Source: Hyphomonas sp. (GTDB taxonomy: Bacteria; Pseudomonadota; Alphaproteobacteria; Caulobacterales; Hyphomonadaceae). From it: a stretch of DNA of 64,000 nucleotides. Below the pieces are notes generated by a model. The model was not told the DNA's origin. It searched no databases and was given only the letters and a program-made list of their open reading frames with translations. The translations under genes were made by a program, and so were the position numbers. Below are positions 1 to 64,000 of this stretch, in pieces (position 1 is the first letter of the stretch; every line of letters starts with the position of its first letter). The stretch covers positions 62,001 to 126,000 of the forward strand of contig VMTE01000018.1 in the NCBI GenBank assembly GCA_013791775.1. The letters are read 5' to 3'.

Positions 1-554
1 CGGAACATCGGCATCCGGCACAATTGGGCGACCATTCCGGAGGCGGTGTGATCGCTGACCGACAGAATGTTGCGGAAACGTCCGCCGAGAACCTCGTCCG
101 TAAACCGCCCCAGCTCGCGCAGGGCGTCCGCGAACCAGATCGTCAGCTGTGCAAGTGCGGGGTCTGCCGTCTGACCTAGAATATCAGAGACCTGTCCCGG
201 CCGCATGGCCTTGAGAACGTCCGGCGACGGAACACCGTCGCGCACAATCCAGTCGCGCAAGGCCGTTGCCACGGCGTAGTAACCCTGCTCGCCCCTGTAG
301 GGCGCCAGATGCCCGAAGAAACCCGATCCGAAATTCAGCGTGTCGAGCACCAGAAAATAGGCAACCGTTTCTTCCGGCTCGCCAAGCAGATGATGTGGCG
401 TGTGGCGCATGGTGGAGGGAAGCGCGGCCGCGAGGGAGCCGGCGACATGCGAAAGGCGAGACGTGTCGATGCGCACCAACCGGGACGCCTCTGTCGCCCG
501 AAAGCAACTTGGCAATACGTCGCCGAGACGTCCGTGCCCGGCCGGCTGCGTCAT
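1..554 (-). CDS. Queuosine salvage protein (DUF2419 / Q_salvage family), 3' end outside window
   Basis: About 184 residues are visible, starting MTQPAGHGRL at 554; the C-terminus lies beyond the left edge. The segments LDTLNFGSGFFG, a YRG followed by an aromatic-rich stretch, LGGRFRNIL and a later SGMVAQLCRMPMF parallel the human queuosine-5'-phosphate N-glycosidase QNG1 (VTDTLNFSFWS, YRGKTYSGYWS, FGGSFLNCV). Family members release queuine from queuosine nucleotides during salvage. The ATG overlaps the tgt stop codon (ATGA), so it is translationally coupled as the third gene of yhhQ-tgt-salvage. Family assignment is from recalled motif similarity and context; the catalytic residues in the missing half cannot be checked. 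Confidence 0.8.
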   Translation of the reverse strand, partial: MTQPAGHGRLGDVLPSCFRATEASRLVRIDTSRLSHVAGSLAAALPSTMRHTPHHLLGEPEETVAYFLVLDTLNFGSGFFGHLAPYRGEQGYYAVATALRDWIVRDGVPSPDVLKAMRPGQVSDILGQTADPALAQLTIWFADALRELGRFTDEVLGGRFRNILSVSDHTASGMVAQLCRMPMF

Positions 555-1825
555 TCGCCGAGCCAGACGCTTCGAGCCGGCTCCAGCGAGCCCGCTTTCA
601 GGCCCGCGCGCACATCGGTCATCACCCGGTTCATGGTTGCAATATTGTGCGTCGTCAGAAGGATCTGCGCGAGCGTCTCGCGCGCTTTCAGCAAGTGATG
701 AATGTAGCTCCGGCTCACCGTCTGGCAGGCCTCGCACGGACACTCCGGGTCAATCGGTGACACGTCATGCCGGAAGATCGCGTTGCGCAGGTTCAGCGCG
801 GGCTCGCGCTTGTGGATGCCGCAATCGGCCGCGATCTGCGCCGGAACAAGCGCCCAGCCATGGCGCGCCGCCCGCGTGGGCGAAACACAATCAAATGTAT
901 CAATGCCGAAGGGAACACAGCGGAATATGTCTTCGATACCGCCGATGCCGAGCAGGTGGATAGGTTTCTCGCAATTGAGACCTTCCGCAGCGAACTCGAC
1001 CACCTCGTACATCTGGGACTTGGAATTGCCGAGGCTGCCGCCCACAGCGAATCCGAAGAAGGGCTGTGCACGGAGGGCCTCTGCAGCGCGCTTTCTCAGG
1101 TCCGGATAAACGCCGCCCTGGGAGATTCCGTAAAGGCCCTGCGCGCCGGCAGAGCCGTGGCGGGGCGCGTAGCCGTCGGTGGGCTCTGCATAGAAGGCGA
1201 GGGAGCGTTCCGTCCAGCGCTGAGTGCGGGCGAGTGAGGCTTCTGTATAGTTCCGGTCCACATGGAACGGCGTGCATTCATCGAAGGTCAGGATGATGTC
1301 GGCGCCGAGCAGGCGTTGTACACGGATGGAGCTCTCCGGTGTCAGCATCACGCGGCCGCCATCGATATAGGAACGAAACGCGACGCCTTCCTCGGTGATG
1401 CGAAGCACGGCCTTCTTGTGGGTCTCGACCTTTCTGGCGCTCTTGATCTCGTCGGCGACACCGCCATGAGCGAGAGAGAAGACCTGGAATCCGCCGCTGT
1501 CGGTCAGGAACGGGCCGTCCCAGCCGGAGAATTTGTGCAACCCGCCGTGGTCGGCCACGATCTGGGCGCCGGGCTGCAGCATCAGGTGGTAGGTGTTCGA
1601 CAGGATGATCTGGGTATTCGATGCCTTGACGGACGACATGGGCACAGCCTTCACGTTGGCTTTGGTGCCACAGAAAATAAAGGCAGGCGTCTCGACGATG
1701 CCATGCGGCGTCTGGAGCCGGCCCAGACGCGCCTTGCCGATCGCGGGGCAGGGCGTGGCATCGAAACGAAAACCGGGAAGTTCAGGATCTTCCCACGTCG
1801 TGGCGGGTTGCATTTGTCCGGTCAT
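551..1825 (-). CDS. tgt: tRNA-guanine transglycosylase (TGT)
   Basis: 424 residues. Exchanges guanine-34 of GUN-anticodon tRNAs for a 7-deazaguanine base. Visible landmarks: general acid/base Asp109 in LTDSGGFQVF, FDECTP at 181-186, nucleophile Asp312 in DTFDCVSPTRAARHG, and the zinc site CPCEAC at 362-367 with a later His near 392. The base-recognition loop reads VGGSLGNSKSQ (261-271). The position equivalent to Val233 of Zymomonas TGT, which restricts bacterial enzymes to preQ1, is Gly266, as in eukaryotic queuine-using TGT, while the Cys158 equivalent (Cys184) stays bacterial. The start overlaps the transporter stop and the stop overlaps the salvage gene start, giving a tight operon. Identity certain; queuine specificity inferred. 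Confidence 0.97.
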   Translation of the reverse strand: MTGQMQPATTWEDPELPGFRFDATPCPAIGKARLGRLQTPHGIVETPAFIFCGTKANVKAVPMSSVKASNTQIILSNTYHLMLQPGAQIVADHGGLHKFSGWDGPFLTDSGGFQVFSLAHGGVADEIKSARKVETHKKAVLRITEEGVAFRSYIDGGRVMLTPESSIRVQRLLGADIILTFDECTPFHVDRNYTEASLARTQRWTERSLAFYAEPTDGYAPRHGSAGAQGLYGISQGGVYPDLRKRAAEALRAQPFFGFAVGGSLGNSKSQMYEVVEFAAEGLNCEKPIHLLGIGGIEDIFRCVPFGIDTFDCVSPTRAARHGWALVPAQIAADCGIHKREPALNLRNAIFRHDVSPIDPECPCEACQTVSRSYIHHLLKARETLAQILLTTHNIATMNRVMTDVRAGLKAGSLEPARSVWLGE

Positions 1826-2625
1826 GCGCGAACCTCCTCAACGGGCAGCAGATACCGGGGCGCATGCTTGAACACGCGGCGGGAGAGATACATGAAGGGC
1901 GTATCCAGGAGCGCGATCAGCACACGGGCGGAAAAGGTTCCAAGGATGTAAGTGTACACCAGCGTGTCCCAGGGAACCGGTGTCGCCGCAAAGATCCGCC
2001 AGGCGAGCAGCGAGAAGACCGTATTGTCGATCAGCGCAGCCACGATGGCGGACGCATTGTTGCGCAGCCAGAGCGCGTTGCCGTGTGTGCGGCGCTTCAG
2101 GTAGGCGAACAACCAGACGTCGAGGTGCTGGCTGATCAGGTAGGCTGCGAGACCGGCGACCAGAAGGCCGAGCTGGGGCTGAATCACTGATTTCAGGGCC
2201 CGCTCCGTCTCGACAGCGAAGCCGTAATCGGGATCGGTGATGTCGGCATCTATCGGCCGGTAGCCGAGCGTGAGGATCATGAAAATGTTGAACAGGAGAA
2301 CGCAGCAGAAACCGAGCCAGATGATCCGCCGCGCTAGGTGCGTGCCATAATACTCCGTAACGAGATCAATCGCGAGATAGGTGCTCGAGAACAGGATCGT
2401 GCCCAGCGCCACCGGATGCGGGAATATGCTGAACTGGACGACTTTCAGCACCTGGATGTTGGCGCCGAGGATGGCCACGACCACGAACGCGACCAGGCCA
2501 TGGATGCCGAAAAAGCGCATGAGCACGAGGACGCCGCTATACGCGGCCAACAGCATGAAAAAGGCAATCACTCCGGGCGGAGCGCGATTCATGGTCTCTA
2601 CGAAGATACTGATATATTCGTGCAC
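1822..2625 (-). CDS. yhhQ: Queuosine precursor transporter, YhhQ/QPTR family
   Basis: Polytopic membrane protein of up to 267 residues with several hydrophobic spans and typical YhhQ features: early LGTILFSSTYLAIDLVTEYYG, a central DVWLFAYLKRRTHG and LIDNTVFSLLAW. The family imports queuine and/or preQ0/preQ1. The GTG at 2625 gives 267 residues; an internal ATG at 2592 (MNRAPPGVIAF) would give 256, closer to the family length, and neither has a strong Shine-Dalgarno. The gene overlaps tgt by four bases (ATGA), so import is coupled to tRNA insertion. No preQ1 riboswitch was recognised upstream. Confidence 0.93.
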   Translation of the reverse strand: MHEYISIFVETMNRAPPGVIAFFMLLAAYSGVLVLMRFFGIHGLVAFVVVAILGANIQVLKVVQFSIFPHPVALGTILFSSTYLAIDLVTEYYGTHLARRIIWLGFCCVLLFNIFMILTLGYRPIDADITDPDYGFAVETERALKSVIQPQLGLLVAGLAAYLISQHLDVWLFAYLKRRTHGNALWLRNNASAIVAALIDNTVFSLLAWRIFAATPVPWDTLVYTYILGTFSARVLIALLDTPFMYLSRRVFKHAPRYLLPVEEVRA

Positions 2626-3105
2626 AGCTTTGATTTTCCGGAAAAATTACTGATCGCCGCTTCCAAGAACCCGCCGGATCGGATGATCCGGACCCCGGTT
2701 GTGACCCATTTGCACGGTCGTGCGCGTGTCGCAAGGCGGCCGGGGAGCGTCGTCCTAGTTAACTTTCTGGCGCTTAGCAACTCGTCCTGGACAGGGTGCT
2801 GACGAGACAATCGCGGGGCAACATCAGCCATCTGCAATCATGTTGTGCCGGAGAGTCGCGTTCGGGATGTGATCTGAGCCATTATTTCGTTCAACTCGCC
2901 TCTCAGGGGGGGGCGGATGAATGAAGTGATGAACACGCAGGTGAAATACCGTCTTGCCGTGCCCGGCGACCTGGAGGCGCATGAAAGACATGCTGATGTC
3001 TTTCGTCTCGCCTTGAACGCAAGCCGGCGACCTGATGATCGACGCAAAGCGCGACGCAGTTTCAGAAGTGGTCCATGCAAGTTACGCGCAGGCGGCATCG
3101 ACGCC
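2626..3105. other. Intergenic region upstream of the queuine operon
   Basis: About 480 bases with no convincing gene. The short reading frames here have no recognisable homology and one runs through the terminator at 3106-3134. A small perfect hairpin (CCGGATC/GATCCGG, loop GGAT) lies at 2674-2691, about 50 bases upstream of the yhhQ start, in what would be its leader; no U-tract follows it. The yhhQ promoter should lie here but no clear -35/-10 pair was identified. Confidence 0.5.
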
Positions 3106-3134
3106 AAAAAAATGGCCCGCCGAAGCGGGCCATT
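3106..3134 (-). terminator. Rho-independent terminator of the exported-protein gene
   Basis: Perfect 10-bp stem (AATGGCCCGC / GCGGGCCATT) with a TTCG tetraloop, followed on the minus strand by a run of seven T. It lies 23 bases past the stop of the gene at 3157-4266 and is among the clearest terminators in the window. Confidence 0.93.
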
Positions 3135-3156
3135 CTGAATTCAGGTGTTGATCCGA

Positions 3157-4266
3157 TCAACCGCCAGCGGCGAGGCGGACACGATCGACCGGTACGTCGA
3201 GCACTTCAGCCCAGGGAGCGCCGCCATTTGCCGGTTCCCAGTAAACGTTTCCGGAAGTTCCGCATGAGGTAACATCCTGACGGAGCCGGTACACGCCATA
3301 GGTGCCTGGCAGATCGGCCGTTGGCGGATCATTGTTCTGGTCAAAATAAGTGGTGGTCACGCCGTTCACCGTCATCGTTGCGCGGATGCGGCCTTCGCCG
3401 CCACTCAGCGGCTGGCCGATGATGCCGGTCGGTGCGCCGGTTTCGTCCATGGGCGCGTGCACGAAGCCGCGAACCTCGAGACGTCCTCCCTCGGTGCAGC
3501 GAATGCGCAGCGCAGAGATTTCTGCCACGCCTGGCGTTGCCACGAGGTCCGGGCGGTTTTCGCCGAGCTCGAAGGCCCAATAGACAATCGCTTGCTCGGC
3601 ATTCGGCGCGCCCGGTTCCGGAAAGATCTTGTCGTCCGAGAAGAATCCCTCACCGGCAAAGGTTACCGGCACATCAATCGTGCCGCCGAAGCTCTTGGTT
3701 GTCATGTCGAGTGCGAAAAGGCCGGCGTCTGTCAGCGGACCGGCCGTGAGGCGCGGGTCCTTGTTCGGAATGAACACCGGCCCGTTGTTACCGCGTATAT
3801 AGTCGCCCGGCCCATCACAGTTCGGTGCCGAGCAGGAGCTGTCCGTCACCACACCCAGCATCACATTTTCGGCGACATCCGAAAAGACTTCTGACGCGGT
3901 GATGGCGCCGGATGCGGTGTTGTACAGTCCGGTCACGATCACGGTGCCACCCAGAAGGCCGGGGCGACGACGGCCATCAAAGGTCGCGCCGCGCATCCAC
4001 TGCGTAACGGTCATCGTGCGGTTCGGATTGTTTGGACTGGCGGTTGTGGAGCGGTCGCCCGTTGGTGAAACGAACTCGGTCGTTTCAGTGACGAGAACCG
4101 GTGCGTTCATCACCGTCAAGGCGCCGGAGGTTGTCGTTGTGGCGGTGTAAGCCGACAGCGGTCCTTCGATCTCGACAAGCACGTCAACGCCTTGCGCTTC
4201 GGCGGTGACGTAAACGCCAGCGAGCGCTGCGGCGCAAGCCGCAGACATCATGATTTTCCTGAACAT
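3157..4266 (-). CDS. Unknown exported protein
   Basis: 369 residues. The start at 4266 (MFRKIMMSAACAAAL) is preferred over an in-frame codon 12 residues upstream because AGGGGA sits seven bases before it and it begins a standard Sec signal peptide ending near AEAQ-GVD. The mature protein is rich in Thr, Gly and Val, has no membrane span, and has a few cysteines (SSCSAPNCDGP; TSCGTSGN) that could form disulfides. I recognise no family. It is monocistronic with its own terminator and borders the T2SS cluster, so it is a possible T2SS or surface substrate, but only by position. Confidence 0.8.
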   Translation of the reverse strand: MFRKIMMSAACAAALAGVYVTAEAQGVDVLVEIEGPLSAYTATTTTSGALTVMNAPVLVTETTEFVSPTGDRSTTASPNNPNRTMTVTQWMRGATFDGRRRPGLLGGTVIVTGLYNTASGAITASEVFSDVAENVMLGVVTDSSCSAPNCDGPGDYIRGNNGPVFIPNKDPRLTAGPLTDAGLFALDMTTKSFGGTIDVPVTFAGEGFFSDDKIFPEPGAPNAEQAIVYWAFELGENRPDLVATPGVAEISALRIRCTEGGRLEVRGFVHAPMDETGAPTGIIGQPLSGGEGRIRATMTVNGVTTTYFDQNNDPPTADLPGTYGVYRLRQDVTSCGTSGNVYWEPANGGAPWAEVLDVPVDRVRLAAGG

Positions 4267-4414
4267 AGCGTCCCCTAAATTTCCTTTTGAACCCAGACTC
4301 AACTTGCGGCGCGCCAGTCTGTCCCACGGCGATCCGATTCATATAAAAGCCTGAATACTTCGGCAGGTGCAAGTAAATTCGCTGCCTGCGCGATTATATT
4401 CAATAGATCCGTAG

Positions 4415-5167
4415 CTAGAATGGCGCTCCGGCGGATTGTGCTAACCACACCGCGAATCCGCCGAGCGCGATCCATGGGCCGAATGCGATGGCCGAGGTGG
4501 CACTGAGCGGTGCGGACCGGCGAACCGACGCCGAAAGCGCCGCCAGGATTCCCGTCAGTGACGCGAGCAGAAGGACCGGAGCGATCCCCGTGGCGCCCAC
4601 CCAAATGCCGAGCGCGCCGAGCAACTTGGCGTCACCGCGTCCAAGCCCGTCGCGGCCGCGCAAGCGCCGGTACGCAAACTCCACAATCCACAAAAGGCCA
4701 TAGCCGATCACGGCGCCGGCAACATGGATCGGCCATGCAGCAGGCCGGGTCAGGGCGACCATCACCGCTCCCAGTGCGAGCACCGCCGCGTTCAGGGCGT
4801 CCGGCAGAAGGTACGTGCGCAGATCAATTGTTGCGAGGGCCAGGAGCAGCCACCCAAGCAGAGCGGTCAGCGTCAGGGTGTCAGGCGGCGCCCAGAATAC
4901 AGCCGCAACGGCCACTCCGGCGCCCGCCAGTTCCGTGACGGGCACGGACCAGCCGATGGGGCTCTTGCAGGTGCGGCAACGCCCCCGCGCAGCCACCCAA
5001 CTGATCAGGGGGATCAGTTCATACCAGGCGAGAGGCCGGTCACACGCCCTGCAACGCGAACGGCCGGTGACCCAGGATTCCTCATGCGCGAACCGGTCGG
5101 CACTGGCATCAATGGCGGACCCCACCAGCAAGCCCGCCAGTACCAGAAACAGCTCGAACGACGTCAT
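4415..5167 (-). CDS. gspO: Type II secretion prepilin peptidase (A24 family)
   Basis: About 250 residues from MTSFELFLVLAG; an in-frame ATG nine codons upstream (5194) is less typical. Cleaves the leader of pseudopilins and N-methylates the new N-terminus at the inner membrane. Two CxxC pairs (CRACDRPL, CRTCKSPIGW) form the cytoplasmic zinc-type loop, and the aspartyl-protease residues lie in DLRTYLLPD and GRGDAKLLGALG. Multiple membrane spans follow. It is divergent from gspG and serves the neighbouring pseudopilins GspG, H, I, J and K. Confidence 0.93.
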   Translation of the reverse strand: MTSFELFLVLAGLLVGSAIDASADRFAHEESWVTGRSRCRACDRPLAWYELIPLISWVAARGRCRTCKSPIGWSVPVTELAGAGVAVAAVFWAPPDTLTLTALLGWLLLALATIDLRTYLLPDALNAAVLALGAVMVALTRPAAWPIHVAGAVIGYGLLWIVEFAYRRLRGRDGLGRGDAKLLGALGIWVGATGIAPVLLLASLTGILAALSASVRRSAPLSATSAIAFGPWIALGGFAVWLAQSAGAPF

Positions 5168-5253
5168 GGAAGCGCACACCTGCGGCGCCGCCACGCTTGG
5201 CGTGGCGCAAAAAATGCGTATCCTTTCAGATTGTGGGACAAGGACATTCTCAA

Positions 5254-5700
5254 ATGCAACGGGACGCTCGGATCAGCCGCTCGCAGGCGGGCTTCAGCCT
5301 TATGGAACTGCTGGTGGCGCTTGTCATCCTGGCTCTCGTGATGGGTATCGTCGCCCCGCGCGTGATCGGCTATCTGAGTCGCGCCAAGTCGCAGACAGCC
5401 GAGGCGCAGGTAAAGAACATTCAGGGCGCGCTCGATCTTTTCCTGATCGATGTGGGCCGCTACCCGACCGAGAACGAGGGCCTGCAAGCCCTGATCGAAG
5501 CACCAGCAGGCAGTGCCGGCTGGGCGGGCCCTTACCTCGACGACGAGGAAGCGGTCCCGCTCGATCCCTGGGGCAATGCTTATCTCTTTTCGTCGACGGA
5601 AGACGGCCTGCGCGTGCGTGTCTTTTCGCTCGGCCGGGACGCCGCTGAGGGCGGAACCGGTGAAGACGCCGATATCGGCCGTCCTGGAAAATCTCAGTAA
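5254..5700 (+). CDS. gspG: T2SS major pseudopilin GspG
   Basis: 148 residues from MQRDARISRS. This start is chosen over one 19 codons upstream because AAGGA lies nine bases before it and the short basic leader ends at the prepilin site QAGFSLMELLVALVIL. The C-terminal half has hallmark GspG sequences: YPTENEGLQALIE, GPYLDDEEAVPLDPWGNAY and the calcium-loop region. It polymerises into the pseudopilus that pushes substrates through the secretin. Unusually it stands alone on the plus strand between leftward gspO and gspK, and its 3' end overlaps that of gspK by seven bases. Confidence 0.95.
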   Translation: MQRDARISRSQAGFSLMELLVALVILALVMGIVAPRVIGYLSRAKSQTAEAQVKNIQGALDLFLIDVGRYPTENEGLQALIEAPAGSAGWAGPYLDDEEAVPLDPWGNAYLFSSTEDGLRVRVFSLGRDAAEGGTGEDADIGRPGKSQ

Positions 5701-6608
5701 CACGGGCTCGGATCGGGCAGGCTGGCGCCAGCGGCCATCACAGGCTCGGGGCCTGCTGCGCGCTCTTCGATCCTCCGGCGATTTCCCGACAGGATTCGTT
5801 CCTGCGGCCCGTAGGTCGCCGCCTCACCGGTGACGAAACCGGAGCGCGTCTGCGCGATCACTTCGACAATCACGGGCGCGCCGGCGAAGGGCGCGGCCGT
5901 GCCGTCGCCCGGGTCGGCCCATGCCGCCTCCGCCAGCAAGGCGCCGGCATCCGAACCGAGAGCCTGAATGGCGGCAAGGACCTCGGGCGACGCAAACAAC
6001 GGATCCATCTGCACACTGTGGGAATGCGCTGTGACGTGCGCCAGCAGGGCGGCGACGAGCTGCGGCGGCAGGCCGAGTACCTCGGAGAGCTCCCCGGTGC
6101 GCGTGAACGGCCGGTTGGCCGGGCCATGGCCCAGTCCGGCGCTCACGTAGTCCTGATACTCTGCGCCGCCCGGCCGGATTGAGGTGTCACCGTCCCGGTA
6201 GTCGGCGATGCGGGCGGCATAACTGGCGGCGTCAGGGCCCCGGACGCCCAGCACGGCGATCAGCGCGGCGAGTGTCTCCTCCTGCGCGGCATTGATGTCG
6301 ATGAGCGCGGTGACCGGGCGCGCATCGATCAGCAGGCGGCCATCTTCGACATCGCACACGATCGGGAAGCCGATGGAATTGCCGGCCGTCGGCTGTGACA
6401 GGCGGGCCAGCGCAATGCGCTGTCCGCTTTCGATCATCAATTGCGCAGAAACGGCGTCGCGCAGCCTGTTGCCTTCCAGCGCATCCAGATGGGAATCGCG
6501 TGCAATCAATGCGCCGATGACGGCCATCAGGCCGATCGCCCAGACCACAAGAATGAGCGCGGCGCCCCGGTCCTGCGCCTTGCGCGCACCGGAGCGCCGC
6601 CGGGTCAT
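5694..6608 (-). CDS. gspK: T2SS minor pseudopilin GspK
   Basis: 304 residues. The leader DRGAALILVVWAIGLMAVIGAL matches the GspK prepilin-type N-terminus. A large globular domain follows with IDINAAQEETLAALI and RTGELSEVLGLPPQLVAALL, the helical Pfam T2SSK domain. GspK caps the pseudopilus tip with GspI and GspJ. The start overlaps the gspD stop by four bases (ATGA), so it is the last gene of the leftward half-operon L-M-C-D-K. Confidence 0.93.
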   Translation of the reverse strand: MTRRRSGARKAQDRGAALILVVWAIGLMAVIGALIARDSHLDALEGNRLRDAVSAQLMIESGQRIALARLSQPTAGNSIGFPIVCDVEDGRLLIDARPVTALIDINAAQEETLAALIAVLGVRGPDAASYAARIADYRDGDTSIRPGGAEYQDYVSAGLGHGPANRPFTRTGELSEVLGLPPQLVAALLAHVTAHSHSVQMDPLFASPEVLAAIQALGSDAGALLAEAAWADPGDGTAAPFAGAPVIVEVIAQTRSGFVTGEAATYGPQERILSGNRRRIEERAAGPEPVMAAGASLPDPSPCY

Positions 6609-8728
6609 GACGCGGTATCGTCGGCCGGTACTGCCGGCGCATCGACGGCGGTACGGCGGATGAAGGTGCTCTCGATGGATTTCATGCGGCGCACGAGATC
6701 ATCGGTAACCGCCAGCGAAGCATCGGTCGAGCGCACGACGCGGGGCGTGATCATAACCAGCAACTCCGTGCGCTGAGTGTCGGTCGTTGTGGTCGAGAAC
6801 AGTTTTCCGAGGAAGGGAACGTCCCCGAGCAGTGGAACTTTCGTTTTCGTGTCGGACAGACGCTCGCGCATCAGGCCGCCAAGCGCCACGCTCTCGCCGT
6901 CACGCACGGAAACCGATGTGCTGATCCGGCGCTGCTGGATGGTCGGCGAGTCGATCCCCGACGATTGGGTGGCCACTACGTCGCTGACCTCCTGGTCAAT
7001 CTCAAGGATCACCAGACCACTATCATTCACACGGGGTGTGACGTTGAGGATGATGCCCGTATCGCGGAGTGAAACGGAGTTGACGATCGGGGCATCCGGA
7101 TTGGTCACGCTGACGGCCGACTGGGTGACAACCGGCACCTGGTCGCCGACCTGCAGTGTGGCTGTACGGTTGTCGAGCACCATCAACGACGGCGCCGACA
7201 GGATCTTCACGTCCGTGATGCCAGCGACCGCCGACAGGGCGGCGCGTCCGTCCTGACCGGAGAACAGCACGGAGAAGCCCGGGAACTGCGAGGCAACAGC
7301 GCCGTTCGCGGCGTCGCTGAACGTCGTGTTGAATTCGCCGCTCTGGAAGAACCAGGTCAGGCCGTAGGACAGGCTGTCGGTCAGCGTCACTTCGGCAATC
7401 GTGGCTTCCAGGAACACCTGGTTGGCCATGGCGTCGAGGTGGGAGATCGCGTTTTCGAGGATGCCGAACTGTTCCGGCGTTGCGAGCGCGACAATCGAAT
7501 TGTTGGCGTCATCCGCGATGATCCGGGCGGCCGGGCCTTTGCCGCGTCCCCCGTTCAGCGATACGGCGCTGAGGCTGGCGCCGGCCACGCCTTCTTCGCC
7601 GTCCCCCGTCGAGGAGAAGACGGGCTGATCGCCGGGACGCAGACCATATTCACCTGATCCGCTGTCACCGGTATCGCCGGAAAGCGCGTCCGTGATGATG
7701 GCGGCAACTTCCGTTGCGGCGCGGTTCTGGATCGGGATCACGTAGAGCTTCTGACCTCCTTGGCCACCGGAGCGGTCGAGGCGCGAGATCCAGGCCTTGC
7801 CTTCGGAGATATACTCCGCTTGCGGACTGACCACGACCACTGTGTTCAGGCGGTCAAGCGGGACGAAGCGCATGACGCCGGCAAGCGGGCCGCCAGTGCT
7901 GGCGCCGAGAACAGTCTCGAGATCGGAAACGATCTGACTTGGCGAGGAATAGGTCACCGGCACCGACGCGAACGACATGCCTTTCATCCAGTTCACGTCA
8001 AACACAGCGACGAGTTTTTCAGCTTCCGCGATCGCTGAAGAATTGCCGCGCAAGATCAGGATGTTGCGGATGGGGTCCACTTCGGCAGAGACTGACTTGT
8101 CAGCCTTGCCATTGAATATCTCCCGCAGGGACTCGGCCGACACGTAGCGCGGCGCGATGATCTTCATGTTCGTGTTGCCGCCAGCGGCGTTGGCAGATTG
8201 CCCCGCGCCGATGATGCGATAAAAGCCACCGGCATCTACGAGTTCCGCGCCGCGGCTGGCCAGTACGCTTTCCAGAAGGCGCAGCGCGCCCTCACGGGTG
8301 ACGGGCCGGCTCGTCTGCAGCGATACGTCGCCCGAAAGCGGTGTTTCGACGACATAGTTTTCGCGCAGGATATCGCCGAGCACTTGCTGAACAGCGTCAG
8401 CTACCGGCACTGCGTTGAGATTGATGGTGATCGCGCCGCGCTCGCGGCCGGCGCTGTCGTCCAAGGATCCGGTGAGGCGTGCCGGATCGCCGAGCTGTTC
8501 GAAGCGGCCATCGTCCGGTGCAGCGGCTTCCGCAACATCAGGGGCGGTTTCGGGCAACGATGCGGACTCGCTCGACGCTGCTGGAGGCGGCGTGAACGGC
8601 AAGGCATAGGTCGGCAGAGGCGTTGACGGATTGGACGTCGTCGTGGTGCACGCTGCGAGTGCGACAGACGCCACCCCGCATAGAAGCAGGCCGCGCAGGC
8701 CCTTCAATACCGGCTGTTTCGTAATCAT
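6605..8728 (-). CDS. gspD: T2SS secretin GspD (liposecretin)
   Basis: 707 residues. Outer-membrane multimeric channel. The N-terminus has a lipoprotein signal with lipobox LAAC at about residue 26, unlike most GspD. N0 follows at about 95-175 (ITINLNAVPVADAVQQVL), then N1-N3 with ring-building repeats (LRGNSSAIAEAEKLV, ALATPEQFGILENAI), then the secretin domain with VPVVTQSAV, VTPRVNDSGLVILEI and VPLLGDVPFLGKLF. The C-terminus is a short Ser/Ala-rich tail with no clear S-domain. No pilotin gene (gspS) is present, so self-piloting by the lipid anchor, as for HxcQ of Pseudomonas, is inferred. It is preceded by gspC with a 40-base gap. Confidence 0.95.
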   Translation of the reverse strand: MITKQPVLKGLRGLLLCGVASVALAACTTTTSNPSTPLPTYALPFTPPPAASSESASLPETAPDVAEAAAPDDGRFEQLGDPARLTGSLDDSAGRERGAITINLNAVPVADAVQQVLGDILRENYVVETPLSGDVSLQTSRPVTREGALRLLESVLASRGAELVDAGGFYRIIGAGQSANAAGGNTNMKIIAPRYVSAESLREIFNGKADKSVSAEVDPIRNILILRGNSSAIAEAEKLVAVFDVNWMKGMSFASVPVTYSSPSQIVSDLETVLGASTGGPLAGVMRFVPLDRLNTVVVVSPQAEYISEGKAWISRLDRSGGQGGQKLYVIPIQNRAATEVAAIITDALSGDTGDSGSGEYGLRPGDQPVFSSTGDGEEGVAGASLSAVSLNGGRGKGPAARIIADDANNSIVALATPEQFGILENAISHLDAMANQVFLEATIAEVTLTDSLSYGLTWFFQSGEFNTTFSDAANGAVASQFPGFSVLFSGQDGRAALSAVAGITDVKILSAPSLMVLDNRTATLQVGDQVPVVTQSAVSVTNPDAPIVNSVSLRDTGIILNVTPRVNDSGLVILEIDQEVSDVVATQSSGIDSPTIQQRRISTSVSVRDGESVALGGLMRERLSDTKTKVPLLGDVPFLGKLFSTTTTDTQRTELLVMITPRVVRSTDASLAVTDDLVRRMKSIESTFIRRTAVDAPAVPADDTAS

Positions 8729-8768
8729 TCTACTCTATCCCCGCCTTCTGCCTGTTCAGGATGTCCCT

Positions 8769-9251
8769 TTAGCGACCGGGGTAGAGCAGGAGAGTCGTTC
8801 TGAACTCCCCCCTTGAAAGAGCCACGCGGTCGGCCCGCACGCTTTCAAGAGTCCACCCGTCGATCGAGTTCCCGAGGTTCACCCACTCGATGTCGCCTTC
8901 GACATTCCGCTGGAGTGATGCACGGGCCATGCCATTTGCCAAAACCACGCCTTTCAGCTGGAAGGGCGCTTCAGTCAGTTCCGCGCCGCTGCCCGCGCCT
9001 GAGGTCGACTCTGCCGCAAACGGCTGGCGGTTTGGGTGGAACAGCGGCTTTTCAGCAGATGCCCGGGCCCGATCAGCCGACGCGGTCAAGGCCGGCATTT
9101 CCGGCGGCGTCAACGTCGGGCGCACCTCAGCTGGCATCTCGACGCGGCTCATGGCGCCCGTCGAAAGCAAGGTCAGTCCCAGCAGGAGCAGGCCGCAAAC
9201 ACCGGCCAGAATTGCCGCTACAAAAGCTGTCGGTCCCCTGACAAAGCTCAT
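8769..9251 (-). CDS. gspC: T2SS GspC-like inner-membrane protein lacking PDZ
   Basis: 160 residues: one membrane span (AAILAGVCGLLLLGLTLL), a linker rich in Ala/Pro/Thr, then KPLFHPNRQPF and a small beta domain (FQLKGVVLANG, WVNLGNSIDGWTLE) that fits the homology region of GspC/PulC, which contacts the secretin N0 domain. Normal GspC is about 270-300 residues and ends in a PDZ or coiled-coil domain; none is encoded here. Position between gspM and gspD supports the role. GspN-type assignment is an alternative. Confidence 0.75.
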   Translation of the reverse strand: MSFVRGPTAFVAAILAGVCGLLLLGLTLLSTGAMSRVEMPAEVRPTLTPPEMPALTASADRARASAEKPLFHPNRQPFAAESTSGAGSGAELTEAPFQLKGVVLANGMARASLQRNVEGDIEWVNLGNSIDGWTLESVRADRVALSRGEFRTTLLLYPGR

Positions 9252-9836
9252 CTATTTGTCCTCCGGGAGCGCATAGGCGTAAACGTCCAGCCGGACCTGC
9301 AGGACAGGCGCCTGGACATCGCTCGTCAGGCGGCTGCTGCCTGAGGAGAGCTGGAAATTCGCCTCGCGGACAAACAGGCGCGGGTTGGAATGGTCGAGCG
9401 CAAACAACGTGTCGCCGAGTTCGCGTTGGGTGGCCATCGCGATCACCCTGACGCCCGCTTCGCGCAAGTCTCCTGCGCGTTTACCGTCGAGCGGCTGGAT
9501 GCTTTTCAGGTCAGCGCCTGCGTCCTGGAGGATCCGGCGCACGATGGCCTGAACGCTGGCCGCGGCCTGCGCATCGGTCGAGGCGGGCAGGGCCAGGGTG
9601 GTGGCGCGGATATTCGCCACGCGGTCGTTCGAAGCACCTTGCATGATTTCGGCGGACGCCGCGATGCCGCGCCACTTGGCAAGTTCGGCCTCGCCCTTCC
9701 GGATTTCTGTCTGCTTGCCGGCAACCATGTCGCTCACGGGGACCGCGACGACAAAGGCCGCGATGGCAAGGGCAGCGACCAGAAAGCCGCCGGCTATCAG
9801 GTTCTGGCGATCACGGGGCAGGCTGTAGAGATTCAT
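9252..9836 (-). CDS. gspM: T2SS assembly-platform protein GspM
   Basis: 194 residues. A short cytoplasmic N-terminus (MNLYSLPRDRQN) precedes one membrane span (AGGFLVAALAIAAFVVAV), then a coiled-coil/ferredoxin-like periplasmic domain with VQAIVRRILQDAGADLKSIQPL. GspM is the partner of GspL. It overlaps gspL by four bases and abuts gspC directly, as expected for L-M-C. Sequence conservation of this family is low, so the order of genes carries much of the weight. Confidence 0.85.
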   Translation of the reverse strand: MNLYSLPRDRQNLIAGGFLVAALAIAAFVVAVPVSDMVAGKQTEIRKGEAELAKWRGIAASAEIMQGASNDRVANIRATTLALPASTDAQAAASVQAIVRRILQDAGADLKSIQPLDGKRAGDLREAGVRVIAMATQRELGDTLFALDHSNPRLFVREANFQLSSGSSRLTSDVQAPVLQVRLDVYAYALPEDK

Positions 9837-10942
9837 CCGTTGTCCTCCCCGTCAAAGGACGGCGTGGCAATGACATCGCTCTCCAGCAACAATTCGATCC
9901 GGAACCGATCTGCCTCAAGACGATCATCTCTCATCATGGACGACACGACCCGCGCGCCGGCGACGCCGCGAATGGATTCGAGCTTTGAAATAAGCCCGTC
10001 CGAGGACCGGGACAGTCCAACCAGCGAAATCTGCTTGCCGTCATAGGCGAGCGCTTCGAGCCAGGAGTCTTCCGGCAGGGCGGCGGCGATTTCATCGAGC
10101 AGCGTGGTGAACCGGACCGGGCTGGCGGAGCGCTGCTCGATCATCCGGATGGTTTCGACCCGCGCCATGGCCTGGCGTTGAAGCTCGAGAACCGAAGCTG
10201 CCTCGGCGCGCACGGCATCTGTTTCCCGCTCCAGCGTGGCCAGCTTGCGGTCCATCGACATCAGGCTCAGCGTGCCGGTCAGCGCGGCCAGCGCCAGTGC
10301 GCCGAGCGCCAGGCCCCGGTTGAGCTGGGGCAGGAAGGCATCGCTTCGCGCCCTTTGGGATTCGGGCAAAAGGTTGAAGCCGATGGGAGCACCGTCCGGT
10401 CCCGCCACGTCGACGCCGGCAAGATCGATGCGTTCAGCGGCGGCCATGGCGACCAGTTCTGCGATGAGGGTCCGCTTGACGAGCGCCTGCTCGGCAAGCA
10501 GTTGGCCCCCTTCTTCGGCGCCGGCAATCACGCGGCAATCGTCATGGACTTCGTCGAGTTCGAAGGGCGTGTCCGCGGCGATCTGCAGGCGCATGGCATT
10601 GCGCATATGCTGTTCAGACGTTGCCGGCAGGCGCCGTTGCCGCAGGAAGGCCTCATCGGGCGAAAGCAGCGCGAGCACGTCTCCGGAGCGAACTTTGGAT
10701 CGTGCGCTCGCGTTATCGGCGAGTGATCCGACAGGCAGTCCGTTCTCGGAGTAAACCGTGAAGGTGTTACCGTCACGACGGATGATCACCCAGTTCCGGT
10801 TTGGTACGAAAGCTGCCTTCAGGCAGGCGGGCAGCATTCCGGAAAGCGTGGTGGCCCACCAACGGGCAAATTCGCGCGGCGTCATCGCCGAAGCGGCAGG
10901 CGCGCGATCGCTTCCGAGGGTAGTCCCCTGGTCGATAGGCAT
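9833..10942 (-). CDS. gspL: T2SS assembly-platform protein GspL
   Basis: 369 residues from MPIDQGTTLG; the start at 10942 is favoured by GGGGA eight bases upstream rather than the codon eight residues earlier. The cytoplasmic part resembles the actin-like GspL/PilM fold (NRNWVIIRRDGNTFTVYS), followed by a membrane span (LALGALALAALTGTLSLM), a coiled coil and a PilN-type periplasmic domain (RFTTLLDEIAAALPEDSWLE). GspL recruits the ATPase GspE. It is the first gene of the leftward half-operon and is divergent from gspE. Confidence 0.88.
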   Translation of the reverse strand: MPIDQGTTLGSDRAPAASAMTPREFARWWATTLSGMLPACLKAAFVPNRNWVIIRRDGNTFTVYSENGLPVGSLADNASARSKVRSGDVLALLSPDEAFLRQRRLPATSEQHMRNAMRLQIAADTPFELDEVHDDCRVIAGAEEGGQLLAEQALVKRTLIAELVAMAAAERIDLAGVDVAGPDGAPIGFNLLPESQRARSDAFLPQLNRGLALGALALAALTGTLSLMSMDRKLATLERETDAVRAEAASVLELQRQAMARVETIRMIEQRSASPVRFTTLLDEIAAALPEDSWLEALAYDGKQISLVGLSRSSDGLISKLESIRGVAGARVVSSMMRDDRLEADRFRIELLLESDVIATPSFDGEDNG

Positions 10943-10992
10943 GTTCTGTCCCCGGCACCTGCCCAATCTCCCCCGAGACTGGAAAGGGCTCG

Positions 10993-11070
10993 CTTCTATT
11001 GTTGATGCAAATCGCTAGGAGTCAATTCACACCCTTTGCGGTTCGCGGTCTTCTATGATGTTATGCAAAT
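10993..11070. promoter_or_regulatory. Two direct repeats in the divergent gspL/gspE promoter region
   Basis: The 194-base region between the gspL and gspE starts holds two copies of CTTCTAT-(5 or 6 bases)-ATGCAAAT, at 10993-11012 and 11050-11070, in the same orientation and about 58 bases apart. A shared operator controlling both halves of the T2SS cluster is inferred. No known regulator consensus was recognised. Confidence 0.5.
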
Positions 11071-11136
11071 GGCACACCACATGCTTGGCCGGGGGGCTGG
11101 CACCGTGTGCTGAGTTTGTGTGGGGACACTGCAGGC

Positions 11137-12861
11137 ATGAAGACGCAGGCCAAATCGGGCGGGGCGCGGTCATCGGATGGCCGCAAGGATGTGTGGAACC
11201 TGCTGGGGCAGGCGCTGGTCGCCAACCGCCATTTGAGCGATGCCAAGCTGGCCCGCGCACTCTCCTCCGTGGAGAAAACCCGCGAGCCGCTTCCCTCGGT
11301 TCTGATCAAGCTCGGGCTCTGCTCGGAGGATGCCGTTGCGGCGACGCTCGCGGAAGTACTTGGGCTCAGTCATGCCAAACTGTCGGGTACGCCCCGGATT
11401 CAGGCTGACCTTGCGGGGCTGCGTCCTCGCTTTCTTCTGGATTCCAATGTCATGCCGCTGGCTGTCGAAGGCGGCGAAGTCGTTCTGGCGATGGCCGATC
11501 CGCTCGACGATGAAGCGGCCAATGCCGTGGCCTACAAAACCGGTCTTCAGGTGCGCCGGGCTGTGTCCACCCGCTCAGATATCCGCGCCTGGTTGTCGGC
11601 CATAAAGCCGGGCAACGACATCGCTGCAGTCGATGAACCGACTGTCTCGGTTTCGGACACTGACATAGAGCGCCTGATCGATCTGGCGCGGGGTGCGCCC
11701 GTCATTCGCTGGGTTGAGGATGTGCTGGCGATGGCTGTCGAAGCGCGCGCTTCGGACATCCATATCGAGCCGGAACGCGATCATGTGCGGGTCCGCATGC
11801 GCCTCGACGGGGCGATGACTGCGGTTAACCTGCCGGTGGCGGGTACGCCCGAAGCGCTGGTTTCGCGGATCAAGATCCTCGCCAAGCTCAACATTGCCGA
11901 ACGCCGGTTGCCCCAGGACGGCCGGATCCGGACGGCGGTGCGCGGCCGGGATATCGACCTGCGTGTCGCCACGATGCCGAGCCTGCACGGGGAAACCGTC
12001 ACGCTGCGCCTGCTCGACCAGACGGCGGCCCACCTGGACCTTCCGGCCCTTGGCCTGTCGGATCACGCGCGCGCGCGCCTGATCGAAGCCTTTGCCAAAC
12101 CGAACGGCATCACGCTGGTGACCGGTCCGACCGGAAGCGGCAAGACGACCACCCTCTACGCCGCGCTGCGCCACCTGATGAGCCCGCAGGTGAAGTTCAT
12201 GTCAGTCGAGGACCCGGTTGAATACGAAATTCCCGGCGTGTCGCAGATCCAGGTGAAGCCGGAGATTGGAATGACCTTCGCGCGGGCGCTGCGCTCGGTA
12301 CTGCGCCACAACCCGAACGTGCTGATGATCGGCGAAATCCGGGATCTGGAGTCGGCCTCGATTGCCGTAGAGGCGGCGTTGACCGGCCACATGGTGCTTT
12401 CCACGATCCACACGAACAATGCGCCGGCGACAGTGACCCGCCTGCTGGAGATGGGCATCGAGGACTATCTTGTTGCCAGCACCGTGAACGCGATCTCGGC
12501 GCAGCGCCTTGTGCGATTGCTGTGTGACACCTGCAAGCGTCCCGAGCCGCCCCCGCAGGCGATGCAGAGCCGGCTCGCGCCACTGATCGGCAATGCCTTC
12601 AACACGCACTGGTGCGCGGCGGCAGGCTGTGAACAATGCCGCGGTACGGGCTACAAGGGCCGGATGAGCCTTGCGGAAGTGATGGCCATGTCTCCGGCCA
12701 TCGACGCAGCCATCCTGGAAAAAGCCTCCGAGAGCCGGCTGCGGTCGATTGCGCGCAGCGAAGGCATGCTGACCCTGTTTGAAGAAGGTGTGCGCGCGGC
12801 GGCGGCAGGCAAGACATCCTTGGCAGAAGTCTTTTCGGTCATCGGGATGGACCTTCCCTGA
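11137..12861 (+). CDS. gspE: T2SS ATPase GspE
   Basis: 574 residues from MKTQAKSGG (a GTG ten codons upstream is possible). Cytoplasmic hexameric ATPase powering pseudopilus assembly. The N-terminal N1E/MshEN-type domain (LGQALVANRHLSDAKLARAL) binds GspL. The ATPase core has Walker A GPTGSGKTT near residue 330, the Asp box SVEDPVEYEIPG, Walker B NVLMIGEIRDLE and a His box with STIHTNNA. A zinc element with CDTC near 462 and CEQC near 498 is the typical GspE CxxC pair. It heads the rightward E-F-H-I-J operon. Confidence 0.97.
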   Translation: MKTQAKSGGARSSDGRKDVWNLLGQALVANRHLSDAKLARALSSVEKTREPLPSVLIKLGLCSEDAVAATLAEVLGLSHAKLSGTPRIQADLAGLRPRFLLDSNVMPLAVEGGEVVLAMADPLDDEAANAVAYKTGLQVRRAVSTRSDIRAWLSAIKPGNDIAAVDEPTVSVSDTDIERLIDLARGAPVIRWVEDVLAMAVEARASDIHIEPERDHVRVRMRLDGAMTAVNLPVAGTPEALVSRIKILAKLNIAERRLPQDGRIRTAVRGRDIDLRVATMPSLHGETVTLRLLDQTAAHLDLPALGLSDHARARLIEAFAKPNGITLVTGPTGSGKTTTLYAALRHLMSPQVKFMSVEDPVEYEIPGVSQIQVKPEIGMTFARALRSVLRHNPNVLMIGEIRDLESASIAVEAALTGHMVLSTIHTNNAPATVTRLLEMGIEDYLVASTVNAISAQRLVRLLCDTCKRPEPPPQAMQSRLAPLIGNAFNTHWCAAAGCEQCRGTGYKGRMSLAEVMAMSPAIDAAILEKASESRLRSIARSEGMLTLFEEGVRAAAAGKTSLAEVFSVIGMDLP

Positions 12862-14069
12862 TGGCGCGCTTTCGCTACCGGGCCTATCAGGCGGATGGCC
12901 GTGTGGTCAGCGATTTCCTGGTAGCGGGGTCGGAGTCCGATGCCGTTCGCGACCTGATGACGCTCGGCCTGACGCCGTTCGAGGTGACCGAAACAGGCGC
13001 GGCGTCCGCCCGCACGCCGGCCTCTGGCGCCGGCCGGCAATCGCCGCGTGTGCTGGCCGGATTCTGCCGGAACCTGGCGTCGATGCTTGCCGGCGGCCTG
13101 CCTCTGGACGAGGCCCTGAAGCTGTTGGCCAGCGATCCGGAAGACAAACGGGTGGCGCGCCTGTCGTCCAACCTGCGTGCCAGTGTGCTGAGCGGCCGGT
13201 CACTCGCCGAGGCGATGGCCGAGCTGCGTTCGCCGCCCCCTGACTATGTGATTGGCCTGATCCGTGCCGGAGAAGAAGGGGGATCGACCGTACCGGTTCT
13301 GAACCGGCTGGCCGGGTCCATCGACAACGAGTTGCGCCTCGCCGAAGCAGTGCGCGGCGCCCTCATTTATCCGGTGATCCTGCTGCTGACCGCCCTGGTC
13401 TCGATCGGTATCATTCTGCTGGTCGTCGCGCCGGCGCTCGAACCGGTGCTGGAGTCTTCCGGCGACAACACGCCGGCCGCCGCCGATTGGCTGATGAAAG
13501 CCTCGCACGGTTTGCGTGACAGCTGGCCGGTGCTGACGATTGCGCCGCTCGCGCTGTGGCTTGTCAGCATGAGCTGGTCGAGAACCGCCGCTGGACGGCG
13601 TTCGATGAGCCGGCTGATGATGCAGTTGCCGGTTGCCGGGCCGCTGATCCGCGACATGGAATCCGCGCGTTGCCTGTCGTCCCTGTCAGCGCTGCTCGAA
13701 AACGGCGTCAGCCTTGTTCCGGCAATGGAAATCGCCGGGCAGGGCGCCCGCAATCCGTTGGTGCGCCAGTCGATTGACCGGATCGCCGGCGAGGTCCGGG
13801 TCGGTGTACGCCTGTCGGATGCGATGGCTGCCGACGGTTTTATGCCGATGGCGGCGTCACAGCTGGCTGCGGTCGGCGAACGGTCCGGCGACATGGCCAC
13901 CCAGCTCGCCCATGCGGCGACGATCCTCGAAAGCCGCAGCAGCCGGCGGATTTCCACGCTCACGACCCTCGCAGGCCCCGTGATGACGCTGGCACTCGGC
14001 GTCCTGATCGGCGGGATCGTACTCACCCTCCTCAGCGCGATCATGAGCGTCAATGACCTCGCGCTCTGA
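12861..14069 (+). CDS. gspF: T2SS inner-membrane platform protein GspF
   Basis: 402 residues, two repeated GspF cytoplasmic domains and three membrane spans (LLLTALVSIGIILLVVAPAL; LTIAPLALWLVSM; TLALGVLIGGIVLTLLSAIM). Typical sequences FCRNLASMLAGGLPLDEAL and LSSLSALLENGVSLVPAMEIA mark the two repeats. Forms the inner-membrane hub around which the pseudopilus is built. The start overlaps the gspE stop by one base (TGATG). Confidence 0.96.
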   Translation: MARFRYRAYQADGRVVSDFLVAGSESDAVRDLMTLGLTPFEVTETGAASARTPASGAGRQSPRVLAGFCRNLASMLAGGLPLDEALKLLASDPEDKRVARLSSNLRASVLSGRSLAEAMAELRSPPPDYVIGLIRAGEEGGSTVPVLNRLAGSIDNELRLAEAVRGALIYPVILLLTALVSIGIILLVVAPALEPVLESSGDNTPAAADWLMKASHGLRDSWPVLTIAPLALWLVSMSWSRTAAGRRSMSRLMMQLPVAGPLIRDMESARCLSSLSALLENGVSLVPAMEIAGQGARNPLVRQSIDRIAGEVRVGVRLSDAMAADGFMPMAASQLAAVGERSGDMATQLAHAATILESRSSRRISTLTTLAGPVMTLALGVLIGGIVLTLLSAIMSVNDLAL

Positions 14070-14502
14070 CCTCCGGAACGCGGCAGGCTTTTCCCTGCTG
14101 GAGCTGATGGTGGCCCTCACCATCCTTGCGCTCGCCATGAGCGTCGTCTCGATCTCGGCTACGCGCCGCAGCCCGTCCTTCGAGATGCAACGCCTTGCCG
14201 GCAACGTGGTGAGCCTTCTTCGCGAGGCGCGGCTTGACGCACAGACCAGCGGCCGGCCCGCCTGGGTTTCGTTTGATGCAGATGCCCGTGAGCTGAGCCG
14301 CAACGGCGGCGAAGGGGTTTCGATTCCGGAGGACGTGGATGCAAGTCTCGTGTCGTCCGCATCGGCCGGATCGCCGGCGATCATCTTCTTTCCGGACGGT
14401 TCATCGACCGGCGGCGAGTTCGCTCTGGAAGGCTCCGGGCGCCGGGAGCGGGTGACGGTCGACTGGCTGACGTCGCGCATCGAGCGGCTGGATCCGGCAT
14501 GA
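14053..14502 (+). CDS. gspH: T2SS minor pseudopilin GspH
   Basis: 149 residues. Prepilin cleavage motif AAGFSLLELMVALTILALAM after a short leader, then a GspH/FimT-type globular domain (LAGNVVSLLREARLDAQTSGRPAWV; IIFFPDGSSTGGEF). Overlaps the end of gspF by 17 bases and gspI by four, so it is translationally coupled on both sides. Confidence 0.92.
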   Translation: MTSRSDLRNAAGFSLLELMVALTILALAMSVVSISATRRSPSFEMQRLAGNVVSLLREARLDAQTSGRPAWVSFDADARELSRNGGEGVSIPEDVDASLVSSASAGSPAIIFFPDGSSTGGEFALEGSGRRERVTVDWLTSRIERLDPA

Positions 14503-14858
14503 CACAGCGCGGCTTTACCTTGATGGAAACCCTTGTGGCGCTGGTGATTTTCAGCCTCGCCAGCATGTCTTTGCTCGAGCTTTATTCACGATCGGCGCGC
14601 GCCAAGGCGGCTCACGATTCGCTGATAGAACGGACCAACCGGGCGCAGGAGCTGTTGGTCGATATCGATGTCGATCGCACCTACGAGCCATCCCGCCGGG
14701 GCAGCGATCCGGACGGCACGGTCTGGGATGTCACCATGGCGCCGGTCGGGGTGCAGCTGGTACGTATCGACATAAAAGTGACCGACCGGGCAGGGCGCGA
14801 GGCGCATCTGCAGACTCTGAGATTGCCCGCTGAGCTGCACATGGACGCAGGCCCATGA
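14499..14858 (+). CDS. gspI: T2SS minor pseudopilin GspI
   Basis: 119 residues. Prepilin motif RGFTLMETLVALVIFSLASM and a short globular domain typical of GspI (NRAQELLVDID, DGTVWDVTMAPVG). Together with GspJ and GspK it forms the pseudopilus tip. ATGA overlaps with both gspH and gspJ. Confidence 0.92.
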   Translation: MTQRGFTLMETLVALVIFSLASMSLLELYSRSARAKAAHDSLIERTNRAQELLVDIDVDRTYEPSRRGSDPDGTVWDVTMAPVGVQLVRIDIKVTDRAGREAHLQTLRLPAELHMDAGP

Positions 14859-15466
14859 CCCGCGTGCGCCGCGCCTCGCCGGGCTTCAGCCTCCTCGAAA
14901 TGCTGGTGGGCCTGACCCTGCTGGCACTGATCTCTGTGGCCGTGACCCAGTCGGTGCGCACGGGCCTGAGGCTGTGGCAGGCGGCTGAAGCCAACGACAG
15001 CGAAGGCGAGTGGCAGCAGACAGGTTGGATGCTGGAGCGCTGGATGTCGCGGGCCCTTTCGCCAAGGTCGTTTGACCTCGACAGCCGCGTGATTTTCGAG
15101 GCGCGCGCGGACGGTGTGCGCTTTCTCGTGGATGGCCAGGTCGGCCGCAAGCCGGCCGGATATTCCCGGATCGGCCTTGTCGCGAAAAGCAATCCCGTAT
15201 GCCCGAACCAGTCTGATTTCGTTGTCACCTGGGAGGATGTTTCATTCGCGTCACATTTCGCGCCGGGCGCGAGCGACGAGCGGGTCTTGTTCGAATGTGT
15301 CGATGGCCTGGTGTTTGACTACGGACCGGTTTCGCCCGCCGAGGGCAGCCCGTTTCCGAACGACTCATCAGGCGCATCCGCCGAACTGCCACGCACCGTC
15401 CGCATCCGGTTTACCGCAGGTGGCAAGACGCGGTCCCTGTCAGCCAGCCTCCTGTACGCAAGGTAA
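14855..15466 (+). CDS. gspJ: T2SS minor pseudopilin GspJ
   Basis: 203 residues. Prepilin motif SPGFSLLEMLVGLTLLALISV and a GspJ-type domain (GLRLWQAAEAN, ERWMSRALSP, RTVRIRFTAGGKTRSL). It ends the rightward T2SS half-operon, 222 bases before the giant multicopper oxidase gene on the same strand. No clear terminator was seen between them, so read-through is possible. Confidence 0.92.
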   Translation: MTRVRRASPGFSLLEMLVGLTLLALISVAVTQSVRTGLRLWQAAEANDSEGEWQQTGWMLERWMSRALSPRSFDLDSRVIFEARADGVRFLVDGQVGRKPAGYSRIGLVAKSNPVCPNQSDFVVTWEDVSFASHFAPGASDERVLFECVDGLVFDYGPVSPAEGSPFPNDSSGASAELPRTVRIRFTAGGKTRSLSASLLYAR

Positions 15467-15688
15467 ACCCTGTGATTTCGCGTCGGCTCTGGGGCTGATG
15501 TACTGCCATTTCCGCGAGCAGTGCTGCGCGAAAATCCCGCTATACTTGAAGCGCCGCAAAGATTTCTGATTTTAGCCTTAATTTGATGTGGACGCGCGCT
15601 CAGCCCTGACTTATACGAGTATTGTGCTTGGATCGGGACAATCCGTGCACGGCATTTTTTCATAACGTCATCTTTTTGGGAGGGGGAC

Positions 15689-18600
15689 GTGTTGGGTGGG
15701 ATTTCGAAGCTGGCCGTCGGGCTGGCTGTGTGCGCATTTGGCGCCTTCGCGAACAATTTTGAAGCTCAAGCACAACTACCGGTGTGTGGCAGGACGGTGA
15801 AGGCGGAGGTTGTCGCCTTCGACCAACCTCTGATGTTCAACCGGATTGGCGCGCAAAACGTCAACGGCATGATCTATGCCCTCCGGTCGGATGTGGTGGA
15901 CCAGTCGACGGGAAAACCGGAGGCTGCAGGTGGTACGCTGACCGCCGGCAACGTCGCGCTTCGCCCCGACAAGCGGCCCCGGCCGATCGTGCTGCGCGTA
16001 TCGGTTGGCGACTGTCTCGAAGTCAAATTCACCAACCTGCTCAGCTCCCAGTCGAACCCGCGCAATGCGACGCCGGCGATCATGCAGATCGACGATCAGG
16101 TCGCCGAACGCCGCGCTGGTTTCACGCCGCTGGGCCTCAGCGCCCTCAATTCTGCCGGCGACACTTCGTCCTTCGTCGGCAAGAACGCCAACACGCTCGC
16201 AAACCCCGGGCAGACCAGAACATACCGCTTCTTTGCTGACGCCGAGGGCGCCCACCTCGTGCTGTCGCATGCGGTGACGTTCGGGGGCGAAGGCACCGGC
16301 GGCAACCTCTCGAACGGCCTGTTCGGCGTCGTCCAGGTCGAGCCGGTCAATTCCAGTTTCCACCGCAGCCAGGTGACCGAAGAGGACATGCGCCTCGCCA
16401 CGATCGGCACAACGCCGACCGGCCAGCCGATTCTCAACTACGAAGCGCGCTACCCCAACCGGGCCCCCTGGACGATCGAAGGCAAGGCCGGCAAACCGAT
16501 CCTCAACATGCTGGACATCAGCGGTTCCAGCGTGAAGCTCGTCGCCAGCGATGTCACGGCAATCATCTCGGGCACCAATCCGGACGGATCGTTCGTACCC
16601 GCGACCTATCCGCTTGAGGCCCAGGGCAAACGTAACCCCGCCCTGCCGAACCGCCTTGAACCGTTCCGCGAGTTTGTCGCCATCTTCAACGATGAAACGG
16701 TGTCAAAGCAGGCGTTTCCGTTCTGGTACGAGGATCCGGTTTTCTCGCATACGCTGCACGGTGTGGGCGATCACTTCATGATCAACCAGGGCGCGGCGGG
16801 CGTCGGCTCGGAAGTCATCGCGAACCGCCTTCGCGTCGGTCCCGCACATGACTGCCTGTCATGCGCCTACGAGGAGTTTTTCCTCACGTCTTTCGCGATG
16901 GGTGATCCGGCACAACTGGTCGATGTTCCGGCCAATGCCGGTCTCGAATTCTGCACGCCGCAACCCGGCGATCCGTTCTGCGAACGTGATCCCAGCATCC
17001 GCGCGTCGTATGTGAAGTACCCGGACGATCCGGCCAACGTTTCGCATTCCTACGTCGGAGACTTCGTGAAGTTCCGGAACCTGCACGCGGGTCCGAAGGA
17101 GCATCATGTGTTCCACCTTCACAATCACCAGTGGCTGGCAAATCCCGACGATGACAACTCCAACTACAATGACGCCCAGGGCATCGGCCCGGGCGGCAAC
17201 TACACGTATGAGATTGCCTTTGGCGGATCGGGTAACCGGAACAAGTCGGCCGGCGACGCCATCTATCACTGCCACTACTATCCGCACTTTGCACAAGGCA
17301 TGTGGGCCCTGTGGCGCAACCATGACACGTTCGAGCCGGGTACCCAGCTCGATGTAGCGGTCGGCGCTGACGGCTATCACCGCGATGCGTTTGCGCTGGA
17401 GCGCGGCAAGCCGGCGCCGGGCGCGCGGGCCTATCCGGATGGCGAAGTGCTCGCGGGCGCGCCGATTCCCGCCCTCGTTCCGCTGCCGGGCAAGGCGCTC
17501 GCGCCGATGCCGGGACGTGTCTATGTTGCTGCCGTCGACAAGAACAATGATGGCCAGCCGGAATCGAGCCAGGCGGTCATCGACCGGGCGGACACGGATC
17601 CGTCGCTCGTCGATACCCGCACGGTTCTCGCGTCCCTGAACCCGGCAGACCCGGCCAACCAGCTGAACCCGACCGGCCTCAAGAATCCCGGCTACCCCTT
17701 CTGGGTCGGCGGCATGGAGGGGGCTATCGGTCAGCGCGCGCCCTCGCCGCCGCTCGACATGGCGCCCAACCCGGGTGACCCGACCACAGGCGGATGGGAT
17801 GGCGGCTTGCCGCGTCACTTCCTCGATGGCTACGCCGTCGGCGGCCTGACCGAAGAGCACCAGACCCGCTTCTCGTTCGAGAAACACCTCGACAAAGCCA
17901 AGGCCAGATATCTCAGCGAGTACGGCAACGATGTCGAACGGGCCGCCATGTCGTTCCACGCGACGCGGTTTCATCCGTCATTCCGCCAGCTTCTGAATGG
18001 AACGGTTCAGGCTGCGTCGTTCCGCGCGAACGGTCAGATGCCGCATCCCGGTTCGCCTTTCTTCGAGCCGTGCGTGGATGACGAAGGTGATCTCTTCACG
18101 ACGGGCACGGTCGGCCAGTTCTTCTCCGGAACGGCAGGCAGTGTTGCCAACACCTTCACGGCCGCATTCGGCGCCGACAATCCGCGCGTCTACAAGGCCG
18201 CGAACATCCAGCTCGACGTGGTCTTCAACAAGCTCGGCGACCACTTCCCGCAACAGCGCATCATTACGCTCTGGGAAGACGTGGCACCAACGCTCGCCAA
18301 GACGCGTCCGCCGGAGCCGTTCGTGTTCCGCCTGAACTCGTATGATTGCGCGATGTACTACCAGACGAACCTGGTCCCGGAATTCTACATGGTGGACGAC
18401 TACCAGGTGACCACGCCGACCGACATCATCGGCCAGCACATTCACCTTCCGAAGTGGGACCTCGTCTCAGCCGACGGTTCGGCCAACGGCTGGAACTATG
18501 AGGATGGTGTTCTCGGAGCCGAAAGCGTCCGTAACCGGATCGAAGCCATCAACCGCTATACGCTGGAAGAAGGCACCGGCGAGCCTGTGCTGACCGCCCT

Positions 18601-21382
18601 GGCGCACCCCTTCTTCGGGGCGGGGCCAAACGGCAAGTATCTCGGTGCCCGCACGATGATGCAGCGCTGGTTCGTGGACCCCCTCCATAACTTGAATGGA
18701 CGCGATCGCGGTCTCGGTGTGACCTTCACGCACGACCACTTCGGTCCATCGACGCACCAGCAGGTGGGCCTCTACGCCACGCTTCTGATCAATCCGGCGG
18801 GCTCCGTGTGGAAACACAACGAGACTGGCGTATCGCTCTATACCCGTGCAGACGGTGGCCCGACCTCCTGGCAGGCGATGATCCTGGCGGGCGACATTGA
18901 CGGCGACGGCGAAGATGACTCGTTCCGCGAGTTCTATCTCGAGGCACAGGATTTCGCGCACGCCTACAACAAGGATGCCTGGACCGGCGTGAATGCGAAT
19001 GGCGACCCGGCACCGCCCACGGACGACTCGTTCCGTTACGCTCTCAACCCTTCGGTTCGTAAAGCCAAGGCGTTCCCGGATGCGGTGATCCTTTCGTCCG
19101 TGTGCCCCGGTGGTCTGCCGCGGCCCTGTCCGGAAGCCATTTCGGCCGATGATATCGGCACGTTCGTGATCAACTATCGCAACGAGCCGGTGGGTTACCG
19201 TGTCTACGATCCGGACAAGATCGGTCCGGATGGAAAGCCCGGCATGCAAGCCGATGGTCTTGCGGGTGACCTCGCTTACGCCTTCCAGACGCGGACGGAT
19301 CGCAAGATCCCGCAGTTCAATACGAAACTTGGCTCGACGCCCTATCCGGCGATGACGAAAGACGTGCGTGATGGTGACCCCTTCACGCCGATCCTTCGCA
19401 CCAATGCGGGTGACATTGTCCGCGTGAAGATCCAGGCCGGTGCGCACGAGCACGAGCACGTGTCGTCGATCCACGGCATCAAGTGGCTCAGCGGCGGCGG
19501 CGGTTTCGGCACCAGCCCGAACTCGGGTTGGCGGTCTTCGATGCAGGTTGGTCTCTCCGAGAAGGCGTCGTTCGCGTCTTCGATGTTCGGAGACATCGAT
19601 CAGGTCACGACGGCATCTGACTACCTCTATACGTCCGACTCTTCCCAAGAAGGGTTCTGGACGGGCAGCTGGGGCTTGATGCGGACCTATGAAACAGCGC
19701 GCCCTGATCTGGCAAACCTGCCGAACAATCCACGCGGTGTCCCGATCTCGATCACCAACCGGAACCAGTTCAACGGGGTCTGTCCGAAATCGGCGCCGGT
19801 CCGCAGCTACGACATCACGGCTGTTGCGGTGAACAAGGTCATCAATACGCCTTACAATACGTCGATCATTCCAGCGGACGCCTCTGCATTCATGCACGTA
19901 GGTGGATCGCTGGACCCGAACGGCGGTACGCTGCGCTACAACACGCGCGGCACATCGCTTTCAAATGGCGAACAGGGCCCGCTGCATGACCCGACCGCGC
20001 TGGTCTATATTCCGACGTCTGATCTCCGCAAGGACATCGTCACGGATGCGGACCGGGCCCAATGTGCCAACCGGTACGGCGGTGTGGAAAACCCAATGTG
20101 TCCGGCAAAGTTGCCGAACACCTACAAGTTCGAGCCGATCTCGCTCCGGGCCATTGCGGGTGAGTGCATCGAAGTGACATTGCGCAACCGTCTGCCCACC
20201 CTGGTGCCGGACCTCGCGGGCTATGTCACGCAGCACTACACGGTCATCCGTGATCGCTCCGATCCGGCCGGCTACACGACGTTCAACAACAACCTGATCC
20301 GTCCTTCGAGCCATATCGGCTTTCACACCCAGAAAGTGGAATACGACATCTCGCGGGATAATGGCGTGAACGTGGGCATCAACCCGGTTCAGACCATCGC
20401 TCCGGGCAGTACGCGTACCTACCGCTTCTATGCTGGCGATCTCGAGCTGGGACCGCGGGCCTATGGCTCGGGTGAAGGCAAGGGCGGCGGCGCGTCGGGC
20501 GGCCTCTGGGGCAATACGTTCGAGATGGTTGCGCGTCCGGTCGAGTATGGCGGCATGCCGATCATGCCGGCAGACCTGATCAAGCAGGGTCAGAAGGGGC
20601 TGTTCGGTATGCTGACGATCCTTCCGCAAGGCTCGACCTTCACGGTCGATCCGGAAACCACAGCCCAGGCAACCGTGGTGCTTCCGGGTGGCCAGCAGGT
20701 CCGCGACTTCTCGATGATCATCCAGAAGGCCATCAACCTGCGCTATCGCGACGGTACGCCGGTCGAGAACATCGCCGGCGAAGGACCTGGTGTTCCCGAA
20801 GACGCGCACGATGCGGGCGCAGCCTCGATCAACTATGGTACTGAACCGCTCTGGTTCCGCTTCGGCCTGGCTGCAGGATCGGATTGGGGCATCGGCGGCG
20901 CCGGCCACGTTGATCCGGGTGGTGAGGCTGATCCCGGCGATGGCACATTGCCAACGCCAACAGGTCCGGGTTTCGCAACGCTGACCAACGCTTTCCGTGC
21001 CTATTCGAACGCGTTGACAGGCGGAAATGATCCGCAAACACCAGTCTTCAAGGCCAAACCAGGTCAGGAATTCCGGCTGCATGTGTCCACACCAGTGGGT
21101 TATGCCCGGAGCACCACGCTGGCGATCCTCGGCCACAACTGGCGCGAAGAACCGTTCATGTCAGTGAACGGCCCGTCGGATGTCATGGCTGACACCTGGC
21201 GCGCGCGCTACCGGTCGACCGCCGACAACATCGTGACCGGCACGGCCTGGAACATCCTGACCAAAGGGGGCGGATCACAAGGTGCGCCGGGAGACTATCT
21301 GTATCGGGACGTGGCATCCTTCGGGAACACGAATGGACTTTGGGGCATCGTCCGGGTCGAAGAACCGGCAGTCACGCCGTAG
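15689..21382 (+). CDS. Giant secreted multicopper oxidase (MofA/MnxG-like, putative Mn(II) oxidase)
   Basis: 1897 residues. A GTG start is preceded by a purine-rich GGGAGGGGG; a Sec signal ends near EAQAQ. All four multicopper-oxidase copper motifs are visible but in permuted order: HxxHxH at 473-478 (HVFHLH), the T1/T3 motif HCHYYPHFAQGM at 527-538 with axial Met538, then HxH at 917-919 (HIHLPKW) and HxH at 1015-1017 (THDHFGP). A further His cluster HEHEHVSSIH lies at 1253-1262. Length and layout suit the large manganese oxidases (Leptothrix MofA, Bacillus MnxG, Pseudomonas putida MnxG/McoA), far longer than laccases of about 500-600 residues. The gene heads an operon with SCO chaperones and a cytochrome c. 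The MCO fold is sure; the Mn substrate is inferred. Confidence 0.9.
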   Translation: MLGGISKLAVGLAVCAFGAFANNFEAQAQLPVCGRTVKAEVVAFDQPLMFNRIGAQNVNGMIYALRSDVVDQSTGKPEAAGGTLTAGNVALRPDKRPRPIVLRVSVGDCLEVKFTNLLSSQSNPRNATPAIMQIDDQVAERRAGFTPLGLSALNSAGDTSSFVGKNANTLANPGQTRTYRFFADAEGAHLVLSHAVTFGGEGTGGNLSNGLFGVVQVEPVNSSFHRSQVTEEDMRLATIGTTPTGQPILNYEARYPNRAPWTIEGKAGKPILNMLDISGSSVKLVASDVTAIISGTNPDGSFVPATYPLEAQGKRNPALPNRLEPFREFVAIFNDETVSKQAFPFWYEDPVFSHTLHGVGDHFMINQGAAGVGSEVIANRLRVGPAHDCLSCAYEEFFLTSFAMGDPAQLVDVPANAGLEFCTPQPGDPFCERDPSIRASYVKYPDDPANVSHSYVGDFVKFRNLHAGPKEHHVFHLHNHQWLANPDDDNSNYNDAQGIGPGGNYTYEIAFGGSGNRNKSAGDAIYHCHYYPHFAQGMWALWRNHDTFEPGTQLDVAVGADGYHRDAFALERGKPAPGARAYPDGEVLAGAPIPALVPLPGKALAPMPGRVYVAAVDKNNDGQPESSQAVIDRADTDPSLVDTRTVLASLNPADPANQLNPTGLKNPGYPFWVGGMEGAIGQRAPSPPLDMAPNPGDPTTGGWDGGLPRHFLDGYAVGGLTEEHQTRFSFEKHLDKAKARYLSEYGNDVERAAMSFHATRFHPSFRQLLNGTVQAASFRANGQMPHPGSPFFEPCVDDEGDLFTTGTVGQFFSGTAGSVANTFTAAFGADNPRVYKAANIQLDVVFNKLGDHFPQQRIITLWEDVAPTLAKTRPPEPFVFRLNSYDCAMYYQTNLVPEFYMVDDYQVTTPTDIIGQHIHLPKWDLVSADGSANGWNYEDGVLGAESVRNRIEAINRYTLEEGTGEPVLTALAHPFFGAGPNGKYLGARTMMQRWFVDPLHNLNGRDRGLGVTFTHDHFGPSTHQQVGLYATLLINPAGSVWKHNETGVSLYTRADGGPTSWQAMILAGDIDGDGEDDSFREFYLEAQDFAHAYNKDAWTGVNANGDPAPPTDDSFRYALNPSVRKAKAFPDAVILSSVCPGGLPRPCPEAISADDIGTFVINYRNEPVGYRVYDPDKIGPDGKPGMQADGLAGDLAYAFQTRTDRKIPQFNTKLGSTPYPAMTKDVRDGDPFTPILRTNAGDIVRVKIQAGAHEHEHVSSIHGIKWLSGGGGFGTSPNSGWRSSMQVGLSEKASFASSMFGDIDQVTTASDYLYTSDSSQEGFWTGSWGLMRTYETARPDLANLPNNPRGVPISITNRNQFNGVCPKSAPVRSYDITAVAVNKVINTPYNTSIIPADASAFMHVGGSLDPNGGTLRYNTRGTSLSNGEQGPLHDPTALVYIPTSDLRKDIVTDADRAQCANRYGGVENPMCPAKLPNTYKFEPISLRAIAGECIEVTLRNRLPTLVPDLAGYVTQHYTVIRDRSDPAGYTTFNNNLIRPSSHIGFHTQKVEYDISRDNGVNVGINPVQTIAPGSTRTYRFYAGDLELGPRAYGSGEGKGGGASGGLWGNTFEMVARPVEYGGMPIMPADLIKQGQKGLFGMLTILPQGSTFTVDPETTAQATVVLPGGQQVRDFSMIIQKAINLRYRDGTPVENIAGEGPGVPEDAHDAGAASINYGTEPLWFRFGLAAGSDWGIGGAGHVDPGGEADPGDGTLPTPTGPGFATLTNAFRAYSNALTGGNDPQTPVFKAKPGQEFRLHVSTPVGYARSTTLAILGHNWREEPFMSVNGPSDVMADTWRARYRSTADNIVTGTAWNILTKGGGSQGAPGDYLYRDVASFGNTNGLWGIVRVEEPAVTP

Positions 21383-21392
21383 ATCTGCAGTT

Positions 21393-21421
21393 CCGGGTGG
21401 GCATGGTTTTTGCTCACCCGG
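21393..21421 (+). other. Intra-operon hairpin after the multicopper oxidase gene
   Basis: Ten-base arms CCGGGTGGGC and GCTCACCCGG (one G-T pair) with a nine-base loop, 11 bases after the stop. No U-run follows the stem, so it is more likely a 3'-end stabiliser or partial attenuator that lowers expression of the downstream genes than a full terminator. Confidence 0.5.
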
Positions 21422-21454
21422 TGCTCTGGATTGTAGAGAGCCGGGTACCTGGAC

Positions 21455-23401
21455 ATGACGCCATTCTGGAAATCTGATCGCTTTCGTCAGGTCGCGCCTG
21501 CGATGGCACTGGCAGCCGGCGTGTTCGTGATCGGCGCCTTTCTGGTCTTCCGGACTGAACCCGCCGCCGTTTCGGGAAAATCAATCTCGCGCGAGGGGCT
21601 GAAGGTCGACTTTTCGGTCACATCCGTGATCGCCCCCGGCGAACCGCTCAAGGCGGGTGAAATCGCCCGGGTCAGCCTCAAGTTCACCGACACCAATACC
21701 GGCAAGCCGGTAACCGGTCTGTTGCCGGCCGCCTGGATCGATCCGCTCCGCCAGGGCACGCATTCGGACCAGGAGTCGTGCCGTGCGTCGGCGGCCACCT
21801 ATCTCAGCGGATATGTCGGCATCCGGCCGATGATTGACCTGAACAGCTATTATATCGTCGTGCTGAATGCCGACCCGACGATTGCCGTCATTGATCCGAT
21901 CATCGGCGTGCGTGGCATCACGAAACTGCTGACCCAGGTGATCCTGCCGGGGCCGCCGGAAGACTGGGCCCGGTCTGCAGACGAGAAGCAGGTCTACGTT
22001 GCCATGCCGACGGCCGATGCCGTGAGTTTTGTCGACCTGGACTCCTTCCGGCTGATCGACACGGTCAAGGTTGGAGAGAGCCCTACGCGGATAACCGTGC
22101 AGCCCGACGGCCGCTACGCCTGGGTTGGAACTGTCGGTGCCAAATCCGGCGTGTCGGTCCTCGATACCGAGAAGCTGGAAGTCAAAGCCCATATCGAAAC
22201 CGGCAAAGGCCACCACGAACTGGTCGTGACCTCCGACAACCGGTTCGCGCTCGTCAGCAACCGGGATGACCGGACGGTGAGCATCATCGATGTGAGAAAG
22301 CTAAAGAAAACGAAGGACGTCGCGGTTACGGGCCTGCCCATCTCGCTGGCCTATTCGCCGCTGTCCAAATCGGCCTATGTCGCCGACGGCGAAACCGGGA
22401 ACGTGCTGGTCCTGGACCCGGCGTCCGGCAAGATCCGGGCAACCATCCCGCTGGAAAAGGGGCTGGGACCCATGCGGATCACACCGGACGGGCGCTTCGG
22501 TTTTGTGGTCAATCCGTCCAAGGATGTTGTATATGTCTTTGACACAGCCAACAATCGCGAGGTCCATCGCCTCGATGTCGAGGGCGAACCCTTTCAGGTC
22601 GTATTCTCGCGGTCTTATGGTTATGTCCGCTCGCTTGCGAACAACACGGTCTCCATGATCCGGCTTGCCGATATCGGCGGCAGCGAACAAGTGGTGATTT
22701 CGAATTTCCAGGCCGGCGAGCGTCCGCCCAAGGACTCGCCGCATCTTCTGCCATCGGATCTTTTCGCGACGGCCGTGACGGAGGCCTCCACGCTAGTCGT
22801 CAGCCCGGGTGATGCGAACGTCTTCTATTACATGGAGGGCATGAACGCACCGATGGGCAGTTTTGGTAACTATGGTCACCGCCCGCTCTCGGCCATTGTC
22901 GCAGATCGCACGATCAAGGAAGTCGCGCCGGGCGAGTACAATTCGACGGTCAAGATCCCCGTGGAAGGCGACTACCAGTTCATTCTCACGCTCGACTCGC
23001 CCCAGATGATCGAGTGCTTCGATTTCGCGGCGGCCTTGAACCCCGAACTGGCAAGCGACGAGCTTCCGCTGCGCATCGCGTATGACAACCGGGGCGGCAT
23101 GCTCACCCCGGCCGGCGAGGAAGTGAAAATCCACTTCACCCTGAACGACACGGCCAAAGGCGGCGCGCCCTATGAGGGCACGGACGTCAAGGTTCTGACC
23201 TTCCGGGCGCCCGGCCAGGACCGCACCGAGCATGCGGTGAAATCGCTGGGCGATGGCAAGTACGAGTTTGCCTTCACGCCAGAGGTCTCCGGCGCCTACT
23301 ATATGTATCCGTCGGTTGCGAGCGCCGGGCTCGACTATTCCAAACTGCCGTTCATCACGATCATCGTTCAGGATCCGGGCACAGGCGGGGGAACGCCGTG
23401 A
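21455..23401 (+). CDS. Membrane-anchored YVTN beta-propeller protein of the MCO operon
   Basis: 648 residues. One N-terminal membrane anchor (APAMALAAGVFVIGAFLVF), an Ig-like region with conserved Cys in SDQESCRAS, then about seven repeated blades of YVTN type (VYVAMPTADAVSFVDLDSF; YAWVGTVGAKSGVSVLD; FALVSNRDDRTVSIIDV; AYVADGETGNVLVLDP; FGFVVNPSKDVVYVFD). A C-terminal beta-sandwich domain has YQFILTLDSPQMIECF. Exact function unknown; similar proteins accompany large multicopper oxidases, where a scaffold or electron/metal-handling role is possible. Its stop overlaps the next start (GTGA). Confidence 0.85.
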   Translation: MTPFWKSDRFRQVAPAMALAAGVFVIGAFLVFRTEPAAVSGKSISREGLKVDFSVTSVIAPGEPLKAGEIARVSLKFTDTNTGKPVTGLLPAAWIDPLRQGTHSDQESCRASAATYLSGYVGIRPMIDLNSYYIVVLNADPTIAVIDPIIGVRGITKLLTQVILPGPPEDWARSADEKQVYVAMPTADAVSFVDLDSFRLIDTVKVGESPTRITVQPDGRYAWVGTVGAKSGVSVLDTEKLEVKAHIETGKGHHELVVTSDNRFALVSNRDDRTVSIIDVRKLKKTKDVAVTGLPISLAYSPLSKSAYVADGETGNVLVLDPASGKIRATIPLEKGLGPMRITPDGRFGFVVNPSKDVVYVFDTANNREVHRLDVEGEPFQVVFSRSYGYVRSLANNTVSMIRLADIGGSEQVVISNFQAGERPPKDSPHLLPSDLFATAVTEASTLVVSPGDANVFYYMEGMNAPMGSFGNYGHRPLSAIVADRTIKEVAPGEYNSTVKIPVEGDYQFILTLDSPQMIECFDFAAALNPELASDELPLRIAYDNRGGMLTPAGEEVKIHFTLNDTAKGGAPYEGTDVKVLTFRAPGQDRTEHAVKSLGDGKYEFAFTPEVSGAYYMYPSVASAGLDYSKLPFITIIVQDPGTGGGTP

Positions 23402-24078
23402 CCCGTCATTCGCGCCTGCTTCGGGATGTCCTGACACTTTCTGTTTCAGTTGCCCTGCTTGGGTTGGCGGCCGGGTGCGGCGACGCGAAAAGCAACGGAA
23501 AGTCGGACCATGACGGCGCGGGCCACGTCCATTCGGCCAGTGCCGCGACCCTGCCGCCGACAGGTTCCGAACAGCAGGCACTTGTGGTGCTCAGCGACGC
23601 GCCCATGCTGGATCAGACCGGCGCCGAGCGCCACCTCAAGACAGATGTAGTCGGTTCACGGATCGTCGTGGTCGATTTCATTTTCACCAGTTGCCAGACG
23701 ATCTGCCCCGTGACGACAGCGCTTCTGGCGCAGGCCAAGGGCAATCTGACCGACATGCCGTCAGATATGGTCACCTTCGTTTCGATGAGTGTGGATTCCA
23801 GCGTCGATACACCGGAGCGGCTGGCGAGCTTTTCCGCCGCGCACGGTGCTGACTGGACGTTCCTGACCGGTGACAAGCACGTGATGGACGAGGCGCTCAC
23901 CTGGCTGAATGCTTATTCGACCAATCCGGAAGACCATGCTGCGATGATCCTCATCGGCGATGCAACGACCGAACGATTCACGCGCATCTACGGCATGCCG
24001 GACCCGAAATTCGTTGAAGCGCGGGTGCGGGAGCTGGTTGATGCCCGCACTCGCGATTCTTCCCAGCACAGACACTGA
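23398..24078 (+). CDS. SCO1/SenC copper-chaperone lipoprotein (first copy)
   Basis: 226 residues, GTG start overlapping the preceding stop. Lipoprotein signal with lipobox LAAGC near residue 27, a His-rich linker (DHDGAGHVHSA), then a thioredoxin-like SCO domain with the copper-binding CxxxC in FTSCQTICPVTT and the distal His in DHAAMILIG. SCO proteins deliver copper to, or reduce cysteines in, copper oxidases. Here it probably metallates the neighbouring multicopper oxidase rather than cytochrome c oxidase; no cox gene is in the window. Confidence 0.93.
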   Translation: MTRHSRLLRDVLTLSVSVALLGLAAGCGDAKSNGKSDHDGAGHVHSASAATLPPTGSEQQALVVLSDAPMLDQTGAERHLKTDVVGSRIVVVDFIFTSCQTICPVTTALLAQAKGNLTDMPSDMVTFVSMSVDSSVDTPERLASFSAAHGADWTFLTGDKHVMDEALTWLNAYSTNPEDHAAMILIGDATTERFTRIYGMPDPKFVEARVRELVDARTRDSSQHRH

Positions 24079-24088
24079 GGTCAAACCG

Positions 24089-24721
24089 ATGCCCACGTTC
24101 CGCCCCATCCTCCGCCTTGTCGCTGCGTCCGCAATGGGCGTCCTGTTCAGCCTCGGCGCCCTGGCGCACGGCGGCTCGCACGAGCCGGGCGGGAAGGTGG
24201 AAACACGCAATGTGAGCGCATCAGACACGGAAGCGAAGGCCCGCGAGTATTTCACCGACACGGTTCTGACCAGCCACACCGGCGACAGTCTGAAGTTCTA
24301 CTCCGACATCCTCGAAGGCCGCACAGTTGTGATCAGTTTCATGTTCACCACCTGCGAAGATGCCTGTCCGCTGATCAATGCGACGCTGCAGCGCATTCAG
24401 GAACGCCTGAAGGACCGGATGGGGAAAGACATCTTCATCATCTCGATCACGGTCGATCCGAAAGTCGATACGGCGCCGGTGCTCGCGAGCTACCGCAAGC
24501 AGTTCAAGGCCGGTGCGGGGTGGCTGTTCTTCACCGGTTCGGAAAAGAATGTGGAAACCGTCAGCGGCAAGATGGGACAGGTCTTCGACAAGGAGGCCCA
24601 CCTCACGGCCCTGCTCGTCGGCAACACGAAAACCGCGCGCTGGCGCAAGATTCCGGCAAACCTGAGCGACGCGATCATCGCCGCGCAGATCCAGGACATT
24701 GCCGATGGCACATACGACTAG
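24089..24721 (+). CDS. SCO1/SenC copper chaperone (second copy)
   Basis: 210 residues from MPTFRPILRLV; this start has GAGG eight bases upstream and begins a Sec signal ending at ALAHG. The SCO domain has CxxxC in FTTCEDACPLIN, IISITVDPKVDTAPVL and the distal His in KEAHLTALLVG. It differs clearly in sequence from the first copy, so the two are old paralogues, possibly one for copper transfer and one for disulfide reduction. Ten bases separate it from the first copy. Confidence 0.93.
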   Translation: MPTFRPILRLVAASAMGVLFSLGALAHGGSHEPGGKVETRNVSASDTEAKAREYFTDTVLTSHTGDSLKFYSDILEGRTVVISFMFTTCEDACPLINATLQRIQERLKDRMGKDIFIISITVDPKVDTAPVLASYRKQFKAGAGWLFFTGSEKNVETVSGKMGQVFDKEAHLTALLVGNTKTARWRKIPANLSDAIIAAQIQDIADGTYD

Positions 24722-26045
24722 AACGTCGGCGCTGATCGCGCTCATCTGCTTTCTGCTGGTGCCCGTCGCCTGCGCCGAGCGTTCCGCCTCGCAGGAGCGG
24801 GGGCGCGCGATCTATTTCGGTGACAATGGTTCAGCGCTGGACGGCGCCGAGGTGCAGATCGGCGCGCTCACGACGAAACTCCCGGCACGGACGTTTCCGT
24901 GCGCCTCGTGCCATGGCCGTACCGGTTCGGGACAATCCGAGCGGGGCGTTAATCCCAGTCAGATCACGCGGGACGCGCTGACACGTCCGTATTCGGTGAA
25001 GGAATCGGCGGGCCGCAAGCGTCCGCCCTATACGGCGGCGACGTTCCGCAATGCGGTCCGCAACGGCAAGGATTCCGGCGGCAACGCGCTCGCCGAGGCG
25101 ATGCCGCGCTTCAACTTCACCGACAAGCAGCTGGCCGACATCTGGGCTTTCCTTGAGGTCATTGATGATGTCACCGATCCGGGCGTCAGCGACGACGCGA
25201 TCCGGGTGGGCGTGGTGGTCGATGCGGCGAACCCGGTCACACAGCCGCAGCAGAAATTGCTGAATGTGCTGGCCGCAGACATCAACAAGATCGGCGGTGT
25301 CAACGGACGGGCCCTGACATTCGTGCCTTTGACGCCCAAAGGCGCGGCCGGGGACACCGTCTTTGCGCTGATCGTCCCGCAAGGCGCGGCCCCCGCAGGA
25401 CTGGCGGCGGACGTGCCCGTGATATCGGTTCTTCCCCCGCCGGTTGCTGCCGCGGGCGCCTTTGCGCTGGTGACCAGCGAAGCCGATCAGGTCGCCGCAC
25501 TGAAACGCTTTGCCGCCGAAACCTGGGGCGTCGTTCGCGTCAAGGATGCCTGCGCCGCACGGAAAGGCGACACCGTCCTGCTGGCGGCGGCAAGCTGCGC
25601 TGGGTCGGCCAAGGTCGCCAGCCGGGTCCTGATGACCCAATCTGTCTTTGCCAGCACTCCGCCGGCGAGCCGGTCGCAATTGCCGCCCGACAGCTATGTG
25701 TCGATCGCGGCGCCGCTCAGCCGGATCGCCCCGAATGCGCAGGCGGCCTTCGCCAAGACCCGCTCGCGGGCCGGCAACGACAAGTCCGCCATTCTCGCCG
25801 AGGCAGACGCGTATTCGGCGGCGGCATTGTTGGTGGAAGCCCTTATGCGGACGGGGCGGGATGTGTCGCGCGCCGGCGTCATCGAAAACATCGAGGGTAT
25901 CCGCAATTTCGAAGGCGCGATGACCCCGCCCTTGTCCTTCGGCCCGAACCGGCACGTCGGGTCGCGGGGCGCCGAAATCGTCCGGTATGACGCCAAGACC
26001 GCGACCCTCGCCCCTGGCGGAACCTGGATCGACACCGACATGTAA
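24705..26045 (+). CDS. Cytochrome c fused to a periplasmic-binding-protein-like domain
   Basis: 446 residues from MAHTTRTSAL, with AGGA eight bases upstream; a TTG two codons earlier is possible. It overlaps the second SCO gene by 17 bases. A signal sequence precedes a class I cytochrome c domain with heme motif CASCH and probable axial Met in AEAMPRFNFTDKQLADIWAFL. From about residue 165 a second domain begins (DDAIRVGVVVDAANPV, LAADINKIGGVNGRAL) and ends with FEGAMTPPLSFGPNRHVG, typical of type I ABC substrate-binding proteins but shortened. Likely electron acceptor for the oxidase; the ligand of the binding domain is unknown. Confidence 0.85.
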   Translation: MAHTTRTSALIALICFLLVPVACAERSASQERGRAIYFGDNGSALDGAEVQIGALTTKLPARTFPCASCHGRTGSGQSERGVNPSQITRDALTRPYSVKESAGRKRPPYTAATFRNAVRNGKDSGGNALAEAMPRFNFTDKQLADIWAFLEVIDDVTDPGVSDDAIRVGVVVDAANPVTQPQQKLLNVLAADINKIGGVNGRALTFVPLTPKGAAGDTVFALIVPQGAAPAGLAADVPVISVLPPPVAAAGAFALVTSEADQVAALKRFAAETWGVVRVKDACAARKGDTVLLAAASCAGSAKVASRVLMTQSVFASTPPASRSQLPPDSYVSIAAPLSRIAPNAQAAFAKTRSRAGNDKSAILAEADAYSAAALLVEALMRTGRDVSRAGVIENIEGIRNFEGAMTPPLSFGPNRHVGSRGAEIVRYDAKTATLAPGGTWIDTDM

Positions 26046-26236
26046 TCGCCACTGGGACGATTAGCGGCGATTACTGTGATTACTTTCCGGTATTAAGGTT
26101 AAATCCGTAGTCTTTGCCTTTCGCGCTGTTGACCCATGTTCAGAGTTGGCGTTTAACTTGCATCCAGATGTGTGGGGACGCATCAGTTTTTGCAGAAGAT
26201 CGCAAGCTGGTGTCCTCCAGGATGAGGGCGCACATT

Positions 26237-26818
26237 ATGGTGGTACTGAAACAGATATTGTGCGTCGCATTGGCGGCTGCAGCGCTCGGAGCGGCCGAAC
26301 CGGCGGCGTCCGCACAGGAGCTGGTGTACACGCCGGTGAACCCGTCATTCGGGGGCGACAGCTTCAACGCCTCCCACCTGATGGCTGTGGCAAACGCCCA
26401 GAACGACTACAAGGATCCGAGCAGCACGGCGACCGGCAACACGCAGATCGACCAGTTCCTGCGTCAGTTGCAGAGCCGCCTGCTTTCGTCGCTGGCCGCG
26501 CAGGTCAACGATGCGATTTTCGGCGAAAATCCGCAGGATTCCGGCACGATCACCTTTGGCGACCAGACCATAACGTTCATCCGCTTGCTCGACTCCGTCT
26601 CGCTGACGATCACCGACTCGACCACAGGCGCCGTCACCGAAATCTCCATTCCGCTGCTGGGCGATGCCAGCCAGGCCGATCCGGCCGGCCAGATCGCAAC
26701 ACTGCTCGGGGGCTCGGGTGAACTCTCTGTCGCAACCGGCGACACGTCCGGTGATCCGTTGACGGATTTCGACAGCCTGCTCACCGGGCAGGGCGATCTC
26801 GTTCCGGGAGGCGGCTGA
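26237..26818 (+). CDS. csgF: Curli assembly protein CsgF
   Basis: 193 residues from MVVLKQILCVALAA, chosen because GAGGG lies eight bases upstream and a signal peptide follows directly (cleavage near SAQ-EL). The conserved CsgF opening YTPVNPSFGGDSFNASHLM, followed by ANAQNDY, is diagnostic; this segment threads into the CsgG pore. The C-terminal part has repeated beta stretches (GTITFGDQTITFI; VSLTITDSTTGAVTEI). CsgF tethers the nucleator at the outer membrane. The csgG start follows two bases after its stop. Confidence 0.95.
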   Translation: MVVLKQILCVALAAAALGAAEPAASAQELVYTPVNPSFGGDSFNASHLMAVANAQNDYKDPSSTATGNTQIDQFLRQLQSRLLSSLAAQVNDAIFGENPQDSGTITFGDQTITFIRLLDSVSLTITDSTTGAVTEISIPLLGDASQADPAGQIATLLGGSGELSVATGDTSGDPLTDFDSLLTGQGDLVPGGG

Positions 26819-26819
26819 G

Positions 26820-28124
26820 ATGTTGGCTTCCCTTCGCAAGTTCGCTTTTGCCGTCGCCGTCTTGCCGATGATGGCCAGCGCCTGCGCCACCATTCACGAC
26901 GATCATCCGGGCCTCATCCAGCAACCCGCCGTGTCTGAAGTGCGCACCGATACCCAGTCGCGCCTTCGCTCGTTGCCGGGCCCGCGGGAAAAGGCAGCTG
27001 TTGCTGTCTATTCCTTTGAGGACCAGACCGGCCAGTTCAAACCGTCCGATGGCGTACAAACGCTGTCGCGCGCGGTGACGCAGGGCTCGACCTCGGTTCT
27101 TCTCAAGGCCCTCCAGGACGCGGGCGATCGCAGCTGGTTCACGGTCATCGAACGCGAAAATCTCGACAACCTGTTGAAAGAACGCCAGATTATCCGCGAG
27201 ATGCGCAAGCAGTATCTCGGCGAGGAGGAGCTGAACGAAGCTGCCCTTCCGCCGCTGCTGTTTGCCGGCATCATCCTCGAAGGCGGCATCATCGGCTACG
27301 ATACCAACACGCTCACGGGCGGCGTCGGCGCGCGGTTTCTCGGCATTGGCGGGAAAACAGATTATCGCGAAGACAAGGTCACGGTCTATCTCCGCGCCGT
27401 CAGCGTGAAGACCGGCGAGGTGATCACCTCAGTGGTCGCGTCCAAGAAGATTGCCTCCGTCGGCGTGGCGGCCAATGCCTTCCGCTATGTCAGCTTCAAG
27501 GAACTCCTCGAAGTCGATACCGGGATCACCACCAACGAACCGGACCTGCTCGCACTGCGCCAGGCCACCGAGAAAGCCGTTGAACTCCTCATCATGGAAG
27601 GCGCCGCCCTCGGCGTCTGGCAGTTCCAGGACCAGGTCGCCGGCGCAGCGCTTCTCGAAAATTACCTCGCCGAACGCGACGGAATTGTTGACGAGCTGGA
27701 TCTGGACTTCGCGGAACAGCCTGCGTCGCCACCTGTGAAGAAGGCCGCCGCCTTGACGGGCAAGAGCCGCACACCGCCGCCTGCTCTCCAGGAAACGAAG
27801 CCGGAAGTTGACCTGATTGCCGAAGCCGCCGTCGAAGAGTTTGTTTCGCTTGAGACTGCAGCAGGGAATCGGGCACCGGGGCATCTGAAACTGGCGGAGG
27901 CTGCGCCGGCCGCGCACGCGTCGGCCCCTGCCGGGCAGGAACGGGATGCACCGTGGACAGCTATTCTGCCTGCCAGGGTAAACGAGACGGCCCTGCCGCT
28001 TGTACCGGCGGGTTACTCCGTATCTCAAGAGTTGAATCCGGTTGCGCAGGGCGGGCTTCAGCCGTTCTCCTGGACCGGGTACAAAATGAAGCGCGTGGTG
28101 GGGCCGGCATTTGCCGGCTACTAG
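26820..28124 (+). CDS. csgG: Curli secretion channel CsgG with C-terminal extension
   Basis: 434 residues. Lipoprotein signal with lipobox ASAC at about residue 22. The CsgG domain is clear: VAVYSFEDQTGQFKP, WFTVIERENLDNLLKERQII, LLFAGIILEGGIIGYDTN, DKVTVYLRAVSVKTGEV, ending near YLAERDG (about residue 285). Nonameric outer-membrane pore for curlin subunits. Escherichia coli CsgG is 277 residues; here a Pro/Ala/Glu-rich tail of about 145 residues follows, with no family I recognise. No csgE or csgD is visible nearby. Confidence 0.95.
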   Translation: MLASLRKFAFAVAVLPMMASACATIHDDHPGLIQQPAVSEVRTDTQSRLRSLPGPREKAAVAVYSFEDQTGQFKPSDGVQTLSRAVTQGSTSVLLKALQDAGDRSWFTVIERENLDNLLKERQIIREMRKQYLGEEELNEAALPPLLFAGIILEGGIIGYDTNTLTGGVGARFLGIGGKTDYREDKVTVYLRAVSVKTGEVITSVVASKKIASVGVAANAFRYVSFKELLEVDTGITTNEPDLLALRQATEKAVELLIMEGAALGVWQFQDQVAGAALLENYLAERDGIVDELDLDFAEQPASPPVKKAAALTGKSRTPPPALQETKPEVDLIAEAAVEEFVSLETAAGNRAPGHLKLAEAAPAAHASAPAGQERDAPWTAILPARVNETALPLVPAGYSVSQELNPVAQGGLQPFSWTGYKMKRVVGPAFAGY

Positions 28125-28130
28125 CTGACG

Positions 28131-28224
28131 CGCCAAACGACGAATGGCGCCCTGTGCGCCAATCTTGCCAGCCTCCGGGGACACGTGGGGCGGGGTTAAT
28201 CTTGGGGGCTCGTCGCGTTTGGCG
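28131..28224. promoter_or_regulatory. Structured csgG-curlin intergenic segment
   Basis: Nine-base inverted repeats CGCCAAACG (28131-28139) and CGTTTGGCG (28216-28224) enclose a small perfect hairpin TGGCGC-CCTGT-GCGCCA (28145-28161). It lies in the 130-base gap between csgG and the large curlin gene, where subunit expression would need to be separated from channel expression. A promoter, operator or RNA-processing site is inferred. Confidence 0.4.
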
Positions 28225-28254
28225 GGCCGGGACGCACTACGGGAGAAGCAAACC

Positions 28255-29580
28255 ATGCGTATTAAACTCATGACCGGGGCGGCACTCGCCCTCGTGATGA
28301 CGAGTCCGGCATTCGCCAACTCGTCGAACGTCACACAGAACAACGCGGCACATTCGGCGATTGTGACCCAGACCGGTGGCAATGCCGGTTCTTCGGATAT
28401 TGATCAGAACGGTACCTCAAACTCCGCAACCGTCGATCAGTCGGACACGGCCGCCTCAGGCCTCGGCGCAGCCCACAACTCGAGTGATATCGATCAAGCC
28501 GGCACGCTCAACATCGCAGGCGTCGAGCAGATCAACACCGGAGCTGGCGGAACGGACGTGAACTCGTCAACGATCGGTCAGACCGGCGATAATTCGACCG
28601 CCATGGTTTACCAGGATGGCACCGGCAACACGTCGGGTGTCGATCAGTCGGACACCGGCATCGCCTCAGCCGACATCAAGCAGAGCGGAGCGGACAACAC
28701 GTCGCTGGTCAATCAGCAGGGAACCAACGGAACTGTCACCGTCGATCAGGGCTTCACCGGCGGCTCGTCGGAAGGCAGCCTTGCCGATATCCTGCAGACC
28801 GGCTCAGATGGCTTCGTCACGGTCGGGCAGGCCGGCAGCGGACATACGGCCATGGTCACGCAAGGTGGTTCCGGAAACGACGCCACCGTCGATCAGTCCG
28901 GCGAAAACAACTTTGCCAGCGCGTTGCAGTCCGGCGCATCGTCGCTCGTCCAGATCACGCAGATCGGAGCCGTGCTTGGTTCGTCCGTGTACGTTGAGCA
29001 GACAGGCTCAAACTCGCAGCTCTACGGCAACCAGAACGGATCCGGCAACGTGATCGGCGACGCCGCCGCTTTCCTGCAATCGGCCAGCACGTCCGTCGCC
29101 TCATTCGATCAGGACGGCACCGGAAACGTCGTCGACGGTTCACAGGCCGGTTCGCTCAACCAGATGTTCGTCGAACAGGATGACACCAACCAGTATGCCT
29201 CTGCCGTCCAGTCCGGCACGAGCAACTTCATGGACGTGAACCAGAGCGGCAACGGGAACGACGCAAGCGTCGATCAGTCCGGCACGTCAAACGACATCCT
29301 GCTGAACCAGGCCGGCACGCTCAACCTTGCGAACATCGTCCAGGGCGGCACCGGAAACGAAGCCTTCATCGATCAGCTCGGTGCGGACAACGAAGTGGAT
29401 ATCAACCAGACCGGCGACGCCGGCCTTGTGGACGTCTTGCAGAACACTGCGGGTGCGTACGCGGAAGTGACCCAGTCGGGTGGCACGGGCAACGAAGCCT
29501 ACGTGACCCAGGGTTCGCTCGATGCGGTCTCGATCATCACGCAGGCGGGTTCGAACAACTACGCGTCCATCAACCAGTAA
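28255..29580 (+). CDS. Large curlin-repeat amyloid subunit (CsgA-like)
   Basis: 441 residues from MRIKLMTGAALAL, with GGAGA nine bases upstream and a Sec signal ending at AFAN. The whole mature protein is curlin repeats of the form S/N-x-A-x-V-x-Q-x-G-x-x-N; I count about 36 strand ends in Gln, that is about 18 two-strand repeats, against five repeats in E. coli CsgA (151 residues). Gln, Asn, Ser, Gly and Asp dominate and there is no Cys. Expected to leave through CsgG and polymerise into cross-beta fibres outside the cell. Confidence 0.9.
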   Translation: MRIKLMTGAALALVMTSPAFANSSNVTQNNAAHSAIVTQTGGNAGSSDIDQNGTSNSATVDQSDTAASGLGAAHNSSDIDQAGTLNIAGVEQINTGAGGTDVNSSTIGQTGDNSTAMVYQDGTGNTSGVDQSDTGIASADIKQSGADNTSLVNQQGTNGTVTVDQGFTGGSSEGSLADILQTGSDGFVTVGQAGSGHTAMVTQGGSGNDATVDQSGENNFASALQSGASSLVQITQIGAVLGSSVYVEQTGSNSQLYGNQNGSGNVIGDAAAFLQSASTSVASFDQDGTGNVVDGSQAGSLNQMFVEQDDTNQYASAVQSGTSNFMDVNQSGNGNDASVDQSGTSNDILLNQAGTLNLANIVQGGTGNEAFIDQLGADNEVDINQTGDAGLVDVLQNTAGAYAEVTQSGGTGNEAYVTQGSLDAVSIITQAGSNNYASINQ

Positions 29581-29614
29581 TTCGGGCCCTCGGGCCCTCC
29601 TCAGGGAGAGGATC

Positions 29615-30688
29615 ATGAAAAGATACCTCATTCTCGCTGCTTCGTTTTCGGTACTCGGTTTCGCTTCGGCGCAGGCCCAGGTCTTTCCGTCGGCGACGCA
29701 CGACAACTCCGCCAGGATCACCCAGACGGGCAATCTGAACGTGGGTACGATCAATCAGGCGGTCAACAATATCATCAATGGTCAAGGCAACGCCGAGATC
29801 ATCCAGTCGAGCAACCGCGGCGACGCGGCGATCACGCAGACCAACGCGAACAGCGCGGTTCCCGGTGGTTTCGACAACACGGCGCTGATTGACCAGCGCC
29901 GTATCCGCAACACGGCATCGATCGACCAGATACATGATTACAATGCCACCCGCGACAACCGGGCGACGATCGTTCAGATCACCCCCGATGCGCTGGCTTC
30001 GATTGGCCAGCGCGGCGACAAGAACACGGCGACGATCCGCCAGTTCAATACGTCGTCAACGCCGACTGCGAGCATCCAGCAGAACGGCAAAGTGAATACC
30101 GCGATTGTCCGGCAGGAAGGCGCAAACGGCTTTGTGGATGTTCGCCAGGGCACGTTTGATGCCGGTGCCGGCATATCGCCGGAAACATTCAACAGCCGCG
30201 TCGAAGTCGATAACCTGGGCCTGAACGCCAACATCTTCGTCTCGCAGATCGGCCAGACGCATATCGCTGACATCAACGAGGACGGCGCCAACGGTACCAT
30301 CACGGTTGAGATGGAGGGTTCCTTCAACGATGTGATCGTGACACAGGAATCAACCAACGGAACCGTCGAAATCGCGACAATGGGCACCAGCTTCTCGAAC
30401 GATGTTGTGGTCGTGCAAGACATCTCGGATGTCGGCAGCACGGCGCGCGTCACGCAGTCCGGCTTCTATGGCCGCTCTGAAATCGAGCAGCTCGACAGTG
30501 TCGCCGGCGGCGGCGACAATCTTGCCGATGTTGACCAGTCGGGCGTCGCCAGCGGCGTCGGAAACATCGTCTCGACGATTCTCCAGAATGGCGGATTGAA
30601 CGACGCGTTTGTAACTCAGGCCGGTGCCTTCTCGCTGTCGGACATCATGCAGACGGGCGTCGGTCACACGGCAACCGTCACACAATAG
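29615..30688 (+). CDS. Second curlin-repeat protein
   Basis: 357 residues from MKRYLILAASFSVLG, with GGAGAGG just upstream and a signal ending at AQAQ. Curlin-type repeats run to the C-terminus (SARITQTGNLNVGTINQ; NTASIDQIHDYN; ARVTQSGFYGRSEIEQ; HTATVTQ), but they are less regular than in the first subunit and carry more Arg and Ile, with acidic inserts such as DINEDGANGTITVEMEG. It may be a second fibre subunit or a nucleator. It is 34 bases after the first subunit and directly followed by a third. Confidence 0.87.
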   Translation: MKRYLILAASFSVLGFASAQAQVFPSATHDNSARITQTGNLNVGTINQAVNNIINGQGNAEIIQSSNRGDAAITQTNANSAVPGGFDNTALIDQRRIRNTASIDQIHDYNATRDNRATIVQITPDALASIGQRGDKNTATIRQFNTSSTPTASIQQNGKVNTAIVRQEGANGFVDVRQGTFDAGAGISPETFNSRVEVDNLGLNANIFVSQIGQTHIADINEDGANGTITVEMEGSFNDVIVTQESTNGTVEIATMGTSFSNDVVVVQDISDVGSTARVTQSGFYGRSEIEQLDSVAGGGDNLADVDQSGVASGVGNIVSTILQNGGLNDAFVTQAGAFSLSDIMQTGVGHTATVTQ

Positions 30689-31195
30689 TTGGCGGCGGTG
30701 AAGCCTCGTCGCTTCATCCAGACGGGGGCGGCCTTCGCGGCCGCCCTCATGCTGGCCGGTTCTGCGGTCGCGCAGGTCTCCGGCGAAGATTCCCTGCTCG
30801 GCAGTCTCGACCTCAAACCCCAGCTCGGTTCAGGCACGCTGTTCGCCGAACCCGCACAGGCGAGTGAACTGAGCGAGGACCACGCAGACCATGAGAACAC
30901 CTCGGTTGTCCGCCAGTACGGTCTCGGCAACCGCGCGGAGGTAAACCAGACCTCGTCCGCCTACGGCGCATTCGCGATTGTCAGTCAGTACGGCGAAGGC
31001 AATCTTGCCGATGTGCATCAGTGCGGCTGCGGAAACTTTGTCGACATCGTCCAGGATGGGACCGCCAACCTGTCCGAGATTACCCAGACCGGCCGGGGCA
31101 ACGTCTTTGTCCACCGCCAGTATGGTGACGCACTGGCGGTGTCGGTCACCCAATACGGCGGCGCGCAGATCGCCATCACCCAGACGGGACCGTGA
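30689..31195 (+). CDS. Third, short curlin-repeat protein (CsgB-like candidate)
   Basis: Up to 168 residues. The start is uncertain: TTG at 30689 directly after the previous stop, or GTG at 30698; neither has a good ribosome site, suggesting translational coupling. The signal sequence ends near SAVAQ. Curlin-type repeats follow from about residue 67 (NTSVVRQYGLGNRAEVNQ; IVSQYGEGNLADVHQ; LSEITQTGRGNVFVHRQYG). Size and the RQYG/SQYGEGN repeat style resemble CsgB, the nucleator. An odd CGCG within VHQCGCGNFVDIVQ puts two cysteines in an amyloid repeat. Confidence 0.8.
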   Translation: MAAVKPRRFIQTGAAFAAALMLAGSAVAQVSGEDSLLGSLDLKPQLGSGTLFAEPAQASELSEDHADHENTSVVRQYGLGNRAEVNQTSSAYGAFAIVSQYGEGNLADVHQCGCGNFVDIVQDGTANLSEITQTGRGNVFVHRQYGDALAVSVTQYGGAQIAITQTGP

Positions 31196-31196
31196 C

Positions 31197-31775
31197 ATGC
31201 GCCCCGTTCCGCTTGCCCGGCGCCTGCTGCTCGTTTCTGCATTGACACTTGTGATGGCCGGCGCGTCGTCGGCCGACGATGACCGCTCGGCCAACATCAA
31301 CCAGGTGTCTAAGTCCGGCACTCTGGCCGAACGCTCCAGCGCAGCCTTTGACCAGATCTCGACGGTCGAGTCCGGCCGCAGCGGCGTTTCGCAGATCGAC
31401 CCCGCCCTGGCCCTCAAGGATACGCCCGGCCCTGACCCGCTGAGCGCAGGAACGCGTGCGGCGTCCTCGAACCCCTGTATCCTGACGCCCGAGCAGCAAT
31501 CGATCGTCACCAGCCTGGAAGCCCAGGGCAGACTGTCCGCCGGCGACTGTGAAATGATCGCCTGGTTTGCCGAGCCCGGCGACAAGTCGGAGGCCGATGA
31601 GCGCCAGTCTGTCGCCGAATCCGTGGTAGCCGGGGCGCCTGACCTGCTCGGCCGCGATTCCGAGGCTGACCGGCTGGCCAGCGAGGCCGAAGATCAGGCC
31701 CGGGCCGAAGCGATTGCGGCGGCCGTGGCCATCAGCATCTTTACGCCGCCGCCACCGGTTTCGCCCGGCAAGTAG
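31197..31775 (+). CDS. Unknown exported protein of the curli operon
   Basis: 192 residues, ATG one base after the previous stop. The signal ends near GASSADD. A short curlin-like stretch (SANINQVSKSGT; SAAFDQISTVESGRSGVSQID) is followed by a Cys-bracketed segment, PCILTPEQQSIV to SAGDCEMIAWFAEPG, and an acidic Ala/Glu helix ending in PPPPVSPGK. I do not recognise a family; it is not CsgC, CsgE or CsgH. Its place as last gene suggests an accessory or capping role, which is speculation. Confidence 0.75.
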   Translation: MRPVPLARRLLLVSALTLVMAGASSADDDRSANINQVSKSGTLAERSSAAFDQISTVESGRSGVSQIDPALALKDTPGPDPLSAGTRAASSNPCILTPEQQSIVTSLEAQGRLSAGDCEMIAWFAEPGDKSEADERQSVAESVVAGAPDLLGRDSEADRLASEAEDQARAEAIAAAVAISIFTPPPPVSPGK

Positions 31776-31872
31776 CGGCACTGCCGGAAACCATTTGTGA
31801 ACCATGCGGCCTCACATGATGCCGGTTCCGGGTGTATGCCCGTGTTGCCGTCATCCAGAGGAAATTCCGCGC

Positions 31873-34086
31873 ATGTCCGCCGCTGCCACCGCTTCGATAG
31901 CCCGCATTATCGCCCGCGAACTGAACGTCGAGGAAAAGCAGGTGTCTGCGACCATCGACCTGATCGGCGAAGGCGCCACGGTGCCGTTCATTGCGCGCTA
32001 CCGGAAGGAACGCACGGGCGGCCTCGACGACACCCAGCTGCGCCACCTCGCGGTCCGCCTGACCTACCTGACGGACCTGCATGCCCGGCGCGACACCATT
32101 CTGAAATCCATCCGCGAGCAGGGCAAGCTGACCCCCGCGCTCGAAAAGCAGATCCACGCGGCCGAAACGAAGGTGGCGCTCGAGGATCTCTACGCGCCGT
32201 TCAAGCCGAAGCGCCGCACCAAGGCGACCATTGCGCGCGAGGCCGGCCTCGCGCCCCTCGCGGAACAGTTGCTCGCCAACCCCAATCTCACCCCGGCCGA
32301 AATCGCCGCAAACTTTGTCTCGAAGAAAACCGGCATCACCTCGCCGGAAGAGGCGCTCGAAGGCGCCCGCCACATCATAGTCGAGACCCTGTCGGAGACG
32401 CCGGAAATCGTCGGCGCCGTCCGCGAGAAGATGTGGACCGAGGGCAAGGTGAAATCGACCGTCGCCAAGGGCAAGGCGGAGGAGGGCGCCAAGTTCTCCG
32501 ACTATTTCGACTTCGACCAGCCCATCGAGCAGCTGCCCTCCCACCGCCTGCTGGCGCTCCTGCGCGGCGAAAAGGAAGGCGTGTTGAAACTGAACCTCGA
32601 TATTCCCCACACGAAGGATCGTCCGCACCCGGCGGTCGCGGTAGTGATGTCCAAGGCCGGCTTCGCCCGGAAGGGCCGCGCCGCAGATGCCTGGCTTGCC
32701 GAAACGGCGGAAGCGGCCTGGAAGGCGCGCCTGGCCCCGGCTTGCACCAACGACCTCTTCGCCCGTGTCAAGGAACGCGCCGACGGCGAAGCCATCCGCG
32801 TCTTCTCAACCAACATGAAAGCCCTCTTGCTGGCCGCGCCGGCGGGCCCGAAAACCGTGATTGGCATCGATCCCGGCATCCGCACCGGCTGCAAGGTGGC
32901 GGTGGTGGATGCCACCGGCAAGGTGCTGGAGACGGCCACGGTCTATCCGCACGAACCCAAACGCGACTGGGCCGGCGCGCTCACGACGCTCGCCCGCCTG
33001 GCAAAGAAACACAAGGCGGAGCTGGTCAGCGTCGGCAACGGCACCGCCAGCCGCCAAACCGACAAGCTCGTCGCCGAACTCTCGGCGAAGATGCCGGAAC
33101 TCGGCCTCACCCGCGTCATGGTCTCTGAAGCCGGCGCCTCGGTCTATTCGGCCTCGGAACTCGCCGCGAAGGAATTCCCGGATCTCGACGTGTCGCTGCG
33201 CGGCGCCGTGTCGATCGCCCGCCGCCTGCAGGACCCGCTGGCCGAACTTGTGAAAATCGAGCCGAAAGCCATCGGTGTCGGTCAGTACCAGCACGATGTG
33301 GACCAGTCCGCCCTCTCGCACTCGCTTGATGCGGTGGTCGAGGACTGCGTCAACGCAGTCGGGGTCGATGTGAACACCGCGTCCGCTCCGCTGCTCTCGC
33401 GGGTATCCGGCCTCAACGAGACCCTCGCCTCGAACATCGTCGCCTTCCGCAATGAAAACGGTGCGTTCAAGTCCCGCGCCGCGCTCAAGAAAGTGCCCCG
33501 CATGGGCCCGAAAGCGTTCGAACAGTCCGCCGGTTTCCTGCGAATCCGGGAAGCAAAGAACCCGCTCGATGCCTCGGCCGTGCACCCGGAAGCCTATGAA
33601 GTGGTGGAGCGGATTTCCGAGAAGACCGGCCGCGAGCTGAAAAGCCTGATCGGCGACAAGCCCTTCCTGTCCAAGCTGAAGGCGCGCGATTTTGCCGACG
33701 CCCGGTTCGGCGAACCAACCGTCAAGGACATCCTCAAGGAACTCGAAAAGCCGGGCCGCGATCCGCGTCCGGAATTCAAGACCGCGACCTTCAAGGACGG
33801 CGTCGAGACGCTGTCAGACCTGAAGCCCGGCATGATGCTGGAGGGCGTCGTCACCAACGTGACCGCCTTTGGCGCCTTCGTGGATATCGGCGTCCACCAG
33901 GACGGCCTCGTGCACATTTCGGAACTCTCCGACACCTTCGTGAAAGATCCGCACACTGTGGTGCGTGCCGGGCAGGTCGTGAAGGTGCGCGTGAAGGAGG
34001 TGGATGCCGCCCGCAAGCGCATCGCTCTCAGCATGAAGTCCGAATCGGCGGCCGAGCCCCGCGGCTTTGCGGGCGGACGTCTCTAA
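31873..34086 (+). CDS. tex: Tex family RNA-binding transcription accessory protein
   Basis: 737 residues from MSAAATASIARIIA (an AGAGGA box is ten bases upstream). Domain order is that of Tex: N-terminal helical domain (GATVPFIARYRKERTGGLDD), YqgF/RuvX-like nuclease fold from about 329 (VIGIDPGIRTGCKVAVVD), tandem helix-hairpin-helix (VNTASAPLLSRVSGL; KVPRMGPKAFEQSAGFLRI), and a C-terminal S1 domain from about 650 (GMMLEGVVTNVTAFGAFVDIG). Its stop overlaps the convergent flippase stop by four bases. Confidence 0.97.
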   Translation: MSAAATASIARIIARELNVEEKQVSATIDLIGEGATVPFIARYRKERTGGLDDTQLRHLAVRLTYLTDLHARRDTILKSIREQGKLTPALEKQIHAAETKVALEDLYAPFKPKRRTKATIAREAGLAPLAEQLLANPNLTPAEIAANFVSKKTGITSPEEALEGARHIIVETLSETPEIVGAVREKMWTEGKVKSTVAKGKAEEGAKFSDYFDFDQPIEQLPSHRLLALLRGEKEGVLKLNLDIPHTKDRPHPAVAVVMSKAGFARKGRAADAWLAETAEAAWKARLAPACTNDLFARVKERADGEAIRVFSTNMKALLLAAPAGPKTVIGIDPGIRTGCKVAVVDATGKVLETATVYPHEPKRDWAGALTTLARLAKKHKAELVSVGNGTASRQTDKLVAELSAKMPELGLTRVMVSEAGASVYSASELAAKEFPDLDVSLRGAVSIARRLQDPLAELVKIEPKAIGVGQYQHDVDQSALSHSLDAVVEDCVNAVGVDVNTASAPLLSRVSGLNETLASNIVAFRNENGAFKSRAALKKVPRMGPKAFEQSAGFLRIREAKNPLDASAVHPEAYEVVERISEKTGRELKSLIGDKPFLSKLKARDFADARFGEPTVKDILKELEKPGRDPRPEFKTATFKDGVETLSDLKPGMMLEGVVTNVTAFGAFVDIGVHQDGLVHISELSDTFVKDPHTVVRAGQVVKVRVKEVDAARKRIALSMKSESAAEPRGFAGGRL

Positions 34087-35615
34087 GCTGATACGGTGAC
34101 GGCATCCGGAGCGCGGGCCGGCTGCCCATTCGGGCGAAGCATGTTGATCGCGGTCATCGACCATTTGCGGTGGAAGATCAGCAGGTAGGCAACATAGGCG
34201 AAGCCGCCCGCCGCAATCTTGAGTCCCAGGCGCAGCCAGGGATCGAAACCCGCCGACTGGATATCGACCAGCCAGACGGCGCCCACCATGACAATGCATG
34301 CAGCATAAGCCGGTAGCGCCGCCAGGAACAACCCGATCGCTTTGGTATGCATGTCCTTCAGCAAGACGGGAACGGTGAGAATCAACCGCACGCATTCCAG
34401 GACCAGCAGCGACGAGACGACCGCTTCGACGGAGAATTTCGTCAGCCAGAGCGAAGCGCCGATGACAATGATTATATCCAGCACGGAGTAGGCGATGAGC
34501 AGGTTGAGCCGCTTCACGGCGACCAGCGCCGCGTTGCGGAAATAGGTCAGAGGTGAAAACAGGCCCACCGCGCAGAGGATCACCAGGATCGAGGCGGTTG
34601 GCGCGAAGTCCGGGCTCAGCGTCACCGCGATGACGTCCTTGCTGGTCAGTGCGAGGCCGCCAAAGATCGGCAAGGCGATCAGGGCCGACATCTGCGTCAG
34701 CCGGCGGTACAGCATGTCGCGGTCGCCTTTGGTCTGCGTGCCCTCCGAGAGCAGCACGACCCAGAGTGAGCTGATGGGCGCGATGAACGTGCCATAGAGA
34801 ATGTCCACGAAGCGGCTGGCGATCCGCATGAAGCCGACCGCAGCGGCGCCAAAGCCGAAGGCGACAACCAAGTCGAGCACCCGCATGTTCGACGAGGCAA
34901 TGGCCTGCGCGGCGAAGATCCGGCCGGCATCCTTGAGATAGCTGGCGGCAAGCGGCGGCGAAAAGTGAAAGCCCGGCCACCAGCGCACGCGCAGGGCCAT
35001 GATCACTGCCGACACCGTAACCTGCGTCCCGCGCTGGGCGACAAGCGCCCACTCCGATATCGGGCTGAATACCACGGCCAGCGCCACAGCGCCGCCGACG
35101 ATCGCACTGATGATCCCGCGGATTGCGCCGCCTTTGAAATCATGGTCGCGCATCATGACGGCGTTGGGCGGCACCGACAGCGGCACCGGCAAGAGGGTGA
35201 GCGCCAGAACCGGCATCATGTAGGTGAGGCTCGGCTGATTGTTGGCCTGCGCCAGCCAGCTTCCCGCGAAGGCGCAGACGATGATCACACACACCGTGAC
35301 ACCCATCATGGCCCAGAAGACCGTGTCCATTTCGTGCGGCGTGAACGCGCGCCGTTGCACGGCCGCATCAAGGCAAGCGGAGCGCGCCTGGAAGTTGAAA
35401 TAGTCGACGATGATCACGCCGAGTGCGAACAGGCCGAACACGGCCGCGTCGAGCTTGTAGGTCAGGAAGATGAACACGAACAGCGTGACGCAGTTGGTGG
35501 CCAGGTTGTTTGCGATGTTCCAGATCATGGACGAGCCGAAGGCTCGGGCCAGCCGCTTTTCGTGCCGGTTGGACGCCTGGTCCTCGGCCGCCAGATCGGT
35601 GCGGATATCGTTCAT
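34083..35615 (-). CDS. Polysaccharide flippase (MOP superfamily, Wzx-type)
   Basis: 510 residues with about 12-14 hydrophobic spans from NNLATNCVTLFVFIFLTYKL onward and a basic cytoplasmic N-terminus. The family flips lipid-linked oligosaccharides across the inner membrane for O-antigen, capsule or exopolysaccharide synthesis. Neighbouring genes on the same strand (GH16, sugar-phosphate transferase, Wza-like exporter, glycosyltransferase) support an exopolysaccharide role. The substrate cannot be read from sequence. Confidence 0.88.
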   Translation of the reverse strand: MNDIRTDLAAEDQASNRHEKRLARAFGSSMIWNIANNLATNCVTLFVFIFLTYKLDAAVFGLFALGVIIVDYFNFQARSACLDAAVQRRAFTPHEMDTVFWAMMGVTVCVIIVCAFAGSWLAQANNQPSLTYMMPVLALTLLPVPLSVPPNAVMMRDHDFKGGAIRGIISAIVGGAVALAVVFSPISEWALVAQRGTQVTVSAVIMALRVRWWPGFHFSPPLAASYLKDAGRIFAAQAIASSNMRVLDLVVAFGFGAAAVGFMRIASRFVDILYGTFIAPISSLWVVLLSEGTQTKGDRDMLYRRLTQMSALIALPIFGGLALTSKDVIAVTLSPDFAPTASILVILCAVGLFSPLTYFRNAALVAVKRLNLLIAYSVLDIIIVIGASLWLTKFSVEAVVSSLLVLECVRLILTVPVLLKDMHTKAIGLFLAALPAYAACIVMVGAVWLVDIQSAGFDPWLRLGLKIAAGGFAYVAYLLIFHRKWSMTAINMLRPNGQPARAPDAVTVSA

Positions 35616-35675
35616 GGGAGGGGTATGTAACTCACGGTCAGAAAAGCAAGGCGGTCAGGCCATCGAAGATGCCAT

Positions 35676-36554
35676 TCAATTGTTAAATGTACGTGCGTCG
35701 AACGTGTCGGAACACTGGCTCGTTTCGTCGCCTGCGGCGCGGTAGCTGATGCAATAGAACCGGGCACGGGCCCCGTTCTTGAAGGTTGGGCGCCCGTGCC
35801 ACTCGTACTGGTTCCTGGTGCCGCTCCAGAGTTGCAAAATGAGACGGCTGGGCGACTGCGGAATAGAGAGATCAGACGGCTTAGTGCTGTAGGCAAGGCG
35901 GTCATCGACATACCAGCGGATGGCGTCCGGATCCCATTCGAAGGCGTAGAGATGAACCTCCTTGCTGGCATCGAAGCCGAGCGGAATATAGATCGAGCCA
36001 TGCTGCTTGCCGTCTGTAAAATAGTTCGCGTGCAGCTGGGTCAGGTCCTTTCCGAGAAACTCGATGTCGATTTCGTCGTGAGGATCACCGAACTGGCTGT
36101 GCGTATGGGTGAACATTGCAGACACCGTGCCGGAACCCGGCGCGGCCTGCATCACGACTTCGTAACGTCCGAAATGGTGGAAGCCGCGGTGCTGGTATTC
36201 GGCGCCGGCGATACTCTTGTAGGCCGTCTTCTGACGGCGCACTTCAAGTTCGATCCGGTCTTCCATGAAGTGGATCAGCTCGGCCTTCCAGGCCGGGTGG
36301 TCTGAATTGGGATAGTAGAAGTCCGACTTGTACCAAGTCTCGTCGTCATGCGCGCCGCCGAAATGCTTCACGAATGACGGCGCAAGTTCTCGCTTCGCAC
36401 GGACGAGTGACGTGGCGGCCGTCGCGATGGCCGGCGCGGGCGGAAGGGACGGGGATACGAAGGCGGCCAGGGCGCTGATGAACGCGGCCGAGATCAGGCT
36501 GAAGACGCCGATCTTCCAGACCTCATATGTCTTGGTTTTTCCGCTCGGAGCCAT
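35676..36554 (-). CDS. Glycoside hydrolase family 16 protein
   Basis: 292 residues. An N-terminal membrane span (VFSLISAAFISALAAFV) anchors or exports the enzyme. The GH16 catalytic motif DEIDIEFLG, with two Glu flanking Asp, is intact, and typical flanking sequences YHLYAFEWDPDAIRWYVDD-like (HLYAFEWDPDAIRWYVDDR) and RLILQLWSG follow. GH16 enzymes cut beta-1,3/1,4-glucans or galactans; in exopolysaccharide loci (ExoK-like) they trim the polymer to its final length. It lies between the flippase and the sugar transferase. Confidence 0.92.
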   Translation of the reverse strand: MAPSGKTKTYEVWKIGVFSLISAAFISALAAFVSPSLPPAPAIATAATSLVRAKRELAPSFVKHFGGAHDDETWYKSDFYYPNSDHPAWKAELIHFMEDRIELEVRRQKTAYKSIAGAEYQHRGFHHFGRYEVVMQAAPGSGTVSAMFTHTHSQFGDPHDEIDIEFLGKDLTQLHANYFTDGKQHGSIYIPLGFDASKEVHLYAFEWDPDAIRWYVDDRLAYSTKPSDLSIPQSPSRLILQLWSGTRNQYEWHGRPTFKNGARARFYCISYRAAGDETSQCSDTFDARTFNN

Positions 36555-36644
36555 GCGCGAGGCCTCGGTTTTGAGGGGCGGAAGGCGCCGGAACGCGTCC
36601 CTGAAGGGAGGGTTTCAGGCGGCGGGCATCGGGCCCGCCAGATC

Positions 36645-37340
36645 TTACTTCGCGCCGTCGGACACAAGAACAGCCGGCACAGTCTTGAGAATGATCATCA
36701 GATCGCCCCAGAAGGTGCGGGTCTGGACGTAACGCTTGTCGAGCTCGACGCGTTCCACATAGCCGACATTGCTCCGGCCGCTGACCTGCCAGAGACCGGT
36801 GAGACCGGGGCGAACGCTGCAATAGTGGACGAAATCATCGCCGTACTTCGAGAACTCGGAGTACTGGATCGGGCGGGGGCCGACGACCGACATGTCGCCG
36901 CGGATGATGTTCAGAAGCTGCGGGAGCTCGTCGATCGAGGTCGCGCGGATAAACTTGCCCAACTTGGTGATGCGCGGGTCGTTGGTCAGTTTCTGGGTGA
37001 GTTCCCACTCGCGTTTCGCTTCGGGGTTGCTGTCGAGCACGGCCTGCAGCTTTTCGGCGGCATTCGGCACCATCGAGCGGAGCTTGAAGCACTGGAACGC
37101 GCGGCCATTCAGGCCGTAACGCGTCTGGGCATAGAGGGCTTTCTCGCCATCCTGCAGCCGGATCGCGATACCGATCAGGATCAGCAGCGGGGCGACGAAC
37201 AGCAGCAGCAGCGACGCCGACACGACATCAAAGACGCGCTTCGCGCTGAAGTCCCCGCCATTTGGCGAGCCTTCGAAATCGTCGTCCGTGTACGTCTCGT
37301 TTGTCAGACCGCTGGTCTGATCGCCGAACCGGAAGTCCAT
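36645..37340 (-). CDS. Undecaprenyl-phosphate sugar-1-phosphate transferase
   Basis: 231 residues from MDFRFGDQTSG, chosen for GGGGA nine bases upstream. One membrane helix (VFDVVSASLLLLFVAPLLIL) then the conserved bacterial sugar transferase domain: YAQTRYGLNGRAFQCFKLRSM, RITKLGKFIRATSIDELPQ, NIIRGDMSVVGPRP and VRPGLTGLWQVSGRS. Starts repeat-unit assembly on the lipid carrier. It is the short WcaJ/PssY-like form without the N-terminal polytopic domain. Confidence 0.94.
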   Translation of the reverse strand: MDFRFGDQTSGLTNETYTDDDFEGSPNGGDFSAKRVFDVVSASLLLLFVAPLLILIGIAIRLQDGEKALYAQTRYGLNGRAFQCFKLRSMVPNAAEKLQAVLDSNPEAKREWELTQKLTNDPRITKLGKFIRATSIDELPQLLNIIRGDMSVVGPRPIQYSEFSKYGDDFVHYCSVRPGLTGLWQVSGRSNVGYVERVELDKRYVQTRTFWGDLMIILKTVPAVLVSDGAK

Positions 37341-37642
37341 AGAGGTTTCCCCTGTAAGTCTACATTGCCGCGTTTCAGGAGCGAGCTTCAAAAGGTGGCC
37401 CCACGCCGCCCGATCAAAGCTTTCCCTTGTCCTGAACTTGGCATTTGCAATTCATATACCACTGCTGCGCCTGCGAATTAAGCGAAAATTAGAAGTTTCT
37501 CCTGTGGGGGGAAGTATTCGTTAAATAATAGGCACTGCGATAACCGCAACGCAACGCGGCCGTCCAGATGTGGGATTCCGAGGGGGCGGGACGGCATGTC
37601 GCAGCCTGAAACAGCCATTTCGGGCGGCAGGGACCGCCCAGG
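37341..37642. other. Intergenic region upstream of the sugar transferase
   Basis: No gene is supported here. The stretch 37440-37530 is distinctly richer in A+T than its surroundings and probably holds the promoter for the leftward sugar transferase, but I could not place a -35/-10 pair. The terminator of the export lipoprotein gene follows at 37643-37674. Confidence 0.45.
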
Positions 37643-37674
37643 AAAAAGGCGTCGCAGTGAAAACCGCGACGCCT
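37643..37674 (-). terminator. Rho-independent terminator of the polysaccharide export gene
   Basis: Perfect nine-base stem AGGCGTCGC/GCGACGCCT with a ten-base loop, followed on the minus strand by TTTTTCC. It lies 27 bases past the stop of the Wza-like gene and separates it from the sugar transferase transcript. Confidence 0.88.
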
Positions 37675-37701
37675 CCTGGATGTTCGCCTTTGAAGGCCGG
37701 A

Positions 37702-38289
37702 TCAGAAGATCCGTTCGCCGATCCGCAGCGTGTCGCCCGGTTTCACGACGGTGCCCGGCGTAAGGTCGTAGGCAATCTCGCGGTCGGAATCGATGCTCTT
37801 GATGTGGACCACTTTCTTGTTGGCGCGGTAGGTAAACCCGCCGGCGGCGGCCACCGCGTTCTGCACCGTGATGCCGTTGGTGTATGGGTACTCACCGGGC
37901 TGGCCGACTTCACCGAGAATGTAAAACGGGCGATAATTAATCACCTCGACGCTGACGCGCGGGTTAAGGATATAGCCGTTGGCGAGGGTGGTGGTGATCG
38001 ACTGCTCGAGCATGCCGGTCGACAGGCCCAGCGCTTTCTGCTGGCCGATCAGCGGTAGTGAGATGGTGCCGGTGCCATCGACTTGGAATTCGCCGGAAAG
38101 GTCCGGATGGCCGAAGACGGTGACACGCAGCCGGTCGGCCGAGCCGAGTATGTAGGCGGTGGCAACCTGGGCTTGGGTATCGATCGTGGCTTCTCGGGCG
38201 CCGGCGGTTCCGCCGGTCGTGCCGCAGGCGGCCAGGGCGAGGGTCAGGGCTGAAAGGAGCAGGATATAAAGAGGACGAAACGCGGTCAT
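37702..38289 (-). CDS. Polysaccharide export lipoprotein (Wza/HfsD-like)
   Basis: 195 residues from MTAFRPLYILLLSALT (GGGAGA upstream); lipobox LAAC near residue 20. The Poly_export domain (YILGSADRLRVTVFGHPDLSGEFQVDGTGTI is the start; short form LRVTVFGHPDLSGEF) and a SLBB domain (FYILGEVGQPGEYPYTNG) are clear. Outer-membrane export of exopolysaccharide. Shorter than E. coli Wza (379 residues) and without the C-terminal amphipathic helix, so it belongs to the short alphaproteobacterial class that pairs with a separate outer-membrane barrel. Confidence 0.9.
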   Translation of the reverse strand: MTAFRPLYILLLSALTLALAACGTTGGTAGAREATIDTQAQVATAYILGSADRLRVTVFGHPDLSGEFQVDGTGTISLPLIGQQKALGLSTGMLEQSITTTLANGYILNPRVSVEVINYRPFYILGEVGQPGEYPYTNGITVQNAVAAAGGFTYRANKKVVHIKSIDSDREIAYDLTPGTVVKPGDTLRIGERIF

Positions 38290-38351
38290 GGTTGCGGTAT
38301 TCTCCCAAGGGTCTTTGGCGGTTTCGCCGTTCCGGGCGAAGGATAGCTGAT

Positions 38352-39290
38352 TCAAGTGCTCAGGAAAGCAACATCCGTGCCGATAAGCCGGGCGGCCGTC
38401 AGCTTTCCGGTCAGGAATGCGCCGGTATCGAGGCCGATGCGGCGTTCATCATGGTGGACCGTGTCCATCGGCGTATGGCCATGCACGACCATCTGGGCGA
38501 ACGGCGCGGCGTCGTCGAGGAACTCCTCGCGGATCCACAGCATGTCCCGCACGGTCTGTTCCTCGAGTTCGACACCCGGCCGCAGGCCTGCGTGCACGAA
38601 GAGATAGTCTTCCGCGACATGGTAGGGCTTCAGCGACTGGAAAAAGGCGAGGTGTTCCGGTGGCAGTTTCACCTGGAACTCGTTCCACACTTTCGTCCAG
38701 GCATTGCGGGCGGCTTGCATCTCGTCGTGGGAATTGAGGCTGGCGCGCTGGTTCGGCGGCTGCAGGCCGTAGGAATACAGGGTCTCGGCGCCGCCATAGC
38801 GGGCCCACTGGCTGCCGAACGAGGCTTCGCGCATGAAGCGCAGCAGCGCCTCTTCATGGTTACCCATCAGGTAAACCGGATTGAACGCGTCGGCAGCGCC
38901 GCTGGTGAAGAAGTTGATCACGTCGCGCGACTGCAGGCCGCGATCGATATAGTCGCCGAGGAAAATAATCTGCGGTTTGAAACCGTCCGGCAGGTTGGCG
39001 GCGTCTTCCGCGATCAGCTGGACCAGCCGCTCGAGCAGGTCGCGCCGGCCGTGGATGTCGCCGATGGCGTAGATGCACAGGCCGTCCGGCGCCTTCGCGC
39101 GGCGGCTCACGGGCGCGCGTACGGCCGAGCGGGCGGCGGATGCCGGATCGTGGTCATCGTCGTTTGCCGGACCGCGGCGGAATCCCTGTTCAATGCGCGC
39201 ACGCAACGCGTTCGCGGACCGGCCAATCGACTTGAGCCTGTCTCGAAGGGCCGACTGAACTCCCAATTTAGGGTAGGCCATGTTGAACAT
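38352..39290 (-). CDS. Metallophosphoesterase, Ser/Thr protein phosphatase type
   Basis: 312 residues. All phosphoesterase motifs are present: GDIHGRRDLLERL, FLGDYIDRG, YLMGNHEEALL, LFVHAGLRPG and VVHGHTPMD. The N-terminal 70 residues are basic and low in complexity. Role in the polysaccharide locus is unknown; it could act on a phosphoprotein or on a nucleotide. The start shares an identical 15-base sequence with the start of the next upstream gene (see the palindrome entry); the codon for Met4 is an alternative start. Confidence 0.9.
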   Translation of the reverse strand: MFNMAYPKLGVQSALRDRLKSIGRSANALRARIEQGFRRGPANDDDHDPASAARSAVRAPVSRRAKAPDGLCIYAIGDIHGRRDLLERLVQLIAEDAANLPDGFKPQIIFLGDYIDRGLQSRDVINFFTSGAADAFNPVYLMGNHEEALLRFMREASFGSQWARYGGAETLYSYGLQPPNQRASLNSHDEMQAARNAWTKVWNEFQVKLPPEHLAFFQSLKPYHVAEDYLFVHAGLRPGVELEEQTVRDMLWIREEFLDDAAPFAQMVVHGHTPMDTVHHDERRIGLDTGAFLTGKLTAARLIGTDVAFLST

Positions 39291-39291
39291 C
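39277..39291. promoter_or_regulatory. Palindrome over the phosphatase start codon (copy 1)
   Basis: GCCATGTTGAACATC, containing the perfect 11-base palindrome ATGTTGAACAT, overlaps the start codon. An identical 15-mer overlaps the start codon of the glycosyltransferase at 40370-40384. It could be a shared operator or translation-control site, or a chance effect of both proteins beginning MFNMA. Confidence 0.35.
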
Positions 39292-39336
39292 CCGTCCGGC
39301 GAATATTTTACAAATCTTTACACCGAAAACCAAGAT

Positions 39337-40383
39337 TCAGCGAGCAATTGCGGTATCACTGGGAAATATTGCTTCCCGGAGAAAGCCAACTGCCCAGCTT
39401 GTATGCATCGTACCCGCCGCCAGGCCCGCATACAGGCCGCAAGCCGACTTGTGCTTCCAGGCCACGTACACGGAGGCGAGCGTGAGGGTGGTCACATAAG
39501 TCAGCGGGATCAAAACGGCAGGCGGATACACCAGCGAGGCGAGCAGACCCGCCAAAGATCCTGCCACCATGGTTATCGGGAGCGCCTGGCGCATTTTGAG
39601 ACGCGACCCGTGCTTAAGAACGTTGCGGGCCCGGCCTTTGCCATAGCCGTAATACTGCTTGGCCAGCCGCGCGACGTCGCCGCGCGGGGTGTAGCGAATG
39701 CGGATCGACGCATCGAGGTAAACACGCCCGCCGGCCTTGCCGAGCCGGACGTCATACTCGGCGTCCTCGTTATGGCTGAAACTCTCGTCATAGCCGCCGA
39801 TCCGGCGGAACCAGGCAAGGTCAAACCCGGCATGGTGGCCATGATCGACCCAGCCCGAGACGTTGCCGCCGCGGTGTACGGCGCCGCCTGAGCCGAGCGG
39901 CGTATCGACGATCCAGGCATTGCCCTTTTCGAAACAGGTCTCACCCTCAGCGTCCATCGGGACCACCAGGGAGGCTGCGCCGGTGTCTGACAGCGAGCGG
40001 GCGACGTCGAGAATGAAATTCTCAGGGTAAATGGAATGGGCATCGCAGCGCAGCAGGATGCGGGCGGCGTCCGGCGCGTGGACCGTCGCAGCCAGGTTCA
40101 GTGCGGCGGATTGCAACCTTTTGAGGTTATGAATAACGCCAAGATTGGGAAATTCACCCTTCAACCGTTCGATAATGGCCACCGTATCGTCGGCGCTGCC
40201 GCCGTCAGCCACCAGAAGGGGCACCGTGCGCAGTTCTGGCGATCCCGTCATCAACGACCGGATGCAGGCCTCGATGTGGCGCGCCTCGTTCAACGCCGGA
40301 ATGACGGCGAGGATCGTGGCCGGGTCCACCTCGGACCGGGCGCGTGCGGGCATCTGATTTTCAGTCTCAGCCATGTTGAACAT
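39337..40383 (-). CDS. Family 2 glycosyltransferase (ExoA-like)
   Basis: 348 residues. GT-A fold with ILAVIPALNEARHIEACI, LLVADGGSADDTVAII, acceptor-metal region ILLRCDAHSIYP and FSHNEDAEYDVRL, then C-terminal membrane segments (LPITMVAGSLAGLLASLVYPP; LIPLTYVTTLTLASVY). Resembles succinoglycan ExoA-type enzymes that add a sugar to a lipid-linked intermediate on the inner membrane. First gene of the leftward polysaccharide run. Confidence 0.92.
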   Translation of the reverse strand: MFNMAETENQMPARARSEVDPATILAVIPALNEARHIEACIRSLMTGSPELRTVPLLVADGGSADDTVAIIERLKGEFPNLGVIHNLKRLQSAALNLAATVHAPDAARILLRCDAHSIYPENFILDVARSLSDTGAASLVVPMDAEGETCFEKGNAWIVDTPLGSGGAVHRGGNVSGWVDHGHHAGFDLAWFRRIGGYDESFSHNEDAEYDVRLGKAGGRVYLDASIRIRYTPRGDVARLAKQYYGYGKGRARNVLKHGSRLKMRQALPITMVAGSLAGLLASLVYPPAVLIPLTYVTTLTLASVYVAWKHKSACGLYAGLAAGTMHTSWAVGFLREAIFPSDTAIAR

Positions 40384-40384
40384 C
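40370..40384. promoter_or_regulatory. Palindrome over the glycosyltransferase start codon (copy 2)
   Basis: Second copy of the 15-mer GCCATGTTGAACATC described at 39277-39291, again covering the first codons of a leftward gene of the same locus. Confidence 0.35.
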
Positions 40385-40588
40385 AGGTTGCGGACTCCGG
40401 GTGTCCGGACCGTTGAGCAATATTTGTTCCAGAAGGAGATTTATTTGGCGTTCAGCTGTCTTGACAGGCGAATCCGCAATTAACCATGCCATCGGTTGCC
40501 CCCCCTACCGCTGCGGACGGGCTTGCCCGAAGCGGCGGACTCCATACTGTGTGTCCAACCAACATACAGACATACAGGGAGAGAGCAC

Positions 40589-40879
40589 ATGATCGGCGTT
40601 GTTGCAAAACTCAAGATCCAGGACGGCAAGCAGGCGGAGTTCGAACAGGTCGCCAAGGACCTGATGGCCAAGGTCAAGGCCAACGAGCCGGGGTGCCTGA
40701 CCTATCAGCTCTACAAGGCGAAGGGTTCGGCCACCGACTACATCTTCATGGAACAATATGCGTCATCAGATGCGCTGAAGTCGCACGGCCAGACCGAGTA
40801 CTTCAAGGCGGCGGGCCCGAAACTCGGCGCCGTGCTCGGCGGCGCGCCTGAGATAGCCTACTACGACATCGTCGAATAG
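40589..40879 (+). CDS. Antibiotic biosynthesis monooxygenase (ABM) domain protein
   Basis: 96 residues, the usual size. A GGGAGAG box precedes the ATG. The ABM ferredoxin-like fold is indicated by KIQDGKQAEFEQVAKDL, NEPGCLTYQLYKA and FMEQYASSDALKSH. Family members include the quinol monooxygenase YgiN and heme-degrading IsdG proteins; substrate unknown here. The acyl-CoA dehydrogenase starts 14 bases after its stop, so the two are probably co-transcribed. Confidence 0.9.
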   Translation: MIGVVAKLKIQDGKQAEFEQVAKDLMAKVKANEPGCLTYQLYKAKGSATDYIFMEQYASSDALKSHGQTEYFKAAGPKLGAVLGGAPEIAYYDIVE

Positions 40880-40893
40880 ACGGAGCCTCGGCC

Positions 40894-42117
40894 ATGGACC
40901 TCTCGCTTTCGCCGTCCGACCTCAAATTCCAGCAAGAGGTGCGCGACTGGATCGCCGCCAACTTCGATGACGACCTGCGCGCCCGCATGTCGCTGTCGAA
41001 GAACGGCTATATCGACAAGCCGAGCCAGGTGGCCTGGCAGAAGAAGCTCGCCTCGAAGGGCTGGATCGCGCCGAACTGGCCGAAGGAATATGGCGGCCCC
41101 GGTCTGTCCACCACGGAGCGCTACATCCTGCATTCCGAACTTTCGGGCGCCGGCACGCCAAACGTCGCGCCCTTTGGCGTCTCGATGGTTGCGCCGGTCA
41201 TCATGGCCTTTGGCAATGATGAACAGAAAAAGAAGCACCTGCCGCCGATCCTCGCGTCCGAACTCTGGTGGTGCCAGGGGTATTCCGAACCGGGTTCGGG
41301 CTCTGACCTTGCCTCCCTCCAGATGAGCGCCGTGCGGGACGGCGACGAGTATGTCCTCAACGGTTCGAAAATCTGGACGACGCTCGCCCAGTGGGCCGAC
41401 ATGATCTTCTGCCTCGTGCGCACCAGCAAGGAAGGCAAGCCGCAGGAAGGCATCAGTTTCATCGTCTTCCCGATGACGCTGCCGGGCATCACCGTGCGCG
41501 CGCTGCCCACGCTCGACGGCCCGGCCGAGGGCCAGCACGAGATCAACCAGGTCTTCTTCGAGAATGTCCGCGTCAGGATCAAGGACGCGCTGATCGGCAA
41601 GGAGAACGAAGGCTGGACCTACGCGAAATACCTGCTCGAGTTCGAGCGGGGCAACGCCTATGCGCCCGGCCTGCGCCACATGCTCAGCAAGACCCGCAAG
41701 ATTGCCTCGAAGGAAATCGATGGCGGCGAGCCGGTGATCCGGAACCCGGACTTCGCCCGCAAGCTGGCGATGATGGAGATGCGCATCGACGCGCTCGACG
41801 CCACCGAACGCCGCGTGTTGTCCTCGTTGTCGGCCGGGCAGAATGTCGGCCCGGAAAGCTCGATGCTCAAATGTGCCGGTTCCGAAGCCCAGCAGGCGAT
41901 CACCGAGCTGACTCTGGAAGCCGCCGGCCTGTATGCCGGGCCGTTCATGCAGGACACACTGGCCCTGGCGGGTGCCGGCGCCAATGTGGACTCGCCCACG
42001 CCGTCCTACGCCCTGACCGCCGCGCCGAGCTATTTCAATTACCGCAAGACCTCGATCTATGCGGGTTCGAACGAAATCCAGCGCAACATCATGGCGAAGG
42101 CTGTGTTGGGGCTGTAA
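40894..42117 (+). CDS. Acyl-CoA dehydrogenase
   Basis: 407 residues, full length. FAD-dependent first step of beta-oxidation type reactions. Visible: N-terminal helical domain (DLSLSPSDLKFQQEVRDWI), the FAD/substrate loop WWCQGYSEPGSGSDLASLQ, YVLNGSKIWTT and the C-terminal YAGSNEIQRNIMAKAVLGL signature. No typical catalytic Glu can be assigned by eye. The N-terminal half (WIAPNWPKEYGGPGLS) places it with ACAD enzymes used on branched, aromatic or steroid acids rather than housekeeping FadE. Confidence 0.95.
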   Translation: MDLSLSPSDLKFQQEVRDWIAANFDDDLRARMSLSKNGYIDKPSQVAWQKKLASKGWIAPNWPKEYGGPGLSTTERYILHSELSGAGTPNVAPFGVSMVAPVIMAFGNDEQKKKHLPPILASELWWCQGYSEPGSGSDLASLQMSAVRDGDEYVLNGSKIWTTLAQWADMIFCLVRTSKEGKPQEGISFIVFPMTLPGITVRALPTLDGPAEGQHEINQVFFENVRVRIKDALIGKENEGWTYAKYLLEFERGNAYAPGLRHMLSKTRKIASKEIDGGEPVIRNPDFARKLAMMEMRIDALDATERRVLSSLSAGQNVGPESSMLKCAGSEAQQAITELTLEAAGLYAGPFMQDTLALAGAGANVDSPTPSYALTAAPSYFNYRKTSIYAGSNEIQRNIMAKAVLGL

Positions 42118-42142
42118 GGCCTTGGACTGACTCCCTTTTAGG

Positions 42143-43606
42143 ATGGCCTTGATGACGACAGCGCTTGCCGACAAGCCGACCCTGTGGACGCGGCTTGCCT
42201 TTGGGCTGGGCGGGGCAGCTGAAGGCGTCAAGAACAACGGCTTCGACTATTTCCTGCTGTTCTTCTACAGCCAGATACTCGGTGTCCCGGCATCGCTGGT
42301 GTTTCTCGCGCTGATGATTGCGCTGGTCGTCGATGCCGTCTCGGACCCGGTGGTCGGATACTGGTCGGACAACATGCGGACGCGCTTCGGACGGCGCCAC
42401 CCGTTCATGTACGCGGCTGTCATTCCGGTCGGCATCACCTACTTCCTGACATGGAATCCACCGGCCGGGCTGTCGACTGATCAGCTCTTCATCTGGCTGG
42501 TCGTGTTCACGATCTCGGTGCGCCTCGCCTTCACCTTCTACGAGGCTCCGAGCCATGCGCTCGCGCCGGAACTCACGGCGGACTATGACGCGCGCACCTC
42601 GCTGATGTCGTTCCGGTACTTCTTCGCCTGGGTCGGCGGGCTGTCGATCCAGATTTTCCTGCTCTTCTTCCTGCTTCGGCCCACAGCCGCGAATCCCTCC
42701 GGTTATTTCCACCTCGAAGGCTGGCACACTTACGGCCTGGTGGCCGCGATCGTGATCTTCGCGGCGGCGGCCATTTCCACGGCCGGCACCCATGCGCGCA
42801 TTCCCTACCTCAAAGCACCGCCGCCGCAGCGCGCCCTGACGATCCGCACGGTCTTTTCCGAGATTTTCGAGACCATTTCGAATCCCTCCTTCCGGGCACT
42901 GTTCCTTGCGACACTGTTCGGCCTGATCGCCACCGGCGTTTCCGCATCGCTGAACCAGTACATCAATGGTTACTTCTGGGGCTTCACCACCACACAAACG
43001 GCCGGCCTGACCGTTGCCGTGTATATTTCTGCCATCCTTGCGCTGTTCATCGCGCCGATTGCCGGCAAAACACTCGGAAAGAAGCGCGGCGCCATCATCA
43101 TCGGCTTCTTTGCGTTCACCATTGCACCGGCACCGGTGTTTGCCCGGTTGCTCGGCTTCATGCCGCCGATCGGCAGCGAAGCACTCTATAATATCGTCCT
43201 GTGGGTCACGATCTTTGACCTCGCCCTGATCATCTCGACGCAGATGCTGATGGGCTCGATGGTCGCTGACATCGTAGAAGACAGTGAAGTCCAGACCGGG
43301 CGCCGCTCGGAGGGCGTCTTCTATGCCGGGATCAGCTTCATCCGGAAGCTCGCCCAGGCGTCCGGCGTCTTTGTGGCTTCCCTTGTGCTGATGGTCGCCG
43401 GCATCAGGGAGGGCGCGGCGCCCGACCAGGTCACACCTGACGCGCTGAATTCACTGGGATGGGGCTACGCCGTCACGCTGCTGGGGGTGTGGATGATGAT
43501 GATCCTGTGCGTCAGCCTGTACCGGATCAGCCGCGAATCACATGCAGAGAACCTTCGCACGCTGGGTGAGCGCGAGGCGGCTGCAACCGGCACGGGAGCG
43601 CCCTAA
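42143..43606 (+). CDS. MFS transporter of the GPH (sugar/cation symporter) type
   Basis: 487 residues, about 12 membrane spans. The GPH signature region is clear: LVVDAVSDPVVGYWSDN and TRFGRRHPFMYAA between spans 2 and 3, plus YEAPSHALAPELTADYDAR. MelB-like symporters carry glycosides, but many proteobacterial members have other substrates. Located 25 bases after the acyl-CoA dehydrogenase on the same strand, so it may import the carbon source for that pathway. Confidence 0.92.
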   Translation: MALMTTALADKPTLWTRLAFGLGGAAEGVKNNGFDYFLLFFYSQILGVPASLVFLALMIALVVDAVSDPVVGYWSDNMRTRFGRRHPFMYAAVIPVGITYFLTWNPPAGLSTDQLFIWLVVFTISVRLAFTFYEAPSHALAPELTADYDARTSLMSFRYFFAWVGGLSIQIFLLFFLLRPTAANPSGYFHLEGWHTYGLVAAIVIFAAAAISTAGTHARIPYLKAPPPQRALTIRTVFSEIFETISNPSFRALFLATLFGLIATGVSASLNQYINGYFWGFTTTQTAGLTVAVYISAILALFIAPIAGKTLGKKRGAIIIGFFAFTIAPAPVFARLLGFMPPIGSEALYNIVLWVTIFDLALIISTQMLMGSMVADIVEDSEVQTGRRSEGVFYAGISFIRKLAQASGVFVASLVLMVAGIREGAAPDQVTPDALNSLGWGYAVTLLGVWMMMILCVSLYRISRESHAENLRTLGEREAAATGTGAP

Positions 43607-43659
43607 CTGAAATGTCATGCATGTGCGAATTGCGCCGCATTTCGCGCCGCAATAGAGCC

Positions 43660-45084
<1,425 letters not shown>

Positions 45085-45599
45085 CCGGCTCCGCATTGCC
45101 AGCCCCTCCCTAGCCATCCCCGTACCGGGGAGGGGACAGCTCATCGTGTTGGGCGAACCGAGCTCTGCCAAGCCAAGTGACATGTCCCTTCACCGGTACG
45201 GGGAGGGTCAGGGTGGGGCGAGGCAGGCTCACGACCAGATGGTTGCGCAAGTCACCCCTTGCGCCCGCCTGTATCCCTGTCGCCACCGGGAAATCCGCGC
45301 TGCGACTCCGGCAGGTTCCGCGCCGTGGCAGTATCCGCTCGTCGCCCCCCGCATGGCATGCAGGTGGCGGGCGGGGGCGATGCCCCGGCAGCGGAGACGG
45401 GCAGGTCGCGACTGTTCGTGTTCAACTCTAACCCTCAGCACTGCGGCCCGATTCGTCTCCGCTTGCTACACGCCTCAAATCCGGAAGGGGAAACCCCTGT
45501 CCGGCTTCAGGTGCTGGCGGCGCGCAGATTTTTTTCAGGCGCCTGCATCTGTTTGCCCGCCTCAAGGCATCTCGGTTCCGAGACCTGAGAGGAGCGCCC
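45085..45599. other. Intergenic region with inverted-repeat element
   Basis: 515 bases without a supported gene. The left part holds the inverted repeat at 45103-45218. The remainder to 45599 shows no recognisable motif; reading frames crossing it are out of frame with the lipoprotein gene and have no homology. AGGAG at 45590-45594 is the ribosome site of the next gene. Confidence 0.5.
45103..45218. repeat. 36-bp imperfect inverted repeat (REP/MITE-like)
   Basis: Left arm 45103-45138 and right arm 45183-45218 are reverse complements over 36 positions with about eight mismatches. Each arm holds its own small palindrome around CCCCGTACCGG. The 44-base centre shows no gene. It sits 19 bases after the protease stop. 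A repeated intergenic palindromic element is likely; it may also act as a transcription terminator, though no U-run is present. Confidence 0.65.
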
Positions 45600-46739
45600 A
45601 TGCGCATGAAGTCCACGTTAGCCGCCCTGTTCCTGACCGCAGCCTGCGCGTCGCCGCCGCGTGCGCCGGCTGCTGCGCCGTTGCCACTCGATGCAGACTT
45701 TGTCGCGGCCAAGGCGCGCGCCTTCGACCCGCGCGACCTGCAGCCGCGCCTCATCGGAAATCCGACCGAAGTGCTGGTGCTCGGCTCGCTGCACCTTTCA
45801 GGCACCCCGGACGGATTCGACGCGGCGGTGCTCGAGCCCTTGCTCGAACGCCTCGCCGCCTTCAAGCCGGATCTCATCGCCATCGAGAACCTCTCGGGCG
45901 AAAGCATTCAGAGCCTCAAAGCCTATGAAGCGATCTATACGGACACAGCGGCGTCCTATGGCGGACGGCTGCTGAAAGGCGCCGCTTTGGCCGAAGCCGG
46001 ACTTGGCCTCGGACTGCCGGAGGCCGAGGCAGAGGCGCGCCGTGTGCTGAGGGAATGGCCCGCCGTGCCAACCCCCGCCGAGCGCCGGCACCTGGCCGCG
46101 CTGTTCACCGCCGCCGGTGACACCCACTCGGCGCTTGTCCAGTGGTGGCGCCTGCCGGAAGCCGAGCGCATTCCGGGCGACGGCGTCTCGCCGGACCTCG
46201 CTGCCTATTTCCAGCAATATGACACAAGGAAGAACGAGAGCCACCAGATCGCTGCCCGTCTCGCCGCCCGCCTCGGGCTCGAACGCGTCTATCCGGCGGA
46301 CGATCACGCCGCAGACGATGTGATGACCTTCGCGGAGCCGGACCTCGTGGCCCTGTTCGAAGAGGCCGGCCTGCAGTCGATCATTGACGATCCGGCCAAT
46401 GCTCCGATCATCAAGGCTGGCGAAAGGATGACAACGCCGGAGCAGGCGTTGGAGACCTACCGCTTCCTCAACACGCCCGAGGCCGGTGTCGCGGATGTCG
46501 CCCTGCAATGGGAGATGATGCTGGATCGTCAGACCCCGAACGATGTCGGCCGCATCCGAATGGCGGAATGGGAAGCACGCAACTTGCGCCAGGTTGCCCA
46601 TATCCGCGAGGCGATGGCCGAAGTTCCCGGCGGCCGGGTGCTCGTCATCGTCGGCTCAGCCCACAAGCCCTGGTTCGACGCCTATCTCGGCATGATGAGC
46701 GATGTGAAAGTCGTCGATGCCGTGAAGGCGCTGGAGTAG
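45600..46739 (+). CDS. DUF5694 family lipoprotein
   Basis: 379 residues. Lipobox TAAC near residue 16, then Pro/Ala linker. The DUF5694 core is recognised from VLVLGSLHLSG, DLIAIENLSGESIQ and the C-terminal VLVIVGSAHKPWFDAYL. The His in LGSLHLS, the Glu in IENLSG and the His in SAHKPWF resemble the TraB/GumN-type putative metalloprotease layout. Biochemical function unknown. Convergent with the P450 gene. Confidence 0.82.
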   Translation: MRMKSTLAALFLTAACASPPRAPAAAPLPLDADFVAAKARAFDPRDLQPRLIGNPTEVLVLGSLHLSGTPDGFDAAVLEPLLERLAAFKPDLIAIENLSGESIQSLKAYEAIYTDTAASYGGRLLKGAALAEAGLGLGLPEAEAEARRVLREWPAVPTPAERRHLAALFTAAGDTHSALVQWWRLPEAERIPGDGVSPDLAAYFQQYDTRKNESHQIAARLAARLGLERVYPADDHAADDVMTFAEPDLVALFEEAGLQSIIDDPANAPIIKAGERMTTPEQALETYRFLNTPEAGVADVALQWEMMLDRQTPNDVGRIRMAEWEARNLRQVAHIREAMAEVPGGRVLVIVGSAHKPWFDAYLGMMSDVKVVDAVKALE

Positions 46740-46745
46740 GCCCGC

Positions 46746-46777
46746 GTCCGTCTCGCGCCGGCAGGTGCGAGACGGAC
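46746..46777. terminator. Hairpin between convergent genes
   Basis: Perfect 11-base stem GTCCGTCTCGC/GCGAGACGGAC with a ten-base loop, placed between the convergent DUF5694 and P450 stops (46739 and 46790). There is no clear U-run on either strand, so it is a probable bidirectional but not classical terminator. Confidence 0.6.
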
Positions 46778-46789
46778 CGCGCGCCGTGT

Positions 46790-48046
46790 TCAGCGCGCGT
46801 GAAGGATCACAGGCAGTTCCTCATAGCCGCGCACGAAGTTCGAGTGCACGCGCTTCGGCGGGCCCACAACCTCGATATGCTCGAAGCGTTTGAGGATCTC
46901 TTCCCACAGGATGCGCAGCTGCATCTCGGCGACGCGGTTGCCCATGCAGCGATGGATGCCGAAGCCGAAGGAGATGTGCCGGCGCGAATTGGTCCGGTCG
47001 ATCAGGAACTCGTCAGCCCGCTCAATCACTTCTTCGTCGCGGTTGCCGGAGACATACCACATCACGACCTTGTCGCCCTTGCGGATCAGCTTGCCGCCGA
47101 ACTCGATGTCCTGCGTCGCCACGCGGCGCATGTGCGGCAGCGGCGTCTGGTAGCGGATGATTTCCGAAACCATGTTGGTGATCAGAGTCGGATCGGCTTT
47201 CAGTTTCGCATACTCGGCCGGGAACTGATTGAGATAATAGACGCCGCCCGAGATCGAATTGCGGGTCGTGTCATTGCCGCCGACGATCAGCAGCATCAGG
47301 TTGCCCATCAGCTCCATCGGGTTGTTGACCATGTTCGCCGTGTCCGGATTGTGTGCCAGCAGCGAGATGAAATCCATCTTAGGCGGCGACGCAGCCCGCT
47401 CGTGCCAGAGGCGTGTGAAATATTCCACGCACTCGGTCAGGTGTTTCATCCGCCATTCCATGTCGGCGCCGACGATCCCGGCAGCGTCTGTGGTCGTTGC
47501 CACATCCGACCAGAACGGCAGCTTGTGACGGTCCTCGAAAGGAAAGTCGAACAGCGTCGCGAGCATCTGCGTCGTCAGTTCGATCGACACCTTGTCGACC
47601 CAGTTGAACCGTTCCCCGATGGGCAGGCTGTCGAGAATATTGACGACGCGCTGCCGGATAAGCGCTTCCAGTTCATGCAGCTGGGCCGGCGCGACCGCCG
47701 GCTGGGCTGCCTTGCGCTGGGCGTCGTGGATCGGCGGGTCCATCGCGATGAACATCGGCGGATTGATGCCGTCGCTCGGTTCCCCGATGCCGATGGCCGG
47801 CTCGGACGAGAACACCTTGTGGTTCGTATCGACGGCAACAATGTCGTTATACTTGGTGATCGACCAATACGCGCCGACCGCACTTTGAGGGCAGTAATGG
47901 ACAGGCGCCTCTTTGCGCAGACGGCGGAAGTATTCCCAATGCAGGTCCTGCTCGAACAATTCCGCCTTTGAGACATCGAACGTCTCCAGCGGCAGAGTCC
48001 ACGGATCCGGGATGCCGGCGCTCGCGCCATGCCAAGTGTCAGCCAT
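46790..48046 (-). CDS. Cytochrome P450, CYP153 alkane hydroxylase type
   Basis: 418 residues. The heme-ligand signature ISFGFGIHRCMGNRVAEMQL and the I-helix GGNDTTRNSISGG are characteristic of CYP153, soluble bacterial P450s that hydroxylate medium-chain alkanes and fatty acids at the terminal carbon. The ExxR motif is in VSEIIRYQTP. CYP153 needs a ferredoxin and ferredoxin reductase; neither is encoded next to it. The TauD-type gene upstream on the same strand may be co-transcribed. Confidence 0.94.
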   Translation of the reverse strand: MADTWHGASAGIPDPWTLPLETFDVSKAELFEQDLHWEYFRRLRKEAPVHYCPQSAVGAYWSITKYNDIVAVDTNHKVFSSEPAIGIGEPSDGINPPMFIAMDPPIHDAQRKAAQPAVAPAQLHELEALIRQRVVNILDSLPIGERFNWVDKVSIELTTQMLATLFDFPFEDRHKLPFWSDVATTTDAAGIVGADMEWRMKHLTECVEYFTRLWHERAASPPKMDFISLLAHNPDTANMVNNPMELMGNLMLLIVGGNDTTRNSISGGVYYLNQFPAEYAKLKADPTLITNMVSEIIRYQTPLPHMRRVATQDIEFGGKLIRKGDKVVMWYVSGNRDEEVIERADEFLIDRTNSRRHISFGFGIHRCMGNRVAEMQLRILWEEILKRFEHIEVVGPPKRVHSNFVRGYEELPVILHAR

Positions 48047-48120
48047 TGATGTTCCTCCACGGGCCGTCTGGGCGGGCCTCTGCGGAATTCATACCCCGAA
48101 GCCTGCCCCTCGGGAACGCT

Positions 48121-48957
48121 TTACGTCGCGCCAATTGTGGTGCGGTGCAGCAGGCGGTCGTGGCCGGCATAGCCGCCGGTGGCCATGTGCAAGGTGCAGC
48201 GATTGTCCCACATCAGCAGCATGTCCGGGCTCCATTTGTGCCGGTACTGGAATTCCGGCCGCGTCTGCCAGCGGTAGAGTTCTGCGATCAGGGCGGCGGC
48301 GTCCTCGGGATGCATGCCGTCGATCCCGACGATATAGCCGGCCGTGCCGAACAGAGATTCGCGGCCTGTTTCCGGATGAATGTGGATCAGATCGTGCAGC
48401 TGGGTGGCACCGGCATCGTCCGAGGGGCGGATGTCCATGCTGCGGCCCTTGTCGCCGGCGCCGTAGAAGCCGGTCGGGGCGTAGGCGTTCCGGGCCGAGT
48501 GGACGGCACGCTTGCCTTCGATTCGTTTGCGCAGGTCTGCCGGCATCTGCTCCAGCGCGAGATACTGGTTCGCAAACAGCGTATCGCCGCCGGTGGGCGG
48601 GATGGTGATGCCATAAAGGCAGGTGCCCTGCGGCGGCGTCGCTTGGAAACTCCAGTCCGAATGCCAGCTCTCGGCGAAGATCGGGGCGGTCTCGTCCGCC
48701 TTGCGTTTGACCGCGATGATGTGCGGATGGCCGGGGATCGGCGCGATGAACGGGTCATCGCCGAACGGGCCGAAATTCAGCGTGAAGGCCTCCAGCTGCT
48801 CATCGGTGAGTTTCTGGCCCGGAAAGGCGAGCACCTGATGCGCCAGCCAGGCTTCGCGGATGGCTGCGGCTGTCTCCCGGGCGAGCGGCTTCGACAGGTC
48901 CACGCCGCGCACGCTGGCGCCGCAGGCTTGTCCCGAGGGGGTGACTGTCAGGCTCAT
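48121..48957 (-). CDS. TauD/TfdA-type 2-oxoglutarate dioxygenase
   Basis: 278 residues, the usual length. The Fe(II) facial triad is visible: His and Asp in SWHSDWSFQ and the distal His in DRLLHRTTI, with DNRCTLHMATGGY just before it and a 2-oxoglutarate-binding Arg in LLHR. TauD-family enzymes hydroxylate taurine, 2,4-D and related acids; the substrate here is unknown. It lies 74 bases upstream of the P450 on the same strand. Confidence 0.93.
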   Translation of the reverse strand: MSLTVTPSGQACGASVRGVDLSKPLARETAAAIREAWLAHQVLAFPGQKLTDEQLEAFTLNFGPFGDDPFIAPIPGHPHIIAVKRKADETAPIFAESWHSDWSFQATPPQGTCLYGITIPPTGGDTLFANQYLALEQMPADLRKRIEGKRAVHSARNAYAPTGFYGAGDKGRSMDIRPSDDAGATQLHDLIHIHPETGRESLFGTAGYIVGIDGMHPEDAAALIAELYRWQTRPEFQYRHKWSPDMLLMWDNRCTLHMATGGYAGHDRLLHRTTIGAT

Positions 48958-49021
48958 CGTTTTCCTCCCGTTGTTTTGGGAGACCTTACCACATCGCCCG
49001 CGCTCGCCTAGAAAGCCGGGG

Positions 49022-50332
49022 ATGAGCGACCTTTTCGATTCCGCCGGCCTGTCCGGAGACGCGCCCCGCCCGCTGGCGGACCGGTTGCGGCCGAAAACCT
49101 TGCAGGAGGTGGTCGGGCAGGATCATCTGGTCGGCCCCGAGGGCACGTTGACGCGGATGCTGGCCTCGAAGCGGCTCTCCTCTATCATCCTCTGGGGCCC
49201 GCCCGGAGTGGGCAAGACGACGATTGCCCGTTTGCTGGCGGATGCGACCGATCTCGAGTTCGAGGCGATCAGCGCGATCTTCTCCGGCGTGAAGGACCTG
49301 CGCGCGGCGTTCGACCGGGCCGAGGCCCGCCGCAAGATGGGCAAGGGAACGCTTCTGTTCGTGGACGAGATCCACCGCTTCAACCGCGCCCAGCAGGACG
49401 GCTTCCTGCCCTTTGTCGAAAGCGGCGTGGTGACGCTGGTGGGCGCGACGACCGAGAACCCGAGCTTCGAGCTGAACGGCGCGCTCCTGTCGCGCTGCCA
49501 GGTGATGGTGCTGAAGCGGCTGGACGATGCGGGGCTGGAGCAATTGCTGGTCCGCGCCGAAACCTCCGAAGGGCGCCGCCTGCCGGTGACGAAAGAGGCG
49601 CGCGCCATGATCCTGTCGATGTCGGACGGGGACGGGCGCTACCTGCTCAACCTGGCCGAACAGGCCTTCGCGATGATGGGCGAGCCCGGCCTTCTGGGGC
49701 CGGACGATCTCGCGCAGTCCCTGTCGAAGCGCGCCGCTGCCTATGACAAGGACCGCGAGGAACATTACAACCTCATCTCCGCCCTGCACAAATCCGTACG
49801 CGGATCAGACCCCGATGCGGCGCTCTACTGGTTCGCGCGGATGCTGGAAGGAGGGGAGGATCCGCTGTTCCTTGCCCGGCGGCTCATCCGTATGGCGAGC
49901 GAGGATATCGGCCTTGCGGACCCGACCGCGCTGATGATTGCGGGCGAAGCGGCGCGCACTTATGAGCGGCTGGGCTCGCCCGAAGGTGAACTGGCGCTGG
50001 CGCATTGCGTGATCCACCTCGCCACCGCGCCGAAATCCAACGCCGCCTATGTTGCCTACAAGGCCGCGCGCCGGGCTGCGGCCGAAACGGGCAGCCTGAT
50101 GCCGCCGAAGCATATCCTCAACGCGCCGACCGCGATGATGAAGGATCAGGGTTATGGCTCCGGTTACCAGTATGATCACGATACGGAGGGTGGCTTCTCC
50201 GGTCAGGACTATTTCCCGGACGGCATGAAACGCCCGGTCTTCTACGATCCCAAGGGGCAGGGGCGGGAGAAGCCGATTGCAGAGATGCTGAAGCACCTTG
50301 CCGCGTTGCGGAAATCCCGCCGCGATGGCTGA
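49022..50332 (+). CDS. rarA: Replication-associated recombination protein RarA (MgsA)
   Basis: 436 residues from MSDLFDSAGLSG. AAA+ clamp-loader-like ATPase acting at stalled replication forks. Walker A WGPPGVGKTTIARLL, Walker B LLFVDEIHRFNRAQQD, sensor 1 LVGATTENPSFELN, then the RarA tetramerisation domain (YDKDREEHYNLISALHKSVRGSDPDAALYW is its start; LARRLIRMASEDIGLADP). The C-terminus GYQYDHDTEGGFSGQDYFPD is diagnostic. The next gene starts inside its last codons. Confidence 0.97.
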   Translation: MSDLFDSAGLSGDAPRPLADRLRPKTLQEVVGQDHLVGPEGTLTRMLASKRLSSIILWGPPGVGKTTIARLLADATDLEFEAISAIFSGVKDLRAAFDRAEARRKMGKGTLLFVDEIHRFNRAQQDGFLPFVESGVVTLVGATTENPSFELNGALLSRCQVMVLKRLDDAGLEQLLVRAETSEGRRLPVTKEARAMILSMSDGDGRYLLNLAEQAFAMMGEPGLLGPDDLAQSLSKRAAAYDKDREEHYNLISALHKSVRGSDPDAALYWFARMLEGGEDPLFLARRLIRMASEDIGLADPTALMIAGEAARTYERLGSPEGELALAHCVIHLATAPKSNAAYVAYKAARRAAAETGSLMPPKHILNAPTAMMKDQGYGSGYQYDHDTEGGFSGQDYFPDGMKRPVFYDPKGQGREKPIAEMLKHLAALRKSRRDG

Positions 50333-51209
50333 GGCTGCGCCGGCCATTGCCCTTGATGCGGAAATGGCGGCCCGTTTGATTGCGAGCCGGTTTCCCGAAC
50401 TTGCGGGCAAGGACATACGCCCGTTGGCCGCCAAGGGAACCGACAATCAGATCTTTCGCATCGGTGATGATCTGTGTGCCCGATTTCCGAAAGTTGCATG
50501 GGCCGCCGCCACGGCACAACGCGAAGCCGGGGCGCTGCCGCGCTTCAGGGGCGCGCCGCTGGCTGTGCCCGAAGTTTATGGTCTGGGCGCGCCGGGCGGC
50601 GGCTATCCTTATGATTGGTCCGTGCTGAGCTGGCTGCCCGGTGCGCCCCTTGAAGACGGCGCGATGGTTGATCCGGGGGTGCAGGTCCGTCAGTTGTCGG
50701 AGTTTTTCGGGCTCCTGCGAAGCATTCCGCCGGACCCTGCGTTTCGGTTCGGCAGGGAGAACAACGGTCGCGGCGCGCCGCTGGCGACCCGGTCGGCACC
50801 CTTCGAGGCCGCGCTCAAGAGGTTGCCGGGTCTCAACGGCGATTTCGCCAACAGGCTTTGGTCCGGCGCGCTGCGTGCAGGCGAGCCGAGCCCGCCGGTC
50901 TGGCTTCACGGCGACGTGCATCCGGGAAATGTCCTCGCCGCAGACGGGCAGATCTCGGGCATCATTGATTGGGGCTTGTGCGGCGTCGGCGACGGCGCCT
51001 GCGATCTCCTCACCGCATGGGCGATATTTGACCGCGTGCCGCGCGAAGCGTACCGCCGGGCCGTGAACGCGAGTGAGGCGGAATGGCTGCGAGGTGCAGG
51101 CTGGGCCTTGTCAATGGCCGTGATCTACCTGCCTTACGCCTATGAAAACGGTCTGCGCTCCGACATGTCGGAACGGATGATCGCCCGTTTGATGGAAGAC
51201 TTCGCATGA
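50325..51209 (+). CDS. Aminoglycoside phosphotransferase (APH) family kinase
   Basis: 294 residues from MAEAAPAIALD, overlapping rarA by eight bases. Kinase-like fold: RPLAAKGTDNQIFRIGDD, Brenner motif VWLHGDVHPGNVLA and metal-binding GIIDWGLCGVGDGACDL. The family contains true resistance kinases but mostly metabolic small-molecule kinases. Nothing in the context suggests antibiotic resistance. ATGA overlap with the pseudouridine synthase gene. Confidence 0.88.
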   Translation: MAEAAPAIALDAEMAARLIASRFPELAGKDIRPLAAKGTDNQIFRIGDDLCARFPKVAWAAATAQREAGALPRFRGAPLAVPEVYGLGAPGGGYPYDWSVLSWLPGAPLEDGAMVDPGVQVRQLSEFFGLLRSIPPDPAFRFGRENNGRGAPLATRSAPFEAALKRLPGLNGDFANRLWSGALRAGEPSPPVWLHGDVHPGNVLAADGQISGIIDWGLCGVGDGACDLLTAWAIFDRVPREAYRRAVNASEAEWLRGAGWALSMAVIYLPYAYENGLRSDMSERMIARLMEDFA

Positions 51210-51937
51210 CCCGCAATCGCTCCGTACCCGAGATTTCGCCCCAAGAGGCCGCCGCCGTGCGCGGCATGGTGATCCATGAGGACAATTCGCTGATCGCCTT
51301 CAACAAGCCGGCGGGACTGGCGGTGCAGGCCGGCAGCGGCGTGGCGCAGTCGCTCGACACGATGATGGGAGCCTTTGCGAAATCCAACGGCAAGCGCCCG
51401 CGCCTTGTGCACCGGCTCGATCAGGGCACGTCCGGCGTCATCGTTGCGGCGAAGACCCAGCCCGTGGCGGCGATGCTGTCTGCGGCCTTTGCTGGGCGGG
51501 ACGTGAAGAAGACCTATCTGGCGCTGGTGAAAGGGCGTCTGCCAACCGCTGAAGCAGGCGTGGCCGATGCCGCGCTGGTGAAGGTGGAGGAGGGCGGCAA
51601 GTCGCGGATGATCCTCGCGCGGCCGGACCGGAAAGGCGCGCAGGCCGCGCGCACGGGTTGGCGCGTGTTGGCGCGGCAGGGCGAGTTTGGCCTGATGGAG
51701 ATGACGCCGGAGACCGGACGGATGCACCAGATCCGGGTTCACCTGATGTCGCTCGGCTGCCCGATCCTGGGGGATGCGCTCTACGGCGAGGGGCAGGCGA
51801 CAGCGCCGCGCCTGATGCTGCATGCGGCGAAGTTGGAATTGCCGCACCCGGAGGGCAAGGCCTTCACGCTGTCCGCCCCGGTGCCGGAGGATTTCCGCGC
51901 CGCCGCTGAAGCGGCCGGCCTTCAGGCCGGATTGTAA
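51206..51937 (+). CDS. RluA-family pseudouridine synthase
   Basis: 243 residues. Converts uridine to pseudouridine in rRNA or tRNA. Catalytic Asp in HRLDQGTSGVIVAAK; IAFNKPAGLAVQAGSG and GRMHQIRVHLMSLGCPILGD are the other conserved motifs. There is no N-terminal S4 domain, so it resembles RluA/TruC-like single-domain enzymes rather than RluC/RluD; target site not assignable. It overlaps the convergent epimerase by 16 bases. Confidence 0.93.
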   Translation: MTRNRSVPEISPQEAAAVRGMVIHEDNSLIAFNKPAGLAVQAGSGVAQSLDTMMGAFAKSNGKRPRLVHRLDQGTSGVIVAAKTQPVAAMLSAAFAGRDVKKTYLALVKGRLPTAEAGVADAALVKVEEGGKSRMILARPDRKGAQAARTGWRVLARQGEFGLMEMTPETGRMHQIRVHLMSLGCPILGDALYGEGQATAPRLMLHAAKLELPHPEGKAFTLSAPVPEDFRAAAEAAGLQAGL

Positions 51938-52926
51938 TAGTCGCGGAACCAGTCAACGAATTTCGAGATGCCGGCGCGATAGTCCGTGTCCGGCGTATAG
52001 CCGGTCAGCGCTTTCAGGAGGCGCACGTCGGCATAGGTCTGCATCACATCGCCGGGCTGCATGCCGAGCATGTTCTTGACCGCCTTGCGGCCGATGGCCG
52101 TTTCGATGGCTTCGATATAGTCCAGCAGGCGCACCGGCGCCGCATGGCCGATGTTGACCAGGCGGTACGGCGCGACCGGCGAAAGCGAGTCGCCGCGGAT
52201 CATGTGGCTGCCCTGCTGGGGCGGCACATCCATCAGACGGCGGATCGATTCCACGAGGTCGTCGATATAGGTGAAGTCGCGCAGCAGGTCGCCGTTGTTG
52301 AACACGTCGATCGGCTTGCCCTTGAAGATCGCGTCGGTGAACAGGAAGAAGGCCATGTCCGGCCGGCCCCAGGGACCATAGACACTGAAGAAGCGCAGCA
52401 CGGTTGTCGGCACGCCGTAGAGGTGCGCATGGCTGTGCGCGATCAGTTCGGCGGCCAGCTTGGTCGCGGCATAGATGGTCAGCGGATAGGGCGCCGAGTC
52501 GCGCTCCTCGAAGGGGAATTTCTGGTTGGCTCCGTAGGCGGAGCTGGTCGAGGCGAGGATCAGATGGCGGGCCTTGTGACGGCGCGCGAGGTCAATGATG
52601 TTGAAGGATCCGACCACATTCGCGTCGATGTAGTCGCGCGGGTGTTCGAGGCTGTAGCGCACCCCGGCCTGGGCGGCGAAGTGCAGGATGACGTCCGGCT
52701 TCACCCGCTCGAACACGCGTTCCATCGTTTCGGCGTCTTCGACACTGGAGCGGGCCAGCCGGAAATTCGGGAAGGCGGCGAGCCGGGCGGCGCGGTCTTC
52801 CTTCAGCTTCACGTCATAGTAGGGCGTGAAGGAATCGATGCCCGTCACCGAATGGCCTTCGCGCAAAAGGCGAAGGGCGATCTCACTTCCGATGAAGCCG
52901 GCCGCGCCGGTGACGACAATATTCAT
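51922..52926 (-). CDS. NAD-dependent sugar epimerase, UDP-glucuronate 4-epimerase type
   Basis: 334 residues. Extended SDR: glycine motif VTGAAGFIGSEIALRLL, ASTSSAYGANQKFPF with the catalytic Ser, and YAATKLAAE (YxxxK). FSVYGPWGRPDMAFFLFTDAI and FTYIDDLVESI match UDP-glucuronate 4-epimerases (CapI/Cap1J-like). Supplies UDP-galacturonate for surface polysaccharides, which suits the polysaccharide genes at 34-40 kb although it is not adjacent to them. Confidence 0.92.
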   Translation of the reverse strand: MNIVVTGAAGFIGSEIALRLLREGHSVTGIDSFTPYYDVKLKEDRAARLAAFPNFRLARSSVEDAETMERVFERVKPDVILHFAAQAGVRYSLEHPRDYIDANVVGSFNIIDLARRHKARHLILASTSSAYGANQKFPFEERDSAPYPLTIYAATKLAAELIAHSHAHLYGVPTTVLRFFSVYGPWGRPDMAFFLFTDAIFKGKPIDVFNNGDLLRDFTYIDDLVESIRRLMDVPPQQGSHMIRGDSLSPVAPYRLVNIGHAAPVRLLDYIEAIETAIGRKAVKNMLGMQPGDVMQTYADVRLLKALTGYTPDTDYRAGISKFVDWFRDYYNPA

Positions 52927-53033
52927 GGTGGCCTTCTGAACGCTCGGCGGCGGGGCTAGACGATCTGCAGGGCCTTCACAAGCGCCGCAACAATTACTAC
53001 AGGTACAGATGACGACGGAAGCGCCCCCGCGTC

Positions 53034-53068
53034 AACGAAACGGCCCGCCAGCCGGAGCTGACGGGCCG
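53034..53068 (-). terminator. Terminator of sppA
   Basis: Stem CGGCCCGCCAGC/GCTGACGGGCCG (one wobble/mismatch position), loop CGGA, followed on the minus strand by TTTCGTT. Located 23 bases past the sppA stop. Confidence 0.82.
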
Positions 53069-53090
53069 CTTTCAGGGATAACCGGAGGCC

Positions 53091-54869
53091 CTAGCGTTCG
53101 CGCAGGCGCGGGCCCATGGCCATGGACTGGCCGGCGTTCACGGCATCGGCAACGGCGAGATCTTCGATCAGGGCCTGGGTGCGTTCATCCCCCACGAGCG
53201 CGCTGAGCACCGCCGCGGCGCGGACGGTTTCCGACGACACGCCGAAAAAGCCTTCCAGAGCTTCGAAGCCCGACTTGCGCTGCGGATAGTAAGCCAGCAC
53301 GGGCAGCGTGGCGGTGTCCATCCCGGCCAGTTCCTGGGCCTTGGTGATCGCTGCCATGAAGCCGCCAAGTTCGTCCACGAGGCCGTTTTCCTTGGCCTGC
53401 GTGCCGCTCCAGATGCGGCCGCGTGCGATATTGTGGACCTGATCATACGTCATGCCGCGGCCTTCGCCGACCAGCGTGAGGAAGCGGTCATAGCCGCGCT
53501 TCAGCATTTCCTTCACTTCGGCTTCCTGAGCCTGGTTGAACGGCGACACGCCATAAGCGTCGGCAAAATCGCCGCCGATGCTGACCGTGTCGAAGGTGAT
53601 GCCGATCTTGTTGGCCGTGCCGTCGATGGCGAACTTGCCGCCGAAGATACCGATCGAGCCGGTGATGGTCGAACGGTTGGCGAGGATCGCGTCGGCGCCG
53701 GTGGAGACGTAGTAGCCACCCGAAGCTGCCAGCGAGCCCATCGAGACGACGACCGGTTTGCCTTTTTCCTGGGCGCGTTCCACGGCGCGCCAGATCTGAT
53801 CGGACGCGGTGGGCGAGCCTCCGGGGCTGTCGACGCGGAACACGATGGCTTTCACGTCTTCATTGTCGGCGGCGTCGAGCAGGGCGCGGGCGACATTGTC
53901 CGATGCGAAGGCGGGTGGTTCGGAGAAGGGCGAGTCCGAGCCGCCGCCGCCGGTGACCACGGCGCCTTCACCGCCCACGATGGCGATGACGCCGTCCTTG
54001 ACCTTCGCTTTGGAAGCGGGCGCGGTGTAGAAGTTGAGGTCCACGAGTTCCGCGTCTTCACCGGCGCGGTCCAGTGCGGCCTGTTCGGCATCTTCCGGCC
54101 AGCCGAGCTGGTCAACCAGCTTGGCTTCCAGTGCTTCGTCGGCCGATTTCGGACCAGCTTCGAGCAGGGCTTTCATGGCCGGCATCGCCATGCCGCGATC
54201 TTCCGCGATGTCGGTCAGGGCCGTTGACCACACCGATGTGGCGAGGCTTTCCAACGCTTCGCGGTGCGGCGCCGTATAAGATGTCTCGCTGTAGGAGTTC
54301 GGCGCGTTCTTGTATTCGTAGAACGCATAGATCTGCGGCGTCAGGCCGATCTTGTCGAACAGGCCCTTCAGGAATTCCGTTTCGAACGTGACCCCGTTGA
54401 TGATGAAGTCCGTACCCGGCTGCATCCAGATTTCTTCGGCGGCCGTGATCGAATGGTACGCAGACGGACCACCCATGCCGTACATGCCTTGCGTGTGCGC
54501 GATCACGAATTTGCCGGACGCGCGGAAATCCTTCAGCGCCGTGCGCAGCTCTTCGGCGCGCGAGGTGCCGATGCCGGTCATCGAACCGCGGATGTAAATT
54601 CCTTTCACGGACTTGTCCTGTTCGGCGCCTTTCAACTTGACCAGAATGTCCGTGAACCCGGGAACGCCGGAAAAGGCCGCCAGGCCACCCGTCGGCGCCT
54701 GGTCCGGCAGGCCGGCATTGAGGTCGAGCGTGAGAACGACTTCGTCGGGCGTGATCGGCTTGGAGCCGGCTGCGGCCAGGATCAGCCCGAACAACATGGC
54801 GAAGCCGACGATCACGAACAGGATCATTGCGACGAAAGCACCTGCCATAGACAGGAAGAAGGTTTTCAT
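53091..54869 (-). CDS. sppA: Signal peptide peptidase SppA, 67K type
   Basis: 592 residues, the long double-domain form (E. coli SppA is 618). An N-terminal membrane span (MAGAFVAMILFVIVGFAMLFGLIL) anchors it. The catalytic Lys lies in the N-terminal S49 half (YEYKNAPNSYSE), and the Ser in the C-terminal half (VSMGSLAASGGYYVS). It degrades cleaved signal peptides in the inner membrane. Monocistronic, with a terminator downstream. Confidence 0.95.
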   Translation of the reverse strand: MKTFFLSMAGAFVAMILFVIVGFAMLFGLILAAAGSKPITPDEVVLTLDLNAGLPDQAPTGGLAAFSGVPGFTDILVKLKGAEQDKSVKGIYIRGSMTGIGTSRAEELRTALKDFRASGKFVIAHTQGMYGMGGPSAYHSITAAEEIWMQPGTDFIINGVTFETEFLKGLFDKIGLTPQIYAFYEYKNAPNSYSETSYTAPHREALESLATSVWSTALTDIAEDRGMAMPAMKALLEAGPKSADEALEAKLVDQLGWPEDAEQAALDRAGEDAELVDLNFYTAPASKAKVKDGVIAIVGGEGAVVTGGGGSDSPFSEPPAFASDNVARALLDAADNEDVKAIVFRVDSPGGSPTASDQIWRAVERAQEKGKPVVVSMGSLAASGGYYVSTGADAILANRSTITGSIGIFGGKFAIDGTANKIGITFDTVSIGGDFADAYGVSPFNQAQEAEVKEMLKRGYDRFLTLVGEGRGMTYDQVHNIARGRIWSGTQAKENGLVDELGGFMAAITKAQELAGMDTATLPVLAYYPQRKSGFEALEGFFGVSSETVRAAAVLSALVGDERTQALIEDLAVADAVNAGQSMAMGPRLRER

Positions 54870-55084
54870 GACCGGGGCAATTCCTTTGCTGGTACCAGAA
54901 TCCGGGGATTTCGATTTTCGGTATTGTTGATTATCGATAAAAAGTAAAGGGGCCGGGGCGGGAATAGAGCAGATCGAACTGTTAATGGGCGGCCTGCGGC
55001 GAACTTGGGTGCCCTGGTTTGAACAGACAACAGAACGGGAGTTGCCAGCTGCACAAAGAATAGCTATTTCGCGCGCTCCACAGT

Positions 55085-55158
<74 letters not shown>

Positions 55159-55600
55159 TTTCCCGTGGATGACGCCTGCGTCAGTATTTCCATCGTTGTC
55201 ATCTTGCTGACACTCGGGGCGTCTATCTCCCTAGATTGACACCAATTACTGCGAAGCGCTGGTTGCGTTCGCCAAGGGGCCGGGTATTTTCTAAACGAAT
55301 CGTAAAGCGCGATTGATCCGCAATTAGAGGATTGTTACCGTTGCGGTTCATGGCTAAGGGCTTTGCGCGGTCAGGCGCTCAGGGCGCTTTGCCAGACTGT
55401 CACCAAAAGAGTGGGCGAAAAACGCTCCGGAAATGTCAGGGGATGAGATGGGGGCTCCCATCACTTCCACAAAAAACTCCCGGCTCATGTGTGTTCGAGC
55501 TGATGATCATCGGGACGCCCTCGAGAGCAGGTGCGCCCAAGACCCAGGAATTTGCGCGCCGGTTGTGTGCGACCGTTTGGAGAGTTGAGAGGCAAACCTC
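55159..55600. other. Leader/promoter region of the TonB operon
   Basis: 442 bases between the tRNA and the DUF3450 gene. It probably carries the operon promoter: TTGACA occurs at 55236-55241 but without a convincing -10 at the right distance. A reading frame at 55332-55604 has no homology and no credible signal; I leave it out. Confidence 0.4.
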
Positions 55601-56368
55601 ATGAAGAATATTCTGTCACCCGCCCGCGGCTTGATTGCTGCAGCGTTGATTGCGGGTCTGGCCATTCCGGCCCACGCCCAGCTTCGCGATGCTCTTGCCG
55701 TCGGTGAGAGCGCCACCCGCAAGGCTGAGCAGTCCCAGGACCAGATCAACCAGCTGGACGACGACCGCTCGGACATGGTGCGCGAATACCGCACCCTGCT
55801 GCAGCGCCGTGACGCCGCTGAACTTTTTGCCAAGCAGCAAGAGCTGGTTGTGCAGAGCCAGCGCGAAGAAGTTGCCTCGCTGACCGAGCAGCTCGGCTCG
55901 ATCGACGACATCACGGCTCAGACCGTTCCGATGTTGCTCAGCATGATCGAAGACCTGAAAATGTTCGTCGCTGCCGACCTGCCCTTCAAGAAGGACATTC
56001 GCGATGCCCGCCTTCAGGCGCTCGATGGCATCATGAAATCCCCGAGCGTGCCGGCCTCCGAGCAGTACCGCCTGATCATGGAAGCCTACTCGGCCGAAAT
56101 GGAATACGGCCGCACGGTCTCCTCCTGGCAGGAAACGATGACGATTGATGGCAACCCGACCCAGGTGGACATGTTCCTCTACGGCCGCGTCGCTTTCGTC
56201 TACGTGACCCCGAACGGCAAAGCCGCCCGCTACGACCGCGCAAGCGGTGAGTGGCAGCCGCTGCCGGGCAGCTATGTGCCGGAAATCCAGCAGGCGATCC
56301 GCGTCGCCCAAGGCAAGGCCCAGCAGGTTGTCCTGTTCGCTCCGATCCAGAAATTCTCGGTCCAGTAA
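55601..56368 (+). CDS. DUF3450 periplasmic coiled-coil protein of the TonB operon
   Basis: 255 residues. Signal peptide (IAAALIAGLAIPAHAQ), then a long coiled coil (about 45-115: RKAEQSQDQINQLDDDRSDM to REEVASLTEQLGSID) and a small C-terminal domain with QVDMFLYGRVAFVYVTPNG and YDRASGEWQPL. This DUF3450 family regularly opens TonB2-type clusters. It probably works in the periplasm with the large ExbB downstream. Function not established. Confidence 0.9.
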   Translation: MKNILSPARGLIAAALIAGLAIPAHAQLRDALAVGESATRKAEQSQDQINQLDDDRSDMVREYRTLLQRRDAAELFAKQQELVVQSQREEVASLTEQLGSIDDITAQTVPMLLSMIEDLKMFVAADLPFKKDIRDARLQALDGIMKSPSVPASEQYRLIMEAYSAEMEYGRTVSSWQETMTIDGNPTQVDMFLYGRVAFVYVTPNGKAARYDRASGEWQPLPGSYVPEIQQAIRVAQGKAQQVVLFAPIQKFSVQ

Positions 56369-56403
56369 GCGGCCAGTTCCCAGAAACGAAGGTTTACAGA
56401 GTT

Positions 56404-57801
56404 ATGAAAACGTTCAAATCCTCCCTCAAGGCACTGGGCGCCGCATTCCTTCTCGGATCGGCCGCTCTCGTTGCTTCCGCACCCGCTTCGGCCCAGTCGC
56501 TCAGCGACGTGCTTGCGAAAGTCCGCCAGGACGCCAACCAGATGTCGGCGGAAGATGCCGCACGTCTGAAGCAGTTCCAGGCTGACAAGAACAGCCAGGC
56601 TGCGAGCATGGAATCGGCCCGCAATGCCCTCGCCGTTGCCGAAGGCAAGGCGCGCACCCTGAGCGCCGAGTTCGACGCCAACGAAGCTCAGCTGGGAGCT
56701 CTCGAAGCCCAGGTCACGGCCCAGGCCGGCGACTTCCAGGAACTGCTTGGCCAGTTCCGTTCGGCCGCAGGCGCGACGATGCCGGAAATCGCGAACTCCT
56801 TCGCGAACTTCGACTACAAAGACCGCGTCGATGGTATTGCCGAAATCGCTGAAGCGCGCGTTCTGCCGAACCGCGGCCAGCTGGAGCGTCTTCCGAAAGC
56901 CATGCTGCAGGAAATGATTGCCCAGTCGGAAGTCAAAACCTTCACGGCGCCGGTCAACGGCCTCGGCGATGGCGGCTCGATCGCTGACACTGAACTGGTT
57001 CGTGTCGGCGTCTTCACGACGGCCACCGCCAACGGCGGCAAGTTCGTCGAAGTGAAACGCGGTGAGCGTGGCGAAACCTTCCTCGAAGTCTTCAAGACCC
57101 AGCCGGCTGGCCCCTACGCCGGCGCGATGACCAAACTGGCCCGCGCCGCTGAAGGTGATCTGGTGAAAGCACCGGTTGACCCGTCGAAAGGCAACCTGTT
57201 CGGCATCCTCGGTGAACTGCCGAAATTCAGTGACCGCATCCAGCAAGGCGGCACGGTTGGCTATGTCATCATGGGTCTCGCCACGATCGGCCTGCTGCTG
57301 GCCTTCTACAAGATGTTCAGCCTCTTCACGATGGGCGCCGCAATGCGCAACACCGCGAAAACCCGCCAGGCTGGCACGGGCAACCCGCTCGCCCGCGTGT
57401 TTGAAGTCTACGAGAGCAACCGCAATCGTGACATCGAAACGCTCGAGCTCAAGCTCGACGAAAAGATCCTCCAGGAAGCTCCGGCCATCGAACGCTTCAA
57501 CGACATCATCAAGGTGTTCGCGTCGGTCGCTCCGCTTCTCGGCCTTCTCGGTACGGTTATCGGTATGATCATCACCTTCACCGCCATCACCATCTACGGT
57601 GCCGGCGATCCGAAGCTGATGGCTGGCGGTATCTCGGTCGCTCTTATGACCACCGTGTTCGGCCTTGTTGCTGCCATTCCGCTGCTGCTCTCGCACGCCG
57701 TCGTTTCCTCGATGGCTCGCACCAACCAGCAAATGCTCGACGAACAGGCCGCTGGCCTCATCGCCGAGAAGATGGAAGCAGTTCACGGGGGACGGGCGTA
57801 A
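56404..57801 (+). CDS. TtpC-like ExbB with periplasmic N-terminal domain
   Basis: 465 residues from MKTFKSSLKALGAAF. A signal/anchor and an N-terminal coiled-coil periplasmic domain of about 260 residues precede the MotA/TolQ/ExbB domain ([63 protein letters not shown]). This architecture is that of TtpC, the fourth component of Vibrio TonB2 systems. It transmits proton-motive force to TonB. 36 bases separate it from the second ExbB. Confidence 0.93.
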   Translation: MKTFKSSLKALGAAFLLGSAALVASAPASAQSLSDVLAKVRQDANQMSAEDAARLKQFQADKNSQAASMESARNALAVAEGKARTLSAEFDANEAQLGALEAQVTAQAGDFQELLGQFRSAAGATMPEIANSFANFDYKDRVDGIAEIAEARVLPNRGQLERLPKAMLQEMIAQSEVKTFTAPVNGLGDGGSIADTELVRVGVFTTATANGGKFVEVKRGERGETFLEVFKTQPAGPYAGAMTKLARAAEGDLVKAPVDPSKGNLFGILGELPKFSDRIQQGGTVGYVIMGLATIGLLLAFYKMFSLFTMGAAMRNTAKTRQAGTGNPLARVFEVYESNRNRDIETLELKLDEKILQEAPAIERFNDIIKVFASVAPLLGLLGTVIGMIITFTAITIYGAGDPKLMAGGISVALMTTVFGLVAAIPLLLSHAVVSSMARTNQQMLDEQAAGLIAEKMEAVHGGRA

Positions 57802-57837
57802 GCCTGTCCTCCTCCACCCCCTGGAGGAGTAACCCGC

Positions 57838-58347
57838 ATGGGTTTTGGTGAGCTACAGGCCTTTCTGGATCGCGGCGGCCCCGTGCTGCTGGTCATCATG
57901 GCGACTACTTTCGTCATGTGGGCCCTGATCCTGGAACGGCTGTTTTACTTCCGGTTCGCGCACAAGCAGGTAGCTGCCGAGGCGATTGCGGAGTGGCGTT
58001 CGCGCTCCGACCGGAAATCCAAACTCGCACACTGGGTGCGTGAAAAGCTGGTGTCCGAAGTCCGGGCAAAAGCCGAACAGAACGTCCAGCTGACCAAGGC
58101 GATGGTGGCCCTGGCGCCGCTGCTCGGCCTGCTCGGCACGGTGACGGGCATGGTGGCGGTGTTCGACATCATGGCGATCACGGCGGGTGCAGACGCGAAG
58201 GCCATGTCGGCCGGTGTCTCGCGCGCCACGATCCCGACGATGGCAGGCATGGTCGCTTCGCTCTCCGGTATCCTGTTCACCTCCGGCATGGACCGGACCG
58301 TCAACCGGTCCGTTCAGCGGGTTGAAGATTCGATGGAGATCGACTGA
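57838..58347 (+). CDS. exbB: ExbB-type proton channel protein
   Basis: 169 residues, the short canonical ExbB. Three membrane spans: [39 protein letters not shown] and [23 protein letters not shown] nearby precedes the ATG. Its stop overlaps the exbD start (TGATG). Confidence 0.94.
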
Positions 58348-58763
58348 TGCGCGGACGCAAAGTAAGAAAACCGGACTCGGCGGAAGTCGATCTGACACCG
58401 ATGCTCGACGTCGTGTTCATTCTGCTGATCTTCTTCATCGTGACCTCGACGTTTGCCCGGGAAGAGGCCATCGGCCTCGAACCGCCGCCACCGCCGGCAC
58501 CGCCAGATCAGGAAGAACAGGAACCGACTCCGGCGATCCTTATTCTGGTTGATGAATCGAACCTTATCTCGGTCAACGGCCGGCCGACCGACATCAGCTC
58601 GGTTCGGGCGAACATCGAACGGGTTGTCGCAGAATCGCCTGAAAGCGCGGTTATCATCCAAGCTCACCCCAAAGCGAAAAGCGGCGTGGTGGTGCTAATC
58701 CGGGATGAGGCCTACAAGGCGGGCTTTACCACTCGCGTCAACATCCTCATCACCCAGACCTGA
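58347..58763 (+). CDS. exbD: ExbD-type biopolymer transport protein (first copy)
   Basis: 138 residues. One N-terminal membrane span with the proton-carrying Asp in [21 protein letters not shown], then a Pro-rich linker ([16 protein letters not shown]) and a periplasmic domain ([30 protein letters not shown]). Forms the stator-like complex with ExbB. Confidence 0.94.
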
Positions 58764-58780
58764 GCGCGGAGACGTCGAAA

Positions 58781-59191
58781 ATGGCACGTGCAAGACGTGA
58801 ATATGCCGAGACCAGCAGCGACATTGACCTCACGCCCATGCTGGACGTGGTGTTCATCCTGCTGATCTTCTTCATCGTGACCGCGCAGTTCATCAAGGAG
58901 CCGGGCGTGGCTATCGTCCGTCCCGAGGTGGACAACAAGGCGCCCGCCAAGCCGCTCGCGATCCTGATCGCCATCGATGCAAACAGCGATGTCTACATCG
59001 ACAAGAAGAAGATCGCTCCGGCCGAGGTGGCGTTCACCATCAAGGATATGCGTCTCGACAACCCGCGGGGCGAGATCGTGATCCAGGCGGACGTGAACTC
59101 CGATGCCGGCGTGATGGTTGATATCATGGAGGCCATCAACAAGATCGATGGCACCACGGTGATCAACATCTCCGCCCAGACGAACAGTTAA
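58781..59191 (+). CDS. exbD: ExbD-type biopolymer transport protein (second copy)
   Basis: 136 residues. Same architecture as the first copy: [21 protein letters not shown] with the functional Asp, then ILIAIDANSDVYIDKKKI and IVIQADVNSDAGVMVDIM. Only the membrane segment is nearly identical between copies, so they may form a heteromeric ExbD pair. 17 bases after the first copy. Confidence 0.94.
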   Translation: MARARREYAETSSDIDLTPMLDVVFILLIFFIVTAQFIKEPGVAIVRPEVDNKAPAKPLAILIAIDANSDVYIDKKKIAPAEVAFTIKDMRLDNPRGEIVIQADVNSDAGVMVDIMEAINKIDGTTVINISAQTNS

Positions 59192-59202
59192 GGAGCGCTG
59201 CG

Positions 59203-59826
59203 ATGTTCAACAGTCCCTTCATGCGGTTCCTGGTCGCCACGGCGATTGCGGTCCCGATCGTGTTGCTGATCTTCCTGCTGATGAACGCCCTGATTTCGGT
59301 CAAGGAGTTGAAGCTGGCGAGCGGCGAGCAACGTGTGCTCGCGGCGATCACGCCCCAGAAGCAGGATTCCGACGTGCGCACCCGGCAACGGGCGAAGCCG
59401 CAGCGGATCGACTCGTCGGCCAAGCCGCCCCCGCCACCGAAACAGTCGGCTACCAAGTCGAGCATCAACCTGCCGACTCCGAGGATTGACGGCGCTGTTC
59501 CGCAGAACCTCGATCTCGGCCGGATGAAATCGCTCGCGATTGATCCGGTGGCCGTGTCCGACCGTGACGCCCAGCCGATCCGTCCGCCGACGCCGTCCTA
59601 CCCGCAGCGCGCTCAGGAGCGTGGCCTTTCGGGCACCTGTGACGTGCGCTTCGATGTGGATACGCGCGGCAAGCCGTACAACGTCTCGGCGACCTGCTCG
59701 GACTCGATCTTCAAGTCGGAAGCCGAACGCGCCGTGTCGAAGGTGGAATTCGCGCCGAAAATCGTCCGCGGCAAGGCTGTCGAACGCCGCAACGTGGTCT
59801 ATCCTCTGGAATTCAACATCCAGTAG
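59203..59826 (+). CDS. tonB: TonB energy transducer
   Basis: 207 residues. N-terminal membrane span (FLVATAIAVPIVLLIFLLM), a Pro/Lys-rich periplasmic linker (KPPPPPKQ) and a C-terminal TonB domain (PSYPQRAQERGLSGTCDVRF; AVSKVEFAPKIVRGKAVERR). Couples the inner-membrane ExbB/ExbD complex to TonB-dependent receptors. Two cysteines in the C-terminal domain (GTCDV, ATCSD) may form a disulfide. It lies 11 bases after exbD. Confidence 0.95.
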   Translation: MFNSPFMRFLVATAIAVPIVLLIFLLMNALISVKELKLASGEQRVLAAITPQKQDSDVRTRQRAKPQRIDSSAKPPPPPKQSATKSSINLPTPRIDGAVPQNLDLGRMKSLAIDPVAVSDRDAQPIRPPTPSYPQRAQERGLSGTCDVRFDVDTRGKPYNVSATCSDSIFKSEAERAVSKVEFAPKIVRGKAVERRNVVYPLEFNIQ

Positions 59827-59960
59827 GGTCCATTCGGGCCGGGCAGCGGGTTATCCGGATCCGCTGCCCGCCTTCCTCCGCTGCCCCAGGCCGGCGCTTC
59901 GCCGCACAGGCAGTTTGGCAAGTGAAAGAGTATGCCGCTGAAAAGCGGCCAGGAGAGAGA

Positions 59961-61367
59961 ATGATGCGACTGAAAGTTTTCCTCAAAGGCGCAGTGGCGG
60001 CTGGCATCCTCGGTCTCATGGGAGCGGGCAGCGCGCTCGCCCAGAGCTGTACGGAAACCCAGTTCAGCTCGAAAACCGGCCAGCTGTACCTGGAAGCGGA
60101 GCAGGCCGCGATCACCAACAAGGATTTCGACACCGCGCTCACCAAGCTGAACCAGCTGCGCGGCATGACGCTGAACTGCTATGAAGAAAGCGCCGTGATC
60201 CGCATCTCGGCCTACATCAAGATCGAGAAGGGCGACCGTCAGGGCGCGATCAAGGACCTCCTCGACGCGGTCAACAAGGGATACGTCCCGGCCGCTGACA
60301 TTGCCCAGACCTACTACAACATCGCGCAGATCTATCTGCAGATGGAAGACATCAAGTCGGCCCTGGACTACATGAAGAAGTGGCAGGGGGCCGGTGGCAA
60401 GCCGGACCGCCAGCAGAAATGGCAGCTCGCGGTGCTCTACCAGCGCGTTGACAATTACAAGGAAGCAATCCGCTGGGCCGAAGAAGTGCGCGCCGATGAT
60501 GGTGCCAAGTTCGACCAGCAACTCTATGACCTGCTCGTCTTCCTCTACAACGATGCCGGCGAGAAGGCGAAGCTGGCCGAAGTGCTGGAAGTGCTGGTTG
60601 ATCGCAACCCGACCGAGCGCAAGTACTGGGACGCGATCTCCGGCAACTATTTCCAGGCCAACGAACAGCGCAAGGCGTTTGAAGTCCAGAAAGCCATGTA
60701 TCTCGGCGGTCTGCTGAAGACCGAAGACGAGATCATGCGGATCGTGAACTTCTACAACCAGTTCAACGCGCCCTACTATGCCGCGAAGGTTCTCGAGAAG
60801 GAAATGAACGCCGGCCGGATCAAGAAGACGGTTGAGCGTATGTCGCTGCTTGCGGACTTCTACCAGGTCGCCCGCGAACACGAAAAGGCGATCCCGGTGA
60901 TCCGTCAGGCCGCTGAAATGGGCGGCGGCGGCGCGATGTACGAGCGTCTCGGCGCTTCTTACAGCGAGCTGCAGAAGTGGAAAGAAACCGAGGACGCGCT
61001 TCTGCAAGCGCTCAAACTCGGCGGCGTGAAGGACAAAGGCACGGTCTGGGTCCGCATCGGCCAGTCCCGATTTGAGCGCAATGACCGCGCAGGCGCCCGT
61101 GAGGCGTTCCGACAGGCCGGCAATTCCGGCGGTCGCAGCTGGCTCGAGTTCATGCAGTCCGAAGAGGACACCAAGGACGCGCTGGTTTGCTTCGAAGTCC
61201 AGTCCGCCGTTATGAACCTCGTGAACGAAGACAAGATCTGCAAGAAGCTGCAGGGCCTTGGCGACGAGCGTATGCCGGAAGGCTGCAAGACGGTCACCGA
61301 CCGCCTCAAGGCTGGCCGCGAGAAGTTCGATGCCACGCCGCAGTGCAAGAACGCGCAGCCGGTCTGA
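59961..61367 (+). CDS. TPR-repeat periplasmic protein of the TonB operon
   Basis: 468 residues from MMRLKVFLKGAV, with AGGAGAGAG directly upstream. Sec signal ending near ALAQS. Tetratricopeptide-type helical repeats fill the rest (YNIAQIYLQMEDIKSALDYM; LAVLYQRVDNYKEAIRWAEE; RLGASYSELQKWKETEDALLQ). Such a protein closes TonB2-type clusters in Shewanella and Vibrio, where it may bind TonB or receptors. A hairpin terminator follows. Confidence 0.92.
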   Translation: MMRLKVFLKGAVAAGILGLMGAGSALAQSCTETQFSSKTGQLYLEAEQAAITNKDFDTALTKLNQLRGMTLNCYEESAVIRISAYIKIEKGDRQGAIKDLLDAVNKGYVPAADIAQTYYNIAQIYLQMEDIKSALDYMKKWQGAGGKPDRQQKWQLAVLYQRVDNYKEAIRWAEEVRADDGAKFDQQLYDLLVFLYNDAGEKAKLAEVLEVLVDRNPTERKYWDAISGNYFQANEQRKAFEVQKAMYLGGLLKTEDEIMRIVNFYNQFNAPYYAAKVLEKEMNAGRIKKTVERMSLLADFYQVAREHEKAIPVIRQAAEMGGGGAMYERLGASYSELQKWKETEDALLQALKLGGVKDKGTVWVRIGQSRFERNDRAGAREAFRQAGNSGGRSWLEFMQSEEDTKDALVCFEVQSAVMNLVNEDKICKKLQGLGDERMPEGCKTVTDRLKAGREKFDATPQCKNAQPV

Positions 61368-61396
61368 TCGGCTGATCCTTCAAGTCAAATGACGCG

Positions 61397-61428
61397 AAGC
61401 CCCGGACCGATGGTCCGGGGCTTTGTGC
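61397..61428 (+). terminator. Terminator of the TonB operon
   Basis: Perfect 12-base stem AAGCCCCGGACC/GGTCCGGGGCTT with a three-base loop, followed by TTGTGC and further T-rich bases. Located 30 bases after the TPR gene stop. Confidence 0.85.
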
Positions 61429-61495
61429 TTTGACGGGGCAGGGACGGGACCGATCAGAGCTGGCGGGAAATCTCGCAGCTATGCGTCCACACCTC

Positions 61496-61527
61496 AAAGA
61501 AAAACGCCGGCGGGTGAGGCCGGCGTT
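61496..61527 (-). terminator. Terminator of the bactofilin transcript
   Basis: Perfect nine-base stem AACGCCGGC/GCCGGCGTT with a seven-base loop, followed on the minus strand by TTTCTTT. Located 27 bases past the bactofilin stop. Confidence 0.88.
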
Positions 61528-61554
61528 CTCGCATTCTGAATGTCTGTCGCTGGA

Positions 61555-62067
61555 TCAGCTCGGCTGGCTGGAGATGCCGAAAGCGCTGGGTGCGGACGAT
61601 GAGGACATCGACTTGCCTTCGCTGGCCGCCACCGGACCGGTTTCGCGCAGCGGATCGTCCGCATGCTTCACCTGGCCTTCAAACACGGCGTTTGACTGGA
61701 TCTGCAGCGAGGAGTGGACAATGTCGCCCTTCACGTGGGCGCCGGATTCCAGCTCGACCTTGCGGGCGCGGATGGAGCCTTTGATCTTGCCCTTGACCTT
61801 CACGACCTCGGCCTTCACTTCGCCGGTGATCTGGCCCGAGGCGCCAATGGTGATGTCGGTCGCCGAAACGTCACCGTCCACGATCCCGTCGATCTGCAGC
61901 GCCCCTTCCGAAATGACCGAACCATTGATCTTCATGTCGGCGCAGATGATGGATGCGGCACGCGCAGCGGTCTTCATCGCTGCCCCGCGGATCGCATCCT
62001 GAGCCGCCGCCGTCTTCGGCGGTTCGACGGGGGCTGCATCCGGGGTTTTGTTACTCTTTGTGAACAT
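61555..62067 (-). CDS. Bactofilin
   Basis: 170 residues. Central beta-helix core of short repeating units (ADMKINGSVISEGALQIDG; VDGDVSATDITIGASG; ITGEVKAEVVKVKGKIKGSI; HVKGDIVHSSLQI) flanked by disordered ends rich in Pro, Ala and Ser. Polymerises without nucleotide into cytoskeletal filaments at the membrane. It overlaps the upstream M23 peptidase by 17 bases, the arrangement of bacA/lmdC in Hyphomonas neptunium and of bactofilin-M23 pairs elsewhere, where it positions the hydrolase to shape stalks or buds. Confidence 0.95.
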   Translation of the reverse strand: MFTKSNKTPDAAPVEPPKTAAAQDAIRGAAMKTAARAASIICADMKINGSVISEGALQIDGIVDGDVSATDITIGASGQITGEVKAEVVKVKGKIKGSIRARKVELESGAHVKGDIVHSSLQIQSNAVFEGQVKHADDPLRETGPVAASEGKSMSSSSAPSAFGISSQPS

Positions 62068-63256
62068 GTCGGCCTGCTTTCAGGAATTTGTTGGGGTCGT
62101 ATGGTTTACCATTGTACCACACTTCGTAGTGAAGGTGATCACCGGTACTGCGTCCGGTCGAGCCCATGCGCCCGACGAGATCGCCCAGATCGACGCTATC
62201 ACCTTTCGAAACGGTGATCGACCTTAAGTGTCCGTAACGTGACTTGAAGCCATGCCCATGATCGACCTCGACCAGCATCCCGTAGCCCGAACGGGGGCCG
62301 GCATAGCTGACGGTACCGGGGCCGGTGGTGATGATCGGCGCGTCGCGGTAGGCTGCCAAGTCAACGCCCATGTGCGGCGACGGGCGCTTGGTGAAGGGGT
62401 CGACGCGGATGCCATAGGGGCTGGTGTAGCGATACGCCACGCCCACGGGCTGGCCGAGCGGAAGGCTGCTCACCATCTTCTCGTAATGCTTCATTTCGGC
62501 GATCCGAGCCCGTGCCTGGAAGATCCGGGTCATGAAGTCCTGATCGCTGACTGACCATTCGGCGGAGGAGGTCAGCGCGCCCATCGACACTTCCGGGCCG
62601 CCGACGCCGCCGCTGGTCAACATGCTGTCGGTGCCAACAGCTGTCAGCATGATTACGCCGCGGGCCCGCTCGGCCCGTTCGGCCGCATGGTCTTCCAGCA
62701 GGTCGAACAAGCGGTAGATATCCTGTTCGATGGCTTTGGGCGTGCCGCGCGGGGCCTGAACATGCAGGCCGGCGGTCATCGTATAGCCGTCGCGCGACTG
62801 GCGGCGGTCGGCTTCCTCGATCGAGGCTTCGACCAGAAGGGAGGCGCCGTCGCCTTCCAGGGCCGACAGTTTCTGGCCGTCGTCTTCGCGGATATCGTTC
62901 AGCAGCTCTTCGAGCGCTTTCTGTTTCTTCTCGAGATCGGCGGTTTCCTTGGAGCGCTCTTCCAGAAGAGTGCGCTGCAGCGATTCGCGGGCGCGCAGGT
63001 CCTGGACCCAGCGCTCATACTTGGCGAGTTCCTTGCCTTCGCCGCCGGCCACCGTGGTCTCGCCGCCGCCGAACACGAAGCTCGCTGTTGCAAAAATCGT
63101 CCATCCGGCAATCGCGGTTGCGCCTGCGGCCATCATGGCCTGCTGCCAGGGAGATACGGAAATATAACGGACAGTACCGCCGCTGCGGTGATAGATCTGA
63201 CGCTCAGGAAAAGCGCGATCGAACGTCGCCTTGAGGTTCGAACTCCACTTCGCCAT
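62051..63256 (-). CDS. Membrane-anchored M23 peptidoglycan peptidase (LmdC-like)
   Basis: 401 residues. A short cytoplasmic N-terminus, one membrane span (QQAMMAAGATAIAGWTIFATA), a coiled coil (about 70-130) and a C-terminal LytM/M23 domain. The zinc motifs are intact: HMGVDLAAY (HxxxD) and GDHLHYEVWYNG (HxH), with GHGFKSRYGHL between them. Cleaves peptide cross-links at sites set by the overlapping bactofilin gene product. Confidence 0.95.
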   Translation of the reverse strand: MAKWSSNLKATFDRAFPERQIYHRSGGTVRYISVSPWQQAMMAAGATAIAGWTIFATASFVFGGGETTVAGGEGKELAKYERWVQDLRARESLQRTLLEERSKETADLEKKQKALEELLNDIREDDGQKLSALEGDGASLLVEASIEEADRRQSRDGYTMTAGLHVQAPRGTPKAIEQDIYRLFDLLEDHAAERAERARGVIMLTAVGTDSMLTSGGVGGPEVSMGALTSSAEWSVSDQDFMTRIFQARARIAEMKHYEKMVSSLPLGQPVGVAYRYTSPYGIRVDPFTKRPSPHMGVDLAAYRDAPIITTGPGTVSYAGPRSGYGMLVEVDHGHGFKSRYGHLRSITVSKGDSVDLGDLVGRMGSTGRSTGDHLHYEVWYNGKPYDPNKFLKAGRHVHKE

Positions 63257-63466
63257 TCAAGCTACCCGTAAGTTGGAAACTACTCTTTGCGCTGCAGATA
63301 TCCCTGCAGCCGGCTTCCCATTCCCCGCCGTCATACATACCCAATTCGACCCGGCGTGAAACCCCTGGATGTCATATATTTAGGCAATGTTCACACCTGA
63401 GCGTAAACTTCTCATTAACTTGCTGAAAGTTTCAGCAGGGCGACACTCTTCCGGATACCGGCCCTG

Positions 63467-63931
63467 TCAGTCCCCGATTGCGGCGAGCACATCCTCCGCG
63501 TGCCCCTTGACCTTCACTTTAGGCCAGATGCGGACGATCTTGCCGGTGGGGCCGATCAGGAAGGTCCGGCGGGCCATGCCCATATAGGTCCGCCCGTACA
63601 TCGATTTCTCCTCCCAGGTCCCATAGGCGTCCGAGACGTCGCCGGCTTCATCGCTGCCGAGCAGCACGTCCAGCTTGTACTTGGCGGCGAATTTCCCGTG
63701 CCGGGTCAGCGCATCGCGTGACACGCCCAGCACCACGGCGCCGGCTTCGCGGAAGGCGTTCGCATGTGCAGTAAAATCCTGCGCTTCCAGCGTGCAGCCG
63801 GGCGTGTCGTCCTTCGGGTAGAAATACAGCACCAGATGGCTGCCGGCGAAATCCTTCAGGCGGCGTGTCCCGCCGGTCGTTTCGAGCCTGAAGGCCGGGG
63901 CCTTGTCGCCGGGTTTCAACTCAGTGGTCAT
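63467..63931 (-). CDS. bcp: Thioredoxin-dependent peroxiredoxin, Bcp/PrxQ type
   Basis: 154 residues, the usual length. The peroxidatic Cys lies in YPKDDTPGCTLEAQDF, the PrxQ motif with PxxxTPxC. ESKSMYGRTYMGMARRTFLIGPTGKI-type C-terminal features (KSMYGRTYMGMARRTFLIG) are typical. The usual resolving Cys five residues later is replaced (CTLEAQ), so it is probably the 1-Cys form. Reduces hydroperoxides in the cytoplasm. Monocistronic. Confidence 0.94.
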   Translation of the reverse strand: MTTELKPGDKAPAFRLETTGGTRRLKDFAGSHLVLYFYPKDDTPGCTLEAQDFTAHANAFREAGAVVLGVSRDALTRHGKFAAKYKLDVLLGSDEAGDVSDAYGTWEEKSMYGRTYMGMARRTFLIGPTGKIVRIWPKVKVKGHAEDVLAAIGD

Positions 63932-64000
63932 GCTTTGCTCCTATGGTATGGGCCGGTTCACGCAATTATAGTTTCTATGTGCCATTGGACCTGCGGCAAG

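What the first reader, a model, noticed from the sequence alone, without database searches (positions are those of the whole stretch)
4415..26045. T2SS cluster directly next to a giant multicopper oxidase operon: possible secreted Mn(II) oxidation module
A nearly complete T2SS gene set ends 222 bases before an operon for a 1897-residue secreted multicopper oxidase, YVTN protein, two SCO chaperones and a cytochrome c. In Pseudomonas putida, Mn(II) oxidation needs both large multicopper oxidases and a type II secretion pathway. Leptothrix mofA is likewise followed by a cytochrome gene (mofC). Physical linkage of the exporter and oxidase suggests a dedicated export route, which I have not seen described as one locus.
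Basis: partly seen in the sequence, partly recalled or inferred. Interest (0 to 1): 0.75.

Follow-up and report, generated by a model that had tools for sequence, protein, structure and literature searches.

The report
Probable manganese oxidase beside its exporter
In some Hyphomonas-family bacteria, genes for a giant copper enzyme that resembles known manganese-oxidizing enzymes sit next to a second, complete protein-export machine and usually to genes for sticky surface fibres, a conserved package that suggests how such bacteria could put a mineral-making enzyme on their surface.

Summary
The window is from a Hyphomonas-type genome. Its T2SS core is complete: gspG is at 5197-5700 (+). The 1897-aa oxidase matches NCBIfam MnxG (NF041487) end to end at 2229.6 bits, below that model's cut-off of 3100.

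Of 105 family genomes, 10 carry the oxidase; T2SS genes adjoin it in 9, and in G026 the contig ends there. A T2SS of this type occurs in 6 of the 95 others, all in genus g10. Indioceanicola pairs an MnxG relative with a T2SS of another lineage. Fourteen other giant-oxidase loci show no T2SS; 35 other CsgF places none.

Best reading: a co-inherited module that copper-loads an MnxG-like oxidase in the periplasm and exports it folded through its own T2SS. Mn(II) as substrate, export and a curli scaffold are inferred, not shown. T2SS-dependent Mn oxidation is known in Pseudomonas putida; no one-locus form was found in the searches made.

The parts
3157..4302 (-). conserved, probably exported protein of unknown family beside gspO
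   Evidence: no Pfam match; homologue found in G028, G050, G061, G072 of the loci compared
4415..5194 (-). gspO prepilin peptidase
   Evidence: PF06750, PF01478
5197..5700 (+). gspG major pseudopilin, opposite strand
   Evidence: PF08334 3.6e-32; genome search
5694..6608 (-). gspK
   Evidence: PF21687
6605..8728 (-). gspD secretin with lipobox LAAC (probable liposecretin)
   Evidence: PF00263, PF03958, PF21305; lipobox by pattern
8769..9251 (-). gspC
   Evidence: PF11356 weak, below cut-off
9252..9836 (-). gspM subtype b
   Evidence: PF10741
9833..10966 (-). gspL (PilN domain)
   Evidence: PF05137
11107..12861 (+). gspE ATPase
   Evidence: PF00437, PF05157
12861..14069 (+). gspF
   Evidence: PF00482
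14053..14502 (+). gspH pseudopilin
   Evidence: PF12019
14499..14858 (+). gspI-like pseudopilin
   Evidence: N_methyl; XpsI/GspI below cut-off
14855..15466 (+). gspJ-like pseudopilin
   Evidence: N_methyl; GspJ very weak
15689..21382 (+). MnxG-like giant multicopper oxidase, 1897 aa, Sec-type signal peptide by eye
   Evidence: NF041487 1-1894 of 1894, 2229.6 bits, cut-off 3100; 9bxa
21455..23401 (+). YVTN beta-propeller with C-terminal YtkA domain, N-terminal membrane anchor by eye
   Evidence: TIGR02276, PF13115
23398..24078 (+). SCO1/SenC, probable lipoprotein
   Evidence: PF02630; lipobox by eye
23960..24721 (+). SCO1/SenC (true start probably further in)
   Evidence: PF02630
24699..26045 (+). 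c-type cytochrome, one CXXCH by eye, plus a C-terminal domain that in the Indioceanicola homologue weakly matches Peripla_BP_6 (28.5 bits, cut-off 31.7)
   Evidence: PF13442, PF00034; homologue
26114..26818 (+). csgF
   Evidence: PF10614 4.6e-35
26820..28124 (+). csgG
   Evidence: PF03783 2.2e-57
28144..29580 (+). curlin-repeat protein (CsgA/CsgB type, 8 repeat stretches)
   Evidence: PF07012; NCBIfam CsgB/CsgA below cut-off
29522..30688 (+). curlin-repeat protein
   Evidence: PF07012
30689..31195 (+). curlin-repeat protein
   Evidence: PF07012

Best explanation
The locus is a co-inherited extracellular oxidase module. Proposed mechanism: (1) the MnxG-like apoenzyme enters the periplasm by its Sec signal; (2) the two SCO proteins, and perhaps the propeller-YtkA protein, help load copper, and the enzyme folds; (3) the second, dedicated T2SS with a self-piloting liposecretin exports the folded holoenzyme to the cell surface; (4) there it oxidizes Mn(II) with O2, with curli fibres of the same locus as a likely matrix; the cytochrome c handles electrons or maturation in the periplasm. 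Shown by sequence: gene identities, gene order, conservation, co-inheritance and intact copper motifs. Inferred: export of this oxidase by this T2SS, Mn(II) as substrate, the roles of SCO, cytochrome and curli.
For: Full-length NF041487 match and 9bxa homology. Copper motifs C and B in 25 of 25, D in 24 and A in 23 of 25 homologues. Operon resembles the P. putida GB-1 mnxG operon, whose figure legend names a lactonase-fold propeller and a SCO protein (PMC8218464, section 7 read). T2SS genes beside the oxidase in 9 of 10 oxidase-bearing family genomes, the tenth cut by a contig end. GspD of this type (at least 44% identical over 400 or more residues) in 8 of those 10 (G051 and G031 contigs end before it; other T2SS genes are there) and in 0 of 36 MnxG-negative genomes of genus g1 and 0 of 25 of g3 (Fisher 1.9e-7 and 4.2e-5 with all 10 counted as present, uncorrected for kinship). 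On an rpoB tree of 27 genomes 5 independent pairs, T2SS going with MnxG in 4.7 on average, never against (sign test p 0.0625). MnxG, GspE and GspD trees agree in their main split. Second pairing in Indioceanicola with another T2SS lineage; AU test rejects one clade of linked T2SSs: p 0.0006 GspE, 1.6e-11 GspD. A Fuscovulum plasmid has a T2SS next to a different 777-aa oxidase and a SCO-cytochrome fusion. Literature: a review passage states that T2SS products oxidize manganese in P. putida, citing De Vrind 2003 (PMC3521999 passage; the 2003 paper itself not seen).
Against: NF041487 cut-off not met (2229.6 against 3100). Six genomes of genus g10 have the T2SS type without MnxG, so it is not MnxG-specific. 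Fourteen other giant-oxidase loci, 11 of them from two-membrane bacteria, show no GspD, E or F match over 45 bits in the DNA held, so a linked T2SS is not needed for related operons. If g10 lost MnxG, one old linkage is not excluded by GspE (AU p 0.142), though GspD rejects it (p 0.002). The phylogeny-aware pair test cannot reach 0.05 with 5 pairs. In one search not every first-look candidate was scored in some genomes (for example 10 of 18), so absence of the T2SS type is not proven genome by genome. No Mn-oxidation phenotype for these organisms was found (3 papers listed, not read).
Confidence: 0.62

Rival explanations
1. The module exports a multicopper oxidase through the T2SS, but its natural substrate is not Mn(II): it oxidizes Cu(I), Fe(II) or organic compounds.
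For: Score below the MnxG equivalog cut-off; no phenotype known to us; related giant oxidases with a propeller-SCO-cytochrome gene order occur in Paracoccus, Shinella, Roseomonas and others, for which no Mn oxidation was looked up here.
Against: Full-length collinearity with MnxG and a much higher score (2229.6) than the Roseomonas (758) or Sphingobium (667) oxidases; propeller and SCO as in the GB-1 mnxG operon.
Confidence: 0.25
2. The T2SS and the oxidase operon are neighbours by accident of one old event and serve different ends; the oxidase stays in the periplasm or leaves by another route.
For: Fourteen other loci of related oxidases show no T2SS; a T2SS of this type exists without MnxG in genus g10.
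Against: The order E-F-H-I-J-oxidase is kept across two genera while T2SS proteins diverge (GspE 47-61%, GspL down to 24% identity in G026, G028, G031, G032, G050); gains or losses go together; separate pairing in Indioceanicola.
Confidence: 0.13
3. The T2SS exports another cargo of the locus, such as the unknown protein at 3157-4302 or curli-associated proteins, and the oxidase depends on it only indirectly.
For: The 3157-4302 protein is conserved beside gspO in G028, G050, G061 and G072; curli genes are part of the locus.
Against: Curlins have their own CsgG pore here; Indioceanicola keeps the T2SS-oxidase pairing although the only csgG match on that plasmid is about 500 kb away by the shorter arc.
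Confidence: 0.1

Closest known systems
MnxG of Pseudomonas putida GB-1 and its operon
   Same: Full-length match to the MnxG model; propeller and SCO genes in the operon (PMC8218464 section 7); T2SS required for secretion of the Mn-oxidizing factor (title of De Vrind 2003, seen as a reference).
   Different: No T2SS gene is named in the published GB-1 operon figure legend; here the T2SS and curli are in the same locus. Score below the equivalog cut-off.
Xcm/Gsp-related secretion genes of P. putida GB-1
   Same: T2SS-related genes tied to Mn oxidation. From recall only, the xcm genes lie beside homologues of csgEFG; that P. putida has csgEFG is in PMC3056050 (passage).
   Different: From recall, Xcm lacks C, L and M homologues and is not beside mnxG; the window T2SS has a full set. 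Sequences not compared.
Bacillus MnxG (PDB 9bxa)
   Same: Homologous core with the four copper motifs.
   Different: 1227 aa against 1897; works with MnxE and MnxF on spores (recalled; partners not searched for here).
OmpB / OxpG of Geobacter sulfurreducens (names recalled)
   Different: By its title it serves reduction of insoluble electron acceptors; sequences not compared.
MofA-MofB-MofC of Leptothrix discophora
   Same: Giant oxidase gene in an operon with a cytochrome gene.
   Different: mofB is a mip-type gene and no T2SS is named in the section read; MofA sequence not compared.

Membership tests
MnxG (NCBIfam NF041487 equivalog) | collinear full-length match | tested here: met
   positions 1-1894 of 1894 in residues 33-1891
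MnxG (NCBIfam NF041487 equivalog) | score at or above curated cut-off 3100 | tested here: not met
   2229.6 bits; 0 of 105 family genomes over the cut-off; so MnxG-like, not filed as MnxG equivalog
MnxG (NCBIfam NF041487 equivalog) | Mn(II) oxidation | not testable with these tools
   needs assay
multicopper oxidase | four copper-ligand motifs | tested here: met
   C from about 473, D HCHYYPHFAQGM 527, A GQHIH 915, B HDH 1015; aligned to 9bxa. Pfam PF07731 itself is just under its cut-off (19.4 against 20.4)
type II secretion system | core C, D, E, F, G, H, I, J, K, L, M, O | tested here: met
   C, I and J by weak matches and position
type II secretion system | exports a folded substrate | not testable with these tools
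   needs secretion assay
P. putida Xcm-type pathway | sequence kinship to Xcm proteins | not tested
curli (type VIII) system | CsgG, CsgF and curlin repeats | tested here: met
   Pfam cut-offs passed; NCBIfam CsgF, CsgG, CsgA/B below their cut-offs
curli (type VIII) system | CsgE | tested here: not met
   PF10627 0 of 1 genome (own); control rang in E. coli

The most novel reading that the evidence does not exclude
One inherited package for extracellular Mn mineral making: a dedicated T2SS, a copper-loading set (two SCO, propeller-YtkA, cytochrome c), an MnxG-like Mn oxidase and a curli amyloid that anchors the enzyme and templates the oxide. The pairing of T2SS with copper oxidase plus SCO has arisen more than once (Hyphomonas family, Indioceanicola, Fuscovulum), which would define a class of T2SS specialised for periplasmically metallated oxidases.
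Probability: 0.33. Interest if true: 0.82.

Novelty: new variant of a known kind. Interest (0 to 1): 0.63.

Why it matters
How Gram-negative bacteria place giant Mn oxidases outside the cell has rested largely on P. putida mutants, with oxidase and exporter genes in separate places (recalled). A locus that holds exporter, copper chaperones, oxidase and surface fibre together makes the exporter-substrate pairing directly testable by single deletions, and gives a marker to find more such bacteria. It also suggests a rule: T2SSs encoded beside SCO and multicopper oxidase genes export enzymes that must be copper-loaded in the periplasm first.

Tried and rejected
Sigma-54 promoter upstream of the oxidase (MnxR of P. 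putida being an NtrC-type regulator, recalled): no canonical site in 10 of 10 upstream stretches; a looser pattern hits 7 of 10 but not the window; not claimed. Terminator between gspJ and the oxidase: none listed on the + strand in 15467-15688. Horizontal transfer of the module into G028: MnxG places it with genus g1, rpoB with g3, but the AU test does not reject a g3 clade (p 0.107), so not claimed. T2SS-curli linkage as a general rule: rejected, 0 of 35 CsgF places in 34 other genomes show GspD/E/F at E 1e-4 in the DNA held (10.8 to 20 kb each). Insertion site by the tex neighbour: in 10 MnxG-negative genomes neither tgt nor module genes lie in the 19-20 kb around tex; uninformative. Structure models failed: cytochrome mean pLDDT 40, oxidase core 25; not used, no fold search made. 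Heme peroxidase in own genome: no match, but no control rang either. Rows dropped: G000hk and G086 were left out of the T2SS trees as long branches; G099 was never fetched; G104 has no GspE in the DNA held; G051 and G031 have no GspD there; G051, G060 and G065 gave no rpoB match and are not in the rpoB tree; the first rpoB tree had three rows in a wrong frame and was redone. Of 30 plasmid records with an oxidase match, 13 were fetched; of 903 plasmid records with a GspD match, 15 were listed and 7 of those fetched.
Full report
What is there. The window lies in a 3.93-Mb genome (G000, contig C47). The genus is taken from record titles: contig lengths of L004-L007 equal those of G061, G072, G060 and G051, which are same-genus genomes, and two of the four titles read Hyphomonas sp.; the other two read Sulfopaludibacter and Acidobacteria, which the kinship column contradicts. 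From 4415 to 15466 runs a T2SS with O, G, K, D, C, M, L on one side and E, F, H, I, J on the other. GspG is on the + strand at 5197-5700, inside the minus-strand run. After 222 bases comes the 1897-aa oxidase, then a propeller protein with a YtkA domain, two SCO proteins and a cytochrome c, and csgF, csgG and three curlin-repeat genes. CsgE was not found in the genome.

What the oxidase is. It matches NF041487, MnxG, from end to end with 2229.6 bits. The cut-off for the equivalog is 3100, and no family genome passes it (0 of 105), so it is MnxG-like and not filed as MnxG. Indioceanicola's homologue scores 1409.5, Roseomonas 758, Sphingobium 667.4. Outside the family the model rang at E 1e-50 in only 1 further genome of a class sample of 385 and 1 further of a phylum sample of 398, with partial matches of 191 and 312 bits. 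Bacillus MnxG 9bxa is the only solved chain at E under 1e-20 (2.2e-74); the printed alignment pairs HHVFHLHNHQW, HCHYYPHFAQGM, QHIH and HDH with their counterparts. A pattern count finds motif C in 25 of 25, B in 25, D in 24 and A in 23 of 25 homologues. In a tree of 25 oxidases the 10 family proteins and Indioceanicola form one starred group. P. putida MnxG, McoA and Leptothrix MofA could not be put in.

Is the pairing real? Among 105 genomes of the family, 10 hold the oxidase. In 9 of them gspE-F-H-I-J lead in the same direction into the oxidase; the G051 contig begins in gspM and the G031 contig ends after gspM, so D and beyond are not held there; in G032 a GspG match lies on the far side of the oxidase operon; in G026 the contig ends just upstream with one weak gspH match, while D, E, F, L and M lie on another contig. 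The curli genes are near in 7 of the 8 loci whose held DNA reaches that side (not in the 20 kb held of G026; G061 and G031 contigs end before; in G032 csgG is about 7 kb from the cytochrome gene). GspD of this type (44% or more over 400 or more residues) is found in 8 of the 10, and in 6 of the 95 genomes without the oxidase, all in genus g10. Counting G051 and G031 as present by their other T2SS genes, it is 6 of 6 against 0 of 36 within genus g1 and 4 of 4 against 0 of 25 within g3. These Fisher values ignore kinship, and one search did not score every first-look candidate in some genomes. On an rpoB tree of 27 of the 30 genomes searched, MnxG needs 5 changes, and in 5 independent pairs the T2SS goes the same way 4.7 times on average, never the other; p 0.0625, the least possible with 5.

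Co-inheritance and recurrence. MnxG and GspE trees split G026/G031/G032 from the rest, and GspD (without G031) does so for G026/G032. The g10 T2SSs are sister to the linked ones (GspE 93/90, GspD 100/99 for the linked group). Indioceanicola profundi (another order, sea sediment) carries on a plasmid M, L, a pseudopilin, H and G on one side of its oxidase, propeller and two SCO genes, and F, E, O, D and K on the other; its cytochrome match is some 12 kb further on. Its T2SS does not group with the linked family ones (AU p 0.0006 for GspE, 1.6e-11 for GspD). A single old linkage with loss in g10 is rejected by GspD (p 0.002) but not by GspE (p 0.142); grouping with the other Azospirillaceae T2SSs is not rejected either (p 0.133, 0.449). 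Just upstream of that oxidase is a protein of about 1476 aa with QQN-G-N repeats that resemble curlin repeats (26 pattern matches in the 1612-aa ORF) but without a Pfam match; the one csgG match on that plasmid is about 500 kb away by the shorter arc. On a Fuscovulum ytuae plasmid a T2SS stands next to a different, 777-aa multicopper oxidase and a SCO-cytochrome c fusion.

Controls. Fourteen other oxidase loci (12 plasmid records and G235, G573; three of the 14 from one-membrane organisms or archaea) show no GspD, E or F match over 45 bits in the DNA held, though several have the same propeller-SCO-cytochrome order. Thirty-five CsgF places in 34 other Pseudomonadota genomes show no GspD, E or F. 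Six further plasmid T2SSs fetched for the trees (Indioceanicola plasmid 2, Skermanella, Rhizobium, Acidisoma, Methylorubrum, Neorhizobium) show no oxidase, propeller or SCO match to the window's genes in about 20 kb, so the T2SS as such does not come with an oxidase.

How it likely works. T2SSs export folded proteins (established knowledge). A copper enzyme that must be loaded by SCO proteins in the periplasm fits such a route. GspD has a lipobox by pattern, so it may pilot itself. The cytochrome and the propeller are likely periplasmic helpers. Curli, exported by CsgG, could hold the enzyme and the oxide. Steps after gene identity are inference.

What is known. T2SS genes are required for export of the Mn-oxidizing factor in P. 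putida GB-1 (De Vrind 2003; I saw its reference and short uses in PMC3521999, PMC4509608, PMC3056050 and PMC3798386, not the paper). From recall only, those xcm genes sit beside csg homologues, which would make the T2SS-curli-Mn oxidase triad an echo of this locus. The GB-1 mnxG operon has a lactonase-fold propeller and a SCO gene (PMC8218464, section 7 read). A multicopper protein exported by an atypical T2SS is on record for Geobacter (title in the reference list of PMC11708043, passages seen). Library searches for MnxG with type II secretion (0 papers), curli with manganese oxidation and T2SS (0), oxidase with T2SS and manganese oxidation (2 papers; passages of one read, the other not) and Hyphomonas with these oxidases (3 papers, not read) gave no account of such a locus; of two wider searches only listings of 15 papers each were seen (of 399, none of the 15 naming MnxG, of 123). 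(20 listed, titles and abstract starts only) also showed none.

Verdict. Novelty: new variant of a known kind.

Noticed in passing
L066 3-9664 and L084 13979-17088 (G094, genus g10): The related T2SS of G094 lies beside a SCO gene, two small multicopper oxidases and a haem peroxidase of over 2115 aa with RTX repeats, with genes that by eye look like a type I exporter next to it: possibly a MopA-like Mn-oxidizing peroxidase cluster (name from recall). Other g10 loci (G095, G101) have other neighbours.
   Followed up: partly
L181 1594-13844 (Fuscovulum ytuae plasmid): T2SS next to a 777-aa multicopper oxidase and a SCO-cytochrome c fusion protein.
   Followed up: partly
L081 14920-19758 (Indioceanicola plasmid): Long QQN-G-N repeat protein directly upstream of the MnxG-like gene; curlin-like by pattern, no Pfam match.
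   Followed up: partly
L087-L091 (Shinella, Paracoccus, Roseivivax plasmids): Oxidase genes for about 2350-2420 aa, followed by propeller-, SCO- and cytochrome-position genes (not all so named in Shinella and Roseivivax), each preceded by a divergent protease gene (trypsin-like, serine or C1 peptidase).
   Followed up: no
window 15630-15644: Inverted repeat GGAT-N7-ATCC about 45 bases before the oxidase start, alike in several close relatives.
   Followed up: no
window 3157-4302: Conserved, probably exported protein without Pfam match at the T2SS end.
   Followed up: no
L005, L007 record titles: Two MAG contigs titled Sulfopaludibacter and Acidobacteria hold this locus; contigs of the same length belong to same-genus genomes here, so the titles look wrong.
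   Followed up: no
G000 contigs C22 and C19 (L001, L002): Two further multicopper oxidases in open frames of 661 and 620 aa elsewhere in the genome.
   Followed up: no
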